From Halichondria panicea (Eukaryota; Porifera; Demospongiae; Suberitida; Halichondriidae): a stretch of DNA of 64,000 nt. This document shows, in pieces, positions 1 through 64,000 of this stretch. The notes below the pieces were generated by a model. The model worked only from the letters and a program-made list of their open reading frames with translations, had not been told where the DNA came from and did no database searches. The stretch is from contig NC_087384.1 of the NCBI RefSeq assembly GCF_963675165.1, forward strand, positions 5,325,182-5,389,181. Direction: 5' to 3'. Within the stretch, counting starts at the first letter, position 1. Every line of letters starts with the position of its first letter. Made by a program: the position numbers and the translations under genes.

Positions 1-160
1 CGAGGAACTATGTGTAGGAATACATGTACCTTACCTGCATGTACATGACTACAAATACATGCTATCCATTGAGGAAGGCAGTAACTTATTGTACACTGTT
101 TATATGCTAAACAGAAGCCCTGTTATATACGTATGAAGCCTATATATGCATGGTAACGAT
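1..160. repeat. Partial copy of the segment upstream of B-subfamily genes
   Basis: This stretch resembles positions about 38530-38700, upstream of the B gene at 39010. Shared words include AAGGCAGTAACTTATTGTAC-like and GTTTAC..AAACAGAAGCCCTGTTA. No B gene follows it here, so it is an orphan piece of the duplicated array. The match was made by eye. Confidence 0.5.
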
Positions 161-900
161 AGGTGCAAGAACATTTGTTGAGCTTATATAATTATAGTCT
201 GCAGACGACTGTCAAGACAACAATAATATATCCAATGTGCGCACGAGTGAGCTGTGTAACAACTGATTTGTTGCATTCCTTGTGCATTCCTTTCCGTGTA
301 CACATCACTCCTTTTATAGGACAACTACTTTCAACTACTTGTGGTGGCTGTGGAATGCACCAGACGCATGAAAAACGTTTTCTGCCTACCACTGAATCTG
401 TTTAACAGTGTTATACTATAAAAGGAACCGTTTCAGGTTACTGGGTGGAGGGGGGGTTTTAGGTCACTTCAGCCATACTATGCCAGTATCTAGATAGTGG
501 CACAGTTCAAGGCTTGACCTGTGCCATATGGCAGATATTGGCACAGTGTTTCCTTTGATCTGCCCACTCAAAATGCAACAAAAGTCAAATCTACATGACA
601 GTATATAGTATATATATACGTTTACATGGTATTCGTATCAGTACCAACATGTTACTGTAACTACGTACAGGAATACAGCAGCACAATGTACTGTTCTAAT
701 AATGAAAGCACCGCAGGTGCTGATGCCTCGGTGAAGGTGTCAAAGCTATAAAGTCACTACTATTATAGCAATAACATGATGAACATTTTGCATAAATGTT
801 GCTGCTTGCACAGAACCAGAGTCACAGAGAAACTCAAAGAGTGCATGAGTATACTGATCAACATGATTGTTGTGAAAAACGATCGATGCCAAAAGTCCAG
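161..900. other. No gene seen
   Basis: Short open frames on both strands show no family motif, no splice-consistent continuation and no codon signal. A G-run at 450-460 and short dispersed repeats are the only structure seen. Confidence 0.5.
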
Positions 901-1380
901 TCTAAATGAATAAAGAGCCTTGCAGCTCTCTTCTCACTCTTGCAGTTACCAATAGCTAGCGTTCTAGTTCAGAGCTAACTACTAAGTAGAGTAGCAATTA
1001 ACACTCTATCATGGACAAGTTTTTCTACAAACTCTTCTGAAAAGGCATTCCAATTAGACATAACGCATAACTTGAGAACGAAGCATTTTGCAAATCCACG
1101 AATTAAAATCCAAGAAAACGTGACTAGAAGCCTATATAGAAACCCTCACTTACACTTCATTGATCCTTATAAAATGAAGCATTATTTTGCAAATCCACGA
1201 ATTTAAATCCAAGAAAACACGACTAGAAGCCTATATATAGAAACTCTTACTTACACTTCATTGCTCCTTGAGCAACTGTAGCAGCTAGTCTATATATTAC
1301 ACATTACACAGACACAGACACAAACTCACAAACACACTACCGTATACACCTCGCTTGCACATGCGCACCGATAGAGGCAT
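901..1380. repeat. Duplicated array spacer, copy of about 35010-35520
   Basis: The stretch shares long words with 35010-35520, such as CAATAGCTAGCGTTCTAGT and CATGACTAGAAGCCTATA-like strings. Inside it, a segment around 1085-1130 is itself repeated at 1175-1225. The second copy sits in the spacer before gene C2, so this one marks an older duplication of array sequence to the left edge. Confidence 0.6.
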
Positions 1381-1429
1381 ATTTATGATACACAAGACTA
1401 TACGTTATAATGCCCGTACATCACCCACT

Positions 1430-2041
1430 TGTATCACTGGGCTCACTATAGTCTCCAGCTATCCCTCCACTAGATTTCGATGCCACAAAGTTTGAGCTGA
1501 ACCTCCTCCAGCTGGTGGGGGGTAGCTGGTCAGGGGGGGCAATGGCGGCTATATCCGTGGTGAATGTATCATCATCTCCCTCGTAGAAATGACGGGTCAC
1601 TTTGACTGCATGGGGACAGAGTCCTGGTCGAGATGGTCTGCTCGAGATGTGCAATGTTAACATGCATAATATATACATTCACCTCATCGTGGATTAGGCT
1701 CTTGAGATACATGATTACATGGTCTCATAATTATATAGACCAAGTGTTTATAGACTGTTCAATAGCTACATATACATATATATAGACAATCCAGAGTTCA
1801 CAATGAAATGACAATGTCAATTTAGAATGTGCATCTCTCACATACATACATACATGCATGCATGTATAGTAATCACTATAATGCATGCTAACATCTGCGA
1901 GTGCTTGCTATAGTGAAAGCATGCATCTGGGCTTTCAACTACATGTATATATACAGTAAACTGACCTTCACTGATTGAGAGTGTGATGGACTTAATGAGT
2001 CGAAGCTCTGACTGCCAACACAGACTCTGAGGAGGACTCAA
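1430..2041 (-). pseudogene. Decayed copy of exons 4 and 5 of the HAUS8-like gene
   Basis: Read on the minus strand, 2041-1963 matches exon 4 of the gene at 42240-42166, and 1640-1430 matches exon 5 at 41778-41574 (shared peptide words HFYEGDD, FTTDIA, APPDQL, SNFVAS). Against the intact copies, exon 4 gains 2 bases, exon 5 gains a 4-base insertion (TGCA) that breaks the frame, and the donor GTGGGTG is preceded by A instead of G. No other exons are nearby. This is a fragment of a gene duplicated with array sequence and no longer coding. Confidence 0.75.
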
Positions 2042-2228
2042 GCTGTGAGTGTCACAAGTGTGTGGGAGTGGTATACCGTCAGGGTGTCATACAGGGGGGA
2101 GGGGGGGGGTATCTCAAAACTAAAAAAACATTTGCAATGTGAACGTTGCTAGGATATGACCTAAGTCCGTAAAAAAATGGGGTGTATCACTATGGATCTG
2201 CATTCTAAGTAGTCTATAACAACCTACA

Positions 2229-2413
2229 TTTTTGGCTATTTTCAGGAAATGCAACCGATGACAGAACGAGAGAGGGAGAAAATACTCAACGGAGAAGTAC
2301 GAATGCCTCTTATTGAAAGACTGGAAGCTAAGCTTTTAAATGTTACTGCGAGAGGTGGTTCAAAGATAAAAATTAAAGTTATAATTACACGAGCTTGCAA
2401 ATACACATCCTAA
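2229..2413 (+). pseudogene. C-terminal fragment of an A-subfamily array protein
   Basis: The frame ending at the TAA at 2411 gives the last third of an A protein: MTEREREKILNGEVRMPLIE, then a lysine-rich linker, then ITRACKYT and stop. It is nearly identical to the end of the gene at 8014-8876. Everything upstream of the FFxFFP position is absent; the preceding 130 bp resembles non-coding sequence at about 13250-13370. It is a 5'-truncated relic and marks the left limit of the array in this window. Confidence 0.85.
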
Positions 2414-2474
2414 ACACTTAATTTGATTGTGTACATACTTGACAATTGTATATAATTACAGGTGGCAGTTATAG

Positions 2475-4019
2475 CATAGATAAACGAACAGAAAAGGATT
2501 GGAAACGCCTATCTGGCCCACGTAATAGAGGCTAGTTACGGTCACATGACAGGAAGCTCTAAAATTAACTCTTCTTCCACTGCAAGCCCATAGCAACGAT
2601 AATTATGTATGCACGCATGTTTGACATATCCATGGCAGCAAATATAGCTGCTATGTCCAATACTAACCCCCACCCCCCACAGCTCCCTGCCCCACACTGA
2701 GTCCGCTGTCTATAATGGAATGATCTCATACGATGCAACCACCAACATGGCCACCTACACCTGTGACACTGGGTACACCATCAGTGGAACCATAGATAGA
2801 AGAGTAATTACTTGTAGGAGTGATGGTACCTGGTCTCCAACACCACCCACTTGTACAAGTAAGGCCTAAATTTATATACGTACACATGCATGCATGGTGC
2901 AAGGTCTTCGCTCAAAGTCCATTTGCGTAGTAGGAACAGCATCTAGAATCTGTAAAATTATGTTGGACTGTTTATAGACTGTAATAGAGGTTCAACTCTG
3001 GTGGAGCATGCTACTGTTTACATCCCTGAAGAAGAAGATGCATCTGCTGAACTTATGATGAGAGGATCTGTTGTTGTGTTGTGTCCAACTTGTTAGATCT
3101 AATAATTGTCCAACTTGTTAGATCTAGTTACACTAGTACAATTTTGCTCGGAAGCAAGAAGCAAAGTGTATTAAACGTAGAGAGACACTGCAACATCAGA
3201 CATAATTTTTAATTGTTTTGTAAAATTAATTGTATAATAAATAAATCGATTATAAATTATTATTATTGTATAATACATTGTTGTAACATTGTACAACAAT
3301 TTATTCCTGGGTCTCTGGGAGAAGCTTGTCATTGATAACTCGTCTGAATCACAAAATTAACACAATACGTACAAACATGACATGTTAAAATCATTACAAA
3401 GTATATACACACACAGCGTCAAAAATGTATGTAATGAAAGGTACACATGGCTCATATCCAGGTATTAAAGCAATACCAAAAATAAATGTCATATTCCTAT
3501 TCTACTATGCATAAACAATTAGAAAACACATTAAACGCTACTCACGCTAACTTAGAAGTCACTGTGGAGGACCGGTAACATGATAGAGAAAATTTACTAC
3601 AAGTAGTTACCAATTATTATTTTTATAATAGAATGCCAGCATTGATGGCTATTCCCATTCTATTGAATATGAGCTTTCATATAATACAGCATTCAGTAAG
3701 TAATAGACTTGCAAAAGTGAGATATAGGAACAAAACCTTAAAATGTAGCTGTTTTGAGCACAAATCCAAGCACAACTGCCAGTGTGAGCGTCCTGGAGCA
3801 TCAGTTGGAGCTATCTGGCAAACCATGTGGATGCTAGAAGTTCAGTGCATACTTGGATTTCCCCCTGTAGAAATCGGCTGAAGAGAAAAGTGGGCAGAGC
3901 TCAACCAGTGCATAGATTCTGGAGCGTAACAAGCCTATTCTGAGGGTGTGACGTCACACGTTGAGATTGTAATGGATCACGTGAGGCGTTTCCAATCCCT
4001 TTTTGTTCGTTTATCTATG
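2475..4019. mobile_element. 1.5 kb terminal-inverted-repeat element carrying sushi exons
   Basis: The left end CATAGATAAACGAACAGAAA and the right end (reverse complement) CATAGATAAACGAACAAAAA continue together into GGATTGGAAACGCCT, giving imperfect inverted repeats of about 36 bp. The 7-base word GTTATAG lies immediately outside both ends (2468-2474 and 4020-4026), as expected of a target-site duplication. No transposase frame is seen, so it is non-autonomous. A partial end of the same kind (GGGATTGGAAACG) occurs near 59746. The superfamily is not assigned; a 7-8 bp duplication would be compatible with hAT-like elements. Confidence 0.8.
2683..3096 (+). pseudogene. Two exons of a sushi (CCP) domain protein, captured inside the element
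   Basis: Exon 1 (2683-2858) follows a pyrimidine-rich AG acceptor and ends at GTAAGG. It encodes a sushi-like module: NGMISYD, then YTCDTGYTISG, then ITC, then GTWSPTPPTC. The first of the four usual cysteines is missing (SLPHTES precedes NG). Exon 2 (2978-3096) joins in phase to give CNRGSTLVEH, an acidic stretch, and a stop. Sushi domains normally occur in secreted or surface adhesion and complement-like proteins. No signal peptide exon is visible and both exons lie within the inverted-repeat element at 2475-4019, so this is probably a captured gene fragment; transcription cannot be judged. Confidence 0.6.
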
Positions 4020-4026
4020 GTTATAG

Positions 4027-5170
4027 TGACTAAAAGTATGTTGTGTGTTCAAAGTACATATACGTATACGTATACGTGTACGACCAAATAGTGGTACAGT
4101 TTTTATGATTGTCATGCGTTAATTTGGAAACTCTTAAAATAACGTATGTAATAAGCCTATAAGTACCAATACTTTGGGCCTCAGCTCAATGAAGCTGCCA
4201 CCATGCATTCATGCAAGGACATTGCATTGTATATACGTATACATATACAAAGCTCAATGTATTTTACTCGAAATTACTCGATATAGGCACCATTCTATGC
4301 ACACGTATATCTATATTTTACGACAACACAACATCTTTCCTCAGCAGTTGCACGTACTACTCTCGAGTTTGCAACACTTATCCGAAGGGTGGAACCCAAG
4401 GCCGCTTGGCCACACATAATTATAGCTACATATAACATGTAAGATGTATCAGGGAAAGTATTTCTGTTTACACATGCATGCATGTATATGGCTTATAATT
4501 ATTCATGGGCCGCTTAAATGGTCGTGAAATATATGATTTGAATCCTTGAATGAGTCGGCAGGAAGTCTAGTGCTCATGTTGTGAATAACTAAGACTGCAT
4601 GTACACTATAAAGTATATACATTGAACAATGAGCTGTTCCTTGAAGTTTAGTTAACGCTACCAGGACACCTATATATAGCGGCCTGTGTGAAGAATAGTA
4701 AACGCAGCTAAATCATCATGCATGCATGCAGCTATAAAACACACTATGTAATAATTGCCAATGTTATCATTGCTATACCAGTAAAAATGTTAGAAGTGAT
4801 CATTAACTCCACTTCATAATCTGACCTCAGGCTGGCGAACATTAGTCAATACATATATACAATATAATATACCTACAAGGTGTATTGAATACATATATAG
4901 CAACAGACATGTTGTGTGGGTGGTTTGGCTCACAGTGAAACCCTATACGTATATAATATCAAGGTATGTAATGTGCTGTATATAAACATTAATTTTATAT
5001 CCAGAAATCGAGGCTGACAGCTATCTATACATATTTAAAATTCATATTGTGTGGGAGTATCGTTAAAAATTAGGAACAAAGAAAATATGAATACAGGCTA
5101 TACATACCATAATTATACATTTACTACACGTGCAGTTATAAGCAGTGAACATTCATACGTATATGTAGTT
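4027..5170. repeat. Spacer before gene A1, built of shared array modules
   Basis: No gene is seen. The stretch carries words that recur before other array genes: GAGTCGGCAGGAAGTCTAG at about 4553, GACATGTTGTGTGGGTGG near 4908 (also near 24590 and 31160) and CTCAGCTCA-type sequence near 4180. The open frames at 4174-4480 lie in this repeat and have no support. Confidence 0.6.
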
Positions 5171-5175
5171 ATACA

Positions 5176-5201
5176 TGCACCGGATGTTGCATGTGACTAA
5201 A
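5176..5201 (+). promoter_or_regulatory. Conserved upstream motif of A and C genes (A1 copy)
   Basis: TGCACCGGATGTTGCATGTG followed by ACTAAA lies about 125-150 bp before the ATG of A1. Close copies occur at 7711 (before A2), 19150 (before C1) and 35737 (before C2). Degenerate copies in spacers lie near 24817, 31388 and 37501. Its retention at similar positions suggests a regulatory site or a conserved piece of 5' sequence. Confidence 0.5.
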
Positions 5202-5324
5202 GATTGATGTACATTTTATTCCAATCAAGTGCCTGCATTGGGAAAGAATCAGTAACTGCATGTGAGCTTCAACTGAGAGATTCCAGTATTATACATAAAC
5301 AGTGTAGTAATTATAAGTGGAGAA

Positions 5325-6125
5325 ATGGCAGAGCAACTAGCTCCAACTGACAGTATTGGTATTCATCTAAAAGAAGAGTATGGTTCTAAGCCTCCAAATA
5401 CACATATTGGATGCTTCTACATCAAGCTTGGACAAGAAATTTGTCAGTATCCCAGGATTCTACTAAAAGCAATTGATGCCCTCAAAAGTATACTAGGATC
5501 GACCAAATGGGGAAAAACAGAGCCAGGAGTATTTTTCTTCAAAGCCCCAGAAACAACAACAACTGATGAACGTAAACACGAGGAAGAGATGAACGCTCAA
5601 ATTCGGGAGAAGTTGATGACAGATTTGCAAGGACATGATACTGGCATCCATATCATACTTAGTAGAGCATGTTTATACACAGAAAATAGCCGTGAGATAA
5701 CAACAGAGGAAATCGGGGAAAAATTAACATACGTGTGTGAGCACAACGTCACAGGAAGCACCCACATCGACTATTTTTACCTTTTCATACAAGCAGTTGT
5801 CAGAGAGGAAAGCTTTGACAAGAAACAAGCCAAAATAAAGAATGAAAAGGTGCAAAGTAAGGCTTTGGAAGAGCTCAAAACACTACCGGGAAATTGGAAA
5901 TCAGTGAAACCCCAAGAAACATGGCCAGGAACATTTTTTGGCTTTTTTCCAAACGGGTTAAATGAACGACACCGGGAGGAACTACTTAATGGGGAGGTAC
6001 GAATACCTCTTATTGAAAGATTGGAAGCTAAACTTGAAGGTAAGAAGATTCATGACAGTCTTGGCCTGGAGCTAAAAGTTCAGGTCATAATCACACGAGC
6101 TTGCAAATACACACCAACAGAATGA
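5325..6125 (+). CDS. Array protein A1, two-module family of unknown function
   Basis: The frame is intact and intronless, 266 codons from the ATG at 5325. I do not recognise the family. Module 1 (about residues 8-120) runs from IGIHLKEEYG through HIGCFYIKLGQ and a tryptophan to an EExNxxIREKL stretch and ends ILSRACLYT. Module 2 (about 125-262) repeats the plan: IGEKLTYV, HIDYFYLFIQ, LPGNWKSV, TWPGTFFGFFP, an arginine/glutamate-rich EELLNGEVRIPLIERL segment and IITRACKYT. The two modules are clearly diverged copies of each other. No signal peptide, membrane segment or disulfide pattern is visible, so a soluble intracellular protein is likely. The conserved motif at 5176 lies upstream. Coding status is supported by full alignment with the other A copies. 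Confidence 0.85.
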   Translation: MAEQLAPTDSIGIHLKEEYGSKPPNTHIGCFYIKLGQEICQYPRILLKAIDALKSILGSTKWGKTEPGVFFFKAPETTTTDERKHEEEMNAQIREKLMTDLQGHDTGIHIILSRACLYTENSREITTEEIGEKLTYVCEHNVTGSTHIDYFYLFIQAVVREESFDKKQAKIKNEKVQSKALEELKTLPGNWKSVKPQETWPGTFFGFFPNGLNERHREELLNGEVRIPLIERLEAKLEGKKIHDSLGLELKVQVIITRACKYTPTE

Positions 6126-6274
6126 ACACATCCTAACAATTTGATGTTTGAACATACGGTATATCGTTAGCATGATTGTGACAAACATTTTATTCACCTG
6201 TTTGTGTTTTGACAGTACAATTGTGATTGCATTTGAGTGTGATGTGCCACTCAAACACATTGCATACAAAGCTC

Positions 6275-6547
6275 TACCGTATAGCGGGTATATTTCGAGG
6301 GTATAAATCTTCGCAGATGGACCATTACAAAGAATTTCGCGGATTTTATTTTCGTGGTCTGAGTTCCAGCCTTTTGGCGCATGCGCACATCAACATGCAG
6401 CTGTACCTCCACACCGTTAGCCTCGAATCCATAATACTGAACACGCCTACTATTCATAATTTTCGTGGGTATAAATTTTCGCGGTACAGGCTCAATCCGC
6501 GAAAACCGCGAACATTTATACCCTCGAAATATACCCGCTATACGGTA
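6275..6547. mobile_element. MITE with 33-bp inverted ends, family TACCGTATAGCGGG
   Basis: The element begins TACCGTATAGCGGGTATATT and ends with its reverse complement at 6547. The internal sequence has repeated TTTTCGCGG/CCGCGAAAA words. A longer copy is at 40032-40474, and related ends occur at 59817-60029, 63412-63656, 29438-29560, 34622-34866 and 17293-17505. The open frames across it on both strands are read-through of the inverted repeats, not genes. Confidence 0.85.
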
Positions 6548-7700
6548 TGTACTATGTAAATTGTTATGCAAAAATACTAAGTACTTTTTTATCTACGCAC
6601 ACATGGGATAAAACAATAGCATAATACTAAAGTGTGTGTGTGTCGTCTAAAAGTCTAATTTAACTATAATTAAGCAAATGTATAAATGTACAAGGTACAC
6701 AGCTAGTTAACGGGTGACACCCCAGAGTTGTGGCCAATGTTTGTTTATCCACTTAGATGGTCATGAATATTGGGCATTTGAAATTTGAATTGAATGTTTT
6801 TAACGAGTCGGCAGGAAGTCTAGTGCTAGTGTTATGAATACAGTAAACACTCATGCAGAGTGATTGTATATACAATACAACAAACAATAAGCTGTAACTT
6901 CCTTAATGTTTTACAACACTGTCAGGACACCTATAGGGGAGTATGTATAAAGACTGATTTAGAATAGCTATAATTATTATCATACCGGTATACACACTGT
7001 AAAGAAACATTATCATTGGTACCGTAAACATGATCAGTAGCTCTATCATTTAGAACCTGCACTTAATAGCTAGACCATTAGTCAATACAATCTGTATTGA
7101 ATACGTCTATATAGCCACAGACATGTTGTGTGAGCGATGAAACAATATAATTTATTAATAGGTAATTCATACACAACACAAGGAACTATGTACTTACTAT
7201 ACATGTACCTTAATTACCATGTCTGTGGCTATATAGACATATTCAATACAGATTGTATTAACTAATGGTCTAGCTATTAAGTGCAGATTCTGAGCTACTG
7301 ATCACTAGCTCTAAACATGTTAACATGGCCACAAATAAATATGCTACATACATGTACGTATCCGTTGAGCGCAGGACAGTGACTTATACTGTGCACCTGT
7401 TTACTAACAGAAGCCCTGTTATGTGAAGCCTATGGTAATGACAAAAAGCCCGATAGTTGTATGCAAGAAGACTATACCAAGGATGTCTAAAGTTATGAAT
7501 ACGATTAGTAATAGGATGCTATAAATCATGTGATACTATAGTGTAACATCAGAATAAAATATCTAGTATGCAAGCAGAGACACAAACATTAATATATAAG
7601 TTAAGACAGTTTACAGTGAGTATTTGAATGTGAGAGAGTTAATTCTGTTAACGTATAAAAATAATACTGTCAGTAACAGTACAACAGTACACGTTCAGAC
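6548..7700. repeat. Spacer before gene A2, shared array modules
   Basis: No gene is seen. It carries the recurring words GAGTCGGCAGGAAGTCTAG (about 6814) and CTGTCAGGACACCTATAGG (about 6922). A local inverted repeat is present: 7070-7140 (CATTAGTCAATACAATCTGT region) is mirrored at 7210-7290. Confidence 0.6.
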
Positions 7701-7710
7701 AATAGTTGCA

Positions 7711-7930
7711 TGCACAGGATGTTACATGTGACTAACTAAACTATGCAAGATATAAATTGATGTATTGTTTTGATCAACTATTTTATAAGCAAGTAAAGAG
7801 TACAGAATACACTCACTTCAGACAAGGACTGCATGCTATTTACAACCATAAAATCTCTGCTATAGTATAAGACTTCAAGTTCAAAATATTATATAGAGTG
7901 ATAGACAATTAACTTCCCACTATAAAAAGT
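7711..7930 (+). promoter_or_regulatory. Upstream region of A2 with conserved motif and TATA-like box
   Basis: The A/C upstream motif appears as TGCACAGGATGTTACATGTG at 7711. At 7901-7926 the word AGACAATTAACTTCCCACTA runs into TATAAAAAG, about 90 bp before the ATG. The matching block before C1 (19311) and C2 (35896) reads AGACAACTTCCCGCTATA or AGACAACTTCTCACTATA. Similar spacing in three genes supports a core promoter. Confidence 0.55.
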
Positions 7931-8013
7931 AGCAAATCAGAAAATTGTAAGTGTAGTAACATCCGGCCTTATACTCCACGGAAGAATCCATTGGCAAGCA
8001 ATTTGTGCAGAGC

Positions 8014-8876
8014 ATGGCAAGGAAAGAAATGGCAGTGACACTACTTACTGACGACATTGGTGATCACCTACAACAAGAGTATGGTTCTGAGCCACCAAAT
8101 ACACACATTGGATGCTTCTACATCAAGCTTGGACAAGAAATTAGTAACTCTCCAATCAGCCAAAAAGAAGTAATTGATACCATCAACCGTTTTATGATAG
8201 GTCCGAATCAATGGGTCAAATCAGTGGCAGGATGGGATGGAGTCCTTTTCTTTCAGAACTCAAAAGCAACAACGAATCCGAATGATGAACGCGACATTGA
8301 ATTAAAGATAAACGATACTATTCGAAAGCCTTTGATTACAGATTTGAGCAAAAACTGTCCTGACATTCATAGCATGTTTAGTAGAGCTTGTCTGTACAAA
8401 GAGAATATGGAATGTGCTAGCAGCCAGGAGATAACAACAGATAAGATTGGGGATATTATGGAAAACGTGTACGAGCACAATACCATACGAAGCACTCACA
8501 TTGAATACTTTTACCTTTTTGTACAAGCTGTTGTCAGAGAAGAAAGCAGCGGCACAAAACAACATACGATAAAGGACGAAAAGGTGCACATTGAGGCATT
8601 AGCAGTGCTAAAAACACTACCAGGAGATTGGGAAGCAGTGGAACCTCAAACAACGTGGCCAGGAACTTTTTTGGCTTTTTTCCAAAGAAAATGCAACCAA
8701 TGACAGAACGAGAGAGGGAGAAAATACTCAACGGGGAGGTACGAATGCCTCTTATTGAAAAATTGGGACCTAAGCTTGAAGAAATGAGGCTTATTAATGA
8801 CCTGAAGCCAAAAGTTCAGGTTATAATAACACGAGCTTGTAAATACACCCCGATAATTAAAGAGGCCACATCCTAA
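8014..8876 (+). pseudogene. Array gene A2, interrupted by a one-base frameshift
   Basis: From the ATG at 8014 (MARKEMAVTLL) the A-type protein reads well through IGDHLQQEYGSEPPN, HIGCFYIKLGQ, FSRACLYKE, HIEYFYLFVQ and TWPGTF. It then leaves frame at about 8670 and stops at 8703. The continuation KKMQPMTEREREKILNGE to ITRACKYTP and stop at 8876 is in the next frame. Compared with A1, one base is missing just before the T run (CATTTTTT in A1, CTTTTTT here). Restoring frame is not needed to see that both halves are otherwise well conserved, so the lesion is recent or a sequencing error in a homopolymer. Confidence 0.8.
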
Positions 8877-10180
8877 CTGAACAGATTATAATTGTTGGAC
8901 TAATTTTTGTAACAGAGTATTGAGATACACATGCAGTTCTGCGATTGTTTTTGTAGAAGTGGAAATTAGCTCTTACGTATAGTACTAATAATTATGACAC
9001 TCAGTTTCTTATAACATTATAGACAGGTCACAGATCAAACTGGGTGGGGGCCCAGCCACCATTCCAGCACATTACTGTTTAACATAAATTATGTGTGTAT
9101 ACACGTCTACAACTTGAAAAGTAGCTTTTATCTATGCACACAGGGATATGCTGTTGTCACACTTTGGCTGTCAATATTACATGAATAGAAGCTACATGGG
9201 TTATTCCATGAGAATAGCAAAACACTTCGTAAGTGGCCCCTCATGCAAAACTGTGGTCATAAACATTAATTCTTATATCGTTTAAAGTCTATTTGTGTTG
9301 AGTTTGACCTTCATAATGTTGTCATAACTTTGTCGTACTTACACTGAAATTCATGTTTCATGGATTCCTTGCCTATAAAAAGCGCTTCTATATCTATTAT
9401 GCTGTAGAGCTGATAAGCTTAAACCAGCTAAAGGATATAATTATTCCATGTACATGCAGATTTGTTCAATCAAAAGTACTCGATAAGCACTACTATATCT
9501 ATAATATTATATGCACGCAGGAATACACTGTTACACAACCATTTCAAGTATGCCATCACTAAAATGATGCTACTGCATGTGTGTGTGCAGTTGTCAGTGT
9601 GTGTGTGTGTCGTCAAAAGTCTAGGAACTAATTAGCAAATGAACACAAGGTACACGGGTCATTCAACACCTCAGAATTGTGGCCAAATATATTCGCTTAT
9701 CCACTTATAGATGGTCATAATTGGGCACTTGAAATTTGAATGTTTAAACGAGTCAGCAGGAAGTCTGTATAGTGCAGTATTGTGAATTCCAGAATGGAGA
9801 GCCAATGTTTACTTATCAGAATTTGGGTATACCATATAGACTCGGTAAACAGATCGAGTGTGAGTTGACATTAATCGTGCTTTTGCCATGCTACATTCGT
9901 ATCTTGAGCAAGGCAGTGAGTGACTTATTGTTACACATGAAGTATACTATATTCATGTACGCGAAATCTGTTGACAGTATTATGTGAGGCCTATAATAAT
10001 TATTATGACATTAAACAAAAGCCAGTTAGAAATTTTTACGCAGGGACTTTACCTGGTAAGTACGTACATGATTATTTTTACGCCCTATTACATTCTACAC
10101 ATACCTATTGTCGGCAAAAGTCTAAACAATAAGTCTGTAAATATGGTATTGTCTATATATAGCACTCATAAGTAACAGCT
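8877..10180. other. Spacer between A2 and B1, no gene seen
   Basis: It contains a GT-rich patch at 9590-9611, the recurring spacer words around 9610-9770 (GTCAAAAGTCTAGGAACTA, GAGTCAGCAGGAAGTCTGTA) and several short frames without family motifs. Confidence 0.5.
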
Positions 10181-10215
10181 CACGCACGTCATGGTTTTGG
10201 CCATAAAAGTAGCCA
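10181..10215 (+). promoter_or_regulatory. B-subfamily upstream block (B1 copy)
   Basis: GCACGTCATGGTTTTGG followed by CCATAAAAGTAGCC lies about 80-110 bp before the ATG at 10293. The same block precedes B2 (26843), B3 (32899) and B4 (38879), usually with a palindromic CACGTG E-box and a TATA-like CATAAAAG or TATAAAAG 13-20 bp further on. In B1 the E-box has decayed to CACGTC. Confidence 0.6.
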
Positions 10216-10292
10216 CAATAACAAACAGCAATCTATAGCTGCTGACTACTTAAGTGACTCACATAGTTACAAAGTTTTGTCTGTACATTAAC

Positions 10293-11057
10293 ATGGAAAA
10301 TAGAACTGCTAAAGTTGGAGCAATACTGGAGAGAGAGTACGGTCATCTATCAGATCAGAATGTACATATCGAATACTTTTTTCTCATACTTGGAACAAAA
10401 CTTCTTGGCAAACGAGATGAAATCATTGCCACATTGGGCGGCATAAGTGCATGGGATACCCTCGGGAAAAAAGGGCCTCAACTATTGTTTAGTACAGGTA
10501 AATGTCCTAAGATATCACTATTTGAGACAGAGCGCCAACGAGAGGAGAGGCTCAATCTTCTTTTTCGAATGCCGTTACTTGTTAAATATGCAGACCCCAA
10601 CAACCCACCACATATCATTGTCAGCCGTGCTTGCGAGTACAAAACAGAGCCTTTTGAAATGGTTAAGAACAGCTTGAGTACTCCTGTGATAGAAAGTATT
10701 CTCAGAACCCCTAGCGACGAGCACTTGGATTATTTCTATCTTATGATAACACAACATTTTTCATTAACAGAAGTCGCACTACCCTCGAGCATCATTCTAG
10801 CACCACATATTCCTGGATATTGGAAGGCAGTCGAGGCTGAGGACGATTTTCCACTCACATTTTTCAGTTATTTTCCCAAAAAACTTTTTGAAACGGAGCG
10901 TGAGAGAGAGTGGCGACTACACAAAGAAGTCCGAATACCTCTTAAGGAATATCTGAAAGACGAACTTATAAAGCAGTTTCAGGCCCAGGGCATACTTCTG
11001 CCAGAGAAACTTGTTAGTATTGTGTTCACACGTGCTTGTACATACACGAATATGTAG
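10293..11057 (+). CDS. Array protein B1, two-module family of unknown function
   Basis: The frame is intact and intronless, 254 codons. The frame is open further upstream but the first ATG is at 10293 (MENRTAKVGAIL), matching the starts of B3 and B4. Module 1: VGAILEREYG, HIEYFFLILGT, WDTLGK, TERQREERLNLLFRMPLL, IIVSRACEYK. Module 2: IESIL, HLDYFYLM, IPGYWKAVE, FFSYFPKK, ETEREREWRLHKEVRIPLKE, IVFTRACTYT. B differs from A mainly by ETERQREERLN in module 1 and a longer helix before the final FTRAC in module 2. It is probably soluble; the function is unknown. The B upstream block at 10181 supports expression from its own promoter. Confidence 0.85.
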   Translation: MENRTAKVGAILEREYGHLSDQNVHIEYFFLILGTKLLGKRDEIIATLGGISAWDTLGKKGPQLLFSTGKCPKISLFETERQREERLNLLFRMPLLVKYADPNNPPHIIVSRACEYKTEPFEMVKNSLSTPVIESILRTPSDEHLDYFYLMITQHFSLTEVALPSSIILAPHIPGYWKAVEAEDDFPLTFFSYFPKKLFETEREREWRLHKEVRIPLKEYLKDELIKQFQAQGILLPEKLVSIVFTRACTYTNM

Positions 11058-11365
11058 ATCGCAGAATGTACATAATTATTACAAGCGAGAAGTTCAAGAA
11101 CAGTACATAGTACTTTAGTAAAGACACTACTCGAGCAATGTATAATTATTATTTTTTGTATAGTATAGCAACAAGTGTTGCAAGCGTGCGCTTGCTAATG
11201 CCTCTCGCCACGTTTTGCTTTCGCTCAAAGCATTAGAGTGTTATAGAAGAGGTAAATAATTTGCAATGTGATTTTAAATTGAATGAACATTAAGAGAATT
11301 ATCACCAAATGTGTATGACTGTACCAGAAAACCAGAAAACCAATAACCCACCAATTAATTAATTA

Positions 11366-11483
11366 TAGTTATAACACGGGCACAAGGGATGTATGGAATA
11401 TATTGCACTGAAGCACGAGGGCGCCAGCCCCGAGGGCTGAGTGCAATATATGCCATGCAGCCCGAGTGCACGTGTTATAACTA
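11366..11483. repeat. Palindromic (fold-back) element
   Basis: TAGTTATAACACGGGCAC on the left faces GTGCACGTGTTATAACTA on the right, with inner complementary words ATATATTGCACT and AGTGCAATATAT. It forms an imperfect hairpin about 118 bp long. No coding content. Confidence 0.7.
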
Positions 11484-11675
11484 GTTTATATCCCGAGGGC
11501 ATAGCAACATAACACTGTCCTAGTAACACAATATAAACTGCACAAAAAAAGACAGAGACAACTCTAGACACAGCTCCATCTCTTCTCTCTTCTAGACGCC
11601 AGTATCTGCAGCGTGTAAGATTGGCATGACCGACGAATGGCTTGACACAAAATTGTTGGAGTTCCAACGCTGAAA

Positions 11676-11796
11676 TCTGCAAAACAACCCCACCCCACTT
11701 CTGGTGCTGCAAAACAGCCCCACCCCACTTACTGCTGCAAAGAAACAGCCCCGCCCCACTTACTGCTGCAAAGAAACAGCCCCACCCCACTACTCA
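11676..11796. repeat. Minisatellite, four units of about 30 bp
   Basis: CTGCAAA(G)AAACAGCCCC followed by GCCCCACTT-type sequence repeats head to tail about four times. The minus-strand frames at 11359-11944 are produced by these repeats. Direct, unspaced and imperfect, so not a CRISPR array. Confidence 0.8.
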
Positions 11797-11799
11797 GTG

Positions 11800-13885
11800 A
11801 ATACATGTGTACGTGTATTAGCTGCTGGTCTACGCTCAGCCTCATAACCAAGCCAAGAAAGCTCGCTTCTACACTGCTGCAAAACAGCTCATGCCCCCAG
11901 CATAAAGAGCCACTTCTAGTGCTAGGGTGAAGCAGAATTGACATGCATCACGAGGTCGAGGACTAGGTCGATCTAGGAACACAGAATCTTCCACAAAATG
12001 AATCTTGGACAATTTTAAAACCTGCATGGTTGCAAGAAGAAACTCCAGCAGTGCTGAACATACATTCCTGCATGGCTGGACATACTTTGATACTTGTTAT
12101 TTCTCATGCGTATTAATTTAATTTTAATTTAATTGTCTGTCTAATGCCAGAGGGGCGTTTTGTGGTCAGTGCAATATGACTTTCAGCAGTGCATTATGCT
12201 GCATATTGCACTTGGCAACAACGTAGCAACGGGATATAAGTACATATAATTATGGGAGCTAGTCTTTTATACAATTGAACATGGTGATTATAGACAAACC
12301 TCGTCCTCAAAGCTGCTGTGTAAGGAGCTGCAGTTGTGGTTTCGGGTGAGGTCTGCATGGCGATGGAATGATACTAATTTTGATATCTGCATGAGAATTG
12401 CACATAATACCAAGGGCATATAAAGAGAGAGGGCATGCAACTACAATAAAAACATTGCTAGACTAGCCTCCTCTATTCCCTAGTGGACTGTTGGTTAAAT
12501 CCTGCTGACTCATCAATAATACGACGCATACACAGTATACATTGCAAGTTGCATGCCCTCTTCTCTTTATACGCCCTTGATAAATTAATACGTGTATATA
12601 ACTTATTGCACTCCAAAGAAGCTTTCAATTCACAACTATGCATGCCATCAACATATTTAAATGGGTCAAAATATTCATGCACTCCTGGTAAAATGTATAC
12701 ATCTATAGAGCTAGCACCATTATGTCACAACCCGGGCATAGGTTATGTAACTGTATTATTATAGCTTAGCACCATAGTACACGTCGCGTATCCATGGGTA
12801 ACCCAACAATGTACCCCCTCTCCCTGAGTACCTATATAGCACCACAGACTGTGGTACAGTATACGTGGCATGCCCATGGATCACCAATAGTGTACAGCAC
12901 GTATACATGTGCACCATCTACATGCATGTATACCAGCTATCTATAGCACCATAGTATCCGTGGCATACCGAAATTGGAGAGGCAAACTTGAGCTTGTGAC
13001 TGGAACAAAAAAGAACCACCTCAGGACAAGAACTGTTTAATAGGAACACATCCTTCAACGGAAGAAACCGAGGACAAAATGGAACTTGCGATCAGGTGGT
13101 AGTCGTGATACCAGTCCTACTGGGGGATTGTAGGTGCTCATGCAATATTGCAAAGGTTCAAGCTAGTCTCATGAACATTAAATAATGCTTATCTACCATT
13201 CATGTATAGTGTATACCAGTATCTTCCAGTTGATCTTGTCTTTTTGTAGTTCATTATGGTAAAGATCCTTAGTTTTATATTAGAGATTTTGGTAGTCTGT
13301 AAAAAAGGGGGTGCGGATCTGCATGCTAAGTTAACTTATATATAACAACCTATGCATGTAGATCTACAAGGTGATTCTCTCATATAGTAATAATGCAGCT
13401 ACAGCCAGCCATGCATGGGGATTGCAAATCAGAAGAAACGATAATTACTCGGAGCATACAGTCCACTGAAAACTGCATGTTTATGGCTCTATAATTATAT
13501 ATATATGTAGCAATCGGTGGACTTAGATGCGGAGATACTACCTTCACGACAGGATGGCCGTTGGAGAGTCTTTATTGAAATAAGCAAAAAATTAATAGAA
13601 GACTGCCTGAGCAGTGCGAGTATATATGCCAAACAGCTGAATCTGACGCTATTGCAGAGGAGGACTCAAGCAAATTAAAAGCTGGTTCCCATGAAAACAC
13701 TGAAAAAAAGAGTATTTCATTGAGTGAACAAGAAGGACTGGTGTACCATAATTGATCACACCTCTAAAGCCATTACTTCCAATGCCGAACAAGACAAGTA
13801 CAAGACGTACATGCAATGCCTTGTCCACACTATACGTACTCTTACTCCCACAAACACATAGAGAAATGAAGCACTGCATGCTAGC
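11800..13885. other. Intergenic, no gene supported
   Basis: Several frames of 60-90 codons occur on both strands without motifs or splice structure. A stretch at 13250-13370 resembles the sequence before the A fragment at 2100-2228. The word GAGGAGGACTCAAGC at 13660 echoes exon 4 of the HAUS8-like gene but extends no further. Confidence 0.45.
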
Positions 13886-14192
13886 TATGTATGGCTTCAG
13901 ATATGACCCGAAACAGACTATGTTTTTTTTGTTAAAATCAATAACAATTTCTGTACATGATAAAAATCATAAAATCATAATCAATGCTTAAGATGGAGGG
14001 CATTTCGAGTTTAAATTGTAGTGACATAGATCCTATAATTATAATGGTATGTATGGCATCAGATATGACCCAAAATCAATAACAAGTTCTGTACATGATA
14101 AAAATCATAAAATCATAATCAATGCTTAAGATGGAGGGCATTTTGTTGGGAGTTTAAATTGTAGTGACATTAGACCCTATAATTATAATGGT
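13886..14192. repeat. Tandem duplication of about 150 bp
   Basis: Two head-to-tail copies begin ATGTATGGCTTCAGATATGA or the CATCAG variant. Both contain GTACATGATAAAAATCATAA and end TCCTATAATTATAATGG or CCCTATAATTATAATGG. Confidence 0.85.
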
Positions 14193-14515
14193 GTTCACGT
14201 TACGTGGTTCTTTGCTTGCATTCCAAGTACACACTGGCATGGTGCACCTGTTGCTTGGTGACTGTTTCTAGAGAACTCCAACATCTGCAAATGAGTGCAC
14301 ATAATTATACAGTAGAAGCCAAATTTAAAGTTTCTGTTTCGTTTGTGTAGTACTCTGTAGTACTCTGCGTTTGTTTTGATTCTGTTGCACGCAGGCAAAA
14401 CAATCGTTTGGTGCATGTGCAATCAAGCTTGCAGTGTGTTGGTTACACAAACCGCTAATTGGATTCGTAGTAATTAAGGCAATTGCTACATGACATGTAC
14501 ATGCATGCTGCAATG

Positions 14516-14829
14516 TACCGTACTTATTCGATTTAAGGAGACACTTCAAAAAAATAATTGCGAAGCCAGAGGTCATTTCTTTTGGAGGTTGAAAAGTTAT
14601 GTTGAAGTCTTGGTGTCGCATATTTAGAGGGTCGCATCTACCCTCGATTACAGGCCGCTTAATGTTTCTAGTGGCCTAGAATCGATGCTATGGTTTGACC
14701 TCTATTTAGGATGCGACATAAAAAAAAATTGCAACGTAGCAGTCACTACTTTTAGATGTCAGAAAATTACCCCTAAGATCGAGGGTGTCGTATATTCGGA
14801 GGTTCGCCTTAAATCGAATAAGTACGGTA
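14516..14829. mobile_element. MITE with TACCGTACTTATTCG inverted ends
   Basis: The left end TACCGTACTTATTCGATTTA mirrors the right end TAAATCGAATAAGTACGGTA. The outer TA could be the target duplication. The interior has GAGGGTCGCATCTACC-like words and no coding frame. Confidence 0.8.
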
Positions 14830-15211
14830 ACCATGAAACTGCAGCGTAGTAATACGTGCGTAGGTGGAAACGGGCCTTTGCGTGCAATCTAATCAGCTAT
14901 CTACCCAAATGGAACAGAAACTTTAATTTGGCCTCTGCTGTATGATCACGAAGCTTTGCAATGGGTAACTTAAAGTGGTGGGATTCATCATAATTATACA
15001 AGAGGCAATAATATGCGAATTTATTCAGTGGATCAAAAGACAACTGAAATTGAGAAAGCAATAATTTTGTTGATCGAGACAAACCTTTTCAATTGTTCCA
15101 GTTCTTTGTCGACAGTAGTCACTACTGCATCAGTAGACTCAGCGAAGGAGGTCACCTGATTCATGAGAGACATTGTAATTGTTCTACTCGAATGTGAGTT
15201 AACTAGTATGG

Positions 15212-18200
15212 CTATACAATTACATTTGAGAGTTTGGGGCGTATGTCCATCATGACATCTCCCAACACATCTTCACACTCCGCCAGCTTCTCCGTCAGTT
15301 GCCCTGGTAACAAAGAGAGCACAAATAACCTTAACTCACAACTTGTCATTAAATCAATGCCTAAACTAGCAAAAAACATATTCCCCAGGAGAGGATCGAA
15401 CTCTCGACCTTCGCATTACTCGGCCAATACTGCTTATAAGTACGACGCGCTAACCGACTGGGCCACTGGGGAAATCACATAATAAGACTGCCAATGGAGG
15501 ATACCGGGCTATTCCTAATTGCTAAGTTAAATTAAAACTTACAACTGACACACTTCATTTGTAATAAGCACACTTTAGTCTACACCGTTACTATGGGCTC
15601 TTTTGAAAAACTCTTACAAAGCTTCGACTACTAACATTTACCGTATACCATTGTGACACAAACACGATACTCTATATACAAAATCCCAAGGAAAGGAAAA
15701 TCTCACTACAACAGACTAGATGTCATGCCCCCAAGGTGTTCTTCTATTCACATGATTGCATAGAGTAGATTGCCCCTCACCTTCATCGACTGGCAGTATT
15801 CCACGTAGATCCATGTCGTGTCTGGTGGCATCCAGAGCTCTCGCCATGGCAACATAGCTCCTCTCCAGATGAGCAATGTTTGAGACTACTGGACCAAGAC
15901 CTTGCAGCTGTATATGTGTGTGTGTGTGTGTGTGGACAGTTATTCGGACAGTTGATCAGTAGTGAAGTAATTGACAGGTGGCAGTTATATATAATGTAAT
16001 CATTTGAATAAGTAACTACTTTAAAGGTGCCCTTAACAAGTGACATTGCACAAACATGTACACCACATTTCTCCTTCAGATACAGACCACACCCACCTGT
16101 ATGTCCATGGTTTTGTCTAGCGCCAGATTCCTCTTTTCAGTGTCAAGACTCTTTTTCAGCTCCACACTATTACACTTCTTGTCCTCAACACTTTTCCACA
16201 GACTGTATAGCTGTCTCTGCATGTGGAAGAAAACACAATTCTACTGTTATATTAACCGACAAAATACAGCTTTCTGGCTGAAAACGTTCCCAAGCTAATA
16301 AATATCATACGCACTAGTGATCGACACACTAAATTTACAGACGAAACTGTCACATACGTGATCCCATAATGAAGGTATGAGATTCCACTCACCTTGGCCT
16401 CTTGTTCCTGCTCTTTCATACTGTGAGCAGACTGCATGATGTGGTACGATTAAGAGAGTAATTGGACAGATGGTTGTGAGGGTGTTACCATGGTAGCTTA
16501 CCAGTGCATTAAGATGTGTGGTCTCAAGCAGTCGTGTGTACAGTACTTCCAGCTCATCAATTTCACCCTGGGAGTAGTATGACAAAGTACACAATTTGTA
16601 AGACTAAACACATTTCTTCTTTCAGAATAAGATGGTTTAGTTATAAACAATCTACCTTGATAACCACCTTTATATTATAATTATAGGCACTAAGTTGTCA
16701 ATGTACATTCAGCAACTCACTTTGGTTGACTGTTTCTTAATGCTATCTCTAGGAGCCATGATCGAGTCTTTCCCTGCACCCATAGCAATGAAGCTGCCGT
16801 CACTTCCTCCACCATAAGTGCGAGATGGGGTAGAGGTCACTAGCCCTGGAGGAGGGAGAAGGGAACAGGTTGGTTTGTGGCCGATAATTAGCTTCCATAT
16901 AGCTGTATGTATACATGGACAGGGAAGTTAGGGAACTATGTGTCTACTTCCACAACTCTACTATATAGAAATCTTAAATAAACTTAAATCAATTTGTGAG
17001 CCCGTGCACACAGCCTCAAAGCAAGGCTACAGACACGCACCTCTTAAACAGCTAGTGCCCATGCATTTCAGGACTATAGCATGAATCGGTTTGTACAGTA
17101 CAATAGCGGTACTTACCTGACGGAGAGAATGCAACTGAGAGGGACGAGAGGTTATGTGAGGGTGTGGAGGGGTGTGTGGAGTGGGGGGCTTTCGCTGCTG
17201 GAGGGGGTGGCTTGCCTCGTTGGGTGCGGGGATTGGGGGGCTTGTGAGGGGGGAGCTTTACAGTGGGAAATAATACAGTTAGACATTAACCTTATAGTGC
17301 GAAATTTTCGAGGGGCTTAATCTTCGCTGATTTCGTGGGTTAGCAATATCCTACACGAAAATTAAGTCCACGAAAATTGTTCTTTAATCTGCTATAACGT
17401 GATTAAAGGCGTAGCTCCGGTAAGCATGCAGCCATTCCACGAATATTGTGCAACAATAGAGGCCATTCCACGAAATATAAATGCCTCAAAAATTTCGCGC
17501 TCTAATAAGGTATTTGATACATATAGTAATACACAGACAATGCCACTAGTATAATAATATACCCTACCACGATAGTGGATAGCTATATACGGCACTATTG
17601 TATACATACAATAGTGAACAGTATAGTGACCATTGTTACAGCTAGTACTGACAGCGAATAGTTTTAGTTGTTGTTGTATCGTGATCTTATATCGTGATCT
17701 TATGATTGTTGCCAGTGATACGACTCAGAGGGCATTACCAACTACGATATGAACACTTTAGACATTGCCATATGCAAATGGCCGAGTCACTTCCTACTAC
17801 AGTGTACCTACTTTGCCAATTACTATTATACCTTGTAGGATTTGACACAAGACGAGTATTACGCGCATGTATACCGTCCTTAATAATAGTTATAGTTGAA
17901 CAGTGTAAATCAACTGCACTTACTCTGGAAGCAGTTTTGGTTTTAGGGGCTTTGTACAGGCTTTTTGTTTTGAGGGCTGTGGCCTTCCCTCGCCCACTCT
18001 GAGAGGGAGGTGGTCTCCTTGCAGAAGCAGTGTCAGACATATACCGGGCTGAAACTTGGCGACCTACACAGTAACAGCGGACTACATGAACACAGAATAC
18101 ATGACATATTGTACATAGTGATTCTGTCTACAAATAACTATCGGTACTAATTGTATACATGACCTTTGGGTGCTTTCTTGTTAGTGGAGGCTGCAGACAT

Positions 18201-18690
18201 CTTTGGTCGTGTAGTATCCATTGAGCGAGAGCGGACAGGCACTGCATGTGGGAGGAGAATTAGACAATTAATGTAAACTGTTGTGGGCTATTTATTGTCT
18301 AGTTATAAGTCTGCCTATAATTATGTTTACAAAACTGTAAGCAAAGTATTGGCAGAAAATGTACACGCATGATGATCGATCCATACTATACCTATATATA
18401 CACATTCACTAGCTCTCCATGTGCCATACCATGCACGTAATATACCTTCTCCCAACACTCACCATCTTGTTGCTTGCTCTTCATCAGTCCGTGGTCACTG
18501 ACACTCCTCCCCACACCTCCCACACTCCTCACACCCTCACTGTCCACAGTATAGTCATCGTTACGAGTAGTGTCAGAGCTTCTCTCGATGATCGTGCTCC
18601 GATTGGGTTGGTTTGATTGGTCCCCTGGATCATGTGACTGTTGTTGTGCTAAGGCGTGGGCACTGATTGGTGTATCATTCTCGTGGTTAC
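15212..18690 (-). CDS. HAUS8: HAUS8-like augmin subunit, exons 6-15 (C-terminal part)
   Basis: Minus-strand exons: 18690-18463, 18241-18164, 18063-17924, 17255-17117, 16845-16721, 16567-16502, 16431-16393, 16216-16097, 15907-15781 and 15303-15212 (stop) or beyond. All junctions are GT-AG and all phases agree. Order: a Ser/Asp-rich region, a basic Pro/Ser/Lys-rich region including GRQVSARYM, then coiled-coil (IDELEVLYTRLLE, LKKSLDTEKRNLALDKTMD), then LERSYVAMARALDATRHDM and LTEKLAECEDVLGDVM. The last two resemble the vertebrate HAUS8 segment with ALDTTRHELPV and the helix after it; GRQVSARYM matches its basic GRVIESRYL motif. HAUS8 binds microtubules as part of the augmin complex that recruits gamma-tubulin to spindle microtubules. 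The 3' end is uncertain: a further open frame at 15175-15040 looks coiled-coil but does not join in phase. Confidence 0.7.
15381..15472 (-). tRNA. tRNA-Ile(UAU) with an 18-nt intron
   Basis: The minus strand folds as a full cloverleaf. The acceptor stem TCCCCAG pairs with CTGGGGA, with discriminator A. The D arm contains CAGTCGGTTAGCGC. The anticodon stem TCGTA pairs with TGCGA around loop CTTATAA, giving anticodon TAT. The T arm is GAGAG-TTCGATC-CTCTC. The intron, about AGCAGTATTGGCCGAGTA, sits one base 3' of the anticodon, as is usual in animal tRNA-Ile(UAU) genes. Internal A and B boxes are present. It lies in the HAUS8-like intron between exons 14 and 15, on the same strand. Confidence 0.93.
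15913..15935. repeat. (GT)n microsatellite
   Basis: About eleven GT units inside an intron of the HAUS8-like gene. Confidence 0.9.
17293..17505. mobile_element. Diverged MITE with GCGAAATTTTCGAGG ends
   Basis: GCGAAATTTTCGAGG on the left faces CCTCAAAAATTTCGCGC on the right. Internal ACGAAAATT words resemble the TACCGTATAGCGGG MITE family. It sits in an intron of the HAUS8-like gene. Confidence 0.6.
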
Positions 18691-19145
18691 CTATACATGT
18701 ACAAAACAGACACTGTACAATCGTTTTACAGTGCTTTGTGTAATTTAGCATAAAACACGAATGCATGTTTATGTCACGTGTTTTATATCGTGACAACTCC
18801 TTACCAAATTAGATGTATGCCTCGAGGCTACGCGACTGTGTATAATAAATGTGACGGAAGGGACTGTATGACTTTAAATTTATTACGCTTGTAACCTTTA
18901 CAATAATTATGATATAAAGTGTACAAGTCATACAATAATGCATGTTCATGTTTACAAAGCTCAATGTACTGTAGTATGAGGTATTACTTCATAAAGCTTA
19001 GGATATAAACATTGGTATGCAAGTTATGGCAGTGCATAACTTCATAATTGTGTGGGGGTGTTGCCAAAATATGACAAGTTTGAATGCAGACAAAACAGCT
19101 AGTACATGTACACGTTCAAATCAGCCTACAATAGTTTACTATATT
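18691..19145. other. Intron or array spacer before C1, no gene seen
   Basis: AT-rich sequence. The later part (from about 18970) matches the spacer before C2 at about 35560. Confidence 0.5.
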
Positions 19146-19149
19146 GGCA

Positions 19150-19345
19150 TGCACCGGATGTTGCATGTGACTAAATAAACTAAGACACAGAATGATGTGA
19201 TTTGATACTAAGCAAAGAGTACAGAATACATTCACTTAGACAAGGACTGAGATTTACAATCACAAATCTGTGCCAGTTTATAAGTAACTGTGAGTTTCAA
19301 CTTCACAATTCAGACAACTTCCCGCTATAGGTAGTATAAATTAGC
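19150..19345 (+). promoter_or_regulatory. Upstream region of C1
   Basis: The A/C motif reads TGCACCGGATGTTGCATGTG at 19150. AGACAACTTCCCGCTATA at 19313 is followed by GTAGTATAAATTAG at 19331, a TATA-like box about 55 bp before the ATG at 19392. Confidence 0.55.
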
Positions 19346-19391
19346 GTATCCGTGTGACACACACCAGCCTGACCTTGAACAAAAGAAGAGC

Positions 19392-20279
19392 ATGGCAGCA
19401 ACTCCGAATCTACCTTATGAAGTTAAAACTAAAATTATTGGAAGAATACTCCAGGAAGAATATGGTAAAAAAGATCCCAACACTCCAATAAACTACTTCA
19501 TGATTCTGTTGGGCAGACGGATATCGCAAAAGCTAAAAGACTCTGAGCAAGAATTTGCAGAAAGCCTTGAGAAACTTGGAATGAACGTTTGGAGGATAAT
19601 CGATGATGGCTGGATGGCACGAAAATTGCTCTTCATCAAGTATGATGATCGATTCAGTGATGAGCGTCAAAGAGAGTACGCTGTGAATGTGAAGGTTCTT
19701 GAAGACTTGAAGCAAACGTACAAGCGTTTAGTTGATAACACTGAGGTGTCAGTCATCACAGACGTTCATATCATCCTCACTCGAGCTTGCTTGTATTACA
19801 AAGAGGATGGCCAATCCCAGCAACAATCAGATCAACCGGATCAACCGGATCAACCAGATCAAAAGCTACCTCTTATAACTACCGACGAAATCGGATATAT
19901 TCTTAAAAACAAATACTCAACTCCAGTACAAGTAGCGATTGACTTCTTCTATCTCTTCATTCAAGTGGAAGAGAATGAAAACCCTAAAAATGTGCATGAG
20001 ACTGCCTCACCAATCCTGAAAGATATGCCAGGAGAGTGGAGAATTCTCGATGAAGCGGACTGGCCAGGAGTATACTTAGGCCATTACCCCAAGACATCGG
20101 GATTCATGACTGAGAGAGAAAGGGAAATGAGTTTGAACGAAAAAGTCCGAGAGCCTCTCATTAAGAAAATGAAACCAAAGATCAGGAAAATGCTCATGGA
20201 TGCAAATGAAGCTGAGTCCGAGGCTAAAGTTCACGTTATAATCACACGTGCCTGTGACTATAACAAAATTTTTTGTTAG
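19392..20279 (+). CDS. Array protein C1, two-module family of unknown function
   Basis: The frame is intact and intronless, 295 codons from ATG 19392, the longest member. Module 1: IIGRILQEEYGKKDPN, INYFMILLGRR, NVWRIIDDGW, DERQREYAVNVKVLEDL, VHIILTRACLYY. A glutamine/proline-rich hinge with the repeated unit DQP (about residues 145-158) separates the modules. Module 2: TDEIGYILKNKYS, IDFFYLFIQVEE, MPGEWRIL, DWPGVYLGHYPK, TEREREMSLNEKVREPLIKK, VHVIITRACDY. The hinge is unique to C proteins and consists of 9-12 bp tandem DNA repeats (GATCAACCG). It is probably soluble; the function is unknown. The near-identical partner C2 at 35966 is broken, so C1 may be the only working C gene here. Confidence 0.85.
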   Translation: MAATPNLPYEVKTKIIGRILQEEYGKKDPNTPINYFMILLGRRISQKLKDSEQEFAESLEKLGMNVWRIIDDGWMARKLLFIKYDDRFSDERQREYAVNVKVLEDLKQTYKRLVDNTEVSVITDVHIILTRACLYYKEDGQSQQQSDQPDQPDQPDQKLPLITTDEIGYILKNKYSTPVQVAIDFFYLFIQVEENENPKNVHETASPILKDMPGEWRILDEADWPGVYLGHYPKTSGFMTEREREMSLNEKVREPLIKKMKPKIRKMLMDANEAESEAKVHVIITRACDYNKIFC

Positions 20280-20303
20280 TGTAGTAAACTGATTCAACGT
20301 TTA

Positions 20304-20322
20304 TATATATATATATATATAT
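20304..20322. repeat. (TA)n microsatellite
   Basis: About nine TA units directly after gene C1; shortened in the C2 copy at about 36883. Confidence 0.9.
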
Positions 20323-20323
20323 A

Positions 20324-22900
20324 GCTATAGCAGAGGAGAGCACTGTATAATTATACTATTATTATAACTAACCATAATGTCATACATGCACAAGATATAT
20401 ATCTACTTTCACATGCAACGCTTTTTAGTACACACACGTATAATTATTAATCATGCAGAAGTGAATAATTATACGTATTAGTTAATGTATAGTGTAGAGG
20501 GGTTTACTGTCATAAACCCTGAGGCACTGTGCATTAATTGATATATGTCCCATCTGATAGGCTAACTGGTTGCTATGGATCAAGCTTGCATGACTACCAC
20601 ACAGCAACACTATTCAAACAAGAAGACAACTAGGAAAAGAGAGCTCGTCCACGCCAGGGCTGCTGTCCACACTCAAATCTTGCGCAGCCTGGACAAAATA
20701 TGAGCAGCCAGCCCCTCCCTCAAAGCGAACGGTACAGAGCCACTCCCCCTCTCTGTTCAATTAGTCAGCCCCTCCCTCCACTTACTGCGCAGAAACCAGC
20801 CAGAAGAAACAACACAGCTAGCTCTAGACGGTGCTTATACGTACTACATTCGAATTGCTTGTATGGTTTATATCAAGAGTTCAATAGGAAGTCTTTAGAG
20901 TATGCAACTCCACTTAAAGCCGTAGTACTGTCCAACAAACGTCACAACCACATGCTGTTGTACAAACTGAATAACATTAGTACTGATGTTATTCATGGCC
21001 TTTCTTTACATGTGGTTGAGATTTTATCAATATTGTTATAGCCAGTGCCTTGTATCTCAAGTGGTTGTGGTTAAAATAGTGAGTATTTGTGACGTACATG
21101 TAGGTCTGGCAGAATGCCTCCTGTGTACAGTCTATTGGAGTTGCATATACTCTTCCTAATGAACTCTTGCTTAATATTTATGAGCCACTTAAATGGTCGT
21201 GAATATCGGTTATTTGAAATTTGAATCCTTGATAGAGTCGGCAGGAAGTCTAGTGCTAGTGTTGTAAATAAACTAACAGCGTGACTGTACAATAAACAAA
21301 CAATACATTGCAACCATGCATACATTGTGAGAGCTTCCATAATGTTTCACAGTATAGTTAACACTGCCAGGACATCTATAGAAATGAGAGTGTGCCGCAA
21401 ACGTAGCTACATACAGTCTAGAGAGTAGATTACCACAAATGTGTGAGTAGTTGTACTTAAATGTTGATTGGAACCTTTCTAGTGCTGATACCATTGTGTA
21501 GGTGAATGAGTAAACTACAACGTATTTCTCCAAAATTCCATGAAAACATGAGGTGGTAGGTTTGGGGGATAAATAGAACAACAGACAAAGTTGTAGTGGG
21601 TAATCGGTTAGAGTAATAAAACACTAACCTTAAAACACTGTCAGTTAAGGTCTCAGATTTCATAAGATAATTGTTGAATGGTTTAGGTTTCCTGGCTATC
21701 CTTTATCAGTCTTAATACTATGTTCACAGTGTATGTAATTCACGATTTACTGGTTTTAAGGTATACTTTTGGTTAGAGTAATAACTTCTGAAAAATTAAT
21801 AGCTTAGTTTTCAAATTTCTTTAGTACTATAGTAAGTTTACAGATAAATGGGCTACATTTTGATACCAAGAACATCCTCTATACGTGTTTATTCCATTGC
21901 TGAGATAACACTGAAAACTACATACCGTATAATATGCTCGATCTTGTATAAATGCCGCACTCAAATAGTAGCCTCCCTTGCTAGCAAAATGAAACATTTA
22001 GTAGCCGCTCTCAAATAGTAGCCTCAGTGAACTTTTGACTCTAGCATTTCTGCACGTTGGCAGTCAAAAAATTAAGCTAGCTAGCTACATGTACGTAGCT
22101 ATACTAGGTACAGGTAGCAGCTTGTTAGTAGTGCTTCACAAAGACTTTCTCATGGCAGAAATCAAGTTTTTATGGAACTTTTGATGACAAACTGAATTAG
22201 CTGGAGCTAATAAACGCCGCTCTTGAACAGTGGCCTCTCTTGAATATTGTAGCCTCCTCTTCCAGCAAAATGTAGCTGCGGCTCCTGATCAAGCATATAC
22301 AATAATATAGTATGTATTTTACTAATTGTTTTGATGACATCAGCAGCTGCTAACCACAAACCAATGCCGCTTAAATTAACCACAGAAGTGAGCGTACAGC
22401 AATTTTTAAGCTTGTTTGATTATATCCCAATGAAGAAAAAGCCTAAAATTAAGCCAGAATACCTCAAGCCAAGTTTGAACAGTCCATCTTTACAAAATTG
22501 TACAATCAAAACAATTTGTATGCCTATAAATTCTGGTGCTCTTGAATTCCTGAATGTTTAATTATGAAGGAAAAAGAGTGCATTAATTATGCTATTTAAT
22601 GTACGCGTCACATGACCACTTTTGTGCACTGTCATTGGCTAGTGGTCACGTGATCAGCACTATAATTATAGGCAATAACAATTCCTGACCACTTGGTGAA
22701 TTATGCATTCTACATGTTATACGTAGCAACAATATTTTGTGTGGGTGGTTAAAACAACAGGAAGTCCTATATACGCACAAAAAGAACGTGATTATGTACA
22801 ATGCAATAGCTGCGTATAATGGACTACATTGTATGCATGTGCAGCTAAGAATGGAGTTTCATACTGCACGTACATGTAATTAATAATGAAATAGCTGAAG
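20324..22900. repeat. Duplicated spacer downstream of C1
   Basis: The parts 20324-20690 and 22530-22800 recur next to each other downstream of C2 (36880-37450), with GGCACTGTGCATTAATTGAT and CATTGGCTAGTGGTCACGTG in both. The 1.8 kb between them (about 20690-22530) is absent from the second copy. It contains the recurring GAGTCGGCAGGAAGTCTAG word (21235) and a MITE-like element. No gene is supported. Confidence 0.65.
21921..22315. mobile_element. Probable MITE in the C1 spacer
   Basis: The left end ATACCGTATAATATGCTCGATC is approximately mirrored by GATCAAGCATATACAATAATAT on the right. Inside, GTAGCC(T/G)C words repeat (CTCAAATAGTAGCCTCCC). The equivalent place downstream of C2 lacks it. Confidence 0.5.
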
Positions 22901-22928
22901 TAAAGCAAGCAAAGATCTAGATTAAGAA

Positions 22929-23777
22929 ATGTCAGCTCAAAGGGCAGCTCCACTTCAAACAAAAATTGGTGACTACCTACACGAAACGTATGGCTCTAAG
23001 CCTCCAAACACACATATTCGATGCTTCTACATGTACATCAGACTTGGAAAAGACATTTGTCTAAATCAAGCAATTCAACAAGAAGCAATCGATGCCCTCA
23101 AAACTCTACTAGGTCCAACTAAATTGGTCAAAACTAAGCCAGGGTGGTTTGGACTCCTTTTTGTTGGGAATTATGATGTTGAAACAGCTAATGAACGCAC
23201 ACAAGAAGTAGAAATAAACGAAAAACTTCGTTTACCATTGAAAGCACGATTGAGGATACAACACCCAGACATCCATATCATGTTTAGTAGAGCATGTTTG
23301 TACAAAGAGAAAAGCCAAGAGATAACAACAGACACGATTGGAGATATATTAGAACACATGTATGATGGGCACGACCTCGTAGAAAACACCCACATTGAAT
23401 GCTTCTACCTTTTCGTGCAAGGAGTTTTTAACAAGGACAACTTTGTTGAAAAGGAAATTAACAGAAAAGACGTGAATGTGCACAGCGAGGCTTTAGAAGA
23501 GCTGGAAACTCTGCCTGGAAATTGGAAATCAGTTACCGGTACAGGTAATCCTCGAATAACATGGCCAGGGATATTTTTTAGCTATTTTCCAAAGTGTTTG
23601 ACTGAACGAGAGAGGGAGATAATACTCAATGCACAGGTACGAATGCCTCTTATTGAAAGACTGGAAGCAAAGCTAACATTAAATATTACTCCAAGAGATG
23701 GCTCAAAGATAAAAGTTCAAGTCATACTAACACGAGCATGCAAATACACAGATGAAAAAATGGAAATATCCGTTTGA
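22929..23777 (+). CDS. Array protein A3, two-module family of unknown function
   Basis: The frame is intact and intronless, 282 codons from ATG 22929. Module 1: IGDYLHETYGSKPPN, HIRCFYMYIRLGK, KPGWFGLLFVG, NERTQEVEINEKLRLPLK, IHIMFSRACLYKE. Module 2: TDTIGDILEHMYDG, HIECFYLFVQGV, LPGNWKSVT, TWPGIFFSYFPK, TEREREIILNAQVRMPLIERL, VQVILTRACKYT. It is the closest intact relative of the 5'-truncated A4 at 29562 and forms the left end of a tandem block A3-B2. It is probably soluble; the function is unknown. Confidence 0.85.
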   Translation: MSAQRAAPLQTKIGDYLHETYGSKPPNTHIRCFYMYIRLGKDICLNQAIQQEAIDALKTLLGPTKLVKTKPGWFGLLFVGNYDVETANERTQEVEINEKLRLPLKARLRIQHPDIHIMFSRACLYKEKSQEITTDTIGDILEHMYDGHDLVENTHIECFYLFVQGVFNKDNFVEKEINRKDVNVHSEALEELETLPGNWKSVTGTGNPRITWPGIFFSYFPKCLTEREREIILNAQVRMPLIERLEAKLTLNITPRDGSKIKVQVILTRACKYTDEKMEISV

Positions 23778-23936
23778 ACGGTAAAACTCTAGACAATTAG
23801 TGTACACTGTGTGACAAAAGGCATTAAATTAAGTGTTTATGTTGTAATTATATATGCATTAGTGTGTGAATTTGTGAGAAGGTATTTAGCAAACTATTAA
23901 ACCTATAAAGACTTACAATAACACCACCCTTTAAGG

Positions 23937-23981
23937 GTAGCACACAATGTATTTATACAAGCACACAATGTATTTATACAA
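23937..23981. repeat. Short tandem duplication
   Basis: AGCACACAATGTATTTATAC is present twice in direct succession. Copy 2 of the block (near 30500) has a single version. Confidence 0.8.
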
Positions 23982-25061
23982 TTAATGACCATAACCATGC
24001 TAAGTTGCATTACCGTATACCGTGCGAGGTTTGTAATCAATTGCAAAGTACAAGCCTGATTACGTTTCTAACTGTTGCTATTACAGGTAGCATGCTCACT
24101 CTTTTATTGCGAAATACACGAAAATTCGTAATTCGCAATCGAAAGAAAGTCGCATTCGAAACCTGATATATGGTATTCCTAAGATGTATCGGGGCAAGCA
24201 TTTCTGTGGCATATAACTATATTCATGGGCATGGCACAGTCACTGTTTGAAATTTGAATTTTTGAATTAGTTGGCAATCGGTTTAGTGGTGTTGTGGATT
24301 ACTGAGACAAAGTAACTGTACAATTAACACCCAACTATAATTATTATTAAGCTGCTGCTTATAGTTATATAGTCCATGACATCTGTATAGGGGAGTGTGT
24401 GAAGAACAGCAAACACAGCTATATCATCATGCAAGTATAGCACACAAGCACTATTAAATGCCAACATATAAAACATGTTTGGAGTGATCAGTACAACTCT
24501 ACTTCATTAATCAATACATGAATGCAGTCTCCTACGTAGTGGAGTGCCTATATACGTGTATATATTGAATAGTCTATAGCATCAGACATGTTGTGTGGGT
24601 GGTTTGGCTCATAGTGAAACCCTACATGTATGTACGTACAGTGCACATGTACACGTTTACTCAAAAATCGAGGCTGACAGCTATATCTATAGCATTGAAA
24701 TTCATAATTATTGTGTGGGGGCCAGTGTCGTTAAAAGTTTGGGAACACAAAGAAATATGAATACAGGCTACACAGTGCACATGCAGTTAAGCATTAGTAC
24801 GTATAAATGTAGTTAACATGCACAGGATTTTGCATGTGATTAAAGATATTCGATCAAATTCATAAGCAATGAATAGTGACTGCACGTGTATTGGGATAGA
24901 ACACAACCACATCTGTCGGTAATGGAAGAACATATTACTTAGCATGATTGTGACAAAGGTGTATAAGTGACAAAGGTGTATAAGTGTGTTTTGACAGTTT
25001 GTGATTGTTTTTGTTGTATTTGGTAATGCAAGTATATACATGTAAGTTATACGTATAAGTT

Positions 25062-26026
25062 ATAGTTAAACAATGGCCTCGAGTGGTATATTTGATTTAC
25101 ACGCGAGAGTAATCTGATAAACCACGAGGCGCAGCCGAGTTGGTTTATCTGATTACTCGAGCGTGTAAAGCAAATATACCACGAGAGGCCATAGTTTAAC
25201 TGGCTTGTACTATGTTTAGAACTGTACTACTATGTTTAGCTACTTCCTGTCATGCTTCTTCAATGAATATGCTTATAACTACTGTTTGACGTCACTGTTG
25301 CTATAGCTATGCAATGAATTTGCTATTTTTTTAAAAAGCGATGGCTGATTCAAGCAAGCGTCTATGATTCAAGCAAGCAATTGTGAAGGCTGTGTTTCTG
25401 CATCTTTATAGAAGGCACTTCAAGAAAGTACACTGGTGCTACTTGTCTACAAAGAGTGCAAATGTACCCGAAAATATCATTCCACAAGCCTACTGTACTG
25501 GCCCAGTGCAGTGCAGTCTCTTTAGTCTGAGAAACACTTGGCAGTCTGGACCCTTCTTACTGCTCCTGGTCCCATGCAGCAATGCAATAAGCAGGTTGTG
25601 ACAACCAATGTTGAAAGTTGAAAAAAAGCAACACAAACAAACCAGTATCGTTCGGTTCACGGAGTTCTTCCAAATTTGCCTCCTTTTTGGAACTATTCAT
25701 CGCTCGAACTTGGCTCTTTTTATGTTGACTAAAACATTAGTAGACCCTTTTTTGTATTGAATTCTCTCTAGCTCTAATATTGATTGAATTGAGTAGATCT
25801 AGTGTGTCATTGTTTTAATTGAAACAGTGTGTCAAAAAACCCAATTTTGTTGCAAAGGTGGGATACTGTATTCAGTTCTAGCTGTACATGTAGTTTGACC
25901 ACAAGCCATGGTATATGGCTGTTATACACTAGGGTATAACAGCCATATACCATGGCTGTGGTCAGACAGGTTGTATAAGTAGTATAAACTACAACTGAAG
26001 CCTTTGATCTTTGGTGCAACCATAGT
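25062..26026. mobile_element. Insertion of about 965 bp with two palindromes
   Basis: The matching spacers at 31600-31625 and 37740-37765 run continuously from GTAAGTTAT to ATAACATA-type sequence, while here this block interrupts them. It contains a long palindrome at 25066-25201 (ends AGTTAAAC/GTTTAACT, inner GGTATATTTG/CAAATATACC) and a hairpin at 25896-25964. No transposase frame is seen. It is probably a fold-back element or composite. Confidence 0.6.
25896..25964. repeat. Near-perfect hairpin
   Basis: TGACCACAAGCCATGGTATA followed by TGGCTGTTATAC is mirrored by GTATAACAGCCATATACCAT and then GGCTGTGGTCA, with a loop of about 5 bases and one unpaired A. Arms of about 31 bp. Confidence 0.9.
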
Positions 26027-26842
26027 ACAATAACATATGACTATTAGTCTATATGATAATATGGAAAAAGACCGAATGTATTTGTACAAAACAGCAACCA
26101 TGAGAGACACTTTAGGTTCCTAGACAATGGAATAACAACACTCACTCGATCATGTTATTTATTAGACGCATGCATCAGCATACTCGGGTAAGGCCTGTCT
26201 CAGAATCAAGTGATTACGTCTATATCAAGCCAAAATACACTTTAGGCCTCAGCTCAGAATGGTGGCAGCCCATGCAGCTGCCACCACTCAGACACCACGT
26301 GCACATACAAAGCTCAATGTACTGTAATATAAAATTATAATTATATCCCTATACATACAGGGATACACTGTTAAATTGTTTGCCTGTATGTATGTGTGTG
26401 TGTCGCCAAAAGTCTAGGAACTAGCAAATGTACAAAGGTACACGGGTCATTCAACAGGCATCTCAACATTGTGGCCAATGTTTGCTTATCCACTTGTAGA
26501 TGGTCATGAATATTGGGCATTTGAAATTTGAATGTTTGAATGAGTCGGCAGGAAGTCTAGTGCTATAGTGTTGTGAATAAAGTAAATTTACACTCACAGT
26601 GAAAGTGACTGTATATACAATACAACAAACAATGAGCTGTAACTACCTTAATGTAGTTAACACTGTCAGGAACAAACGTAACTACATGTATATCATCTAT
26701 TAATAGCACTGTTGATTGAATTTAAATCATGTGATACATGTACAATATACATGTAACAATGCAATATTGTCGCCAAAAGTCTAGAACAGTACGTAACTGT
26801 GAATACGGCAATGTCAACAGTATTCATAAGTATAACGACTTA

Positions 26843-26875
26843 TGCACGTGATGCTTTTGACCATAAAAGTAGCCA
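26843..26875 (+). promoter_or_regulatory. B-subfamily upstream block (B2 copy)
   Basis: TGCACGTGATGCTTTTGACC followed by ATAAAAGTAGCC, about 120-150 bp before the start of B2; intact E-box CACGTG. Confidence 0.6.
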
Positions 26876-26992
26876 AAATAACAGATAGCAACCTACTAGC
26901 TGCTGCATGACTGACTACACCTAAATAAGTGACTCGATCATACAAAGAAAGTTGATTAATAGCCTAGCTATATAGACAGGTTTTGTCTGCAC

Positions 26993-27768
26993 ATGAACAT
27001 GGCATATCAAGATGATACTGCTATAGTTGGAGAAATACTCGAGAGGGAGTACGGACAGTCACATCCACAAGATTTACATATTGAATACTTTTTTCTCCTA
27101 CTCGGAACAGAAATTCTTGACAAACGACTTGAAATCACCGCTAAACTAAACAAAATTGAAGGAATAAATGTATGGGAAAACCTCGAGAAGGAATGGCCGG
27201 AGCTAGTGTTTAGTCAAGTGAAATGTCCTAAGATATCACCAATTGAGACAGAGCGCCAACGAGAGGAGAGGCTCAATCATGTTATTCGAATGCCACTGCT
27301 AGCTGAATATTCTGACCCCCAAAACCCACCAAATATCATTGCCAGCCGTGCTTGCAAGTACAAAACAGAAGTGGTTAAGCACAGCTTGAGTACTCCCGAG
27401 ATAGAAAGCATTCTCAAAACCCTAGCAATGAGCACTTGGATTGCTTCTATCTTATGATAAAATTCCGTAACATTCCACCAACAGTCGCACTGCCCCTGAG
27501 CATCAATCTTGCACTACATATCCCTGGAGAGTGGAGGGTAGTGGAACCAGTGACCGCTTTTCCTTACACATTTATCGGCCATTTCCCCAAAAAACGCTTT
27601 GAAACAGAGCGCGAGAGAGAGTGGCGACTACACAAAGAAGTCCGAGCACCTCTAAAGGAATATCTGGGAGGCCTGTTTATAAAGGAGTTTCAGGCCCAGG
27701 GCATACGTCTGCCAGAGAAACTTGTTAGTATTGTGTTCACACGTGCTTGCACGTACACATTTATGTAG
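26993..27768 (+). pseudogene. Array gene B2, interrupted by a one-base frameshift
   Basis: The frame from ATG 26993 (or 26999) reads VGEILEREYGQ, HIEYFFLLLGT, TERQREERLNHVIRMPLL, ASRACKYK and IESILKTL. It then leaves frame and stops at 27457. The second half, from DCFYLM through PGEWRVVE, IGHFPKK, ETEREREWRLHKEVRAPLKE to IVFTRACTYT and stop 27768, is in another frame. B4 has four Cs (AACCCCTAGC) where B2 has three (AACCCTAGC) at about 27420. All other family residues remain, so the break is young or a homopolymer sequencing error. Confidence 0.8.
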
Positions 27769-29437
27769 ATCGCACGATATATATATATATATACATATTT
27801 ATATATACAAGTGAGCTAGGATCAAAAACACTTACTTATAGTACCAGGAGTATATTATAATTATTATAATTATAGACACTAATCGAGCTAGTTCAGCACT
27901 GTGTTATGTAATTGCTATTGTCGTATCAATCGTTTCAAATTATTTATAGAGAAACTAGAGCACTAAAGTGCAAACCCTCGGCTGGTGACATGATTATAAA
28001 GAAACCAGAAGAGTGATAATATTGCAGTGCATATCATATAGTGATGTTGTTATCATGTATGACTTGCACAGCAACTCAGGAGCAATAAACTAAACCAAAC
28101 TGGAGGAAACATTTGAGAACAGGTAGTGGTACTATAAGTATATGCACTGTGGATTAGCAAAGAAGCCTGGAGTCTCAGAGAAGTATGGCTCCAGGTCCTG
28201 CATGAAGTAGGATCTCAGTCAGCTAAAGCAGCAGGAGCTATAATTCAAGCTTTCTACTTTAGTGACCCTGTTCCATCGTTCTTGGTACAGGATCACTTCA
28301 GTTATAAGTAACACATGTGCAAGTTCTGTTCAAGCTACATTTTGCTCGCTTTTATTAGACAACGAAGCTTTAACACTGAAAGCTACCACTATCAAAAGTA
28401 CTAACTTGTTGTGTGGAGGCTACTCATGCTGTAAACACAGTGCTAGAACATCCAGGTAAGCAGACCTAGTCACAAGTTTGTTTAAGCTTCTTAGCTTTTG
28501 CTCGACAAAGAAGCTTTAACATCAAAATCTGCCACTATTTAAATCAAGATATTGTTGTGTGAAGGCTATCCATGCTGTAAACGCAGTGCTGTGGCATCCA
28601 GGTGAGTAGAAAAGCCGATCACAAACAAACAAACAAACCAACAGACTACTATACCCGTGGCCGCCCACGTGCCTCGGGTAACGACTACTATAACCCGTGG
28701 CCGCCCACGCGCCTCGGGTTAACTATACTAGAGCACTGAAATGCTAACTCTCGGCTGTTGACATGAAGAAACCAGAAGAGTGTTGTACAATTACAAATGC
28801 AAGTAGTATGTATGAGCATGGGAGCTGGCTATAAGCATCAAGTATAACAGGAGCGATAAAATTAACGTTATAGACTGGAGGAATTTTTGTGAACGGAGTT
28901 TTAGACTGGACTATAGGATCACAGCAAAGTCAGCAAAGAAGACTGGAGCCTTATAGAAACATGGCTCCTGGTATGTTCTGGGGCTAGGATAAGCAAAGAA
29001 GCAACATCCACAATCGTAATTCTAGCTTTCTTAGTCACTTTAGTGTCCCTTTTCATTGTTCCTGGTACGGATCACTTCAGCTGCAAATACCGTATAGCGG
29101 TAGGCCCTGATAATTTATGCTCGGAAATAATAGGTGTCTAAGGGAATAATGTCCATTGGTAAAGATCATTATATTAAGTTTAGCATAACGACGTTCTGAT
29201 GGCAAAAAATGATGAAGGTGAATCAGCAAGATAACACTGAGAATCATGATAATAATAATTATTAATTATGACTTGCGTGTCAGTTGTGTTTATGTCTACG
29301 TCTTAATTTTGTCTATAATTATTATGTCATTTTTTGGGGGAATAATAATTATTTTTTATATAAAATAATTTATGATACTGATTTTATGAGAATAATAGGC
29401 ACATTATTCAAGAATTAAAGAATGGCCTTGATAAATT
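27769..29437. repeat. Spacer downstream of B2, no gene supported
   Basis: (TA)n at about 27776-27794. A ~80 bp element CTAGAGCACT(A/G)AA..TGCTAACC..CGGCTG..TGACATG occurs here at 27955 and 28725 and again at 33960 and 40822. The words ACTATAACCCGTGGCCGCC occur at about 28680 and again at 41325. The sequence between about 28730 and 29430 matches 33960-34620. Confidence 0.55.
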
Positions 29438-29560
29438 ACCAAGCGGGTTATTTTCGAGGGACAACATTTTTTCACAGATTGCTCAAACTAAACATTTTGC
29501 CCCATTTCATTTTCAAGATAGACGTTCAAATGACCATAAATGACCATACCGTATCCCTAA
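29438..29560. mobile_element. Half MITE abutting truncated gene A4
   Basis: AGCGGGTTATTTTCGAGGGA starts a left half matching 34622-34745 (both contain TTGCTCAAACTAAACATTTT and end CCCTAACAG). The right half present at 34745-34866 is missing. The A-gene homology begins directly at the break. Confidence 0.7.
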
Positions 29561-29561
29561 C

Positions 29562-30326
29562 AGTTCTGAGTCTCTAAATACACATATTCGATGCTTCTAC
29601 ATGTACATCAGACTTGGACAAGACATTTGTCGAGATCCTGAGATTCAAAAAGAAGCAATTGCTATCCTCAACAGTGAAGTAGGTAAAAATCAACAGATTA
29701 AAACAAAACCAGGATGGGTTGGACTCCTTTTTGTTGTGGACCACGTACAAAAAGATAACGAACGCGAACGAGAAAAATATATAAACAAAAAATTTCGTGT
29801 GCCATTGAAGAGGATACAACACCCAGACATCCGTATCATGTTTAGTAGAGCATGTTTGTACAAAGAGAAAAGCCAAGAGATAACAACAGACACGATTGGA
29901 GATATATTAGAATATATGCATGATGGGCCCGACCTCGTAGAAAACACCCATATTGAATGCTTCTACCTTTTTGTGCAAGGAGTTTTTGACAAGGAACACT
30001 TTGTCGAAAAACAAATTAACAGAAAAGACGTGAATGTGCACAGCGAGGCTTTAGAAGAGCTGGAAACTCTACCTGGAAATTGGAAATCAGTAATTACCGA
30101 TGATGCAAGTAATCCTCAAAAATGGCCAGGGATATTTTTTAGCTATTTTCCGAAGGCTTTGACTGAACGAGAGAGGGAGATAATACTCAACGCACAGGTA
30201 CGAATGCCTCTTATTAAAAGACTGGAAGCTAAGCTCACATGTATTACTCCAAGAGATGGCTTGAAGATAAAAGTTCAAGTCATACTAACACGAGCATGCA
30301 AATACACAGATGAAAAAATGAAATAG
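29562..30326 (+). pseudogene. Array gene A4, 5'-truncated
   Basis: Homology to A3 begins at about 29562 (SSESLNTHIRCFY); the first ~25 residues of the A protein, including the IGDYL-YG motif, are missing and replaced by half a MITE. From the in-frame ATG at 29601 (MYIRLGQDI) the frame stays open for 241 codons: KPGWVGLLFV, EREREKYINKKFRVPLK, IMFSRACLYKE, IGDILEYMHDG, HIECFYLFVQG, PGNWKSV, WPGIFFSYFP, TEREREIILNAQVRMPLI, ILTRACKYT, stop. Module 2 is complete. It could still be translated as a shortened protein, or be given a new first exon, since the sequence before the join ends CCTAACAG like an acceptor. I favour a pseudogene in progress. Confidence 0.7.
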
Positions 30327-32898
30327 ACCGTAAAACTCTAGACAATTAGTGTACGCTGTGTGACAATGGACATTAAATTAAGTGTTTTATATTATACACA
30401 TGCATTAGTGTGTGATTTTGTGAGAAGGTATTAATTTTAGCAAACTATTAAACCACTTATTTTAAGACAATATAGCACGTACAGTACAAGCCTTTAAGGG
30501 TAGCACACATAATAATGTATTTACACAAAATTAATGACCATAACAGAGTTGCATTACCGTATACCGTGCGAGGTTTGCAAAGTACAAGCCTGATTACGTT
30601 TCTAACTGTTGCGAATTGCATGCAGCATGCTCACTCTTTGCGTTTCTTTTTTATTTTGATTGCGAAATACAGGAAAATTTGTAATTTGCAATCGAAAGAA
30701 CGTCACATTCAACCCGATATATGGTATTCCTAAGATGTATCGGGGCATCGAGCTACATGAGCTTCTCGAACTTCCGCATGCGTTTCTGTGGCATATATTT
30801 ATGGGCGTGGTACAGTCATGAAATTGACTGCTGGAAATTTGGAATTAGTTGGCAATAGGTTTAGTGGTGATATTGTGGAATGCTGAGACTGAGTGACTGT
30901 ACAATTTAACACTCAACTATATTATTATTAAGCTGTTGCTTATAGTTATATAGTCCATGACATCGTGTGTGAAGAACAGCAAACGCAGCTATATCATCAT
31001 GCAAGTATATAGTACACAAGCACTGTTAAATGCCAACATATAAAACATGTTTGGAGTGATCAGTACAACTCTACTTCATTAATCAATACATGAATGCAGT
31101 CTCCTACGTAGTGGAGTGCCTATATACGTGTATATATTGAATAGTCTATAGCATCAGACATGTTGTGTGGGTGGTTTGGCTCATAGTGAAACCCTACATG
31201 TATGTACGTACAGTGCACATGTACACGTTTACTAAAAAATCGAGGCTGACAGCTATATCTATAGCATTGAAATTTATAATTATTGTGTGGGGGCCGATGT
31301 CGTTAAAAGTTTGGGAACACAAAGAAATATGAATACAGGCTACACAGTGCACATGCAGTTAAGCATTAGTACGTATAAATGTAGTTAACATGCACCGGAT
31401 TTTGCATGTGATTAAAGATATTTGATCAAATTCATAAGCAATGAATAGTAACTGCACGTGTATTGGGATAGAACACAACCACATCTGTCGGTAATGGAAG
31501 AACATATTACTTAGCATGATTGTGACAAAGGTGTATAAGTGTGTTTTGACAGTTTGTGATTGTTTTTGTTGTATTTGGTAATGCAAGTATATACATGTAA
31601 GTTATATGTATAATAACATAATTATGACTATTAGTAATATGGAAAAAGACCGACCTAATGCATTTGTACAAAACAGCAACCATGAGAGACACTTTAGGTT
31701 CCTAAAAAGCAGACAATGGAATAACAACACTCACTCGATCATGTTATTTATTAGACGCATGCATCAGCATACTCAGAGTAAGGCCTGTCTCAGAATCAAG
31801 TGATTACGCCTATATCAAGCCAAAATACACTTTAGGCCTCAGCTTAGAATGGTGGCAGCCCATGCAGCTGCCACCACTCAGACACCACATGCACATACAA
31901 AGCTCAATGTACTGTAATATAAAATTATATTAATTTATACATACAGGGATACACTGTTAAATTGTTTGCCTGTATGTATGTGTGTGTGTCGCCAAAAGTC
32001 TAGGAACTAATTGTAAGCAAATGTACAAAGGTACACGGGTCATTAAACAGGCATCTCAACATTGTGGCCAATGTTTGCTTATCCACTTGTAGATGGTCAT
32101 GAATATTGGGCATTTGAAATTTGAATGTTTGAATGAGTCGGCAGGAAGTCTAGTGCTAGTGTTGTGAATAAAGTAAACACTCATGCAGAGTTACTGTATA
32201 TACAATACAACAAACACTGAGCTGTTATTTTCCTTAATGTATTACAGTTTACTTAACACTGTCAGGACACCTGGGGGAGTGTGTATAAAGACTGAATATA
32301 GCTATATCATCAGTATGTATATATAGTACCGGTATACACATGCAGTGAGTGACACTGTAAAGGACAAACTTATCATTGGTACCAGTTCATTGGTACAAGT
32401 AGAGTGATCAGTAGCTCTCTCATTTAGAATCTGCACTTAGCTAGAGCATTCATTAGTCAATACACACAATACGTACATTGTGTATTGAATATGTGTATAT
32501 ATAATTATAGCTATATACAAAGTGTGAGCGATAAAAGATGTACAAACACAAGGAACTATGACTTTGTAGGAACTGACTTATACCTGCATGTATATACATG
32601 GCCACAAATACATGCTACTATAGATGTACATATCCGTTGAGCAAGGTAGTGACTTATACTGTACACCTGTTTACTAAGCAGAAACCCTGCATGTTATGTG
32701 AAGCCCATAGGGTAATAGCAAAAGGCTACGTAGCTTGATAGTTGTATCAAGAGCATTACTTGGTAAATATATATGTACTACCGAGGACGCCTATAACAGT
32801 TATGAATACGATTAGTGAATACATGATACAATGTAACTATTGCAGTAAATATATGGCAATGTCAACAGTTATTCATAACATAATTCAGTAACGGCTTA

Positions 32899-32926
32899 TG
32901 CACGTGATGGTTTTGACTATAAAAGT
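32899..32926 (+). promoter_or_regulatory. B-subfamily upstream block (B3 copy)
   Basis: TGCACGTGATGGTTTTGACT runs into TATAAAAG at 32918, about 110 bp before the ATG at 33036. This is the clearest E-box plus TATA pair of the four B genes. Confidence 0.65.
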
Positions 32927-33035
32927 AAATAGAGCAACCTGTATAGCTGCTGACTATATACACCTATAAGTAACTTGTACCAAGAAAGTTAATAGACTAC
33001 CCAAAAAGTTATTTTCTGCACATGCAATAATTAAC

Positions 33036-33803
33036 ATGGAGGATGATGACACTGCTAAAATTGGAAAACTACTCGAGCGTGAGTATGGAGAGCCACATCC
33101 ACAAGATCTACACATTGAATACTTTTTTCTCCTACTTGGAAAAGAAATCCTTGACAAACGAATCGAAATCATCGCTGAACTAAACAAAATTGACGGCGTA
33201 AATGTATGGGGAAACCTCCAGAAGGAATGGCCGGAACTAGTGTTTAGTCAAGTGAAATGTCCTAAGATATCACTACTTGAGACAGAGCGCCAACGAGAGG
33301 AGAGGCTCAATCAGGTAATTCGAATGCCACTGCTAGTTCGATATACTGACTCCCAAAACCCACCACGTATCATTGTCAGCCGTGCTTGCAAGTACAAAAC
33401 AGAAGTGGTTAAGCAAAGCTTGAGTACTCCCGAGATAGAAAGCATTCTCAAAACAGCTAGCAGCGAGCACTTGGATTGCTTCTATCTTATGATAAAACTC
33501 CGTAATATTCCACCAACAGTCGCAATGCCCCTGAGCATCAATCTTGCAACACATATCACTGGAGATTGGAAGGTAGTGGAACCAGTGACCGCTTTTTATC
33601 TCACATTTATTGGCCATTTCCCTAAAAAACGTTTTGAAACAGAGCGCGAGAGAGAGTGGCGACTGAACAAAGAAGTCCGAGCACCTCTAAAGGAATACCT
33701 GGAAGGCCTGTTTATAAAGGAGTTTCAGGCCCAGGATGAACCTCTGCCAGAGAAACTTGTTAGCGTCGTGTTCACACGTGTTTGCACGTACACAAATATG
33801 TAG
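33036..33803 (+). CDS. Array protein B3, two-module family of unknown function
   Basis: The frame is intact and intronless, 255 codons from ATG 33036. Module 1: IGKLLEREYGEPHPQ, HIEYFFLLLGK, NVWGNLQKEWPELVFS, ETERQREERLNQVIRMPLL, IIVSRACKYK. Module 2: IESILKT, HLDCFYLMIKL, ITGDWKVVE, FIGHFPKK, ETEREREWRLNKEVRAPLKE, VVFTRVCTYT. The last motif has RVC instead of RAC, as in B4. It is nearly identical to B2 but unbroken and has the clearest promoter block. It is probably soluble; the function is unknown. Confidence 0.87.
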   Translation: MEDDDTAKIGKLLEREYGEPHPQDLHIEYFFLLLGKEILDKRIEIIAELNKIDGVNVWGNLQKEWPELVFSQVKCPKISLLETERQREERLNQVIRMPLLVRYTDSQNPPRIIVSRACKYKTEVVKQSLSTPEIESILKTASSEHLDCFYLMIKLRNIPPTVAMPLSINLATHITGDWKVVEPVTAFYLTFIGHFPKKRFETEREREWRLNKEVRAPLKEYLEGLFIKEFQAQDEPLPEKLVSVVFTRVCTYTNM

Positions 33804-34621
33804 TTATAGGAGTTACAGGCATATATAGTACCAGGAGTACATGATAGTACGTATCAGTATATTATAATTATAGACACCAATCAAGCTAGTTCAGCACTGC
33901 ATGCATGTGTGACATAATTGCTATTCTTGTATCAATCATTTCAAATTATTTATAGAAACTATACTAGAAATGCTAACCCTCGGCTGTTGACATGAATTAA
34001 CCAAAAGAGTACGTTACACACATGTATACAATAATGAGTATGGGAACTGGCTAGGCATACATCAAGAGCAATAAAATTAATATTATAGACTAGAGGAATT
34101 TTTGTAAACGGAGTTTTAGACTGAACTAGGATCACATCACAGCAAAGTCAGCAAAGAAGCCTGGAGCTAGTATAAGCAAAGAAGCAACATCCACAATCGT
34201 AATTCTAGCTTTCTACTCTAACTTTATTAGAGTCACTTTAGTATCTCTTTCATTGTTCCTGGTACGGATCACTTCAGTTGCAAATACCGTACCCTGATAA
34301 TTAATGCTTGGAAATAATAGATGTCTAAAGGGAATAATATAGACAGCAATGTCCATTTTGGGTAAAGATCATTACATTAAGTTTTGCATAACGACGTTCT
34401 GATGGCAAAAATGGTGAAGGTGAATATTATATCAGCAAGATAACAATGAGATAACACAGCACACAACTGACATATTTTGTGTGCTGTGTTTATGTCCACG
34501 TCTTAATTTTGTCTATAATTATTATGTCACTTTTTTGGGGAATAATCTGAGAATAATAGGCACATTTTTCAAGAATTAAAGAATAGAATATAAATAGCAG
34601 CATAATTTATCAGGGCCTGAT

Positions 34622-34866
34622 AGATGGTTATTTTCGAGGGACTAAATTTTTTCGCGAATTGCTCAAACTAAACATTTTGCCCCGGCCATTTCATTTTCAA
34701 GGATAGAGGTTCAAATGACCATACCGTACCCCCTAACAGTAGACAGGTTTTTCAATACCGGAATGATTCCCAACATTTCAGAGAACCTAAATTTTCAAGG
34801 TTTAAGGTTTGAGGTCCGAGAAAATTTAGTAAGTACCTCGAAAATAACCCGCTATAATTTATGGTA
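34622..34866. mobile_element. MITE with GGTTATTTTCGAGGGA ends
   Basis: GGTTATTTTCGAGGGACTAA on the left is mirrored by CCTCGAAAATAACCCGC on the right. The left half also occurs at 29438-29560. Related to the TACCGTATAGCGGG family. Confidence 0.7.
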
Positions 34867-35730
34867 CGTACATCTACCTCGAATAAAGGCCTATAATTAT
34901 AGCTAGCCATGCAGCCAATGTGTAAATTCAAGCTTCTTAGCTTTAGCTCGCTTTTATTAGACAACGAAGCAAAATCATGATGCCTCGGTGGAGTTGCCAA
35001 AGCTACAAATGTACAAAACATAAAGCAACATAAAGCTACTAATAGCTTTATACACATCATGAGATCAACATTAATTTTCTGTATGCAGAATCACAGGCCA
35101 GGGAAACTCAATGAGTGGGTAATGATCGACCATGAAAACGTATGCCAAAAGTTCAAGTCTGAACATTATAATGGCTGCATCAGCACAGCCTTGCAGCTCT
35201 CTTCTCACTCTTGAGCTACCAATAGCTAGCGTTCTAGTGCAGAGCTATAACTACTATAAGTAGAGTAATAACACTTTATGGACAAGTTTCGCTACGCACT
35301 CTTCTGAAAAGGCTGTAATGGCCGGCATTCCAAGTAAGCAAAACTAGGCATAACTCGAGAACCAAACATTATTTTGCAAATCCACGAATTAAAATCCATG
35401 AAAACATGACTAGAAGCCTATAGAAACTCTTACTTACACTTCATTGATCCTTGAGCAGCTGTATAGCAGTCTACACACACAGACACACTACCATATACCT
35501 CGCTTGCACATGCCCACCGAGGCATAACTAATTAAGTGTACTGTTTGTGGCATTCTATCAGGGACACAAACATTGATACAAGTTAAGATTTACTAATAAT
35601 TATAAAAGTGGCCGAGACATGCAGTGAGCATTTGAAATTCTTTGTGTGGGAGAGTTAATTATCCTAAATTATTATGAATATACATACAGTACGTGCACGT
35701 TCAGACAAGCATACAATAGTTTGCTATATA
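34867..35730. other. Spacer before C2, no gene seen
   Basis: The part 35010-35520 repeats 830-1380; the rest is AT-rich and unassigned. Confidence 0.5.
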
Positions 35731-35736
35731 GTTGCA

Positions 35737-35920
35737 TGCACCAGATGTTGCATGTGACTAAATATACTAATGACGTATCAACACAATAATAAATATTCAC
35801 TCAGACAAGGACTGCTACTTATATAACCACACATCTCTGCCATGCATGCAGTATAATTACTGTTGAGAAAGTTTAACTTCACACTTAAATAGTCACAGAC
35901 AACTTCTCACTATACTTAGC
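35737..35920 (+). promoter_or_regulatory. Upstream region of C2
   Basis: TGCACCAGATGTTGCATGTG at 35737 and AGACAACTTCTCACTATA at 35897 match the C1 and A2 upstream regions, but the TATA-like box of C1 (GTATAAATTAG) is not kept. Confidence 0.5.
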
Positions 35921-35965
35921 CAGGATACACACCAGCCTATACTCCACGAAAAACCCAAGCAAATT

Positions 35966-36858
35966 GTGCATAGAAAGGCAACTCCGAATCTACCCTATGA
36001 TGTTAAAGCTGAAATTATTGGAAGAAAACTCCAGGCAGAATATGGTGAGAAAGATCCCAACACTCCAATAAACTACTTCATGATTCTGTTGGGCAGACAG
36101 ATATCGGAAAAGCTAAACGACCCTGAGCGAGAATTTGCAGCAAGCCTTGAGAAACTTGGAATGAACGTTTGGAGGATAATCGATGATGGCTGGATGGCAC
36201 AAAAATTGCTCTTCATCAAGTATGATGATCGATTCAGTGATGAGCGTGAAAGAGAGTATGCAGTGAATGTGAAGGTTCGTGAAGACTTGAAGCAAACGTA
36301 CAAGCGTTTAGTTGATAACACTGAGGTGTTAGTCATCACAGACGTTCAAATCATCCTCACTCGAGCTTGCTTGTACTACAAAGAGGATGGCCAATCCCAG
36401 CAACAATCAGATCCACCAGATCAACGGGATCAACGGGATCAAAAGCTACTTCTTATAACTACCAACGAAATCGGAAGTATCCTTAAAAACAAATACTCAA
36501 CTCAAGTACAAGTAGGAGACACTCCGATTGACTACTTCTATCTCTTCATTCAAGTGGAAGAGAATGAAAACCCTAAAAAGGTGCATGAGACTGCCTCATC
36601 AATCCTGAAAGATCTGCCAGGAGAGTGGAGAATTCTCGATGAAGCGAACTGGCCAGAAGTTTACTTAGGCCATTACCCCAAGACATCGGGATTCATGACT
36701 GAGAGAGAAAGAGAAATGAGTTTGAACGAAAAAGTCTGAGAGCCTCTCATTGAGAAAATGCAATCAAAGATCAGGAAAATGCTCACAGAAGCAGATGAAG
36801 CGAGGCTAAAGTTCACGTTATAATCACACGTGCCTGTGACTATAACAAAAATTGTTAG
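35966..36858 (+). pseudogene. Array gene C2, three disabling lesions
   Basis: It is nearly identical to C1 (IIGRKLQAEYGEKDPN, INYFMILLGRQ, NVWRIIDDGW, ILTRACLYY, the DQR hinge, YFYLFIQVEE, LPGEWRIL, TEREREMSLNEKV). The start codon is lost: where C1 has GCATGGCAGC, C2 has GCATAGAAAGGC, and no ATG is in frame before the first module. CGA becomes TGA at 36737, right after MSLNEKV. Seven bases are deleted at about 36800 relative to C1 (TGAGTCC). The remaining tail up to ITRACDY is out of frame. The hinge unit GATCAACGG differs from C1. Confidence 0.85.
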
Positions 36859-36879
36859 TGTAGTAAACAGATTCAACGT

Positions 36880-37450
36880 TTATATATATAGCTATAGCAG
36901 AGGAGAGCACTGTATATACTATTACCTATAATGTCATACATGCACAAGATATATCTACTTTCACATGTAGCGCTTTTTTTAGTACGCACGTGTAATTATT
37001 AATCATGCAGAAGTGAATAAATTATACTTAATGTACAGTGTAAACCCTGAGGCACTGTGCATTAATTGATATATGTCCCATCTGATTGGCTGACTGGTTG
37101 CTATGCATCAAGCTTGCATGAGTACCACATAGCAACACTATTCAAACAAGAAGACAACTAGGAAAAGAGAGTTCGTCCACACCAGGGCTCCTGTCCACAC
37201 TCAAAGCCTTGCGAATAATATTTTGCAAGCCTATGATTCTGGTGCTCTTGAATCTTTAATTACGAAGGGAAAAGTGTAATATGCTATTTAATGTACGTGT
37301 CACATGACCACTTTTGTGCACTGCCATTGGCTAGTGGTCACGTGACAGCACTATAATTATAGGCACTTGGTGAATTGTGCATTCTACATGTTATAAGTAC
37401 ATGTAGCAACGATATTTTGTGTGGGTGGTGGAAATCCTATATTATATATA
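36880..37450. repeat. Duplicated spacer downstream of C2, with internal loss
   Basis: Matches 20300-20690 joined directly to 22530-22800. Near 37450-37500 the match to the C block ends and sequence like 24815 onward (after gene A3) begins. Confidence 0.65.
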
Positions 37451-37499
37451 TACATGTACGCACAAAAAACGTTAAGCAATTGTACGTACAAATGTTACA

Positions 37500-38870
37500 G
37501 TAGTTAACACAGAACGGAATTTGCATGTGATTAAAGATATTCGATCAAATTTATAAGCAACGAATAGTAACTGCATGTGTATTGGGATAGAACACAACAA
37601 CATCTGCCGGTAATGTGGAAATAACATTATTAGTTAGCATAATTGTGACAAAGGTGCATAAGTGTGTTTACATAAGGTGTTTTGACCGTTTGTGATTGTT
37701 TTTGTTGCATTTGGTAATAATTGTAAGTACATGTAAGTTATACATATAATAACATAAATTATGACTCTATATGAAAAAAGACCGAATAGCATCAAAGTAA
37801 GGCCTGTCTCAGAATCAAGTGATTACGCCTATATCAAGCCAAAATACACCTTAGGCCTCAGCTCAGAATAGTGGCAGCCTATGCAGCTGCCACCACTCAG
37901 ACACCACATGCACATACAAAGCTCAATGTACTGTAATATATTAATTTATACATACAGGGTGTTAAATTGTTTACCTGTATGTATATGTGTGTGTGTCGCC
38001 AAAAGTCTAGGAACCAAATGTACAAAGGTACACGGGTCATTAAACAGGCATCTCAACATTGTGGCCAATGTTTGCTTATCCACTTACATTGTAGATGGTC
38101 ATGGAATATTGGGCATTTGAAATTTGAATGTTTGAATGAGTCAGCAGGAAGTCTAGTGCTAGTGTTGTGAATACAGTAAACACTCACAGTGAAAGTGACC
38201 GTACAATAAACAACGAACAATAAGCTGTAACTACCTCAATGTCTTACAGTTTAGTTAACACACTGTCGGGGTGTGTGCATGTATAAAGACTGAATAGCTA
38301 TATCATCAGTTATACATAATATAGAACCGATGTACACAGTGAGTGACACTGTACAGGACGTACAACATTATCATAATTGGTACCGGTAAACATATTTAGA
38401 GTAATCATTCAGAATCTGCACTTATAGCTAGAGCATTAGTCAATACACACACATTGTCAATACAATCTGTATCGAATAGTCTATAGCCACAGACATGTTG
38501 TGTGAGCAATGAAACAATAGAAGGTATTTACTATACAAATACAAGCAACTATGTATACAGAAACTGTACATTACCTGGATGTACATGCATCGCCACAAAA
38601 CATGCTATACACACATGTACACGTATCCGTTGAGGAAGGCAGTGACTTACTGTACACCTGTTTACTAAACAGAAACCCTGTTAAGTGAAGCCTATGGTAA
38701 TGAGCAGCCCGATATGCAAGAACATTACTTAATTGGCAACTGCGTACTACCAAGGATGTCGAATACGATTAGTAATAAGATCATGTGATAATGTTAACTA
38801 TTGTCGCCAAAAGTCTAGAACAGTAAATGAATAAGGCAATGTCCACAGTATTCATAAGTAATGGCTTGTA
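37500..38870. repeat. Third copy of the A-B spacer
   Basis: Order and words follow 24820-26840 and 31390-32890: TTTGCATGTGATTAAAGATA, GCCTGTCTCAGAATCAAGTG, GTGTCGCCAAAAGTCTAGGA, GAGTCAGCAGGAAGTCTAG. No gene here; the A gene expected to its left is missing. Confidence 0.75.
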
Positions 38871-38878
38871 ATGCTTGG

Positions 38879-38905
38879 CACGTGATGATGTTGACATAAC
38901 AGTTG
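38879..38905 (+). promoter_or_regulatory. B-subfamily upstream block (B4 copy)
   Basis: GGCACGTGATGATGTTGACA followed by TAACAG: the E-box is intact, the TATA-like part is degenerate. It lies about 110-130 bp before the ATG at 39010. Confidence 0.5.
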
Positions 38906-39009
38906 AACAAACAAATAGCAACCTACATATAGCTAGCTGCTGACTACACCGAAGTAACTCAAACCAAGAAAATTAATAGCTATAGTCTATAGGTGTTTTA
39001 TCTAATAAC

Positions 39010-39771
39010 ATGGCAGATAGAGTTGGAGCAATACTGGAGGAAAAGTACGGTCCGCCACATTCACAGGATCTACACATTGAATACTTTTTCTTACTGCTTG
39101 GAAGTGAAATTATTGACAAACGAGGTGCTATCATGGACGAACTAAACAAAGCAGGCAAATGGGAAAACCTCGAGAATGAATGTCCTGAACTGATATTTAG
39201 CACAGGGACATTTCCTAAGAATTCACTAACTGAGACAGAGCGCCAACGAGAGGAGAGACTCAATCAGATTATTCGAATGCCGCTGCTATCTCAACTGGCT
39301 GTCCCTAACAACCCGAGCAACCCACCACGTATCATCATCAGCCGTGCTTGCAAGTACAAAACAGAAGTGGTTAAGCACAGCTTGAGTACTCCCGAGATAG
39401 AAAGCATTCTCAAAACCCCTAGCAATGAGCACTTGGATTATTTCTATCTTATGATTAAACTGCTTAACATTCCATCAACAGTTGCACCACCCTCAAGAAT
39501 TATTATTGAAACACTTATTGCTGGGAATTGGAGGATAGTGGAACCAGTGACGGCTTGGCAACTCACAACATTTATCGGGTTTTTCCCCAAATTGAAACCT
39601 TTTGAAACAGAACGTGAAAGAGAGTGGCGACTGAACCAAGAAGTTCGAGAACCTCTCAAGGAAAATCTGAAAGACCTACTTACACAGCAGTTTCAGGCAC
39701 AGGGCCTATTTCTACCAGATAAACTTGTTAGTATTGTGCTCACACGTGTTTGCACATACACAAAAATGTAG
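39010..39771 (+). CDS. Array protein B4, two-module family of unknown function
   Basis: The frame is intact and intronless, 253 codons from ATG 39010 (MADRVGAIL). Module 1: VGAILEEKYGPPHSQ, HIEYFFLLLGS, WENLENECPELIFS, ETERQREERLNQIIRMPLL, IIISRACKYK. Module 2: IESILKTPSN, HLDYFYLMIKL, IAGNWRIVE, FIGFFPK, ETEREREWRLNQEVREPLKE, IVLTRVCTYT. It is the last array member to the right and the most diverged of the B genes. It is probably soluble; the function is unknown. Confidence 0.85.
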   Translation: MADRVGAILEEKYGPPHSQDLHIEYFFLLLGSEIIDKRGAIMDELNKAGKWENLENECPELIFSTGTFPKNSLTETERQREERLNQIIRMPLLSQLAVPNNPSNPPRIIISRACKYKTEVVKHSLSTPEIESILKTPSNEHLDYFYLMIKLLNIPSTVAPPSRIIIETLIAGNWRIVEPVTAWQLTTFIGFFPKLKPFETEREREWRLNQEVREPLKENLKDLLTQQFQAQGLFLPDKLVSIVLTRVCTYTKM

Positions 39772-41573
39772 ATTGCATAATATATACACCAGCAAAGAGT
39801 TCAAGAATTAGATGAACGGACACCCCCTAGTTCAGCACTGTAGACATAATGGTTATTTTCGTATCAATCACTCCAAATAGTTTATAATGATTACTAAGCT
39901 AGACTAGTGTTTGTGTGCAATGAGGTGAAGAAAATCATTTGCCTTAACTGCATGCTCCTATTAGTTACAAAAAGTCACGCATACAGTAGTAGCAATTCAA
40001 TACTCAAGCGCACTTAGCATGCAACTATTAGTACCGTATAGCGGGTATATTTCGAGGGTATAAATTTTCGCGGATGGACCTCTACAAAGGATTTCGCGGA
40101 TTTTATTTTCGTGGTCTGAGTTCCAGTCTTTTGGCGCATGCGCACATCAACATGCAGCTGTACCTCCACACCGTTAGCCTCGAATCCAGGCATAGCCTGT
40201 ATAAAATAATAGAATCGGTGAGGCACTATGTCCTCCACCTCTAGCAGAACGTTTGCTGTGCAGGCCATGGTCAGGGGATACAGTAGACGTAGAGCAAGCT
40301 AGCTGGCTATACCGGTGTCCTTGTCTTTAGATTCCTTTTTCATTGTAGATAGGTGTGGTCAATAATACTGAACACGCCTACTATTCATAAATGTTCGAGG
40401 TACACACACTGTGCAGGCTCAATCCGCGAAAACCGCGAACATTTATACCCTCGAAATATACCCGCTATACGGTACATGTATATGCAACTATGTGATCATG
40501 CATGACTGTGCATTCAACAATGTGTAACGAAATTATAGTTATAATTCAAGAAGCTGCAAGCAAAGTAAGAACTGAATCCTGGCATAAAACGTTGAGTTAT
40601 ACTGCAATGTTTTGAGCAAACATCAAACATAATTATGCAAACTTGCGAGTACTAATGGCTTCGGAAAAAGCTATTTCTGTAGCATTATGGCAACATGATC
40701 ATGACTGTACAGTACCTACAAAATCTACACCTGTCCAGCTCGAATGGGATAATACACAAAATACCGTACTTAAGACTTATGTTATCTTGAACACCACCCA
40801 CCATTGATCATCCATATGAAACTAGAGCACTGAAGTGCTAACTCTCAGCTGTTGACATGAATAATAAAGATCTATAGCAACCAAAAGTGTTATACATTAC
40901 ATGTACATGCTAGCTAACAAGCAAACAGGAGCTACCTGCTAGAGGCATGCTGAGGTCGGAGTTTTAGTAGTGCATGAGACATATACATTGTGGACTAGGA
41001 TCACAGCCTGGAATCCAAGAATAATTATGGCTCCTGTGTATGTAACATAATTCTAGCTTTCTACTTTAGTGACCCTGTTCCATTGTTCCTGGTACAGATC
41101 AATTCAGCTGTAAATACGTACCTCGAATATAAAGGACGCGCGTATCTAGCTTGTAGCCTGCAGACAACGTGCAAGTTCAAGCTTCTTAGACAACAAAGCT
41201 TCAACATTATTAAACTAATAAACTAATAACTCCTATTGTGTAAAGGCTATCCATGCTGTAAATGTAGCGCTATGGAATCCAGGTAAGCAGGCTCAATATG
41301 TCACAAACAAACCAACGGACTACTATAACCCGTGGCCGCCTACGCGCCTCAGGTTAATTAAAGAAGTACTTGGTACATAAACTAACAGGACAACCGTACA
41401 ATCTACAATATCGGGTATACCTCGATATAACGTACAGGGTATTAATAGTAGCATCATAACATTGAACATACATGTTCCTATATCAGGAGTGCATATATAG
41501 CACTTTACTTATTGTACAGCCAAAAGTATATAGGTCTTAGTAAAAACTACATTAATGCCCAAACACCACCCAC
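39772..41573. other. Right flank of the array, no gene seen
   Basis: Contains a MITE (40032-40474) and the CTAGAGCACTGAAGTGCTAA tail element (40824) found after the other B genes, which marks the end of the third block. Confidence 0.6.
40032..40474. mobile_element. MITE of the TACCGTATAGCGGG family, long form
   Basis: Same ends as 6275-6547 and the same internal sequence, except for about 173 extra bases at 40189-40361 between CGAATCCA and ATAATACTGAAC. Confidence 0.85.
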
Positions 41574-41784
41574 CTGTATCACTGTGCTTACTAGTCTCCA
41601 GCCCTCCACTAGATTTGACCGACGCCACAAAGTTTGAGGTGAACCTCCTCCCGCTGGCGGGGGATAGCTGGTCAGGGGGGGCAATGGTGGCTATATCCGT
41701 GGTGAATATCTCATCATCTCCCTCGTAGAAATGACGAGTCACTTTGACTGGAGACAGAGTCCTGGTTGAGATGATCTGCTTGGG

Positions 41785-41839
<55 letters not shown>

Positions 41840-43560
41840 CGTGCGTGTGTGTGTGTGTGCAAGGTATATGGATCTATCTTAAAAAGAATTAAGGCTCTTG
41901 TGATAGTCTCCATATAATTATAGGCAAAGAGTTTTCAAGAAGAATCTAGAAACGAAAGGGGCTTTTCAATTAACTACATACTGTATTCTTTAAAGAACTT
42001 CCAGAGTGCGTAATTTAAGTTTTGTAAGAAAACGTAGTATGTTCATCATGACATACATGTAGCAAACACTATATGCATGTTAACCTGTCTCACCTCTGCA
42101 AGTGTTTGCTAGTAGAAAGCAACTCTAGGGCTTCTATTGTACGTACACATACGTAGTAAACTGACCTCCACTGATTGAGAGTGTGATGGACTGGAGTCGA
42201 GGGCTCTGACTGCCAACACTGACTCTGAGGAGGACTCAAGCTGTGTGTGTGCATGTGTGTGTGTGTGTGTGCATGTGCATGTGTGTGTGTGTGTGAGGGG
42301 GTATATACTGTAAGACTTAGTAATAGGAAGTACATGTAGAAAGACCATGAAACACTGTAATGGTAAAGAATCTTTATAAGTTGTGTAACATGATCATGTG
42401 ATTGTAGCCTATAAAATTATATCAGGAGTGCACTCGATCCTGATATATACATGCACAATGCACTGTATTGCCTCAAGTGGTAATAGGAATTACATGTAAG
42501 TAGAAGGACTTTGACACTCTATTGATATAAGCTGTGGATTTAACAGCTACATGTAGATCATGTATTAATGATTAGCCAAGGGTCCATAATAAGAGACAAA
42601 GCCTTGCATCGGAAAGTAACGTGACATCCTGTCTGAAACGCATGATCATTAATGTACATGTATGACAATTTGGCAATAACATTATTGCTGCCTTGAGGCA
42701 AGTGGCGGCTCCAGGCGCTCGGATTGGTCAGTTACAAAGCAGGAAGTTAAGTGATGCAAAGTAATGCTTCACTGATACTGATTACGGACTCTTATTATAG
42801 CCTATACACGCATGAGTGCAATTTACCAGCACATGTGCATTATGGTAAATTCTTTGCATACTAGAGCTAGTCATTGTACATATCCCACTAGCCTCGAAAC
42901 CTAGTGTTACACTATCAGAGAAAACTCAGCCTGGGGACGAGGCTAACACCCCACACACCCCCCCCACACACACACACCCACTCACCACTAGTGCAGTGGG
43001 TGATTGCTGGTGCTCACTGGTCACGGAGGGGGGTGGAGAGCCGCCATCAGACAGAGACAAAGAGTGGGTGTAGTCTGTTGTGTGGTAGCCAGTGGTATGA
43101 GGCAGCAAAGGACTGAAAGAAGATCAAAATTAATCACCTAAATGAGGGGAAGCTTTCAACATACAGGATTAAATAAACCGTGACAAAATGGTCACTCCCT
43201 ATTAATGACTTCACCAGACATACATCATCCGTAACATGCATAACCAATAATCATATATCTAGACAGGTTAGCTGAACATGTTCACCTTCGCGGGCTTGAC
43301 TCTAATCCGTCACTGCTCTGATCGTTACGGTATGTTCCCGAGTGATCTGAGGTATGGGAGTCATGGCGACCACCAATAGAGGTTAAACTATGATCAGATA
43401 GATGCGGTTCGCCACTTGACTTGTTCAGATTTCCTTGTATTAAGTTCACTCTGCTCCTGTTTAAAAGATAAAAATCGCTCCTTAATAAAGTTTACCTCAC
43501 GTACCTCTCCAACGGTGGAGCGACTTTGTATACAGCATATTTATCGATTGAAGAATCCAT
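41574..43560 (-). CDS. Exons 1-5 of the HAUS8-like gene (N-terminal part)
   Basis: Minus-strand exons: 43560-43505 (ATG; MDSSIDKYAVYKVAPPLE), 43456-43286, 43112-42986, 42240-42166 and 41778-41574, all with GT-AG borders and agreeing phases. The product is Ser-, His- and Asp-rich and looks disordered (LSDHSLTSIGGRHDSHTSDH, SESVLAVRALDSSPSHSQ), with a better-conserved-looking piece HFYEGDDEIFTTDIA. Exon 5 ends in phase 1, which is what exon 6 at 18690 needs. Joined, the fifteen exons total 1788 bases, a whole number of codons. I do not recognise this N-terminal part; vertebrate HAUS8 has nothing like it, so it could instead be a separate gene whose 3' exons are lost. Confidence 0.65.
41789..41859. 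repeat. (GT)n microsatellite
   Basis: About 35 GT units with a few GC changes, in the intron just before exon 5 of the HAUS8-like gene. The minus-strand frame across it is an artefact. Confidence 0.95.
42241..42295. repeat. (GT)n microsatellite
   Basis: Interrupted GT repeat immediately before exon 4 of the HAUS8-like gene on the minus strand, serving as its CA-rich acceptor region. Confidence 0.9.
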
Positions 43561-43982
43561 TTTGCATCAAGCAGCATGCAAGAAACGTTTTGGGAAGAGG
43601 GTGTACGGAGCTTACATGGCCATGTGGCCTAGCTGTGTAGGAGTACAGAAGAGATGCTGACAAAGTAAAAATTAATAGTGGGTAAAGTTAATCTAATTAA
43701 CACGTCATGACATCCGGTTGCCCTGACAACTTCCGGGTAGCATTCAGGGTTGAAAACTTCACTTCCTTGATCCTGTGGACCCTCACAATCTGCTCGGAAC
43801 ATTAACAATTAACAGTCGACTGCTGCTTGCTTCTCTGCATCATAACATTATCAGACAAGGTGAGTAATTATTTTCGGGACAATGCTACTGTACTGGTAAA
43901 ATTTGCGAGAATATCTACAAACATCTTCATGCATGGCTGGCTGTCTCAATTTATTCTGTATTCTTTGTTCCCTAGAATCAAA
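43561..43982. promoter_or_regulatory. Divergent promoter region, HAUS8-like gene and aldolase
   Basis: The two start codons face away from each other, 422 bp apart. A non-coding aldolase exon probably ends at 43860 (AGACAAG, then GTGAGTAATT), with the acceptor CCCTAG at 43971-43976 just before the ATG. No clear TATA box is seen. A CATCCGGTTGCC/CTTCCGGGTAGC pair at 43709-43740 contains two ETS-type CCGG cores. Confidence 0.5.
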
Positions 43983-45062
43983 ATGCCCTACCTCACCGAA
44001 GAACAGAAGAAAGAGTTGGCTGCCACAGCCCGAGCCATTGTCGCTCCTGGAAAAGGCCTTCTTGCTGCTGACGAAAGCACTGGAACCATTGGAAAACGAT
44101 TCGCTCCAATTAACACCGAAAACACAGAAGAAAATCGCCGTGCTTATCGTGAACTGCTCTTCACCACCGATAAAAGCGTAGCAAAGTACATCAGTGGAGT
44201 TATTCTTTATGACGAGACATTTCGCCAGAGCACAAAAGGTGGGAAACGTTTTGTTGATCTACTCAAGGAAACAGGAATTCTCTCTGGAATCAAAGTTGAC
44301 AAGGGTGTTGTTCAGCTTCTTGGTACGAATGAAGAGACCACCACTCAAGGCCTGGATGGAATGGCTGAGCGATGCAAGGAGTACTACGATGGAGGCTGTC
44401 GTTTCGCCAAGTGGAGATGTGTGTTGAAAATCGGAGCCGGTCGTCCCTCACAACTGGCCATCATCGAAAACGCCAATGTCCTAGCTCGCTATGCTAGTAT
44501 CTGTCAGTTGAATGGACTCTGCCCCATTGTTGAGCCTGAGATCCTCACTGATGGAGACCATACTCTTGAGGAGTGCATGGCTACTTCTGAGAAGGTTCTT
44601 GCTGCTGTGTACAAGGCATTGAGCGACCACAATGTCTATCTCGAGGGTACTCTCCTGAAGCCAAACATGGTCCTTCCTGGAGTGCAATGCACAAAGAAGT
44701 ACACTCCCGAACAAGTGGCCGAGTCTACAGTGACCGTCTTCCAACGCACTCTCCCTGTTGCTGTACCCGGTGTGACCTTCCTCTCTGGTGGCCAGTCCGA
44801 AATTGCTGCCACTACTCATCTGAATGCCATCAACGCGTATAAGGGAACCAAGCCATGGGGTCTCACCTTTTCCTACGGACGTGCCCTTCAAGCTAGTGTG
44901 CTCAAGGCCTGGGGCGGAAAGCCCGAGAATGTGAAAGCTGCTCAAGATGTGCTCCTCCATCGTGCAAAGTGTAATGGACTGGCTGCTCTGGGAAAATACG
45001 AAGGAGAGGAGAGTGCTGGTGCTGCTGATGAGAGCCTTTTCGTTGCCAATCATCAATATTAA
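43983..45062 (+). CDS. ALDO: Fructose-bisphosphate aldolase, class I
   Basis: 359 codons from ATG 43983 ([12 protein letters not shown]) to TAA 45062, about the length of vertebrate aldolases (363-364). It cleaves fructose-1,6-bisphosphate to dihydroxyacetone phosphate and glyceraldehyde-3-phosphate in glycolysis, in the cytosol. Seen: [12 protein letters not shown] near the N-terminus, KWRCVLKIG, the Schiff-base lysine in GTLLKPNM (residue 226), FLSGGQSE and the C-terminal HQY with the conserved terminal tyrosine. The frame extends upstream to 43827, but that part spans an intron; the ATG lies 5 bases after the AG acceptor. The whole coding region is one exon, while its neighbours are finely split. 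Codon use is richer in C and G than the array genes. Confidence 0.97.
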
Positions 45063-45446
45063 ACTGTGATAAACTGATCATAGAACTGTGACATAGCTAG
45101 ATTTAGATGTATGAATGAATATGAATGAATATGACTCTCAGAATGTAGTCAAAAATAATGTTTTAGCCATGGATTGCGAGCTTATAAAAAAATTATGGAC
45201 AAATTAATGTGCATGTCACTAAAAAACTGTGCAGGTAAAGATCGTTAACTAATTATTTTTAGGGGGCGGCGACATGATACATTTTCTGAGAGGGCGGCTA
45301 TAATCAAAAGGTGACCTCTCGGTCGCCTGAGAACTGGTTGCGCATGTACGAAGTGCTGATGGATATGGAATGATTTCATGGGAGGAAGTTGCTATCTAAA
45401 AGCAAACAAAGTCAAAGAGAGTCACCTTTCACACTAGAAATTAAAG

Positions 45447-48400
45447 ATGGTACTTGGAAGAAGTTCTGGAGCTGAAGTGATGCCTGGTGGCTCTATCTCA
45501 AGAGCTAGCTCTAAGCCTGACAGACTATGTCATGTGTGCCCAGAACTAGAATGGGACAATTGCAGTCTAGAATCTAGGGCAACAAGGCCAGTAGTATTAG
45601 ATTTACAAAATGTTAAATCAAAGAAGCAAAATAAATTCAGTAGAGTGTGTCACTTGTGCAGTAAAGTTTTGCAAAGAGTTTTGTGGTTACTCCGTTCAGC
45701 AGCTGGCTGTCTTGCTGTGCTAATTGTGGCCATTTTGATACTGTCTGCATCAATTCAGAATGAGAAAAAAGACACAGAAAATATTCTTGAGCCTGAACAA
45801 CATACTTGGCAGGTAAATTCCACAAACGCTACATTATATATATAGCACTCGGTTACAAAGTGATTGACGTGTACATTAATTATAATTAACCTTACAACCA
45901 TGTTACCATTTTATTTTCCCTTATACTACAGCTGATGTTATTTCGCCTCTTACCAGCAAGATTTCTGTCCAGACTTTGGGGATTCCTGATGTCGATGCAG
46001 GTTCCTGAAAGCATTCGAACGTCATTGTATGGTCCGTTTGTATGGAAGTTCAACTGTAATATGGCTGAAGCTGAAATTGAGAATCTTAGAGATTACTGCA
46101 GTTTGGGTGAGCTCTTCACTAGGAAGCTCAAAAAGGAAGCGAGGGAAATGTCTGAGAGTAAGCTGGTGAGTTTATTAACCATAATATAGCTATACACAGT
46201 GACTTCATAATAATTATTACTATTGTCATAATTATAATGGTTAACATTCTCTTAACACTTTAGGTTTCTCCAACCGATGGGAAAATTCTTCATTTTGGCA
46301 CTGTTAATGATGGCCTGATAGAACAAGTGAAAGGTGTGACTTACAAACTTCAAAAATTTCTAGGGCCGGAAGACTCACTGATACCATATGTCAAGAAAAA
46401 TGTGTCCTCTAACGTATTAATCAAAGATGAGCAAAAGCAGCTTTATCATGTGATTGTTTATCTTGGACCTGGTGACTACCATCATTTTCATTCACCTTCT
46501 GATTGGACAATACTAAAGAGACGTCATTTTCCAGGTATGTTATTGCTTATGCTTGTGTATAGTTGCTTTCCTATTATCTTTATGCATGACTGTATGACAT
46601 TGTGGTTAAACGAGCATGTTGGCTTTATAAGGCGCGGTTAATGTTTAGATTCACTTCCGCCTGTTGCGGTACAAAAGGCCCGTGCCCTGGGCAGACCTTT
46701 GACCCCAGCTCCAACATTCAAATATCTGTAAACAGCTCTTGTTTCTTTTCCCGCTTCATAGCCCGTTCAAACGATTTAGACAGCTCTAAAACAAGCATGC
46801 GCATTTTATACCAGGGTGGGGATACATGCATGTAGTTTTTTTTAACACAAGCAAACAAAAACACATAATGGCTACTTATACAGAACAAGCAAGACTCAAG
46901 GTACCACAGAAGACATTACATAAATAAGATGTAGATCTACATCTATTTAGCTTCAGGTACGGTACAGCCAGCATCCTCCAGTGCACTTTCTGGAGGAGTT
47001 CCAGAAGTTGCTTGCGCTGTTCCCCGACGTCACTCTTGACGAAATTGATTCGGCGCCATCCGAAGGTAACACTGGAAAGTAAATATTAGAATGATGATTT
47101 CAAATACAATTAAATTACCATCAGTGTCAGGCGGGTGTAATACATCCAGTGGTGAAGCTGCTCCCCCTCCAGCGAAGAGGCCAAAGAGAGGTAATTCTAG
47201 AGGAATTAATTTCAATAATTATCACGTGATATGGATGACGATCACTTATCTTTTGCACAGGTGTTTCTCGAGTTCGAGTAAGGACAGTTGGGGGTGAAGC
47301 CGGTCCTTCGAGGCCTAAGAAAGGTGAATGTCACTAACCTGTACATATGAATAAAATGAGTGGTACTTTCCTTAGGTCCCGGAGGGTATGATCACGATGA
47401 TCCTCCAGTCTTGAATGGAGAGGGTCCCTGCCCGTACTGCCACCTGTCACCGTGTGTCAGAGCCAGACCACCCAGCTGGCTGATTGGAAGCGCTGCACCT
47501 AATTTGGGGAACATGGTGAAGCGCTTCAAACTATACAGAAAGTATTGGACGCTGCTAGGTCAGTTGGGGGTATGGAATCACCCTCTATATATGGCATATA
47601 AAGTGACCAAAACCAGTGCACATGACAAGAGGGATGTGATGCCTGACTGTGTATTGAGAGTAAGTTATAAATGATGCCCACTTTACAGTGCAAGTACGAT
47701 CAATTGCTATATACCTTTTCCAGGAGGTGCGTGAGCGATTTCCGAATCCAGATGGAGTTCCATACACAGACTTCCAGTCTTCTACTTCCTTTATTGTTTA
47801 ATTATGTAAAATGCAATTATAAAATGCTGATTGGCTAGTCAAAATTTGCACGGATACGTACTTACTTTATATGTCTTCATAAAGACCTTCGTCAAGTACA
47901 CGTACACCATCGTTTACTAGGTCCTCGTTTTCATCTACTGGCTCATCTGATTGCTCAGGTTGCATGTCCTCTACAAACTCACTGCACATAATTATATACA
48001 TGTAGCAAAATTAAATTATATGTAAAATAAATTATGTAGATTGCACATAAAATATATTATACGCAGTACCTGAGGTCAACTTTTCTCTGCTGCTCGCCAT
48101 ATTTCTCCGGCAAAGTTGAACGATTTTTCCACCAGCACTCTTACGGGAGTCCTACGATCCGGTCTTCTCATGCCCTGAACCAGTCGTTCACTTGTACACT
48201 CTCTACGTACATTCTCGTTCTGAAGTAAACAAATGAATGAATGTACAGTCACACATACATTATTAGCCAGCATAACGTACCCAGTCCATAATAGCAAGGT
48301 TCATTCTCATGTTGAATGTAGCTTCCACGAAGTGTACACGTTTTGAGATGTATGTGAGCAGCTGGTGATTGAAAGACTCCACCCAGAATGTGTCTCGACA

Positions 48401-49903
48401 CTGTAAAAACAACATCATAGAAATTTATATAATAATTAGAAAAAAACCTCACTCGACAATGATTCAGCATTCTTGTAAATAAGGGTGTCTTTTAGTGCTG
48501 ACGTGAATGACTCGATTGCAAGAGGATCCTCTAGTTTTATCTTCGTGGGCTTGTACCCTGGACGGTTACAGGGTGACGCTTCGTTACAATCTGAGTGCTC
48601 GTTCTGAGAACACGATTATAAACGTTATTGGTGTACAGAGTACAGGCAACTTGTTATCATACACACTCACCTGATAATGCTCCAACTTGTCCAACAAGAC
48701 AGAAATAACCTCTCTGCTATCCAAGGGCAATGAGCCTCTAGCTTTGCCCTATCTATCCTAGCTACAAAAGCCTGCTTTGCATCTTCAGTATCGAAATTCA
48801 GCTCCATTTGGTACCGAAAACCATGCCTAGCACGCTTCTTCTTGGGTAGAGAACGAGAGTTGTCACATCTTTCAGCCATTTTTTTTGCTCTTTTTTGGAA
48901 CAAAGTATCTCGTGAGCCAAGGTGCTACATGCAGGCTATAAGGGGCGTATCAAAGTAAAACCATGTGTGCATGAAGCGAGCAGTGAAGCAAAAGAGGCCA
49001 GAGAGTTTACCGCACACGGCCATATTTAATCATTTCCGCCTCGAGTGCCCAGGGCACGCCCCTTTTATAGTCAGCATGCTCGTTTAATATACGGTTTTAC
49101 AATTAGACGTGCATGACCTTAATATAAGGAAAGCCTATTTTAGAAGACCCACACCCTAGAGTGTTTGTTAAGATAAGTTACAATGATGGTTAAAATCCTC
49201 TCGTTCTGTGAGGACTGACCTCTGCATGGGGAGCTTTGATTTCATGCATACATGGCTTGAGCGAATGTCAGTGCAATGCCATGCCTCATAGCTAACTGTT
49301 CAGTACCTTCTGAAAACAGACATAATTGAGACTAAACGAAGTCCTCATACAAATGTATGCTGCATGGGTTCAATATAATAACTCCGCTTTTTTAGGTGAC
49401 CTGCTAAGCGTAGCCCCCTGGGCAGCTAGGACAATTCCCGGACTATTCTCCATCAACGAAAGAGCTATTGTCACAGGGACTTGGGAGCATGGATTTTTTT
49501 CAATGGTTGCTGTGGGAGCATACAATGTAGGATCAATCAGTCTCACTGTTGATGAGGTGCAATTTAACTAAGCAAAGTAATTAATCGACCTATATAATTA
49601 TATGTACTCTCGTATAACAATCAAGACATGTGATTGCTTCGTGATCAGCAGTTAATTGCTTTTTATTTACAGTCCCTAGAAACAAATGTTGAAGATGAGG
49701 ATTTGCAGCTGGGAGAATACAGAGACAAGCAACTAGGAGAGGCTTCAGAAGGTATAAGGGTGAAGAAGGGAGAACGATTGGGTGGCTTTAAGCTCGGATC
49801 AACTGTAGTGCTCGTTTTTGAAGCACCTTCAAACTTTCAGTTTAGCATTTTACCAGGACAGAAAATACAATATGGACAATCCATTTCAACAAGCATGTAT
49901 TAA
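45447..49903 (+). CDS. PISD: Phosphatidylserine decarboxylase proenzyme, copy 1
   Basis: Exons 45447-45812, 45932-46165, 46264-46534, 49396-49556 and 49673-49903; all junctions GT-AG; 420 residues. It converts phosphatidylserine to phosphatidylethanolamine. Seen: a hydrophobic segment (AGCLAVLIVAILIL, about 90-103); [10 protein letters not shown] at the start of exon 2; VSPTDGK with the catalytic Asp; GDYHHFHSP with the catalytic His; and LGST (Ser at about 387), where self-cleavage between Gly and Ser makes the pyruvoyl group, followed by VLVFEAP. The N-terminus is Cys-rich with acidic residues (CHVCPELEWDNC) and does not look like a mitochondrial presequence, unlike copy 2. Intron 3 is 2.9 kb because it contains a transposon (46610-49083). 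Confidence 0.93.
46868..47801 (+). CDS. Transposon accessory gene with a P2X7 C-terminal-like domain
   Basis: Exons 46868-46900, 46957-47065, 47125-47190, 47261-47323, 47376-47659 and 47724-47801 join in phase into 210 residues. N-terminus MATYTEQARLK, then PPVHFLEEFQKLLALFPDV, a Gly/Pro/Lys-rich linker with PPPAKRPKRG (possible nuclear signal), then a Cys/His cluster CPYCHLSPC, a basic aromatic stretch, MPDCVLREVRERFPNPDG and PYTDF. The Cys cluster plus DCV..VR..FP..G.YT pattern resembles the intracellular domain of P2X7 receptors, which also occurs in transposon proteins of invertebrates (from memory). The frame is undamaged, suggesting recent activity. The role in transposition is unknown. 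Confidence 0.7.
47881..48879 (-). pseudogene. Kolobok-like transposase, apparently lacking its core
   Basis: Minus-strand exons in order: from ATG 48879 (MAERCDNSRSLPKKKRARHG, then QMELNFDTEDAKQAF); then about 48604-48450 (NEHSDCNEASPCNRPGYKPT, ending in DTLIYKNAES); about 48410-48298 (DTFWVESFNHQLL, ISKRVHFVEATFNMRMNLAI); about 48220-48070 (NENVRRECTSERL, VEKSFNFAGEIW); and about 47990-47881 (EDMQPEQSDEPVDENEDLV, stop). The pieces after the first are C-terminal in related transposases. Between first and second only about 60 bp remains, so the catalytic middle appears deleted. The first exon also has a frame problem near 48715. Probably non-functional. Confidence 0.55.
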
Positions 49904-50223
49904 ATCATTTTTATTCTGTGCATGCAGTGTTTTTATGCAATTGTAAATCTTATAATAATGATATTTGAAGTAGTGTGGAAAGTACAAACAAGTAGAAATT
50001 AGGGTGACATACAGACAAGTAATAAATGAGACACTAGATTGTTAGTTAGTAAATAAGTATGCCCATCCAGCACATGTGATAGAGTGGGAGACCTGTGTAT
50101 GAGCCATAGAACGCCATAGAGCTATGCTCCTCTCCCAAATTACATTGCGCATGTGCTGACCCAGGCCGTGCCACGTGTAGATAAAAAGTGTTTTAACCAT
50201 GGTAGATAATCTCACATGACACA
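49904..50223. other. Intergenic between the PISD copies
   Basis: No gene is seen. It must hold the end of copy 1 and the promoter of copy 2. CCACGTGTAG (E-box CACGTG) is at about 50171. Confidence 0.5.
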
Positions 50224-53200
50224 ATGAGGTCTGTGACAAGCTTTGGCTCCACTACACGCTCCCTGAGTCTCCTCCATAGACCTGTGAGGCTATGCCAGGC
50301 CTGCTGTGCCAGATTCAACTCTCAGTACAGACAGGAGAGTCAGTGGTCTTGGAAATGGATACCCATCAGTGGTGGCATAGCATTCCTAGCTGCTCTGCAA
50401 TTGCTGAGAACCATAAGAAGGGAGAATAAAAGTGCAAACAGCATGGTCACACAGCCTGAAACATGGCAGGTATATATATAGTGATAATTGTTTTGTAGAA
50501 AAGCGTTGTGAGCATATCTGTATCATTCATCATACCATGGAGTACATAATATTATATACAGGTGTATTATTATTCTGCAGTTGACACTGTTTCGGCTCCT
50601 TCCTGCACGAATGTTGTCACGGTTATGGGGCGGCATCAATAGTAAAGAGCTGCCCACTTGGTTACGAAGACCTGTACTCGGACTTTATGTGTGGGCCTTT
50701 GGGTGCGATATGACCGAGGCTCAGGTGGAGAATTTGAGTATGTACTCCAACCTTATAGAACTGTTCACTAGGCAACTGAAACCTGGTGTTAGAGACGTCT
50801 CAAAGTATCATCAGCTGGTATGTGTATAGCCTCCTTCACAAGGCCTAAACAATTAGGCCTGCTACTGACTGTTCGCGCATGTGCAAAATTATTGGATAAT
50901 TTTCCCGTAATGTTTCCCATTAAACTGAATTTTTACCCGAATTATATCCTGAATAACATATACAGACAAAGAATACTCTTCATAAAGTCAGACACTGAGC
51001 TATATAGCTAGCTAGCTAGAGACAGAGCCGTATTGGTTACAGCAGCAATTTCTTTCTGATAGAGTCGACTTTCACCAAGGTTAGTGTCAGATGGGCGTGG
51101 CCTATCCATATAGGCTATTGTCAGCCTTCCCTCCGTTCAGAGGATTGTTATCCACACTGTTGCAGGCTGTGAGTCCTTTGTTAACATAGTAGCTATTAGA
51201 ATGCTATCACACGGGCTAGAAACCTTCACAATCACACTTCTATCCACTTTCTTCAATCCACTTCTGTTCGTTGTGACGTCATTGTTTTACTGAGCAAATA
51301 TACAATGGTATCCGAATTACCCACTTTCTGGGTAATAGGTGGCGCATGTGCAAACAGTCGATACCAGGCCCTCTCTTCGAGGAAGAGCGGCCTGGGATCG
51401 AGGCTAGTATGTGTACAGATCTAATAATGATTTTCACTGATCAACATTTTTGTTCCTTGGGTCATGCAGCTCAGGCCTGGCACATTTTAGTGTATCCAGG
51501 GTTGTGCCCACACTAGCTGGTCGGTGGTGGTTGGTACTAGGAGGCCTAGTTAGAAAATGTGTGTGATGAATTGATCCCTGTTATCTTGTCCTCTGACAAA
51601 GAAAAATGATTTTCTTACACTTCAGAAAATTCTAGGCACATCACTGTGTATTGTGAGCATAACTATTTGTGTCTTCTTTCCGCAGGTATGCCCAAGTGAC
51701 GGGAAGGTACTCCACTTTGGTAGAGTTGAGAAAGATGGTCGATTGGAACAAGTTAAAGGAGTCACATACGAACTGCACAAGTTCCTTGGCCCTCACAATG
51801 CACTAAATGATTATGAGTCATCTCAGACTGAATTGTTTCATGTGATTATCTATCTGGCCCCAGGGGACTACCATCACTTCCATTCTCCAGCTGACTGGAC
51901 TGTCACTAAGAGACGGCATTTTCCAGGTATACTCAGTTAAATTAGAAAAAAGGAGTGCCCATAGCCTATTAGCCTCGATACGGCCTGGTATCTATTGCAT
52001 CCATGGGCGATAGTGCACATGTGCGCACTGAGTCTCCCAAAATCTGGGGATTCGTTATACGTTAGTAAACCTTCGTAAAATTATATCGTAAACTAGTTTG
52101 TTTACTATTTTTTTCCCGTATTAGTTTCTTGTCTCCTGTCAAGCTGTGGCTTGCACACTAGTCTGAAGCCAGAATAGGCTCTCATCTACTTCTATGATGG
52201 TAGTCACAGTTAGAAGCACAAAATCAAAGACTTGCCATAGTCAGTACAGAAACCAAGGTTAAACATCCCGTCCATACGACCATTATAGAGGTAGATGAGA
52301 GCCTCTTCTGGCTTCAGACTAGTGTGCAAGCCTTCTGGCAACACAATAGAGGGCCACAGCTAGCTGGTTAAGCTTCACCATAGGTCATACAATACATGGA
52401 CGTGGGGACCATGCCTATTATTAATTACATATGCAATAGATACCAGGCTGTATTTTAATCGGCCTGCATGGGATCGAGGCTAGCTAATAGCCTATTATAC
52501 AGCTAGGTTATTATAAGCCCGAAGTCTCAATAGCGTGTGTTTCAATGTGTATTAGCAGGCCAACACTTTTGCAATCACTGCAGCCTGGTTGAGTCAGATG
52601 ACCTCTATAAGCAGGTTTCACTGTGCATGTATCGGGAGTACATAATTAATTCTAGTTGATTGCTTTTCACTTGCATTAATTAAGTTGTCTGGTTATTATT
52701 TTGGTGATTATTTTTATTAGGTGAGTTGCTCACAGTGGCTCCATGGGCAGCCAAAGCAATGCCTGGACTGTTCTCGCTCAACGAGAGGGCTGTTCTGATT
52801 GGACGCTGGAAGCACGGTTACTTCTCCATGGCAGCTGTGGGGGCATTCAATGTGGGCTCTATACAACTAGCTCTGGACAAGGTTAGGTCATGTACAGAGA
52901 GAGGTCTTACACAGGCTGCTTATAATTATACCGCACACAATTTCATTATACAACGTACAGCACACAATTTTCGAAGCACTTAAGTGTATTTTGGTCAAAT
53001 GATGTTGCGTCTCCCTAATTTTTGTGGAGGATTGCTAACCTTCAAAAACAGCGAAAATTTCGCGCTATACGGTACCTCTGTGTGGAGGTGCTGTAAATAT
53101 TTCTGAGTACCATAGTACATTTAGACACACTAGTTGATAAATCTAAATTGTAACAGTGCATGCCTCAGAGAAGGTAATCTATACCTAGGCTATACTATTT

Positions 53201-53704
53201 GTACATAGTATCCTTACAAGATGTATATATGTACAGCATGAGATGGACTGCAGACAGTGAGAGGCTAGGGGTTAGTTTTTGTTGCTAGAGTGAGATTGAG
53301 TGGAAAGTCAAACTGTTGAAGGTTTGATACAGCAAATGCTTGTCCTCAGCTAAAATATTTGCTTAATTTTTTGTTGTAGACGGTTTATAAAAACTATTAG
53401 GCTTCTAAATCCCATAGCACCAGTCCTGCTATAATTGTGTAGAACCCCATAATAACCACCTGACATTGTGTTTTTTCAGGCTCTCCAGACGAACAAGAAG
53501 GGACGGTACAAGATGGGGGAGTACAGAGACAAAGAGTTGAGTGAGCTGGCCCTGGCGAAGGGAGACAGAGTGGGAGGGTTCAATCTCGGGTCTTCCATTG
53601 TGCTCGTATTTGAGGCGCCCAAACACTTTCAGTTTTCCGTTAAACCTGGACAAAAGATTTATTATGGACAGCCACTAGGGACGATATTGAATAAAGATAA
53701 TTGA
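50224..53704 (+). CDS. PISD: Phosphatidylserine decarboxylase proenzyme, copy 2
   Basis: Exons 50224-50469, 50581-50817, 51686-51926, 52721-52881 and 53480-53704; 369 residues. The last four exons have the same phases and borders as copy 1, so the genes are tandem duplicates. The N-terminus [20 protein letters not shown] is rich in Arg/Ser and lacks acids, a typical mitochondrial presequence, followed by a membrane segment ([17 protein letters not shown]). Seen: [17 protein letters not shown] (Asp), GDYHHFHSP (His), and LGSS (Ser at about 333) in place of LGST, then VLVFEAP. Gly-Ser, the cleaved bond, is kept, so it should mature. Expected in the inner mitochondrial membrane, facing the intermembrane space, making phosphatidylethanolamine. 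Confidence 0.94.
51955..52505. mobile_element. Fold-back repeat, copy 1
   Basis: AGCCTCGATACGGCCTGGTA on the left faces TACCAGGCTGTATTTTAATC..GGATCGAGGCTA on the right. Inside, CACACTAGTCTGAAGCCAGA is mirrored by CTGGCTTCAGACTAGTGTGC. The same arrangement occurs at 60208-60735. It sits in intron 3 of PISD copy 2; no transposase. Confidence 0.8.
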
Positions 53705-53833
53705 TCTCTTTATTTGTGCTGTGTTTGTGTGTATGTTAAGTATTGCTAAAGCAACAGAATCTACCAGCATGCTGTACTAGTGTAGTGCTCTAATTGTAAG
53801 AAGCTGAGAGAGAATGGAATATTGAAATGCCAA

Positions 53834-54874
53834 ATGGATATCAAAGATGAAGATGATCCGACCTCAAAGGCTCAAAAAGCAGTGGGAGCTGAGAGTGGAG
53901 AGGGAAAGCCTGCAATGAAGTGCTTTGACTACTTTATGGAGTGGAAAAAATGCATGTGTAAGTCAGCTTCCCTAGTAAATATAAATGAAACCAGCATTCC
54001 CATGTTAAGATCTCTAATCATAGATAAACGAAAGAAATAATATTATTGCTAAGATTGGCCAGGAAAAACGTAGAAAGAAATTCGGCAAGTGCATAACTCT
54101 AATCCAAGTGTCGCCTTAAAAATTAGAGGTCTTACGGTAGCCTCAATCCAGACCAGAGATTGGATTATAAGGTTTCCCTATTAATTGGTTAATGTTCGTG
54201 TTGCTAGGCATATTCTTTACTTCAATATTATATACACTCGATCACACTCGATCACTGTAAAATAGATAATAGAAGGGAGGAGAGATACGCATCACGGGCC
54301 GCACTTATGCAATTGCTATGTTTGAGCGCCCAAGGGCACTATAGTCTTGTTCCCAGGAGCACTGCTGCTCAAAGAAACGTTGCGCATGCAGTTGCACTTC
54401 AAGTACAGTGTAACTACTTCTAAATACAGACCAGTATATACACATACCAGGTGGCTAGCAGACAACAGCAGCTATAATTATGCTCTAAATGATAGTCACT
54501 CCACCCACCCCTTTTGTAGCTGCCTACCATCAGTTCCACCAGTACTACATCCGTGGAGAGTTTGCCAATTGCAAGACGGAGAAGGAGAGGATGTACAACT
54601 GCTTCAAATGGAGGGGTACTGGAAAAGACAAGTTTCTGGTAAGGGTTTCTGGTAAGAGCCAGAATGAATAAGGTTGTGTGTTAACGAAAAAAATGATTTC
54701 TTGTTACGTATAATTATGGTATACATGTCCATGTGTGAGCCTTACAGGAAATTGTATGTCCATGCACAGAATTCCCTGGAGGCTAGTCTGGACGAGGAGC
54801 AGGTGAACATGCACACACCCTCCCCAGTATGGAAGCTCAGAGACTTGCCACCTGCTGACTGGACTAACAAATGA
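53834..54874 (+). CDS. C22orf39: C22orf39/PANTS-like twin CX9C protein
   Basis: Exons 53834-53957, 54520-54638 and 54770-54874 join in phase; about 115 residues. MDIKDEDDPTSKAQ is followed by CFDYFMEWKKC (first CX9C), YHQFHQYYIRGEFANC (which begins the second), CKTEKERMYNC (second CX9C), SLEASLDEEQ and the proline-tryptophan tail PSPVWKLRDLPPADW. Human C22orf39 has the same order: Cys-x9-Cys, HHYYVHGE, Cys-x9-Cys and ending PPPDW. The family (DUF3128) includes PANTS, linked to synapse function in mice; twin CX9C proteins often go to the mitochondrial intermembrane space. The start at 53834 is the only ATG keeping frame. Confidence 0.88.
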
Positions 54875-56099
54875 CCCACTTTAGTTACAGTTCATTGTCA
54901 ACACTATAATTATGTCTGTGTGCAATTAAGTCATGTATATCAACCATGCATGTTCCTTTATAATACAGTTATTCCTCAAAAGTATAACATGACAACACAC
55001 ACTATGAATTGGTGAAAGTGAAACATGTGATTTTTGCACAACATTATTTTAGACTATAATTATATAATAATACATGTACCGATTGTACATACAGATTTTA
55101 ATCTGTTATCCATGTGTTACGTGTTGTCAAAACTTGTTTTGTTGGTTGATTGGGGTCATACGTATTGACGTCAAATCTGCAATGGCAGTTGAACTGTCTG
55201 CCTTGCCAAGCTACGCACAACTGTGGCCGACGGCATATAGATCCAGCCGAAACCCTCCGCGGTAAAACTTCTGAAGATTCTGCATCAACCGTCAAGTTTA
55301 CAACCCGGAGTGCATGAGGCGCCATGCACTCTGATATAGATGCATGTGCGCATGCATGGTAATTTTTATGTTGATAAATCAGACAGGCTCAATTGTATAC
55401 TATACTCATTTTAGCGAATTTGTACCCGCTAATAATAAAAAAAGCATTTAAATCTCAAAATTTTTTCTTTTTCTAATGAAAATGTACTTTTGAGAGTATG
55501 CTAACCAATTGCACGTTAGCCCTTTTTTCATCTGTATCGACTCCAAACTTTCCATTCAACCTTAAAACTCATACTTGCATGCATGTACATCTTTTGACAA
55601 ATATAATTGTGCCAAAAAAGGCAATGAATTTGTTATACAAATCTGCCAAAATTAGTACCCTAAAAACAGACTGAAACGCTATATTATACATGTCTACAAT
55701 AAACCTATAGGTAGAGAAAATAAACAACCAAGCGGCAGAGCCTATATATGTAAAAAACGGTGTCTGTATATGCCTTTTCACCTAGAAAAAAAGTAGAAAA
55801 AAATGGCTAAAAACGCAACTACAACAGGCAATAAAAAAAATTTTATTGTCCACCAGCTGCCACCTACGGCCGGAATGGATGGTCCTGGCTCCGGGGAATT
55901 TAGACCAGCATGAGGTTCCTGGTTTACTTCTATAGAAATAGTCATTGGCATAAATTACCAGTTATAGACACCACTATATGGCCGGTTTAAGGAGTATGGT
56001 GTATATATATATAAGTAGTCTGCATGCCATAATTATAATTTTATAAGTGTGTGGGCCGGGAGTCTTTTTTATTTCCTAAAAGTTTTGTAGCCAGGCATG
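54875..56099. other. Intergenic, no gene supported
   Basis: AT-rich sequence between two convergent genes. The open frames at 55074-55325 overlap on both strands and lack motifs. CCACCTACGGCCGG at 55859 has no clear partner. Confidence 0.5.
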
Positions 56100-59000
56100 C
56101 TAGAGTAGCCTCAGCACATAAATAAACTCAGTGGTAAACTCAGTGGTTAAGTTAAACTCACGTCTTTTTTTATACGCTTCGTTCAAAACCTTGTAGTCTT
56201 CATTAGACGGCTTATCAGGAAGCAAACCATTGGAAAAGTCACGTTGGTGAACACCATCAATCACTCTCTTCTCCTTTTGCGTGAGTTTTGCATACTTTCT
56301 GGTTCTTTTGTCTCGATAGTCTGGCTTCAACCACCTTATGTCAAGCCTGAAAGTGAACATAAATGTTTTAAGTAATATCCTATACGTATTTTATATAATT
56401 ATATAGATGTGCTATAATTATACGAAAAATATAGAGACAAGCACCTTTCACACATGCACAACTAACTTATATATATACAGTGTACCTGTACAAAATAACT
56501 TTTCAAAATTGCTAGGCCATTTGTCAGACCAAGTAACATATTGGTTGGACATATCACTAATTTGCTAGGACATGCACATCGCTGCACTATATACATACAA
56601 ATGATTGATTGGTCACAAGGGCTGACCATGTGCTGTTTTGCTAAGTCATTTGTGTGAATTGCACGGAAATTGACCGATTACCGGCTGCAATTTTGTACAC
56701 TAATATTATATGCCTGTAACTGCAAGAATCATTTACCAGTAGTGCATGATGCTGTTTGAGTCGTACTCAGATTGCTCTTTCTTATCAATTGTGACGTCAC
56801 AATTTGTTCTGAAATGTTGTTTGCAGGCCATTGCACATCCAGTACCTTTCCTCATTTCTTTCTCTCCAATGATGAATCGATAACGACCTATTGCATTTTT
56901 CTGGCTCAGTATGTCCCAAAAGTCAGATCGTTGATGCTCATGCTGCAATCCCAATGCATGGCCAAACTCGTGAAGAACATAGCTTATTTTTTGTTCGTCT
57001 GTAAATTTGAGCAAACCGAGGCTCATCGTAGGCTTTCCCCGATGCTTGGGGTCTTGGGCATCAGACCCAACGTAAGACCAGCATGTACCACCAGGAGCTG
57101 CATGTATAATTCACAGAGGAACTATATATAATGAGAGTTATAATTATTATAGCTGTCAATAATGAAAGCATGCATGCACCGTGCGGGTGCTGATGCTGAT
57201 TTCTCAGTGGAGGCGCCCAAGCTTACAGCATGCGCATGAAGCAATTACATTATATTATATTGAATGCACACACGCACAATTAAATACTTGCATTGCATGC
57301 ATGCATGCATGCATGGAATCAGAATTGTGCAAAAAGAATCGCATGGTAAACCATGCACGATTGTAGCTGGCTGCCAAAGGAGGCGGAATTCACAATAATT
57401 TAAACACATGCATGCATGGTCAATATAGCAATATTGATCGTACCATAACAAATTTTGGAACGAGTGTACTCGCGGATAATTGGAAATCACTTGCGAGTAA
57501 TTACGACATGCAGTTATGATTATTAATTTTACAACTTAACCCTTTCCCGGCTTTAGCCGTCATATGACGGCAGCGGTAGTGATAATTTTCAAAAAATCGT
57601 TGTGGGCACTGTGTTGGAGCTATGCGCACACTGTAGGTACCAGCACATGCGCATTGGGCTGCTCTTTCACATGGTATCTTTAATATCTTGCCTTGAGGTA
57701 CGCTTTGTGCAGTACTGTCGAAAGAAAAGTGACCGTTTGATAATGGCTACAAGATCTTCGTAGTACAACCTCAGCGAGGTTCTAGGGCAGCTAGACAGTG
57801 AGAATAACGATGCTTATGGCCTTGTTGAGTAAGAGGACAGTGACTGGGATCATACCAAGAGAGGAAACTACTTTTCAGAGGTCAAGCTATAAACATAGAG
57901 CCTGAAGAGCCGGAGGAAGAAGCTCCTGAGCATGAACCAAATCCTGGACCTTGTAAGTAACTATGGAGTATCATATGTAGTCTGGATAGCTTCAGTATGG
58001 TATGCTTAGTCTAGTTAGTACACAAGTGGACATCATGAGCCACCATTGAACTTGTAAACCTGTGTGTAGGTGAAGAAACATTTCCCGGGAAAAGAGCGTC
58101 TGTCGATACGACCTCGCAGAGAAGTTTCTGCTGATCCTGATTGAACCATGTCACCGTGAGAACATTGATTGAGAACACTTACTTAGTGTTTTTAGTTACT
58201 TCATGCCTTCATACAATATTCTTTATGTTCATAATTGTAAAATGTGTAAAAAATCGTTAATTAGTGGGGTGTGGTCAGTTGCTAGGTAACGATGATGATG
58301 TCATGGTACCCCCAGGATCTGGGCTACCTGTAGGAAATAGTTGCAAGCGATTTCAATGCATTGTTCATGAGATATTTATTTTTAAAGAAAAATAGGTATT
58401 TATTCTGTATTTTGTTTTTTTAATTAAAGCCGGGAAAGGGTTAATATACCATATGTTTTGCGAGCATCAAACATTTACGAACTTTGCGAGGGTTTCAATT
58501 CGCAACAATAAAATTCGCAAAACCTAAATTATTACTAGTAAATAAACACGATCCTTGCCAAAACGCAATAGTTAGATCACAAAAGGTCAAATTTTCTGCT
58601 GATTTGGCTCATTTGCAAAGGTTTTCATCAGCAAAATACCAAATAATTATAGTATTATCACCTTAACCCTAGCTTTTGTGACAGATTAATTTTCACTAGG
58701 CTGTACGCCTAATTAACTAAGAAATTCACTAGACAGTGTGATAAAAATTAAAGCCAGAAGCTATTTGTTTACTATTGGTAAGATTTCATATTGAAGATGT
58801 TTTGGTTGCCTAGCAACCTAAATTGAAGTGAAGAGATGTCTCTAAATCCGGGCGAGGAGATTCCAGACAAGAAGTAGCTATGGAAGGAGCCATTTACACG
58901 TCAATAACATACATTTCATTTCATGTGTAATGGGTGTGGTCAAGTCAGAGTATTGCTACAAGTGATGAAGACTTCAAGTACGACATATGGAAATCTTCCT

Positions 59001-62000
59001 CAACAAGAGAATTTCAGAAGCATGGAAGCATTGATCTATATGCACTACAGTGGAACCTCCATAAAACGGACACCATTGGGGAACAGCCTTTTGGCCGTTA
59101 TAGAGAGATGGTCTTCCTTGGGAGGTTCCGATTGCATGCCAGCTATGTATGCTCTATGAGTCATTTCTTGCTGCAAATGAATCTTGGAGCTTCGCTAACT
59201 GCTTCTTTAGCTCATACAAGCTTTGAAAAGGCTGTATAGGGACAAGCTACAGCTAGGTTTTCACGATTGTGTAAAATAATGCTATCTCAGAAATAAATTT
59301 CTGCTAATTCTGGGTCTGGCTGTTCGCTCTGGGAGGTTATTTTCCATAGCTAAAGCTGGTTGGGGACTAGAAAGCTGCTCGTTGTACGGAGTAGAGAGGT
59401 TGTCGCTCCTGAGAGGTTGCTTTACATTGAAGTCTTCAATCCGGACCTGAGCTCTTGGCCATTATATATAGCGTGTGGTTGCTCTTCAGAAGTGGTCGTT
59501 AATGGAGGTTCCACTGTATATGGAGTACCTAAGAATAGTAAAATACTAAGCTAATTATGCTTTATTTCGCACTATGTTTTCTTACATAGAGTGATTTTCA
59601 TTCTTCACAGCCATCCAGAGCTTCAAGATGCATGATTCCTGATGACTAGTTATCTATAGCTAGAACTTGTTACACTATATAGCACTGTATTATATAACAA
59701 AGGAGAGCTCACAAGAGTGTCTTTTTTCGAGTAAGATAAAAAAAGAGAGGGATTGGAAACGGAAGTGGTGCACGTGACCATTTAACATTGGTTCTACACA
59801 GAGGCCTCGAAAACTACCGTATAGCAGGTAATTTTCGTGGGGCAAAATATTTATGGTTTTTGTGGTTGAAGGTCGATCTGACCACGAATATTTTACCCAC
59901 GAATAAAGCGACCTTGTCTACCTTTACCTGCAGTGCAAGCAGCAACCACAAAAATATTATCCACGAAATAACTAAATACTGCTCAACCACGAATATTTTG
60001 TCCCCCGAAAATTACCCGCTATACGATATCCGCTTTTCGTCTTATTTTGCCGGGTAATTTGCTCGAAATAAGTTTCCTCGAGACATTATCTCCTTCAGTA
60101 ATTTATAGCATGCCTATTCTGTGAGCCACGTGTGCTAATGACTGACCACACCCAGACATTTAAGTAAAGTTATAAGCTTCAAAGTGCTATTTTAGGGTCT
60201 TTGATAGCCTCGATCGAGACCAGGCCGATTAATATACGGCCTGGTCTCGGTACGAGTCCCCCAGAATCTGGATGACTCGTATACTTTATAGTAAAATGAT
60301 ACCATAAACTAGTTTGTTTGCTAGTTTCTTTCCGTATTAATTTTAACAAATACTTGTCTCCTGTGAAGCTGTGGCTAATGCTCTCTATTACGTTGTCGAG
60401 AAGGCTTGATAGCTAGCTGTGGCCCTCTATGGTGTTGTCGAGAAGGCTTGCACACTAGTTTGAAGCCAGAAGAAGCTCTCATTTGTACAGAAACCAAGTT
60501 CAAAACATCACGACCATCCAACCATCATAGAGGTAGATGAGAGCCTCTTCTGGTTTCAGACTAGTGTGCATGCCTTCTCGACAACACCATAGAGGGCCAC
60601 AGCTAGCTAGCTAGGTTATAAAGCTTCATATCATAATAATACATAGTAGTGGGCGTGTTTGGACCACGCCTATGATTAATTACCCATGCAATAGGTACCA
60701 GGCCGTATTTTAATCGGCCTGGATTCGAGGCTATATTTAGGTCTTTGATTGCTATAACATGTAAGCGTCCTAATTATAAGTTCTAATAAGTATAGATTTT
60801 TAAATAGAAGTGAGCTGCACAGAATAAGCACACCTGCTAGTGGTTTATTCTCCACAGTGTGTAGAAATAGGCTACCTCGCAAGCCACACCAAAGGGTTAA
60901 CATGTATACCGTATTACTAGAATGTTTTGCGAGCATCAAACATTTGCGAACTTTGCGATGGTTGATCAATTCGCAACATTAAAATCAGCAAAACCTAAAG
61001 TATTACTAGTAAATACACACAATCCTTACCAGAACGCAATAGTTAGATCGCAATGGGTCAAATTTTCTGCTGATTTGGCTCATTCGCAAAGGATTTTCAC
61101 CAGCAAAATATTCTAATACGGCACCTGAAATTAATGTATCAGTCGAACACTCACATGAGGTAAGCGTCACTCTAATGTCTGCATCTTGCTTTGTTGCGGG
61201 ACTTAGAGAGATTTTAGGGTAGGATACAGCATTGTCATTCCACGACTTCACCCACGACAAAATTTGTGATTGTGATAACGGATCATCACCGTACTTCCAG
61301 CCATCTTTTTTTAGCACCTCCGGATTCATGAAGTGGACTTTGAGCACTTTTTTACCCCACAACTGGCTCAAGCGAACTGATCCATATAAGGCCTCTTCTG
61401 GCATATTGCTTTGGTGCTCATTTGGTGTATGGTCATACTCTCGTTCAGTGGTGCATAATAGCTGTGAAATAGTTATATAATTGTTATCAAATACATGAAA
61501 GTATAACCCTTTTTGTGATAATTACATTACTTAAGCATTTGAAGTTCCGAGTTACCTTTTGCTCAGACAAAGGTGAGACATCTGGAGGATTATCATTCTG
61601 AGGATTCTCATCTGAAGATTGCTGAAAAAGAAGGACATGCACTATCACATGATTTGTATGCTTGTGGGTATGTTTTTGCTAGCACGCTCGCTGTCAACAT
61701 CTCTATGAGCATGCCTGCATCAGCATGGTGTTTATATGTTTTTCCTCATTTTCAAGCTTTCTATACATTTCCAGGTAAGGCTTTCTAGTGCAAGCAGCAT
61801 CACAAAAATTATATTCACGAACTGCATGACTATAAATATTGCTCAACCACAAATGTTTTGGCCCGGAAATTACCCGCTATTATATACAATAGTACCAATA
61901 CTTTGCTGTGTGATGACAATGAGCAATAATTTAAACGTAAATACTATAATTATTACAATGGCTTTTTAGCTAACAACTGTACCTCTGCTGATGAAACAAC

Positions 62001-62469
62001 AGGCTTCTCTCGGAGTTGTTGATTGCCACTTGACTTCTCTGACGGTGGAATGCCTAAACAGTGCATACAAGTATTATGATTATAAGTATTATATAGTCAT
62101 GCTATCTGTAATCCACATGCACCGTCACAGAGTGCATGCTGCTTACTTGCCTGCACAAAGTTCGCACATTTTCTTAGCAACATTTCCAACTTCGAGATCT
62201 AAACAGATATCCACAAAGTCCCGATAGGTGGCGAAGGTTGTGCTCATCCATTTTTTGAGCACCAGCTCAGTTTTCTCGCAATAAGACGAATGTGTGGCAT
62301 TGATGTCAGAAATGTCACCTGGATTCAAATGCATCTTAGTAGCAAACGCTGTGTAGTATTTAATATGTTTGGATATTTTTTCCAGGTGTACATCCCTACA
62401 CTCTAAATTAAGTTGCCAGTCTTGTACTCCAGTCCGTTTCTTCAACCCATGAATTGTGATTTTCTCCAT
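56100..62469 (-). CDS. Death-fold domain fused to an astacin-like zinc metalloprotease
   Basis: Minus-strand exons: 62469-62151, 62053-61983, 61621-61556, 61461-61155, 57097-56737 and 56346-56100; 456 residues, all phases agree. Residues about 28-105 resemble a death-fold domain: helical, ISKHIKYYTAFATKMHLNPG, DISDINATHSSYCEK, VLKKW, AKKMCELC. A Ser/Pro/Glu/Gln linker follows (about 107-155). The protease begins at LWGKKVLKVHFMNPE, with DADIRVTLT, CWSYVGSDA, the zinc site HEFGHALGLQHEH (His 297, 301, 307) and Met-turn SIMHYW, then a basic C-terminal tail. Metzincins of this type are usually secreted; here no signal peptide is seen, and death-fold domains act in the cytosol, so an intracellular role is inferred. 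Intron 1 appears to use a GC donor (GCAAGT). Intron 4 is 4 kb and full of MITEs. Confidence 0.85.
57540..58440. mobile_element. PiggyBac-like non-autonomous element, 901 bp
   Basis: Ends CCCTTTCCCGGCTTTA and TAAAGCCGGGAAAGGG, flanked by TTAA on both sides (57536-57539 and 58441-58444). The interior has a palindromic GCCGTCATATGACGGC near the left end and decayed coding of piggyBac N-terminal type (LGQLDSEN, EDSDWD, with stops). Confidence 0.88.
58445..58655. repeat. Dispersed 205-bp repeat, copy 1
   Basis: Shares TTTTGCGAGCATCAAACATT, TCAAATTTTCTGCTGATTTG and CAGCAAAATA with 60905-61118. Both lie in intron 4 of the protease gene, in the same orientation. Probably a MITE. Confidence 0.75.
59046..59518. 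mobile_element. MITE with TACAGTGGAACCTCCAT ends
   Basis: TACAGTGGAACCTCCAT at the left is mirrored by ATGGAGGTTCCACTGTA at the right, with terminal TA as in Tc1/mariner-derived MITEs. The plus-strand frames across it are not genes. Confidence 0.85.
59817..60029. mobile_element. MITE with TACCGTATAGCAGGTAATTT ends
   Basis: TACCGTATAGCAGGTAATTT followed by TCGTGGGG is mirrored by CCCCGAAAATTACCCGCTAT and ACG. Inside, CCACGAATATTTT words repeat. A right-end fragment of the same family is at about 61786-61880. Confidence 0.85.
60208..60735. mobile_element. Fold-back repeat, copy 2
   Basis: AGCCTCGATCGAGACCAGGC on the left faces GGCCTGGATTCGAGGCT on the right. Inside, AGAGCCTCTTCTGGTTTCAG mirrors TTTGAAGCCAGAAGAAGCTC. 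Same build as 51955-52505. Confidence 0.8.
60905..61118. repeat. Dispersed 205-bp repeat, copy 2
   Basis: See 58445-58655. It ends about 37 bp before exon 4 of the protease gene, so it forms part of that intron's 5' sequence. Confidence 0.75.
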
Positions 62470-62705
62470 TTTGTCAATTTGATAGACTATACTACGCAAC
62501 AGTATATAGCTGCAAAGTGACAAAGCATAATTAGAATTTGAGATACCACATCTATAATAATTATAATTGCGGCTATAGCTACCATATACATAAGTGGCAT
62601 ATTTATAGTATAAAATTATACTCTGCATGTGCATCAAGTTTTATCAAAAATGTCACATGACTATAATTGCGTTTATATACCATAATTATATAATTATATA
62701 GCATG
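62470..62705. other. Upstream of the protease gene
   Basis: The coding frame stays open to 62637 but without motifs; the ATG at 62469 is preferred because homology to a death fold begins soon after. AT-rich, no clear promoter element. Confidence 0.4.
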
Positions 62706-63412
62706 TAGGGCAGGTGGAAACGAATGAAACAGGAAAGCTGAAAACTGAAAGGAAACGGGAAATGGTCGTCATGCAGTATGTTTTTGTGCAAATTGTAAAT
62801 TTTATTTTATGATGACACAATAGTGAGTGATAACTGATAACAAGATAAGTCCACACTCTGGGAGTAAAAATGCTGATAGATGGAACCTTGTTTAGAGAAA
62901 ACATAAGTCAACCACTACAATGTACACAGTGGGACTATACTATAAACAGGCAATGAACGATAGACAATGTTAAAAGAATTAACACAACTGGCAATACACA
63001 CTTATTATACACGCTAGCAATGGGCGAATGGTCTAGCTCTCAGTAAAGAGGGGGATAACTCACTCCGCATGTGTATCTGGCTCCTATAGAGGACCTCTCT
63101 CTCTTCCATCAGCATGGCCTGGACATAATTATAGTTGGCCGCCCGGACGCAGAATCACACAATGCAGTTGGCTAGTGCATTGTATAGTGAAACCTGTCTG
63201 CCCTAGGTCATCCTCTATAACACAGAGAGCTGAGCCAGGTTAATGGGCCCTCCAGAAGTCTTTCCACAAAAATTAACTACATGTATAGCTAACTTTGATT
63301 TGCTAAAACACAGTTACACACTGGCAACCATTTCCCATTTCCTCTTCAGTTTTCGGCTTAAGTTTATAATTCAGCTTTACAGTTTCCGTTTCATTCGTTT
63401 CCACCTGCCCTA
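62706..63412. mobile_element. Inverted-repeat element, 0.7 kb
   Basis: TAGGGCAGGTGGAAACGAAT followed by GAAAC at the left is exactly mirrored at 63388-63412. The mirror continues imperfectly inward (AAAACTGAA, GGAAATGG) for about 60-70 bp. No transposase frame. No clear target duplication. Confidence 0.8.
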
Positions 63413-63656
63413 GCGTGTATATTTCGAGGGTATAAATGTTCGCGGTTTTTATAATTAAGCACGTAAAGGCCCTTGACCACAATCTATACTACCGGGCCAT
63501 GTACTGCGAACATTTATACCACAAATTTAATATCGCATACATGCATGCTGGGTGCAGAAAGGCTGCTATTCCGCGAAATTGAAACCTTCGTAACGGTCAT
63601 TCCGCGAAAGTTTATACATTATACCCTCGAAATATATAGACTACCCGCTATACGAC
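63412..63656. mobile_element. MITE of the TACCGTATAGCGGG family, partial left end
   Basis: GTATATTTCGAGGGTATAAA at the left and TTATACCCTCGAAATATA..CCCGCTATACGA at the right. The left terminus lacks the TACCGTATAGCGG part, directly at the border of the neighbouring element. Confidence 0.75.
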
Positions 63657-63829
63657 ATAGTCAACCTCATTAATCAGTTGTACAGCCTGATTGTAGATCT
63701 ACATAGTGACTTTTATATGTAAGTCTCTGCGCTGCATAAACACATTATGGTTATTAGATACATTATGGTTATATTATTTGTCACTGCCACACAAGGAGGG
63801 GGGGATACAATTTGGAACTGAATTTGACA

Positions 63830-63976
63830 TACCGTAAAACCTCTATTTAAGGCGACCCCCTCTAAATTAAGCGACACTTGGACATTTTACCCATATAAAT
63901 TCTTTTTTATGTGTACATTAAAACTCTACTTTTGCAAAACGTTAAAAGTGTCGCTTTAAATCGAGGTTTTACGGTT
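63830..63976. mobile_element. MITE with TACCGTAAAACCTC ends
   Basis: TACCGTAAAACCTCTATTTA at the left is approximately mirrored by TAAATCGAGGTTTTACGG at the right; AAGCGACACTT mirrors AGTGTCGCTTT inside. Confidence 0.8.
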
Positions 63977-64000
63977 AAAAATGATCACAACTTCTGTAGT

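What the first reader, a model, noticed from the sequence alone, without database searches (positions are those of the whole stretch)
2229..39771. A tandem array of an unrecognised two-module protein family
Ten plus-strand genes and one fragment encode proteins of about 250-295 residues that share a fixed set of motifs and match no family I know. Intact genes (A1, B1, C1, A3, B3, B4) sit beside broken ones, all on one strand, with conserved upstream blocks. Lineage-specific arrays with birth and death of copies are typical of immunity, recognition or stress genes in animals, but nothing in the sequence proves such a role. This is the best candidate here for an undescribed system.
Basis: partly seen in the sequence, partly recalled or inferred. 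Interest (0 to 1): 0.88.

Follow-up and report, generated by a model that had tools for sequence, protein, structure and literature searches.

The report
Tandem array of unknown two-module proteins
An animal chromosome carries a long row of related genes for small, probably intracellular, two-part proteins that match no named family, are repeatedly copied and broken, and may belong to the animal's defences, although nothing here proves that role.

Summary
The window holds 10 plus-strand genes plus one fragment (6 intact, 4 broken), as described, and is only the right end of a ~153-kb array (C8:5,211,811-5,364,949; 35 merged profile loci, 17 of them full-length with an ATG, two on the minus strand), with three dispersed copies. 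The ~250-295-residue proteins are two copies of one module (profile comparison, probability 99.9, E 1e-36). AlphaFold predicts two ferredoxin-like modules, each with an extra N-terminal helix (pLDDT 90.5). No Pfam, NCBIfam, PHROG or PDB family fits; 107 proteins found in three searches (some the window's own) carry no Pfam domain or name. Constraint is significant (omega 0.52-0.67); positive selection is only suggestive. Module 1 changes faster than module 2 in three of four subfamilies. A non-coding element (core TGAGTC[GA]GCAGGAAGTC) was found at 29 places in the genome, all inside the array. A GBP-type GTPase gene lies inside the array. Best guess: intracellular defence or recognition proteins (0.4); the family is unnamed, its fold common, its function unproven.

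The parts
2213..2410 (+). gene fragment (end of module 2, alpha type)
   Evidence: profile match hmm 193-255, E 6e-18; DNA repeats shared with alpha copies
5325..6125 (+). intact gene, alpha type (A1), 266 aa
   Evidence: near-identical copy 65 kb to the left, dS 0.012
8005..8876 (+). broken gene, alpha type (A2); frame changes near 8.7 kb
   Evidence: two frames match hmm 2-200 and 191-255; DNA read
10293..11057 (+). intact gene, beta type (B1), 254 aa
19392..20279 (+). intact gene, gamma type (C1), 295 aa
22929..23777 (+). intact gene, alpha type (A3), 282 aa
26993..27768 (+). broken gene, beta type (B2), frame change near 27.4 kb
   Evidence: two frames hmm 1-143 and 141-257
29544..30326 (+). 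broken gene, alpha type (A4), lacks about 20 N-terminal residues and a start codon
   Evidence: hmm 21-256, no ATG upstream
33036..33803 (+). intact gene, beta type (B3), 255 aa; structure predicted
35966..36739 (+). broken gene, gamma type (C2), internal TGA, no usual ATG; match continues to about 36849
39010..39771 (+). intact gene, beta type (B4), 253 aa; last copy of the array
4536..4588 (+). array-specific non-coding element
6728..6886 (+). array-specific non-coding element
9676..9787 (+). array-specific non-coding element
21185..21276 (+). array-specific non-coding element
26467..26635 (+). array-specific non-coding element
32060..32220 (+). array-specific non-coding element (query copy)
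   Evidence: alignment of 29 copies
38057..38186 (+). array-specific non-coding element

Best explanation
A multigene family of small, probably intracellular proteins, each a tandem pair of ferredoxin-like modules, kept in a birth-and-death array. SHOWN: the array, the internal duplication, four subfamilies with relatives on other contigs, significant constraint, faster change of module 1 than of module 2 in three of four subfamilies, a non-coding element found only in the array. PREDICTED: the fold. INFERRED: the slower module 2 contacts a constant partner, module 1 meets changing partners (microbial or viral ligands), and the shared element gives the copies common, perhaps induced, transcription; that is, an intracellular innate-defence or recognition family that works through binding rather than catalysis.
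For: 35 merged loci with intact, broken and fragmentary copies; self-comparison lists duplications of 800 bases or more at 76.6-99.3% identity; omega below 1 with 2dlnL 16.7 (beta) and 33.4 (alpha); in a substitution-only neutral simulation a copy stays open in 13 of 2000 runs at 0.2 substitutions per site; module 1 versus module 2 dN/dS 0.66/0.44 (beta, module 1 higher in 25 of 28 pairs), 0.67/0.38 (alpha, 15 of 15), 0.67/0.54 (delta, 3 of 3); 29 of 29 genome matches of the element are in the array; a GBP GTPase + fibronectin-III gene sits inside the array; in 21 proteins the highest 19-residue mean hydropathy is 1.42, below the usual membrane-helix threshold (threshold recalled).
Against: No expression, challenge or polymorphism data. 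Positive selection is weak: M1a/M2a p 0.0014 (beta) and 0.0011 (alpha) on gap-free columns, but with codons near gaps masked p 0.23 (beta) and 0.003 (alpha), and 1 of 40 simulated null sets reached the masked alpha value (11.81 against 11.46); for M7/M8 0 of 40 reached 27.00, but the highest was 26.28. The module asymmetry is reversed in the single gamma pair (0.34/0.42). The GBP neighbour is one gene, noticed after the fact. Tandem arrays also arise in metabolic, structural and stress families.
Confidence: 0.4

Rival explanations
1. Nucleic-acid-binding family: the two modules act like a tandem RRM pair and bind RNA across their sheets.
For: 17 of the first 20 Foldseek rows for the whole protein are RRM proteins by description (HuR first, E 0.064, TM 0.22 by query and 0.30 by target); aromatic beta1 strand (HIDYFYL) and beta3 (TFFGxFPK) in the module consensus.
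Against: No match is significant; no RRM match in Pfam; in the single-module search few of the 50 listed rows are RRMs; the most conserved residues (E89, E93, R129, C131, Y133 of the module) lie in helix 2 and strand 4, not in an RNP1/RNP2 pattern (pattern recalled).
Confidence: 0.15
2. Ordinary housekeeping, stress or structural family that expanded by tandem duplication without an arms race; relaxed constraint explains the omega values.
For: Overall omega 0.52-0.67 and many broken copies fit weak constraint; the site-model tests are not robust.
Against: Module-specific rate difference in the same direction in three of four subfamilies (pairs not independent); subfamilies kept on other contigs too.
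Confidence: 0.3
3. Ligand-binding or enzymatic family with a site at one edge of each module (His at the start of beta1, Cys and Tyr at the end of beta4, Glu at the start of helix 2).
For: E93, R129, C131 and Y133 are present in 100 of 100 first modules and E89 in 97 of 100, among proteins with two long module hits; the strand order would place these elements at one edge of the sheet (inference).
Confidence: 0.12
4. Remnant or domesticated mobile-element protein (for example an HUH/Y1 transposase-like fold).
Against: No HxH motif in the module consensus; no relative confirmed in viral contigs or prokaryote genomes with the one peptide pattern used in each; copies arise with gene plus flank in segmental duplications.
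Confidence: 0.03

Closest known systems
Ferredoxin-like fold proteins (GGDEF, HMA, PII, AsnC, dimeric alpha/beta barrel, RRM)
   Same: Predicted beta-alpha-beta-beta-alpha-beta order in each module.
Tandem RRM proteins (HuR, Sxl, U2AF65)
   Same: Two ferredoxin-like modules in one chain.
   Different: No Pfam RRM match; no RNP1/RNP2 pattern seen by eye; HuR TM-score 0.22/0.30.
Expanded immune gene families reported for sponges (SRCR, PMC10855680; NLR, PMC12909245; only the starts of the abstracts were seen, in the listings)
   Same: Large expansions in early-branching animals.
   Different: Those families are defined by named domains; the present one matches no domain model and shows no membrane segment by hydropathy.
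Guanylate-binding proteins (PF02263)
   Same: One GBP + FN3 gene lies inside the array.
   Different: No GBP match in the family proteins scanned; association by position only.

Membership tests
RRM (PF00076) | beta-alpha-beta-beta-alpha-beta topology | tested here: met
   secondary-structure order of both models; module 2 has a reduced first helix; topology shared with many unrelated families
RRM (PF00076) | sequence match to the family | tested here: not met
   no RRM match in 6 proteins at E 1 or 25 at E 0.5
RRM (PF00076) | RNP1/RNP2 motifs on beta3/beta1 | tested here: inconclusive
   aromatic beta1 and beta3 but no clear RNP pattern in the consensus by eye; motif recalled
Any family with a solved structure | significant structural match | tested here: inconclusive
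HUH/Y1 transposase | HUH (HxH) motif | tested here: not met
   no HxH in the module consensus; motif recalled
Tandem birth-and-death multigene family | clustered paralogues with gains and losses | tested here: met
Arms-race (defence/recognition) multigene family | positive selection at a subset of sites | tested here: inconclusive
   suggestive in alpha type, not robust in beta type; gamma and delta not tested
Arms-race (defence/recognition) multigene family | induction by microbes, viruses or contact; high polymorphism | not testable with these tools
   no RNA or population data
Allorecognition / surface receptor family | transmembrane segment | tested here: not met
   highest 19-residue hydropathy 1.42 over 21 proteins; hydropathy scan only
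Allorecognition / surface receptor family | signal peptide | tested here: inconclusive
   no predictor at hand; N-terminal 8-residue hydropathy reaches 2.1-2.2 in three of the 21 proteins

The most novel reading that the evidence does not exclude
An undescribed intracellular defence system of early-branching animals: a repertoire of double ferredoxin-like proteins in which one module is constant and the other diversifies, expressed together through a shared array-specific element (a bZIP-like site next to an ETS-like site) and co-located with a GBP-type GTPase.
Probability: 0.25. Interest if true: 0.78.

Novelty: new variant of a known kind. Interest (0 to 1): 0.52.

Why it matters
It is a well-defined protein family with a confident predicted structure, about a hundred found relatives and no name, domain model or function in the libraries searched. 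If the suspected role holds, it would give early animals an intracellular recognition repertoire that matches none of the known immune domains. The array, the coding regions in one open frame and the shared element make it directly testable by RNA-seq.

Tried and rejected
Family libraries gave only chance-level hits in one or two proteins: Pfam best E 0.016 and NCBIfam 0.0074 over 25 proteins, PHROGs 0.015, PADLOC a Csm2 model at 0.0027 in 1 of 25. PDB by sequence: nothing with one protein or the full profile, a ribosomal S14 chain at E 1.2 with the module profile. BFVD: no match at E <= 0.001. Viral and prokaryote genome contigs: 21 and 24 pattern stretches, none confirmed as a relative (one peptide pattern each, so distant relatives could be missed). 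Searches on sponge orphan, immune and expanded families (listings only) showed no description of this family; that is not proof that none exists. Positive selection as a firm claim was dropped after masking and simulation. A pure upstream-promoter reading of the element was weakened because two delta genes, two gamma genes and several alpha genes have a copy 0.3-0.9 kb downstream. Families absent from the VIA lists are not excluded.

Rows dropped before counts: six profile hits under 20 bits were left out before merging to 35 loci, and three of the 35 are scraps of 69-81 bases; the codon models used 8 of 9 full-length beta genes and 6 of 7 alpha genes (near-identical copies 5283190 and 5265401 left out) and no gamma or delta gene, 20 proteins with one long module hit were left out of the conservation count of 100.

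Full report
WHAT IS THERE. The window lies at G000:C8:5,325,182-5,389,181 of a 131.5-Mb, 39-contig genome. ORF listing and a family profile scan find in the window 10 genes and 1 fragment of one family, all on +, six intact (5325-6125, 10293-11057, 19392-20279, 22929-23777, 33036-33803, 39010-39771) and four broken. The scan profile was built from eight window proteins and 44 found proteins, so its E-values for window copies are not independent; the single-protein search is, and it finds them too.

EXTENT. The own-genome search gives 50 matches, a lower bound by the tool's own words. The profile scan places the family from C8:5,211,811 to 5,364,949. After leaving out six hits under 20 bits, merging gives 35 loci, three of them scraps of 69-81 bases (5224539, 5304787, 5307619). 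17 C8 loci are full-length open frames with an ATG; two more are nearly full-length but lack it. Two members (5275662-5276411 and 5279315-5280043) are on the minus strand. Single copies lie on C12 (intact), on C1 at 9.55 Mb (intact) and on C1 at 8.97 Mb (broken). Divergent relatives as queries found no further place: P0057, 46 matches; P0103, 6 weak matches, E 0.014-0.083, all in the array.

RELATIVES. Three searches of 5.8 billion proteins returned 107 different proteins, one of them (P0107) only at E 0.049. All 107 rows show no Pfam domain and no name. Three are marked as the window's own (P0009, P0075, P0096), and P0001 and P0048 are 100% identical to window proteins, so the number of foreign relatives is lower. 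Sources are marked ncbi, ena or lgn; organisms are not given. Several share a longest-contig length (for example 294651, 416496, 617673, 636380, 49102, 74136), which suggests clustering elsewhere too (inference from equal lengths). A midpoint-rooted FastTree of 92 proteins, printed without support values, shows four groups with own members and members from other contigs, and one further group (P0044, P0057, P0060, P0061, P0063, P0064, P0071) without own members. No relative was confirmed in viral or prokaryote contigs with the peptide patterns used.

EVOLUTION. Listed pairwise dS runs from 0.01 to 0.76 (pairs under 0.8 printed). M0 omega is 0.67 (beta, 8 genes, 206 codons) and 0.52 (alpha, 6 genes, 214 codons), both below 1 by likelihood ratio (2dlnL 16.7 and 33.4). 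Module 1 has the higher dN/dS in 25 of 28 beta, 15 of 15 alpha, 3 of 3 delta and 0 of 1 gamma pairs; pairs are not independent. Site models in a home-made implementation favour a class above 1 (p 0.0014 and 0.0011). With codons within three of a gap masked (108 and 120 codons left) beta gives p 0.23 (M7/M8 0.02) and alpha p 0.003 (M7/M8 1.4e-6). Of 40 null sets simulated for the alpha case, 1 exceeded the M1a/M2a value and 0 the M7/M8 value, the highest being 26.28 against 27.00, with numerical warnings in some fits; no null was run for beta. Half-gene trees agree on the main clades but differ in the place of 5276438 (beta) and 5211811 (alpha), so gene conversion is not excluded. I call positive selection suggestive.

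THE ELEMENT. A 161-base query around window 32060-32220 finds 29 places in the genome, 29 of 29 in C8:5,217,322-5,363,367, 27 on + and two on -, the latter between the two minus-strand genes (the tool's counts are lower bounds). A looser scan of the array alone found one more on - at 5280404. In the window the beta genes have it 364-822 bases before the profile match; two delta genes (5231773, 5318573), one gamma gene (5344603) and two alpha genes (5267717, 5333213) have one 827-918 bases after it, another gamma gene (5298853) 304 bases after. In the alignment of 29 copies a zone of roughly 110 bases is conserved, highest (mostly 80-90% or more) over about 45 bases round the core, against about 30-70% outside (two copies were centred off the core by the script). 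The core contains TGAGTC[GA]GCA and CAGGAAGT; likeness to bZIP (AP-1/NF-E2) and ETS sites is recalled, not tested.

SURROUNDINGS. Inside the array, C8:5,248,946-5,258,735, lies a GBP GTPase (PF02263, E 1.1e-27) followed by a 1353-residue open frame with fibronectin-III repeats (E 1.2e-55) and a GBP C-terminal match just under Pfam's cut-off (22 against 24.3 bits). By my grouping of 13 matches the genome has about seven GBP places. To the right of the array are fructose-bisphosphate aldolase, phosphatidylserine decarboxylase, an astacin-like exon and a death-domain match below cut-off.

VERDICT. A real, unnamed protein family in a birth-and-death array, with a common predicted fold. An intracellular defence or recognition role is the likeliest single reading (0.4) and remains inference.

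Noticed in passing
G000:C8:5248946-5258735 (L036, L037), outside the window: GBP-type GTPase gene with a 1353-residue open frame of fibronectin-III repeats, inside the array.
   Followed up: partly
window 43806-45059: Fructose-bisphosphate aldolase class I in a single open frame (Pfam E 2.8e-175).
   Followed up: no
window 45438-46638 and 50206-51937: What look like two neighbouring phosphatidylserine-decarboxylase gene copies; Pfam confirmed 51575-51937 and found nothing in 45438-45842, the rest judged by eye.
   Followed up: no
window 56736-57110 (-) and 62146-62640 (-): Astacin-like metalloprotease exon (E 5.1e-10) and a death-domain match below Pfam's cut-off (E 0.0052).
   Followed up: no
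window 11707-17884 and C8:5284588-5290778: 6.2-kb segmental duplication at 97% identity within the array.
   Followed up: no
window 25056-26030: Reverse-orientation copy 99.3% identical to C8:5241946-5242921; looks like a recent mobile insertion or duplication.
   Followed up: no
window 15381-15472 (-): tRNA match (Rfam RF00005, 46.6 bits), 92 bases long, possibly with an intron.
   Followed up: no
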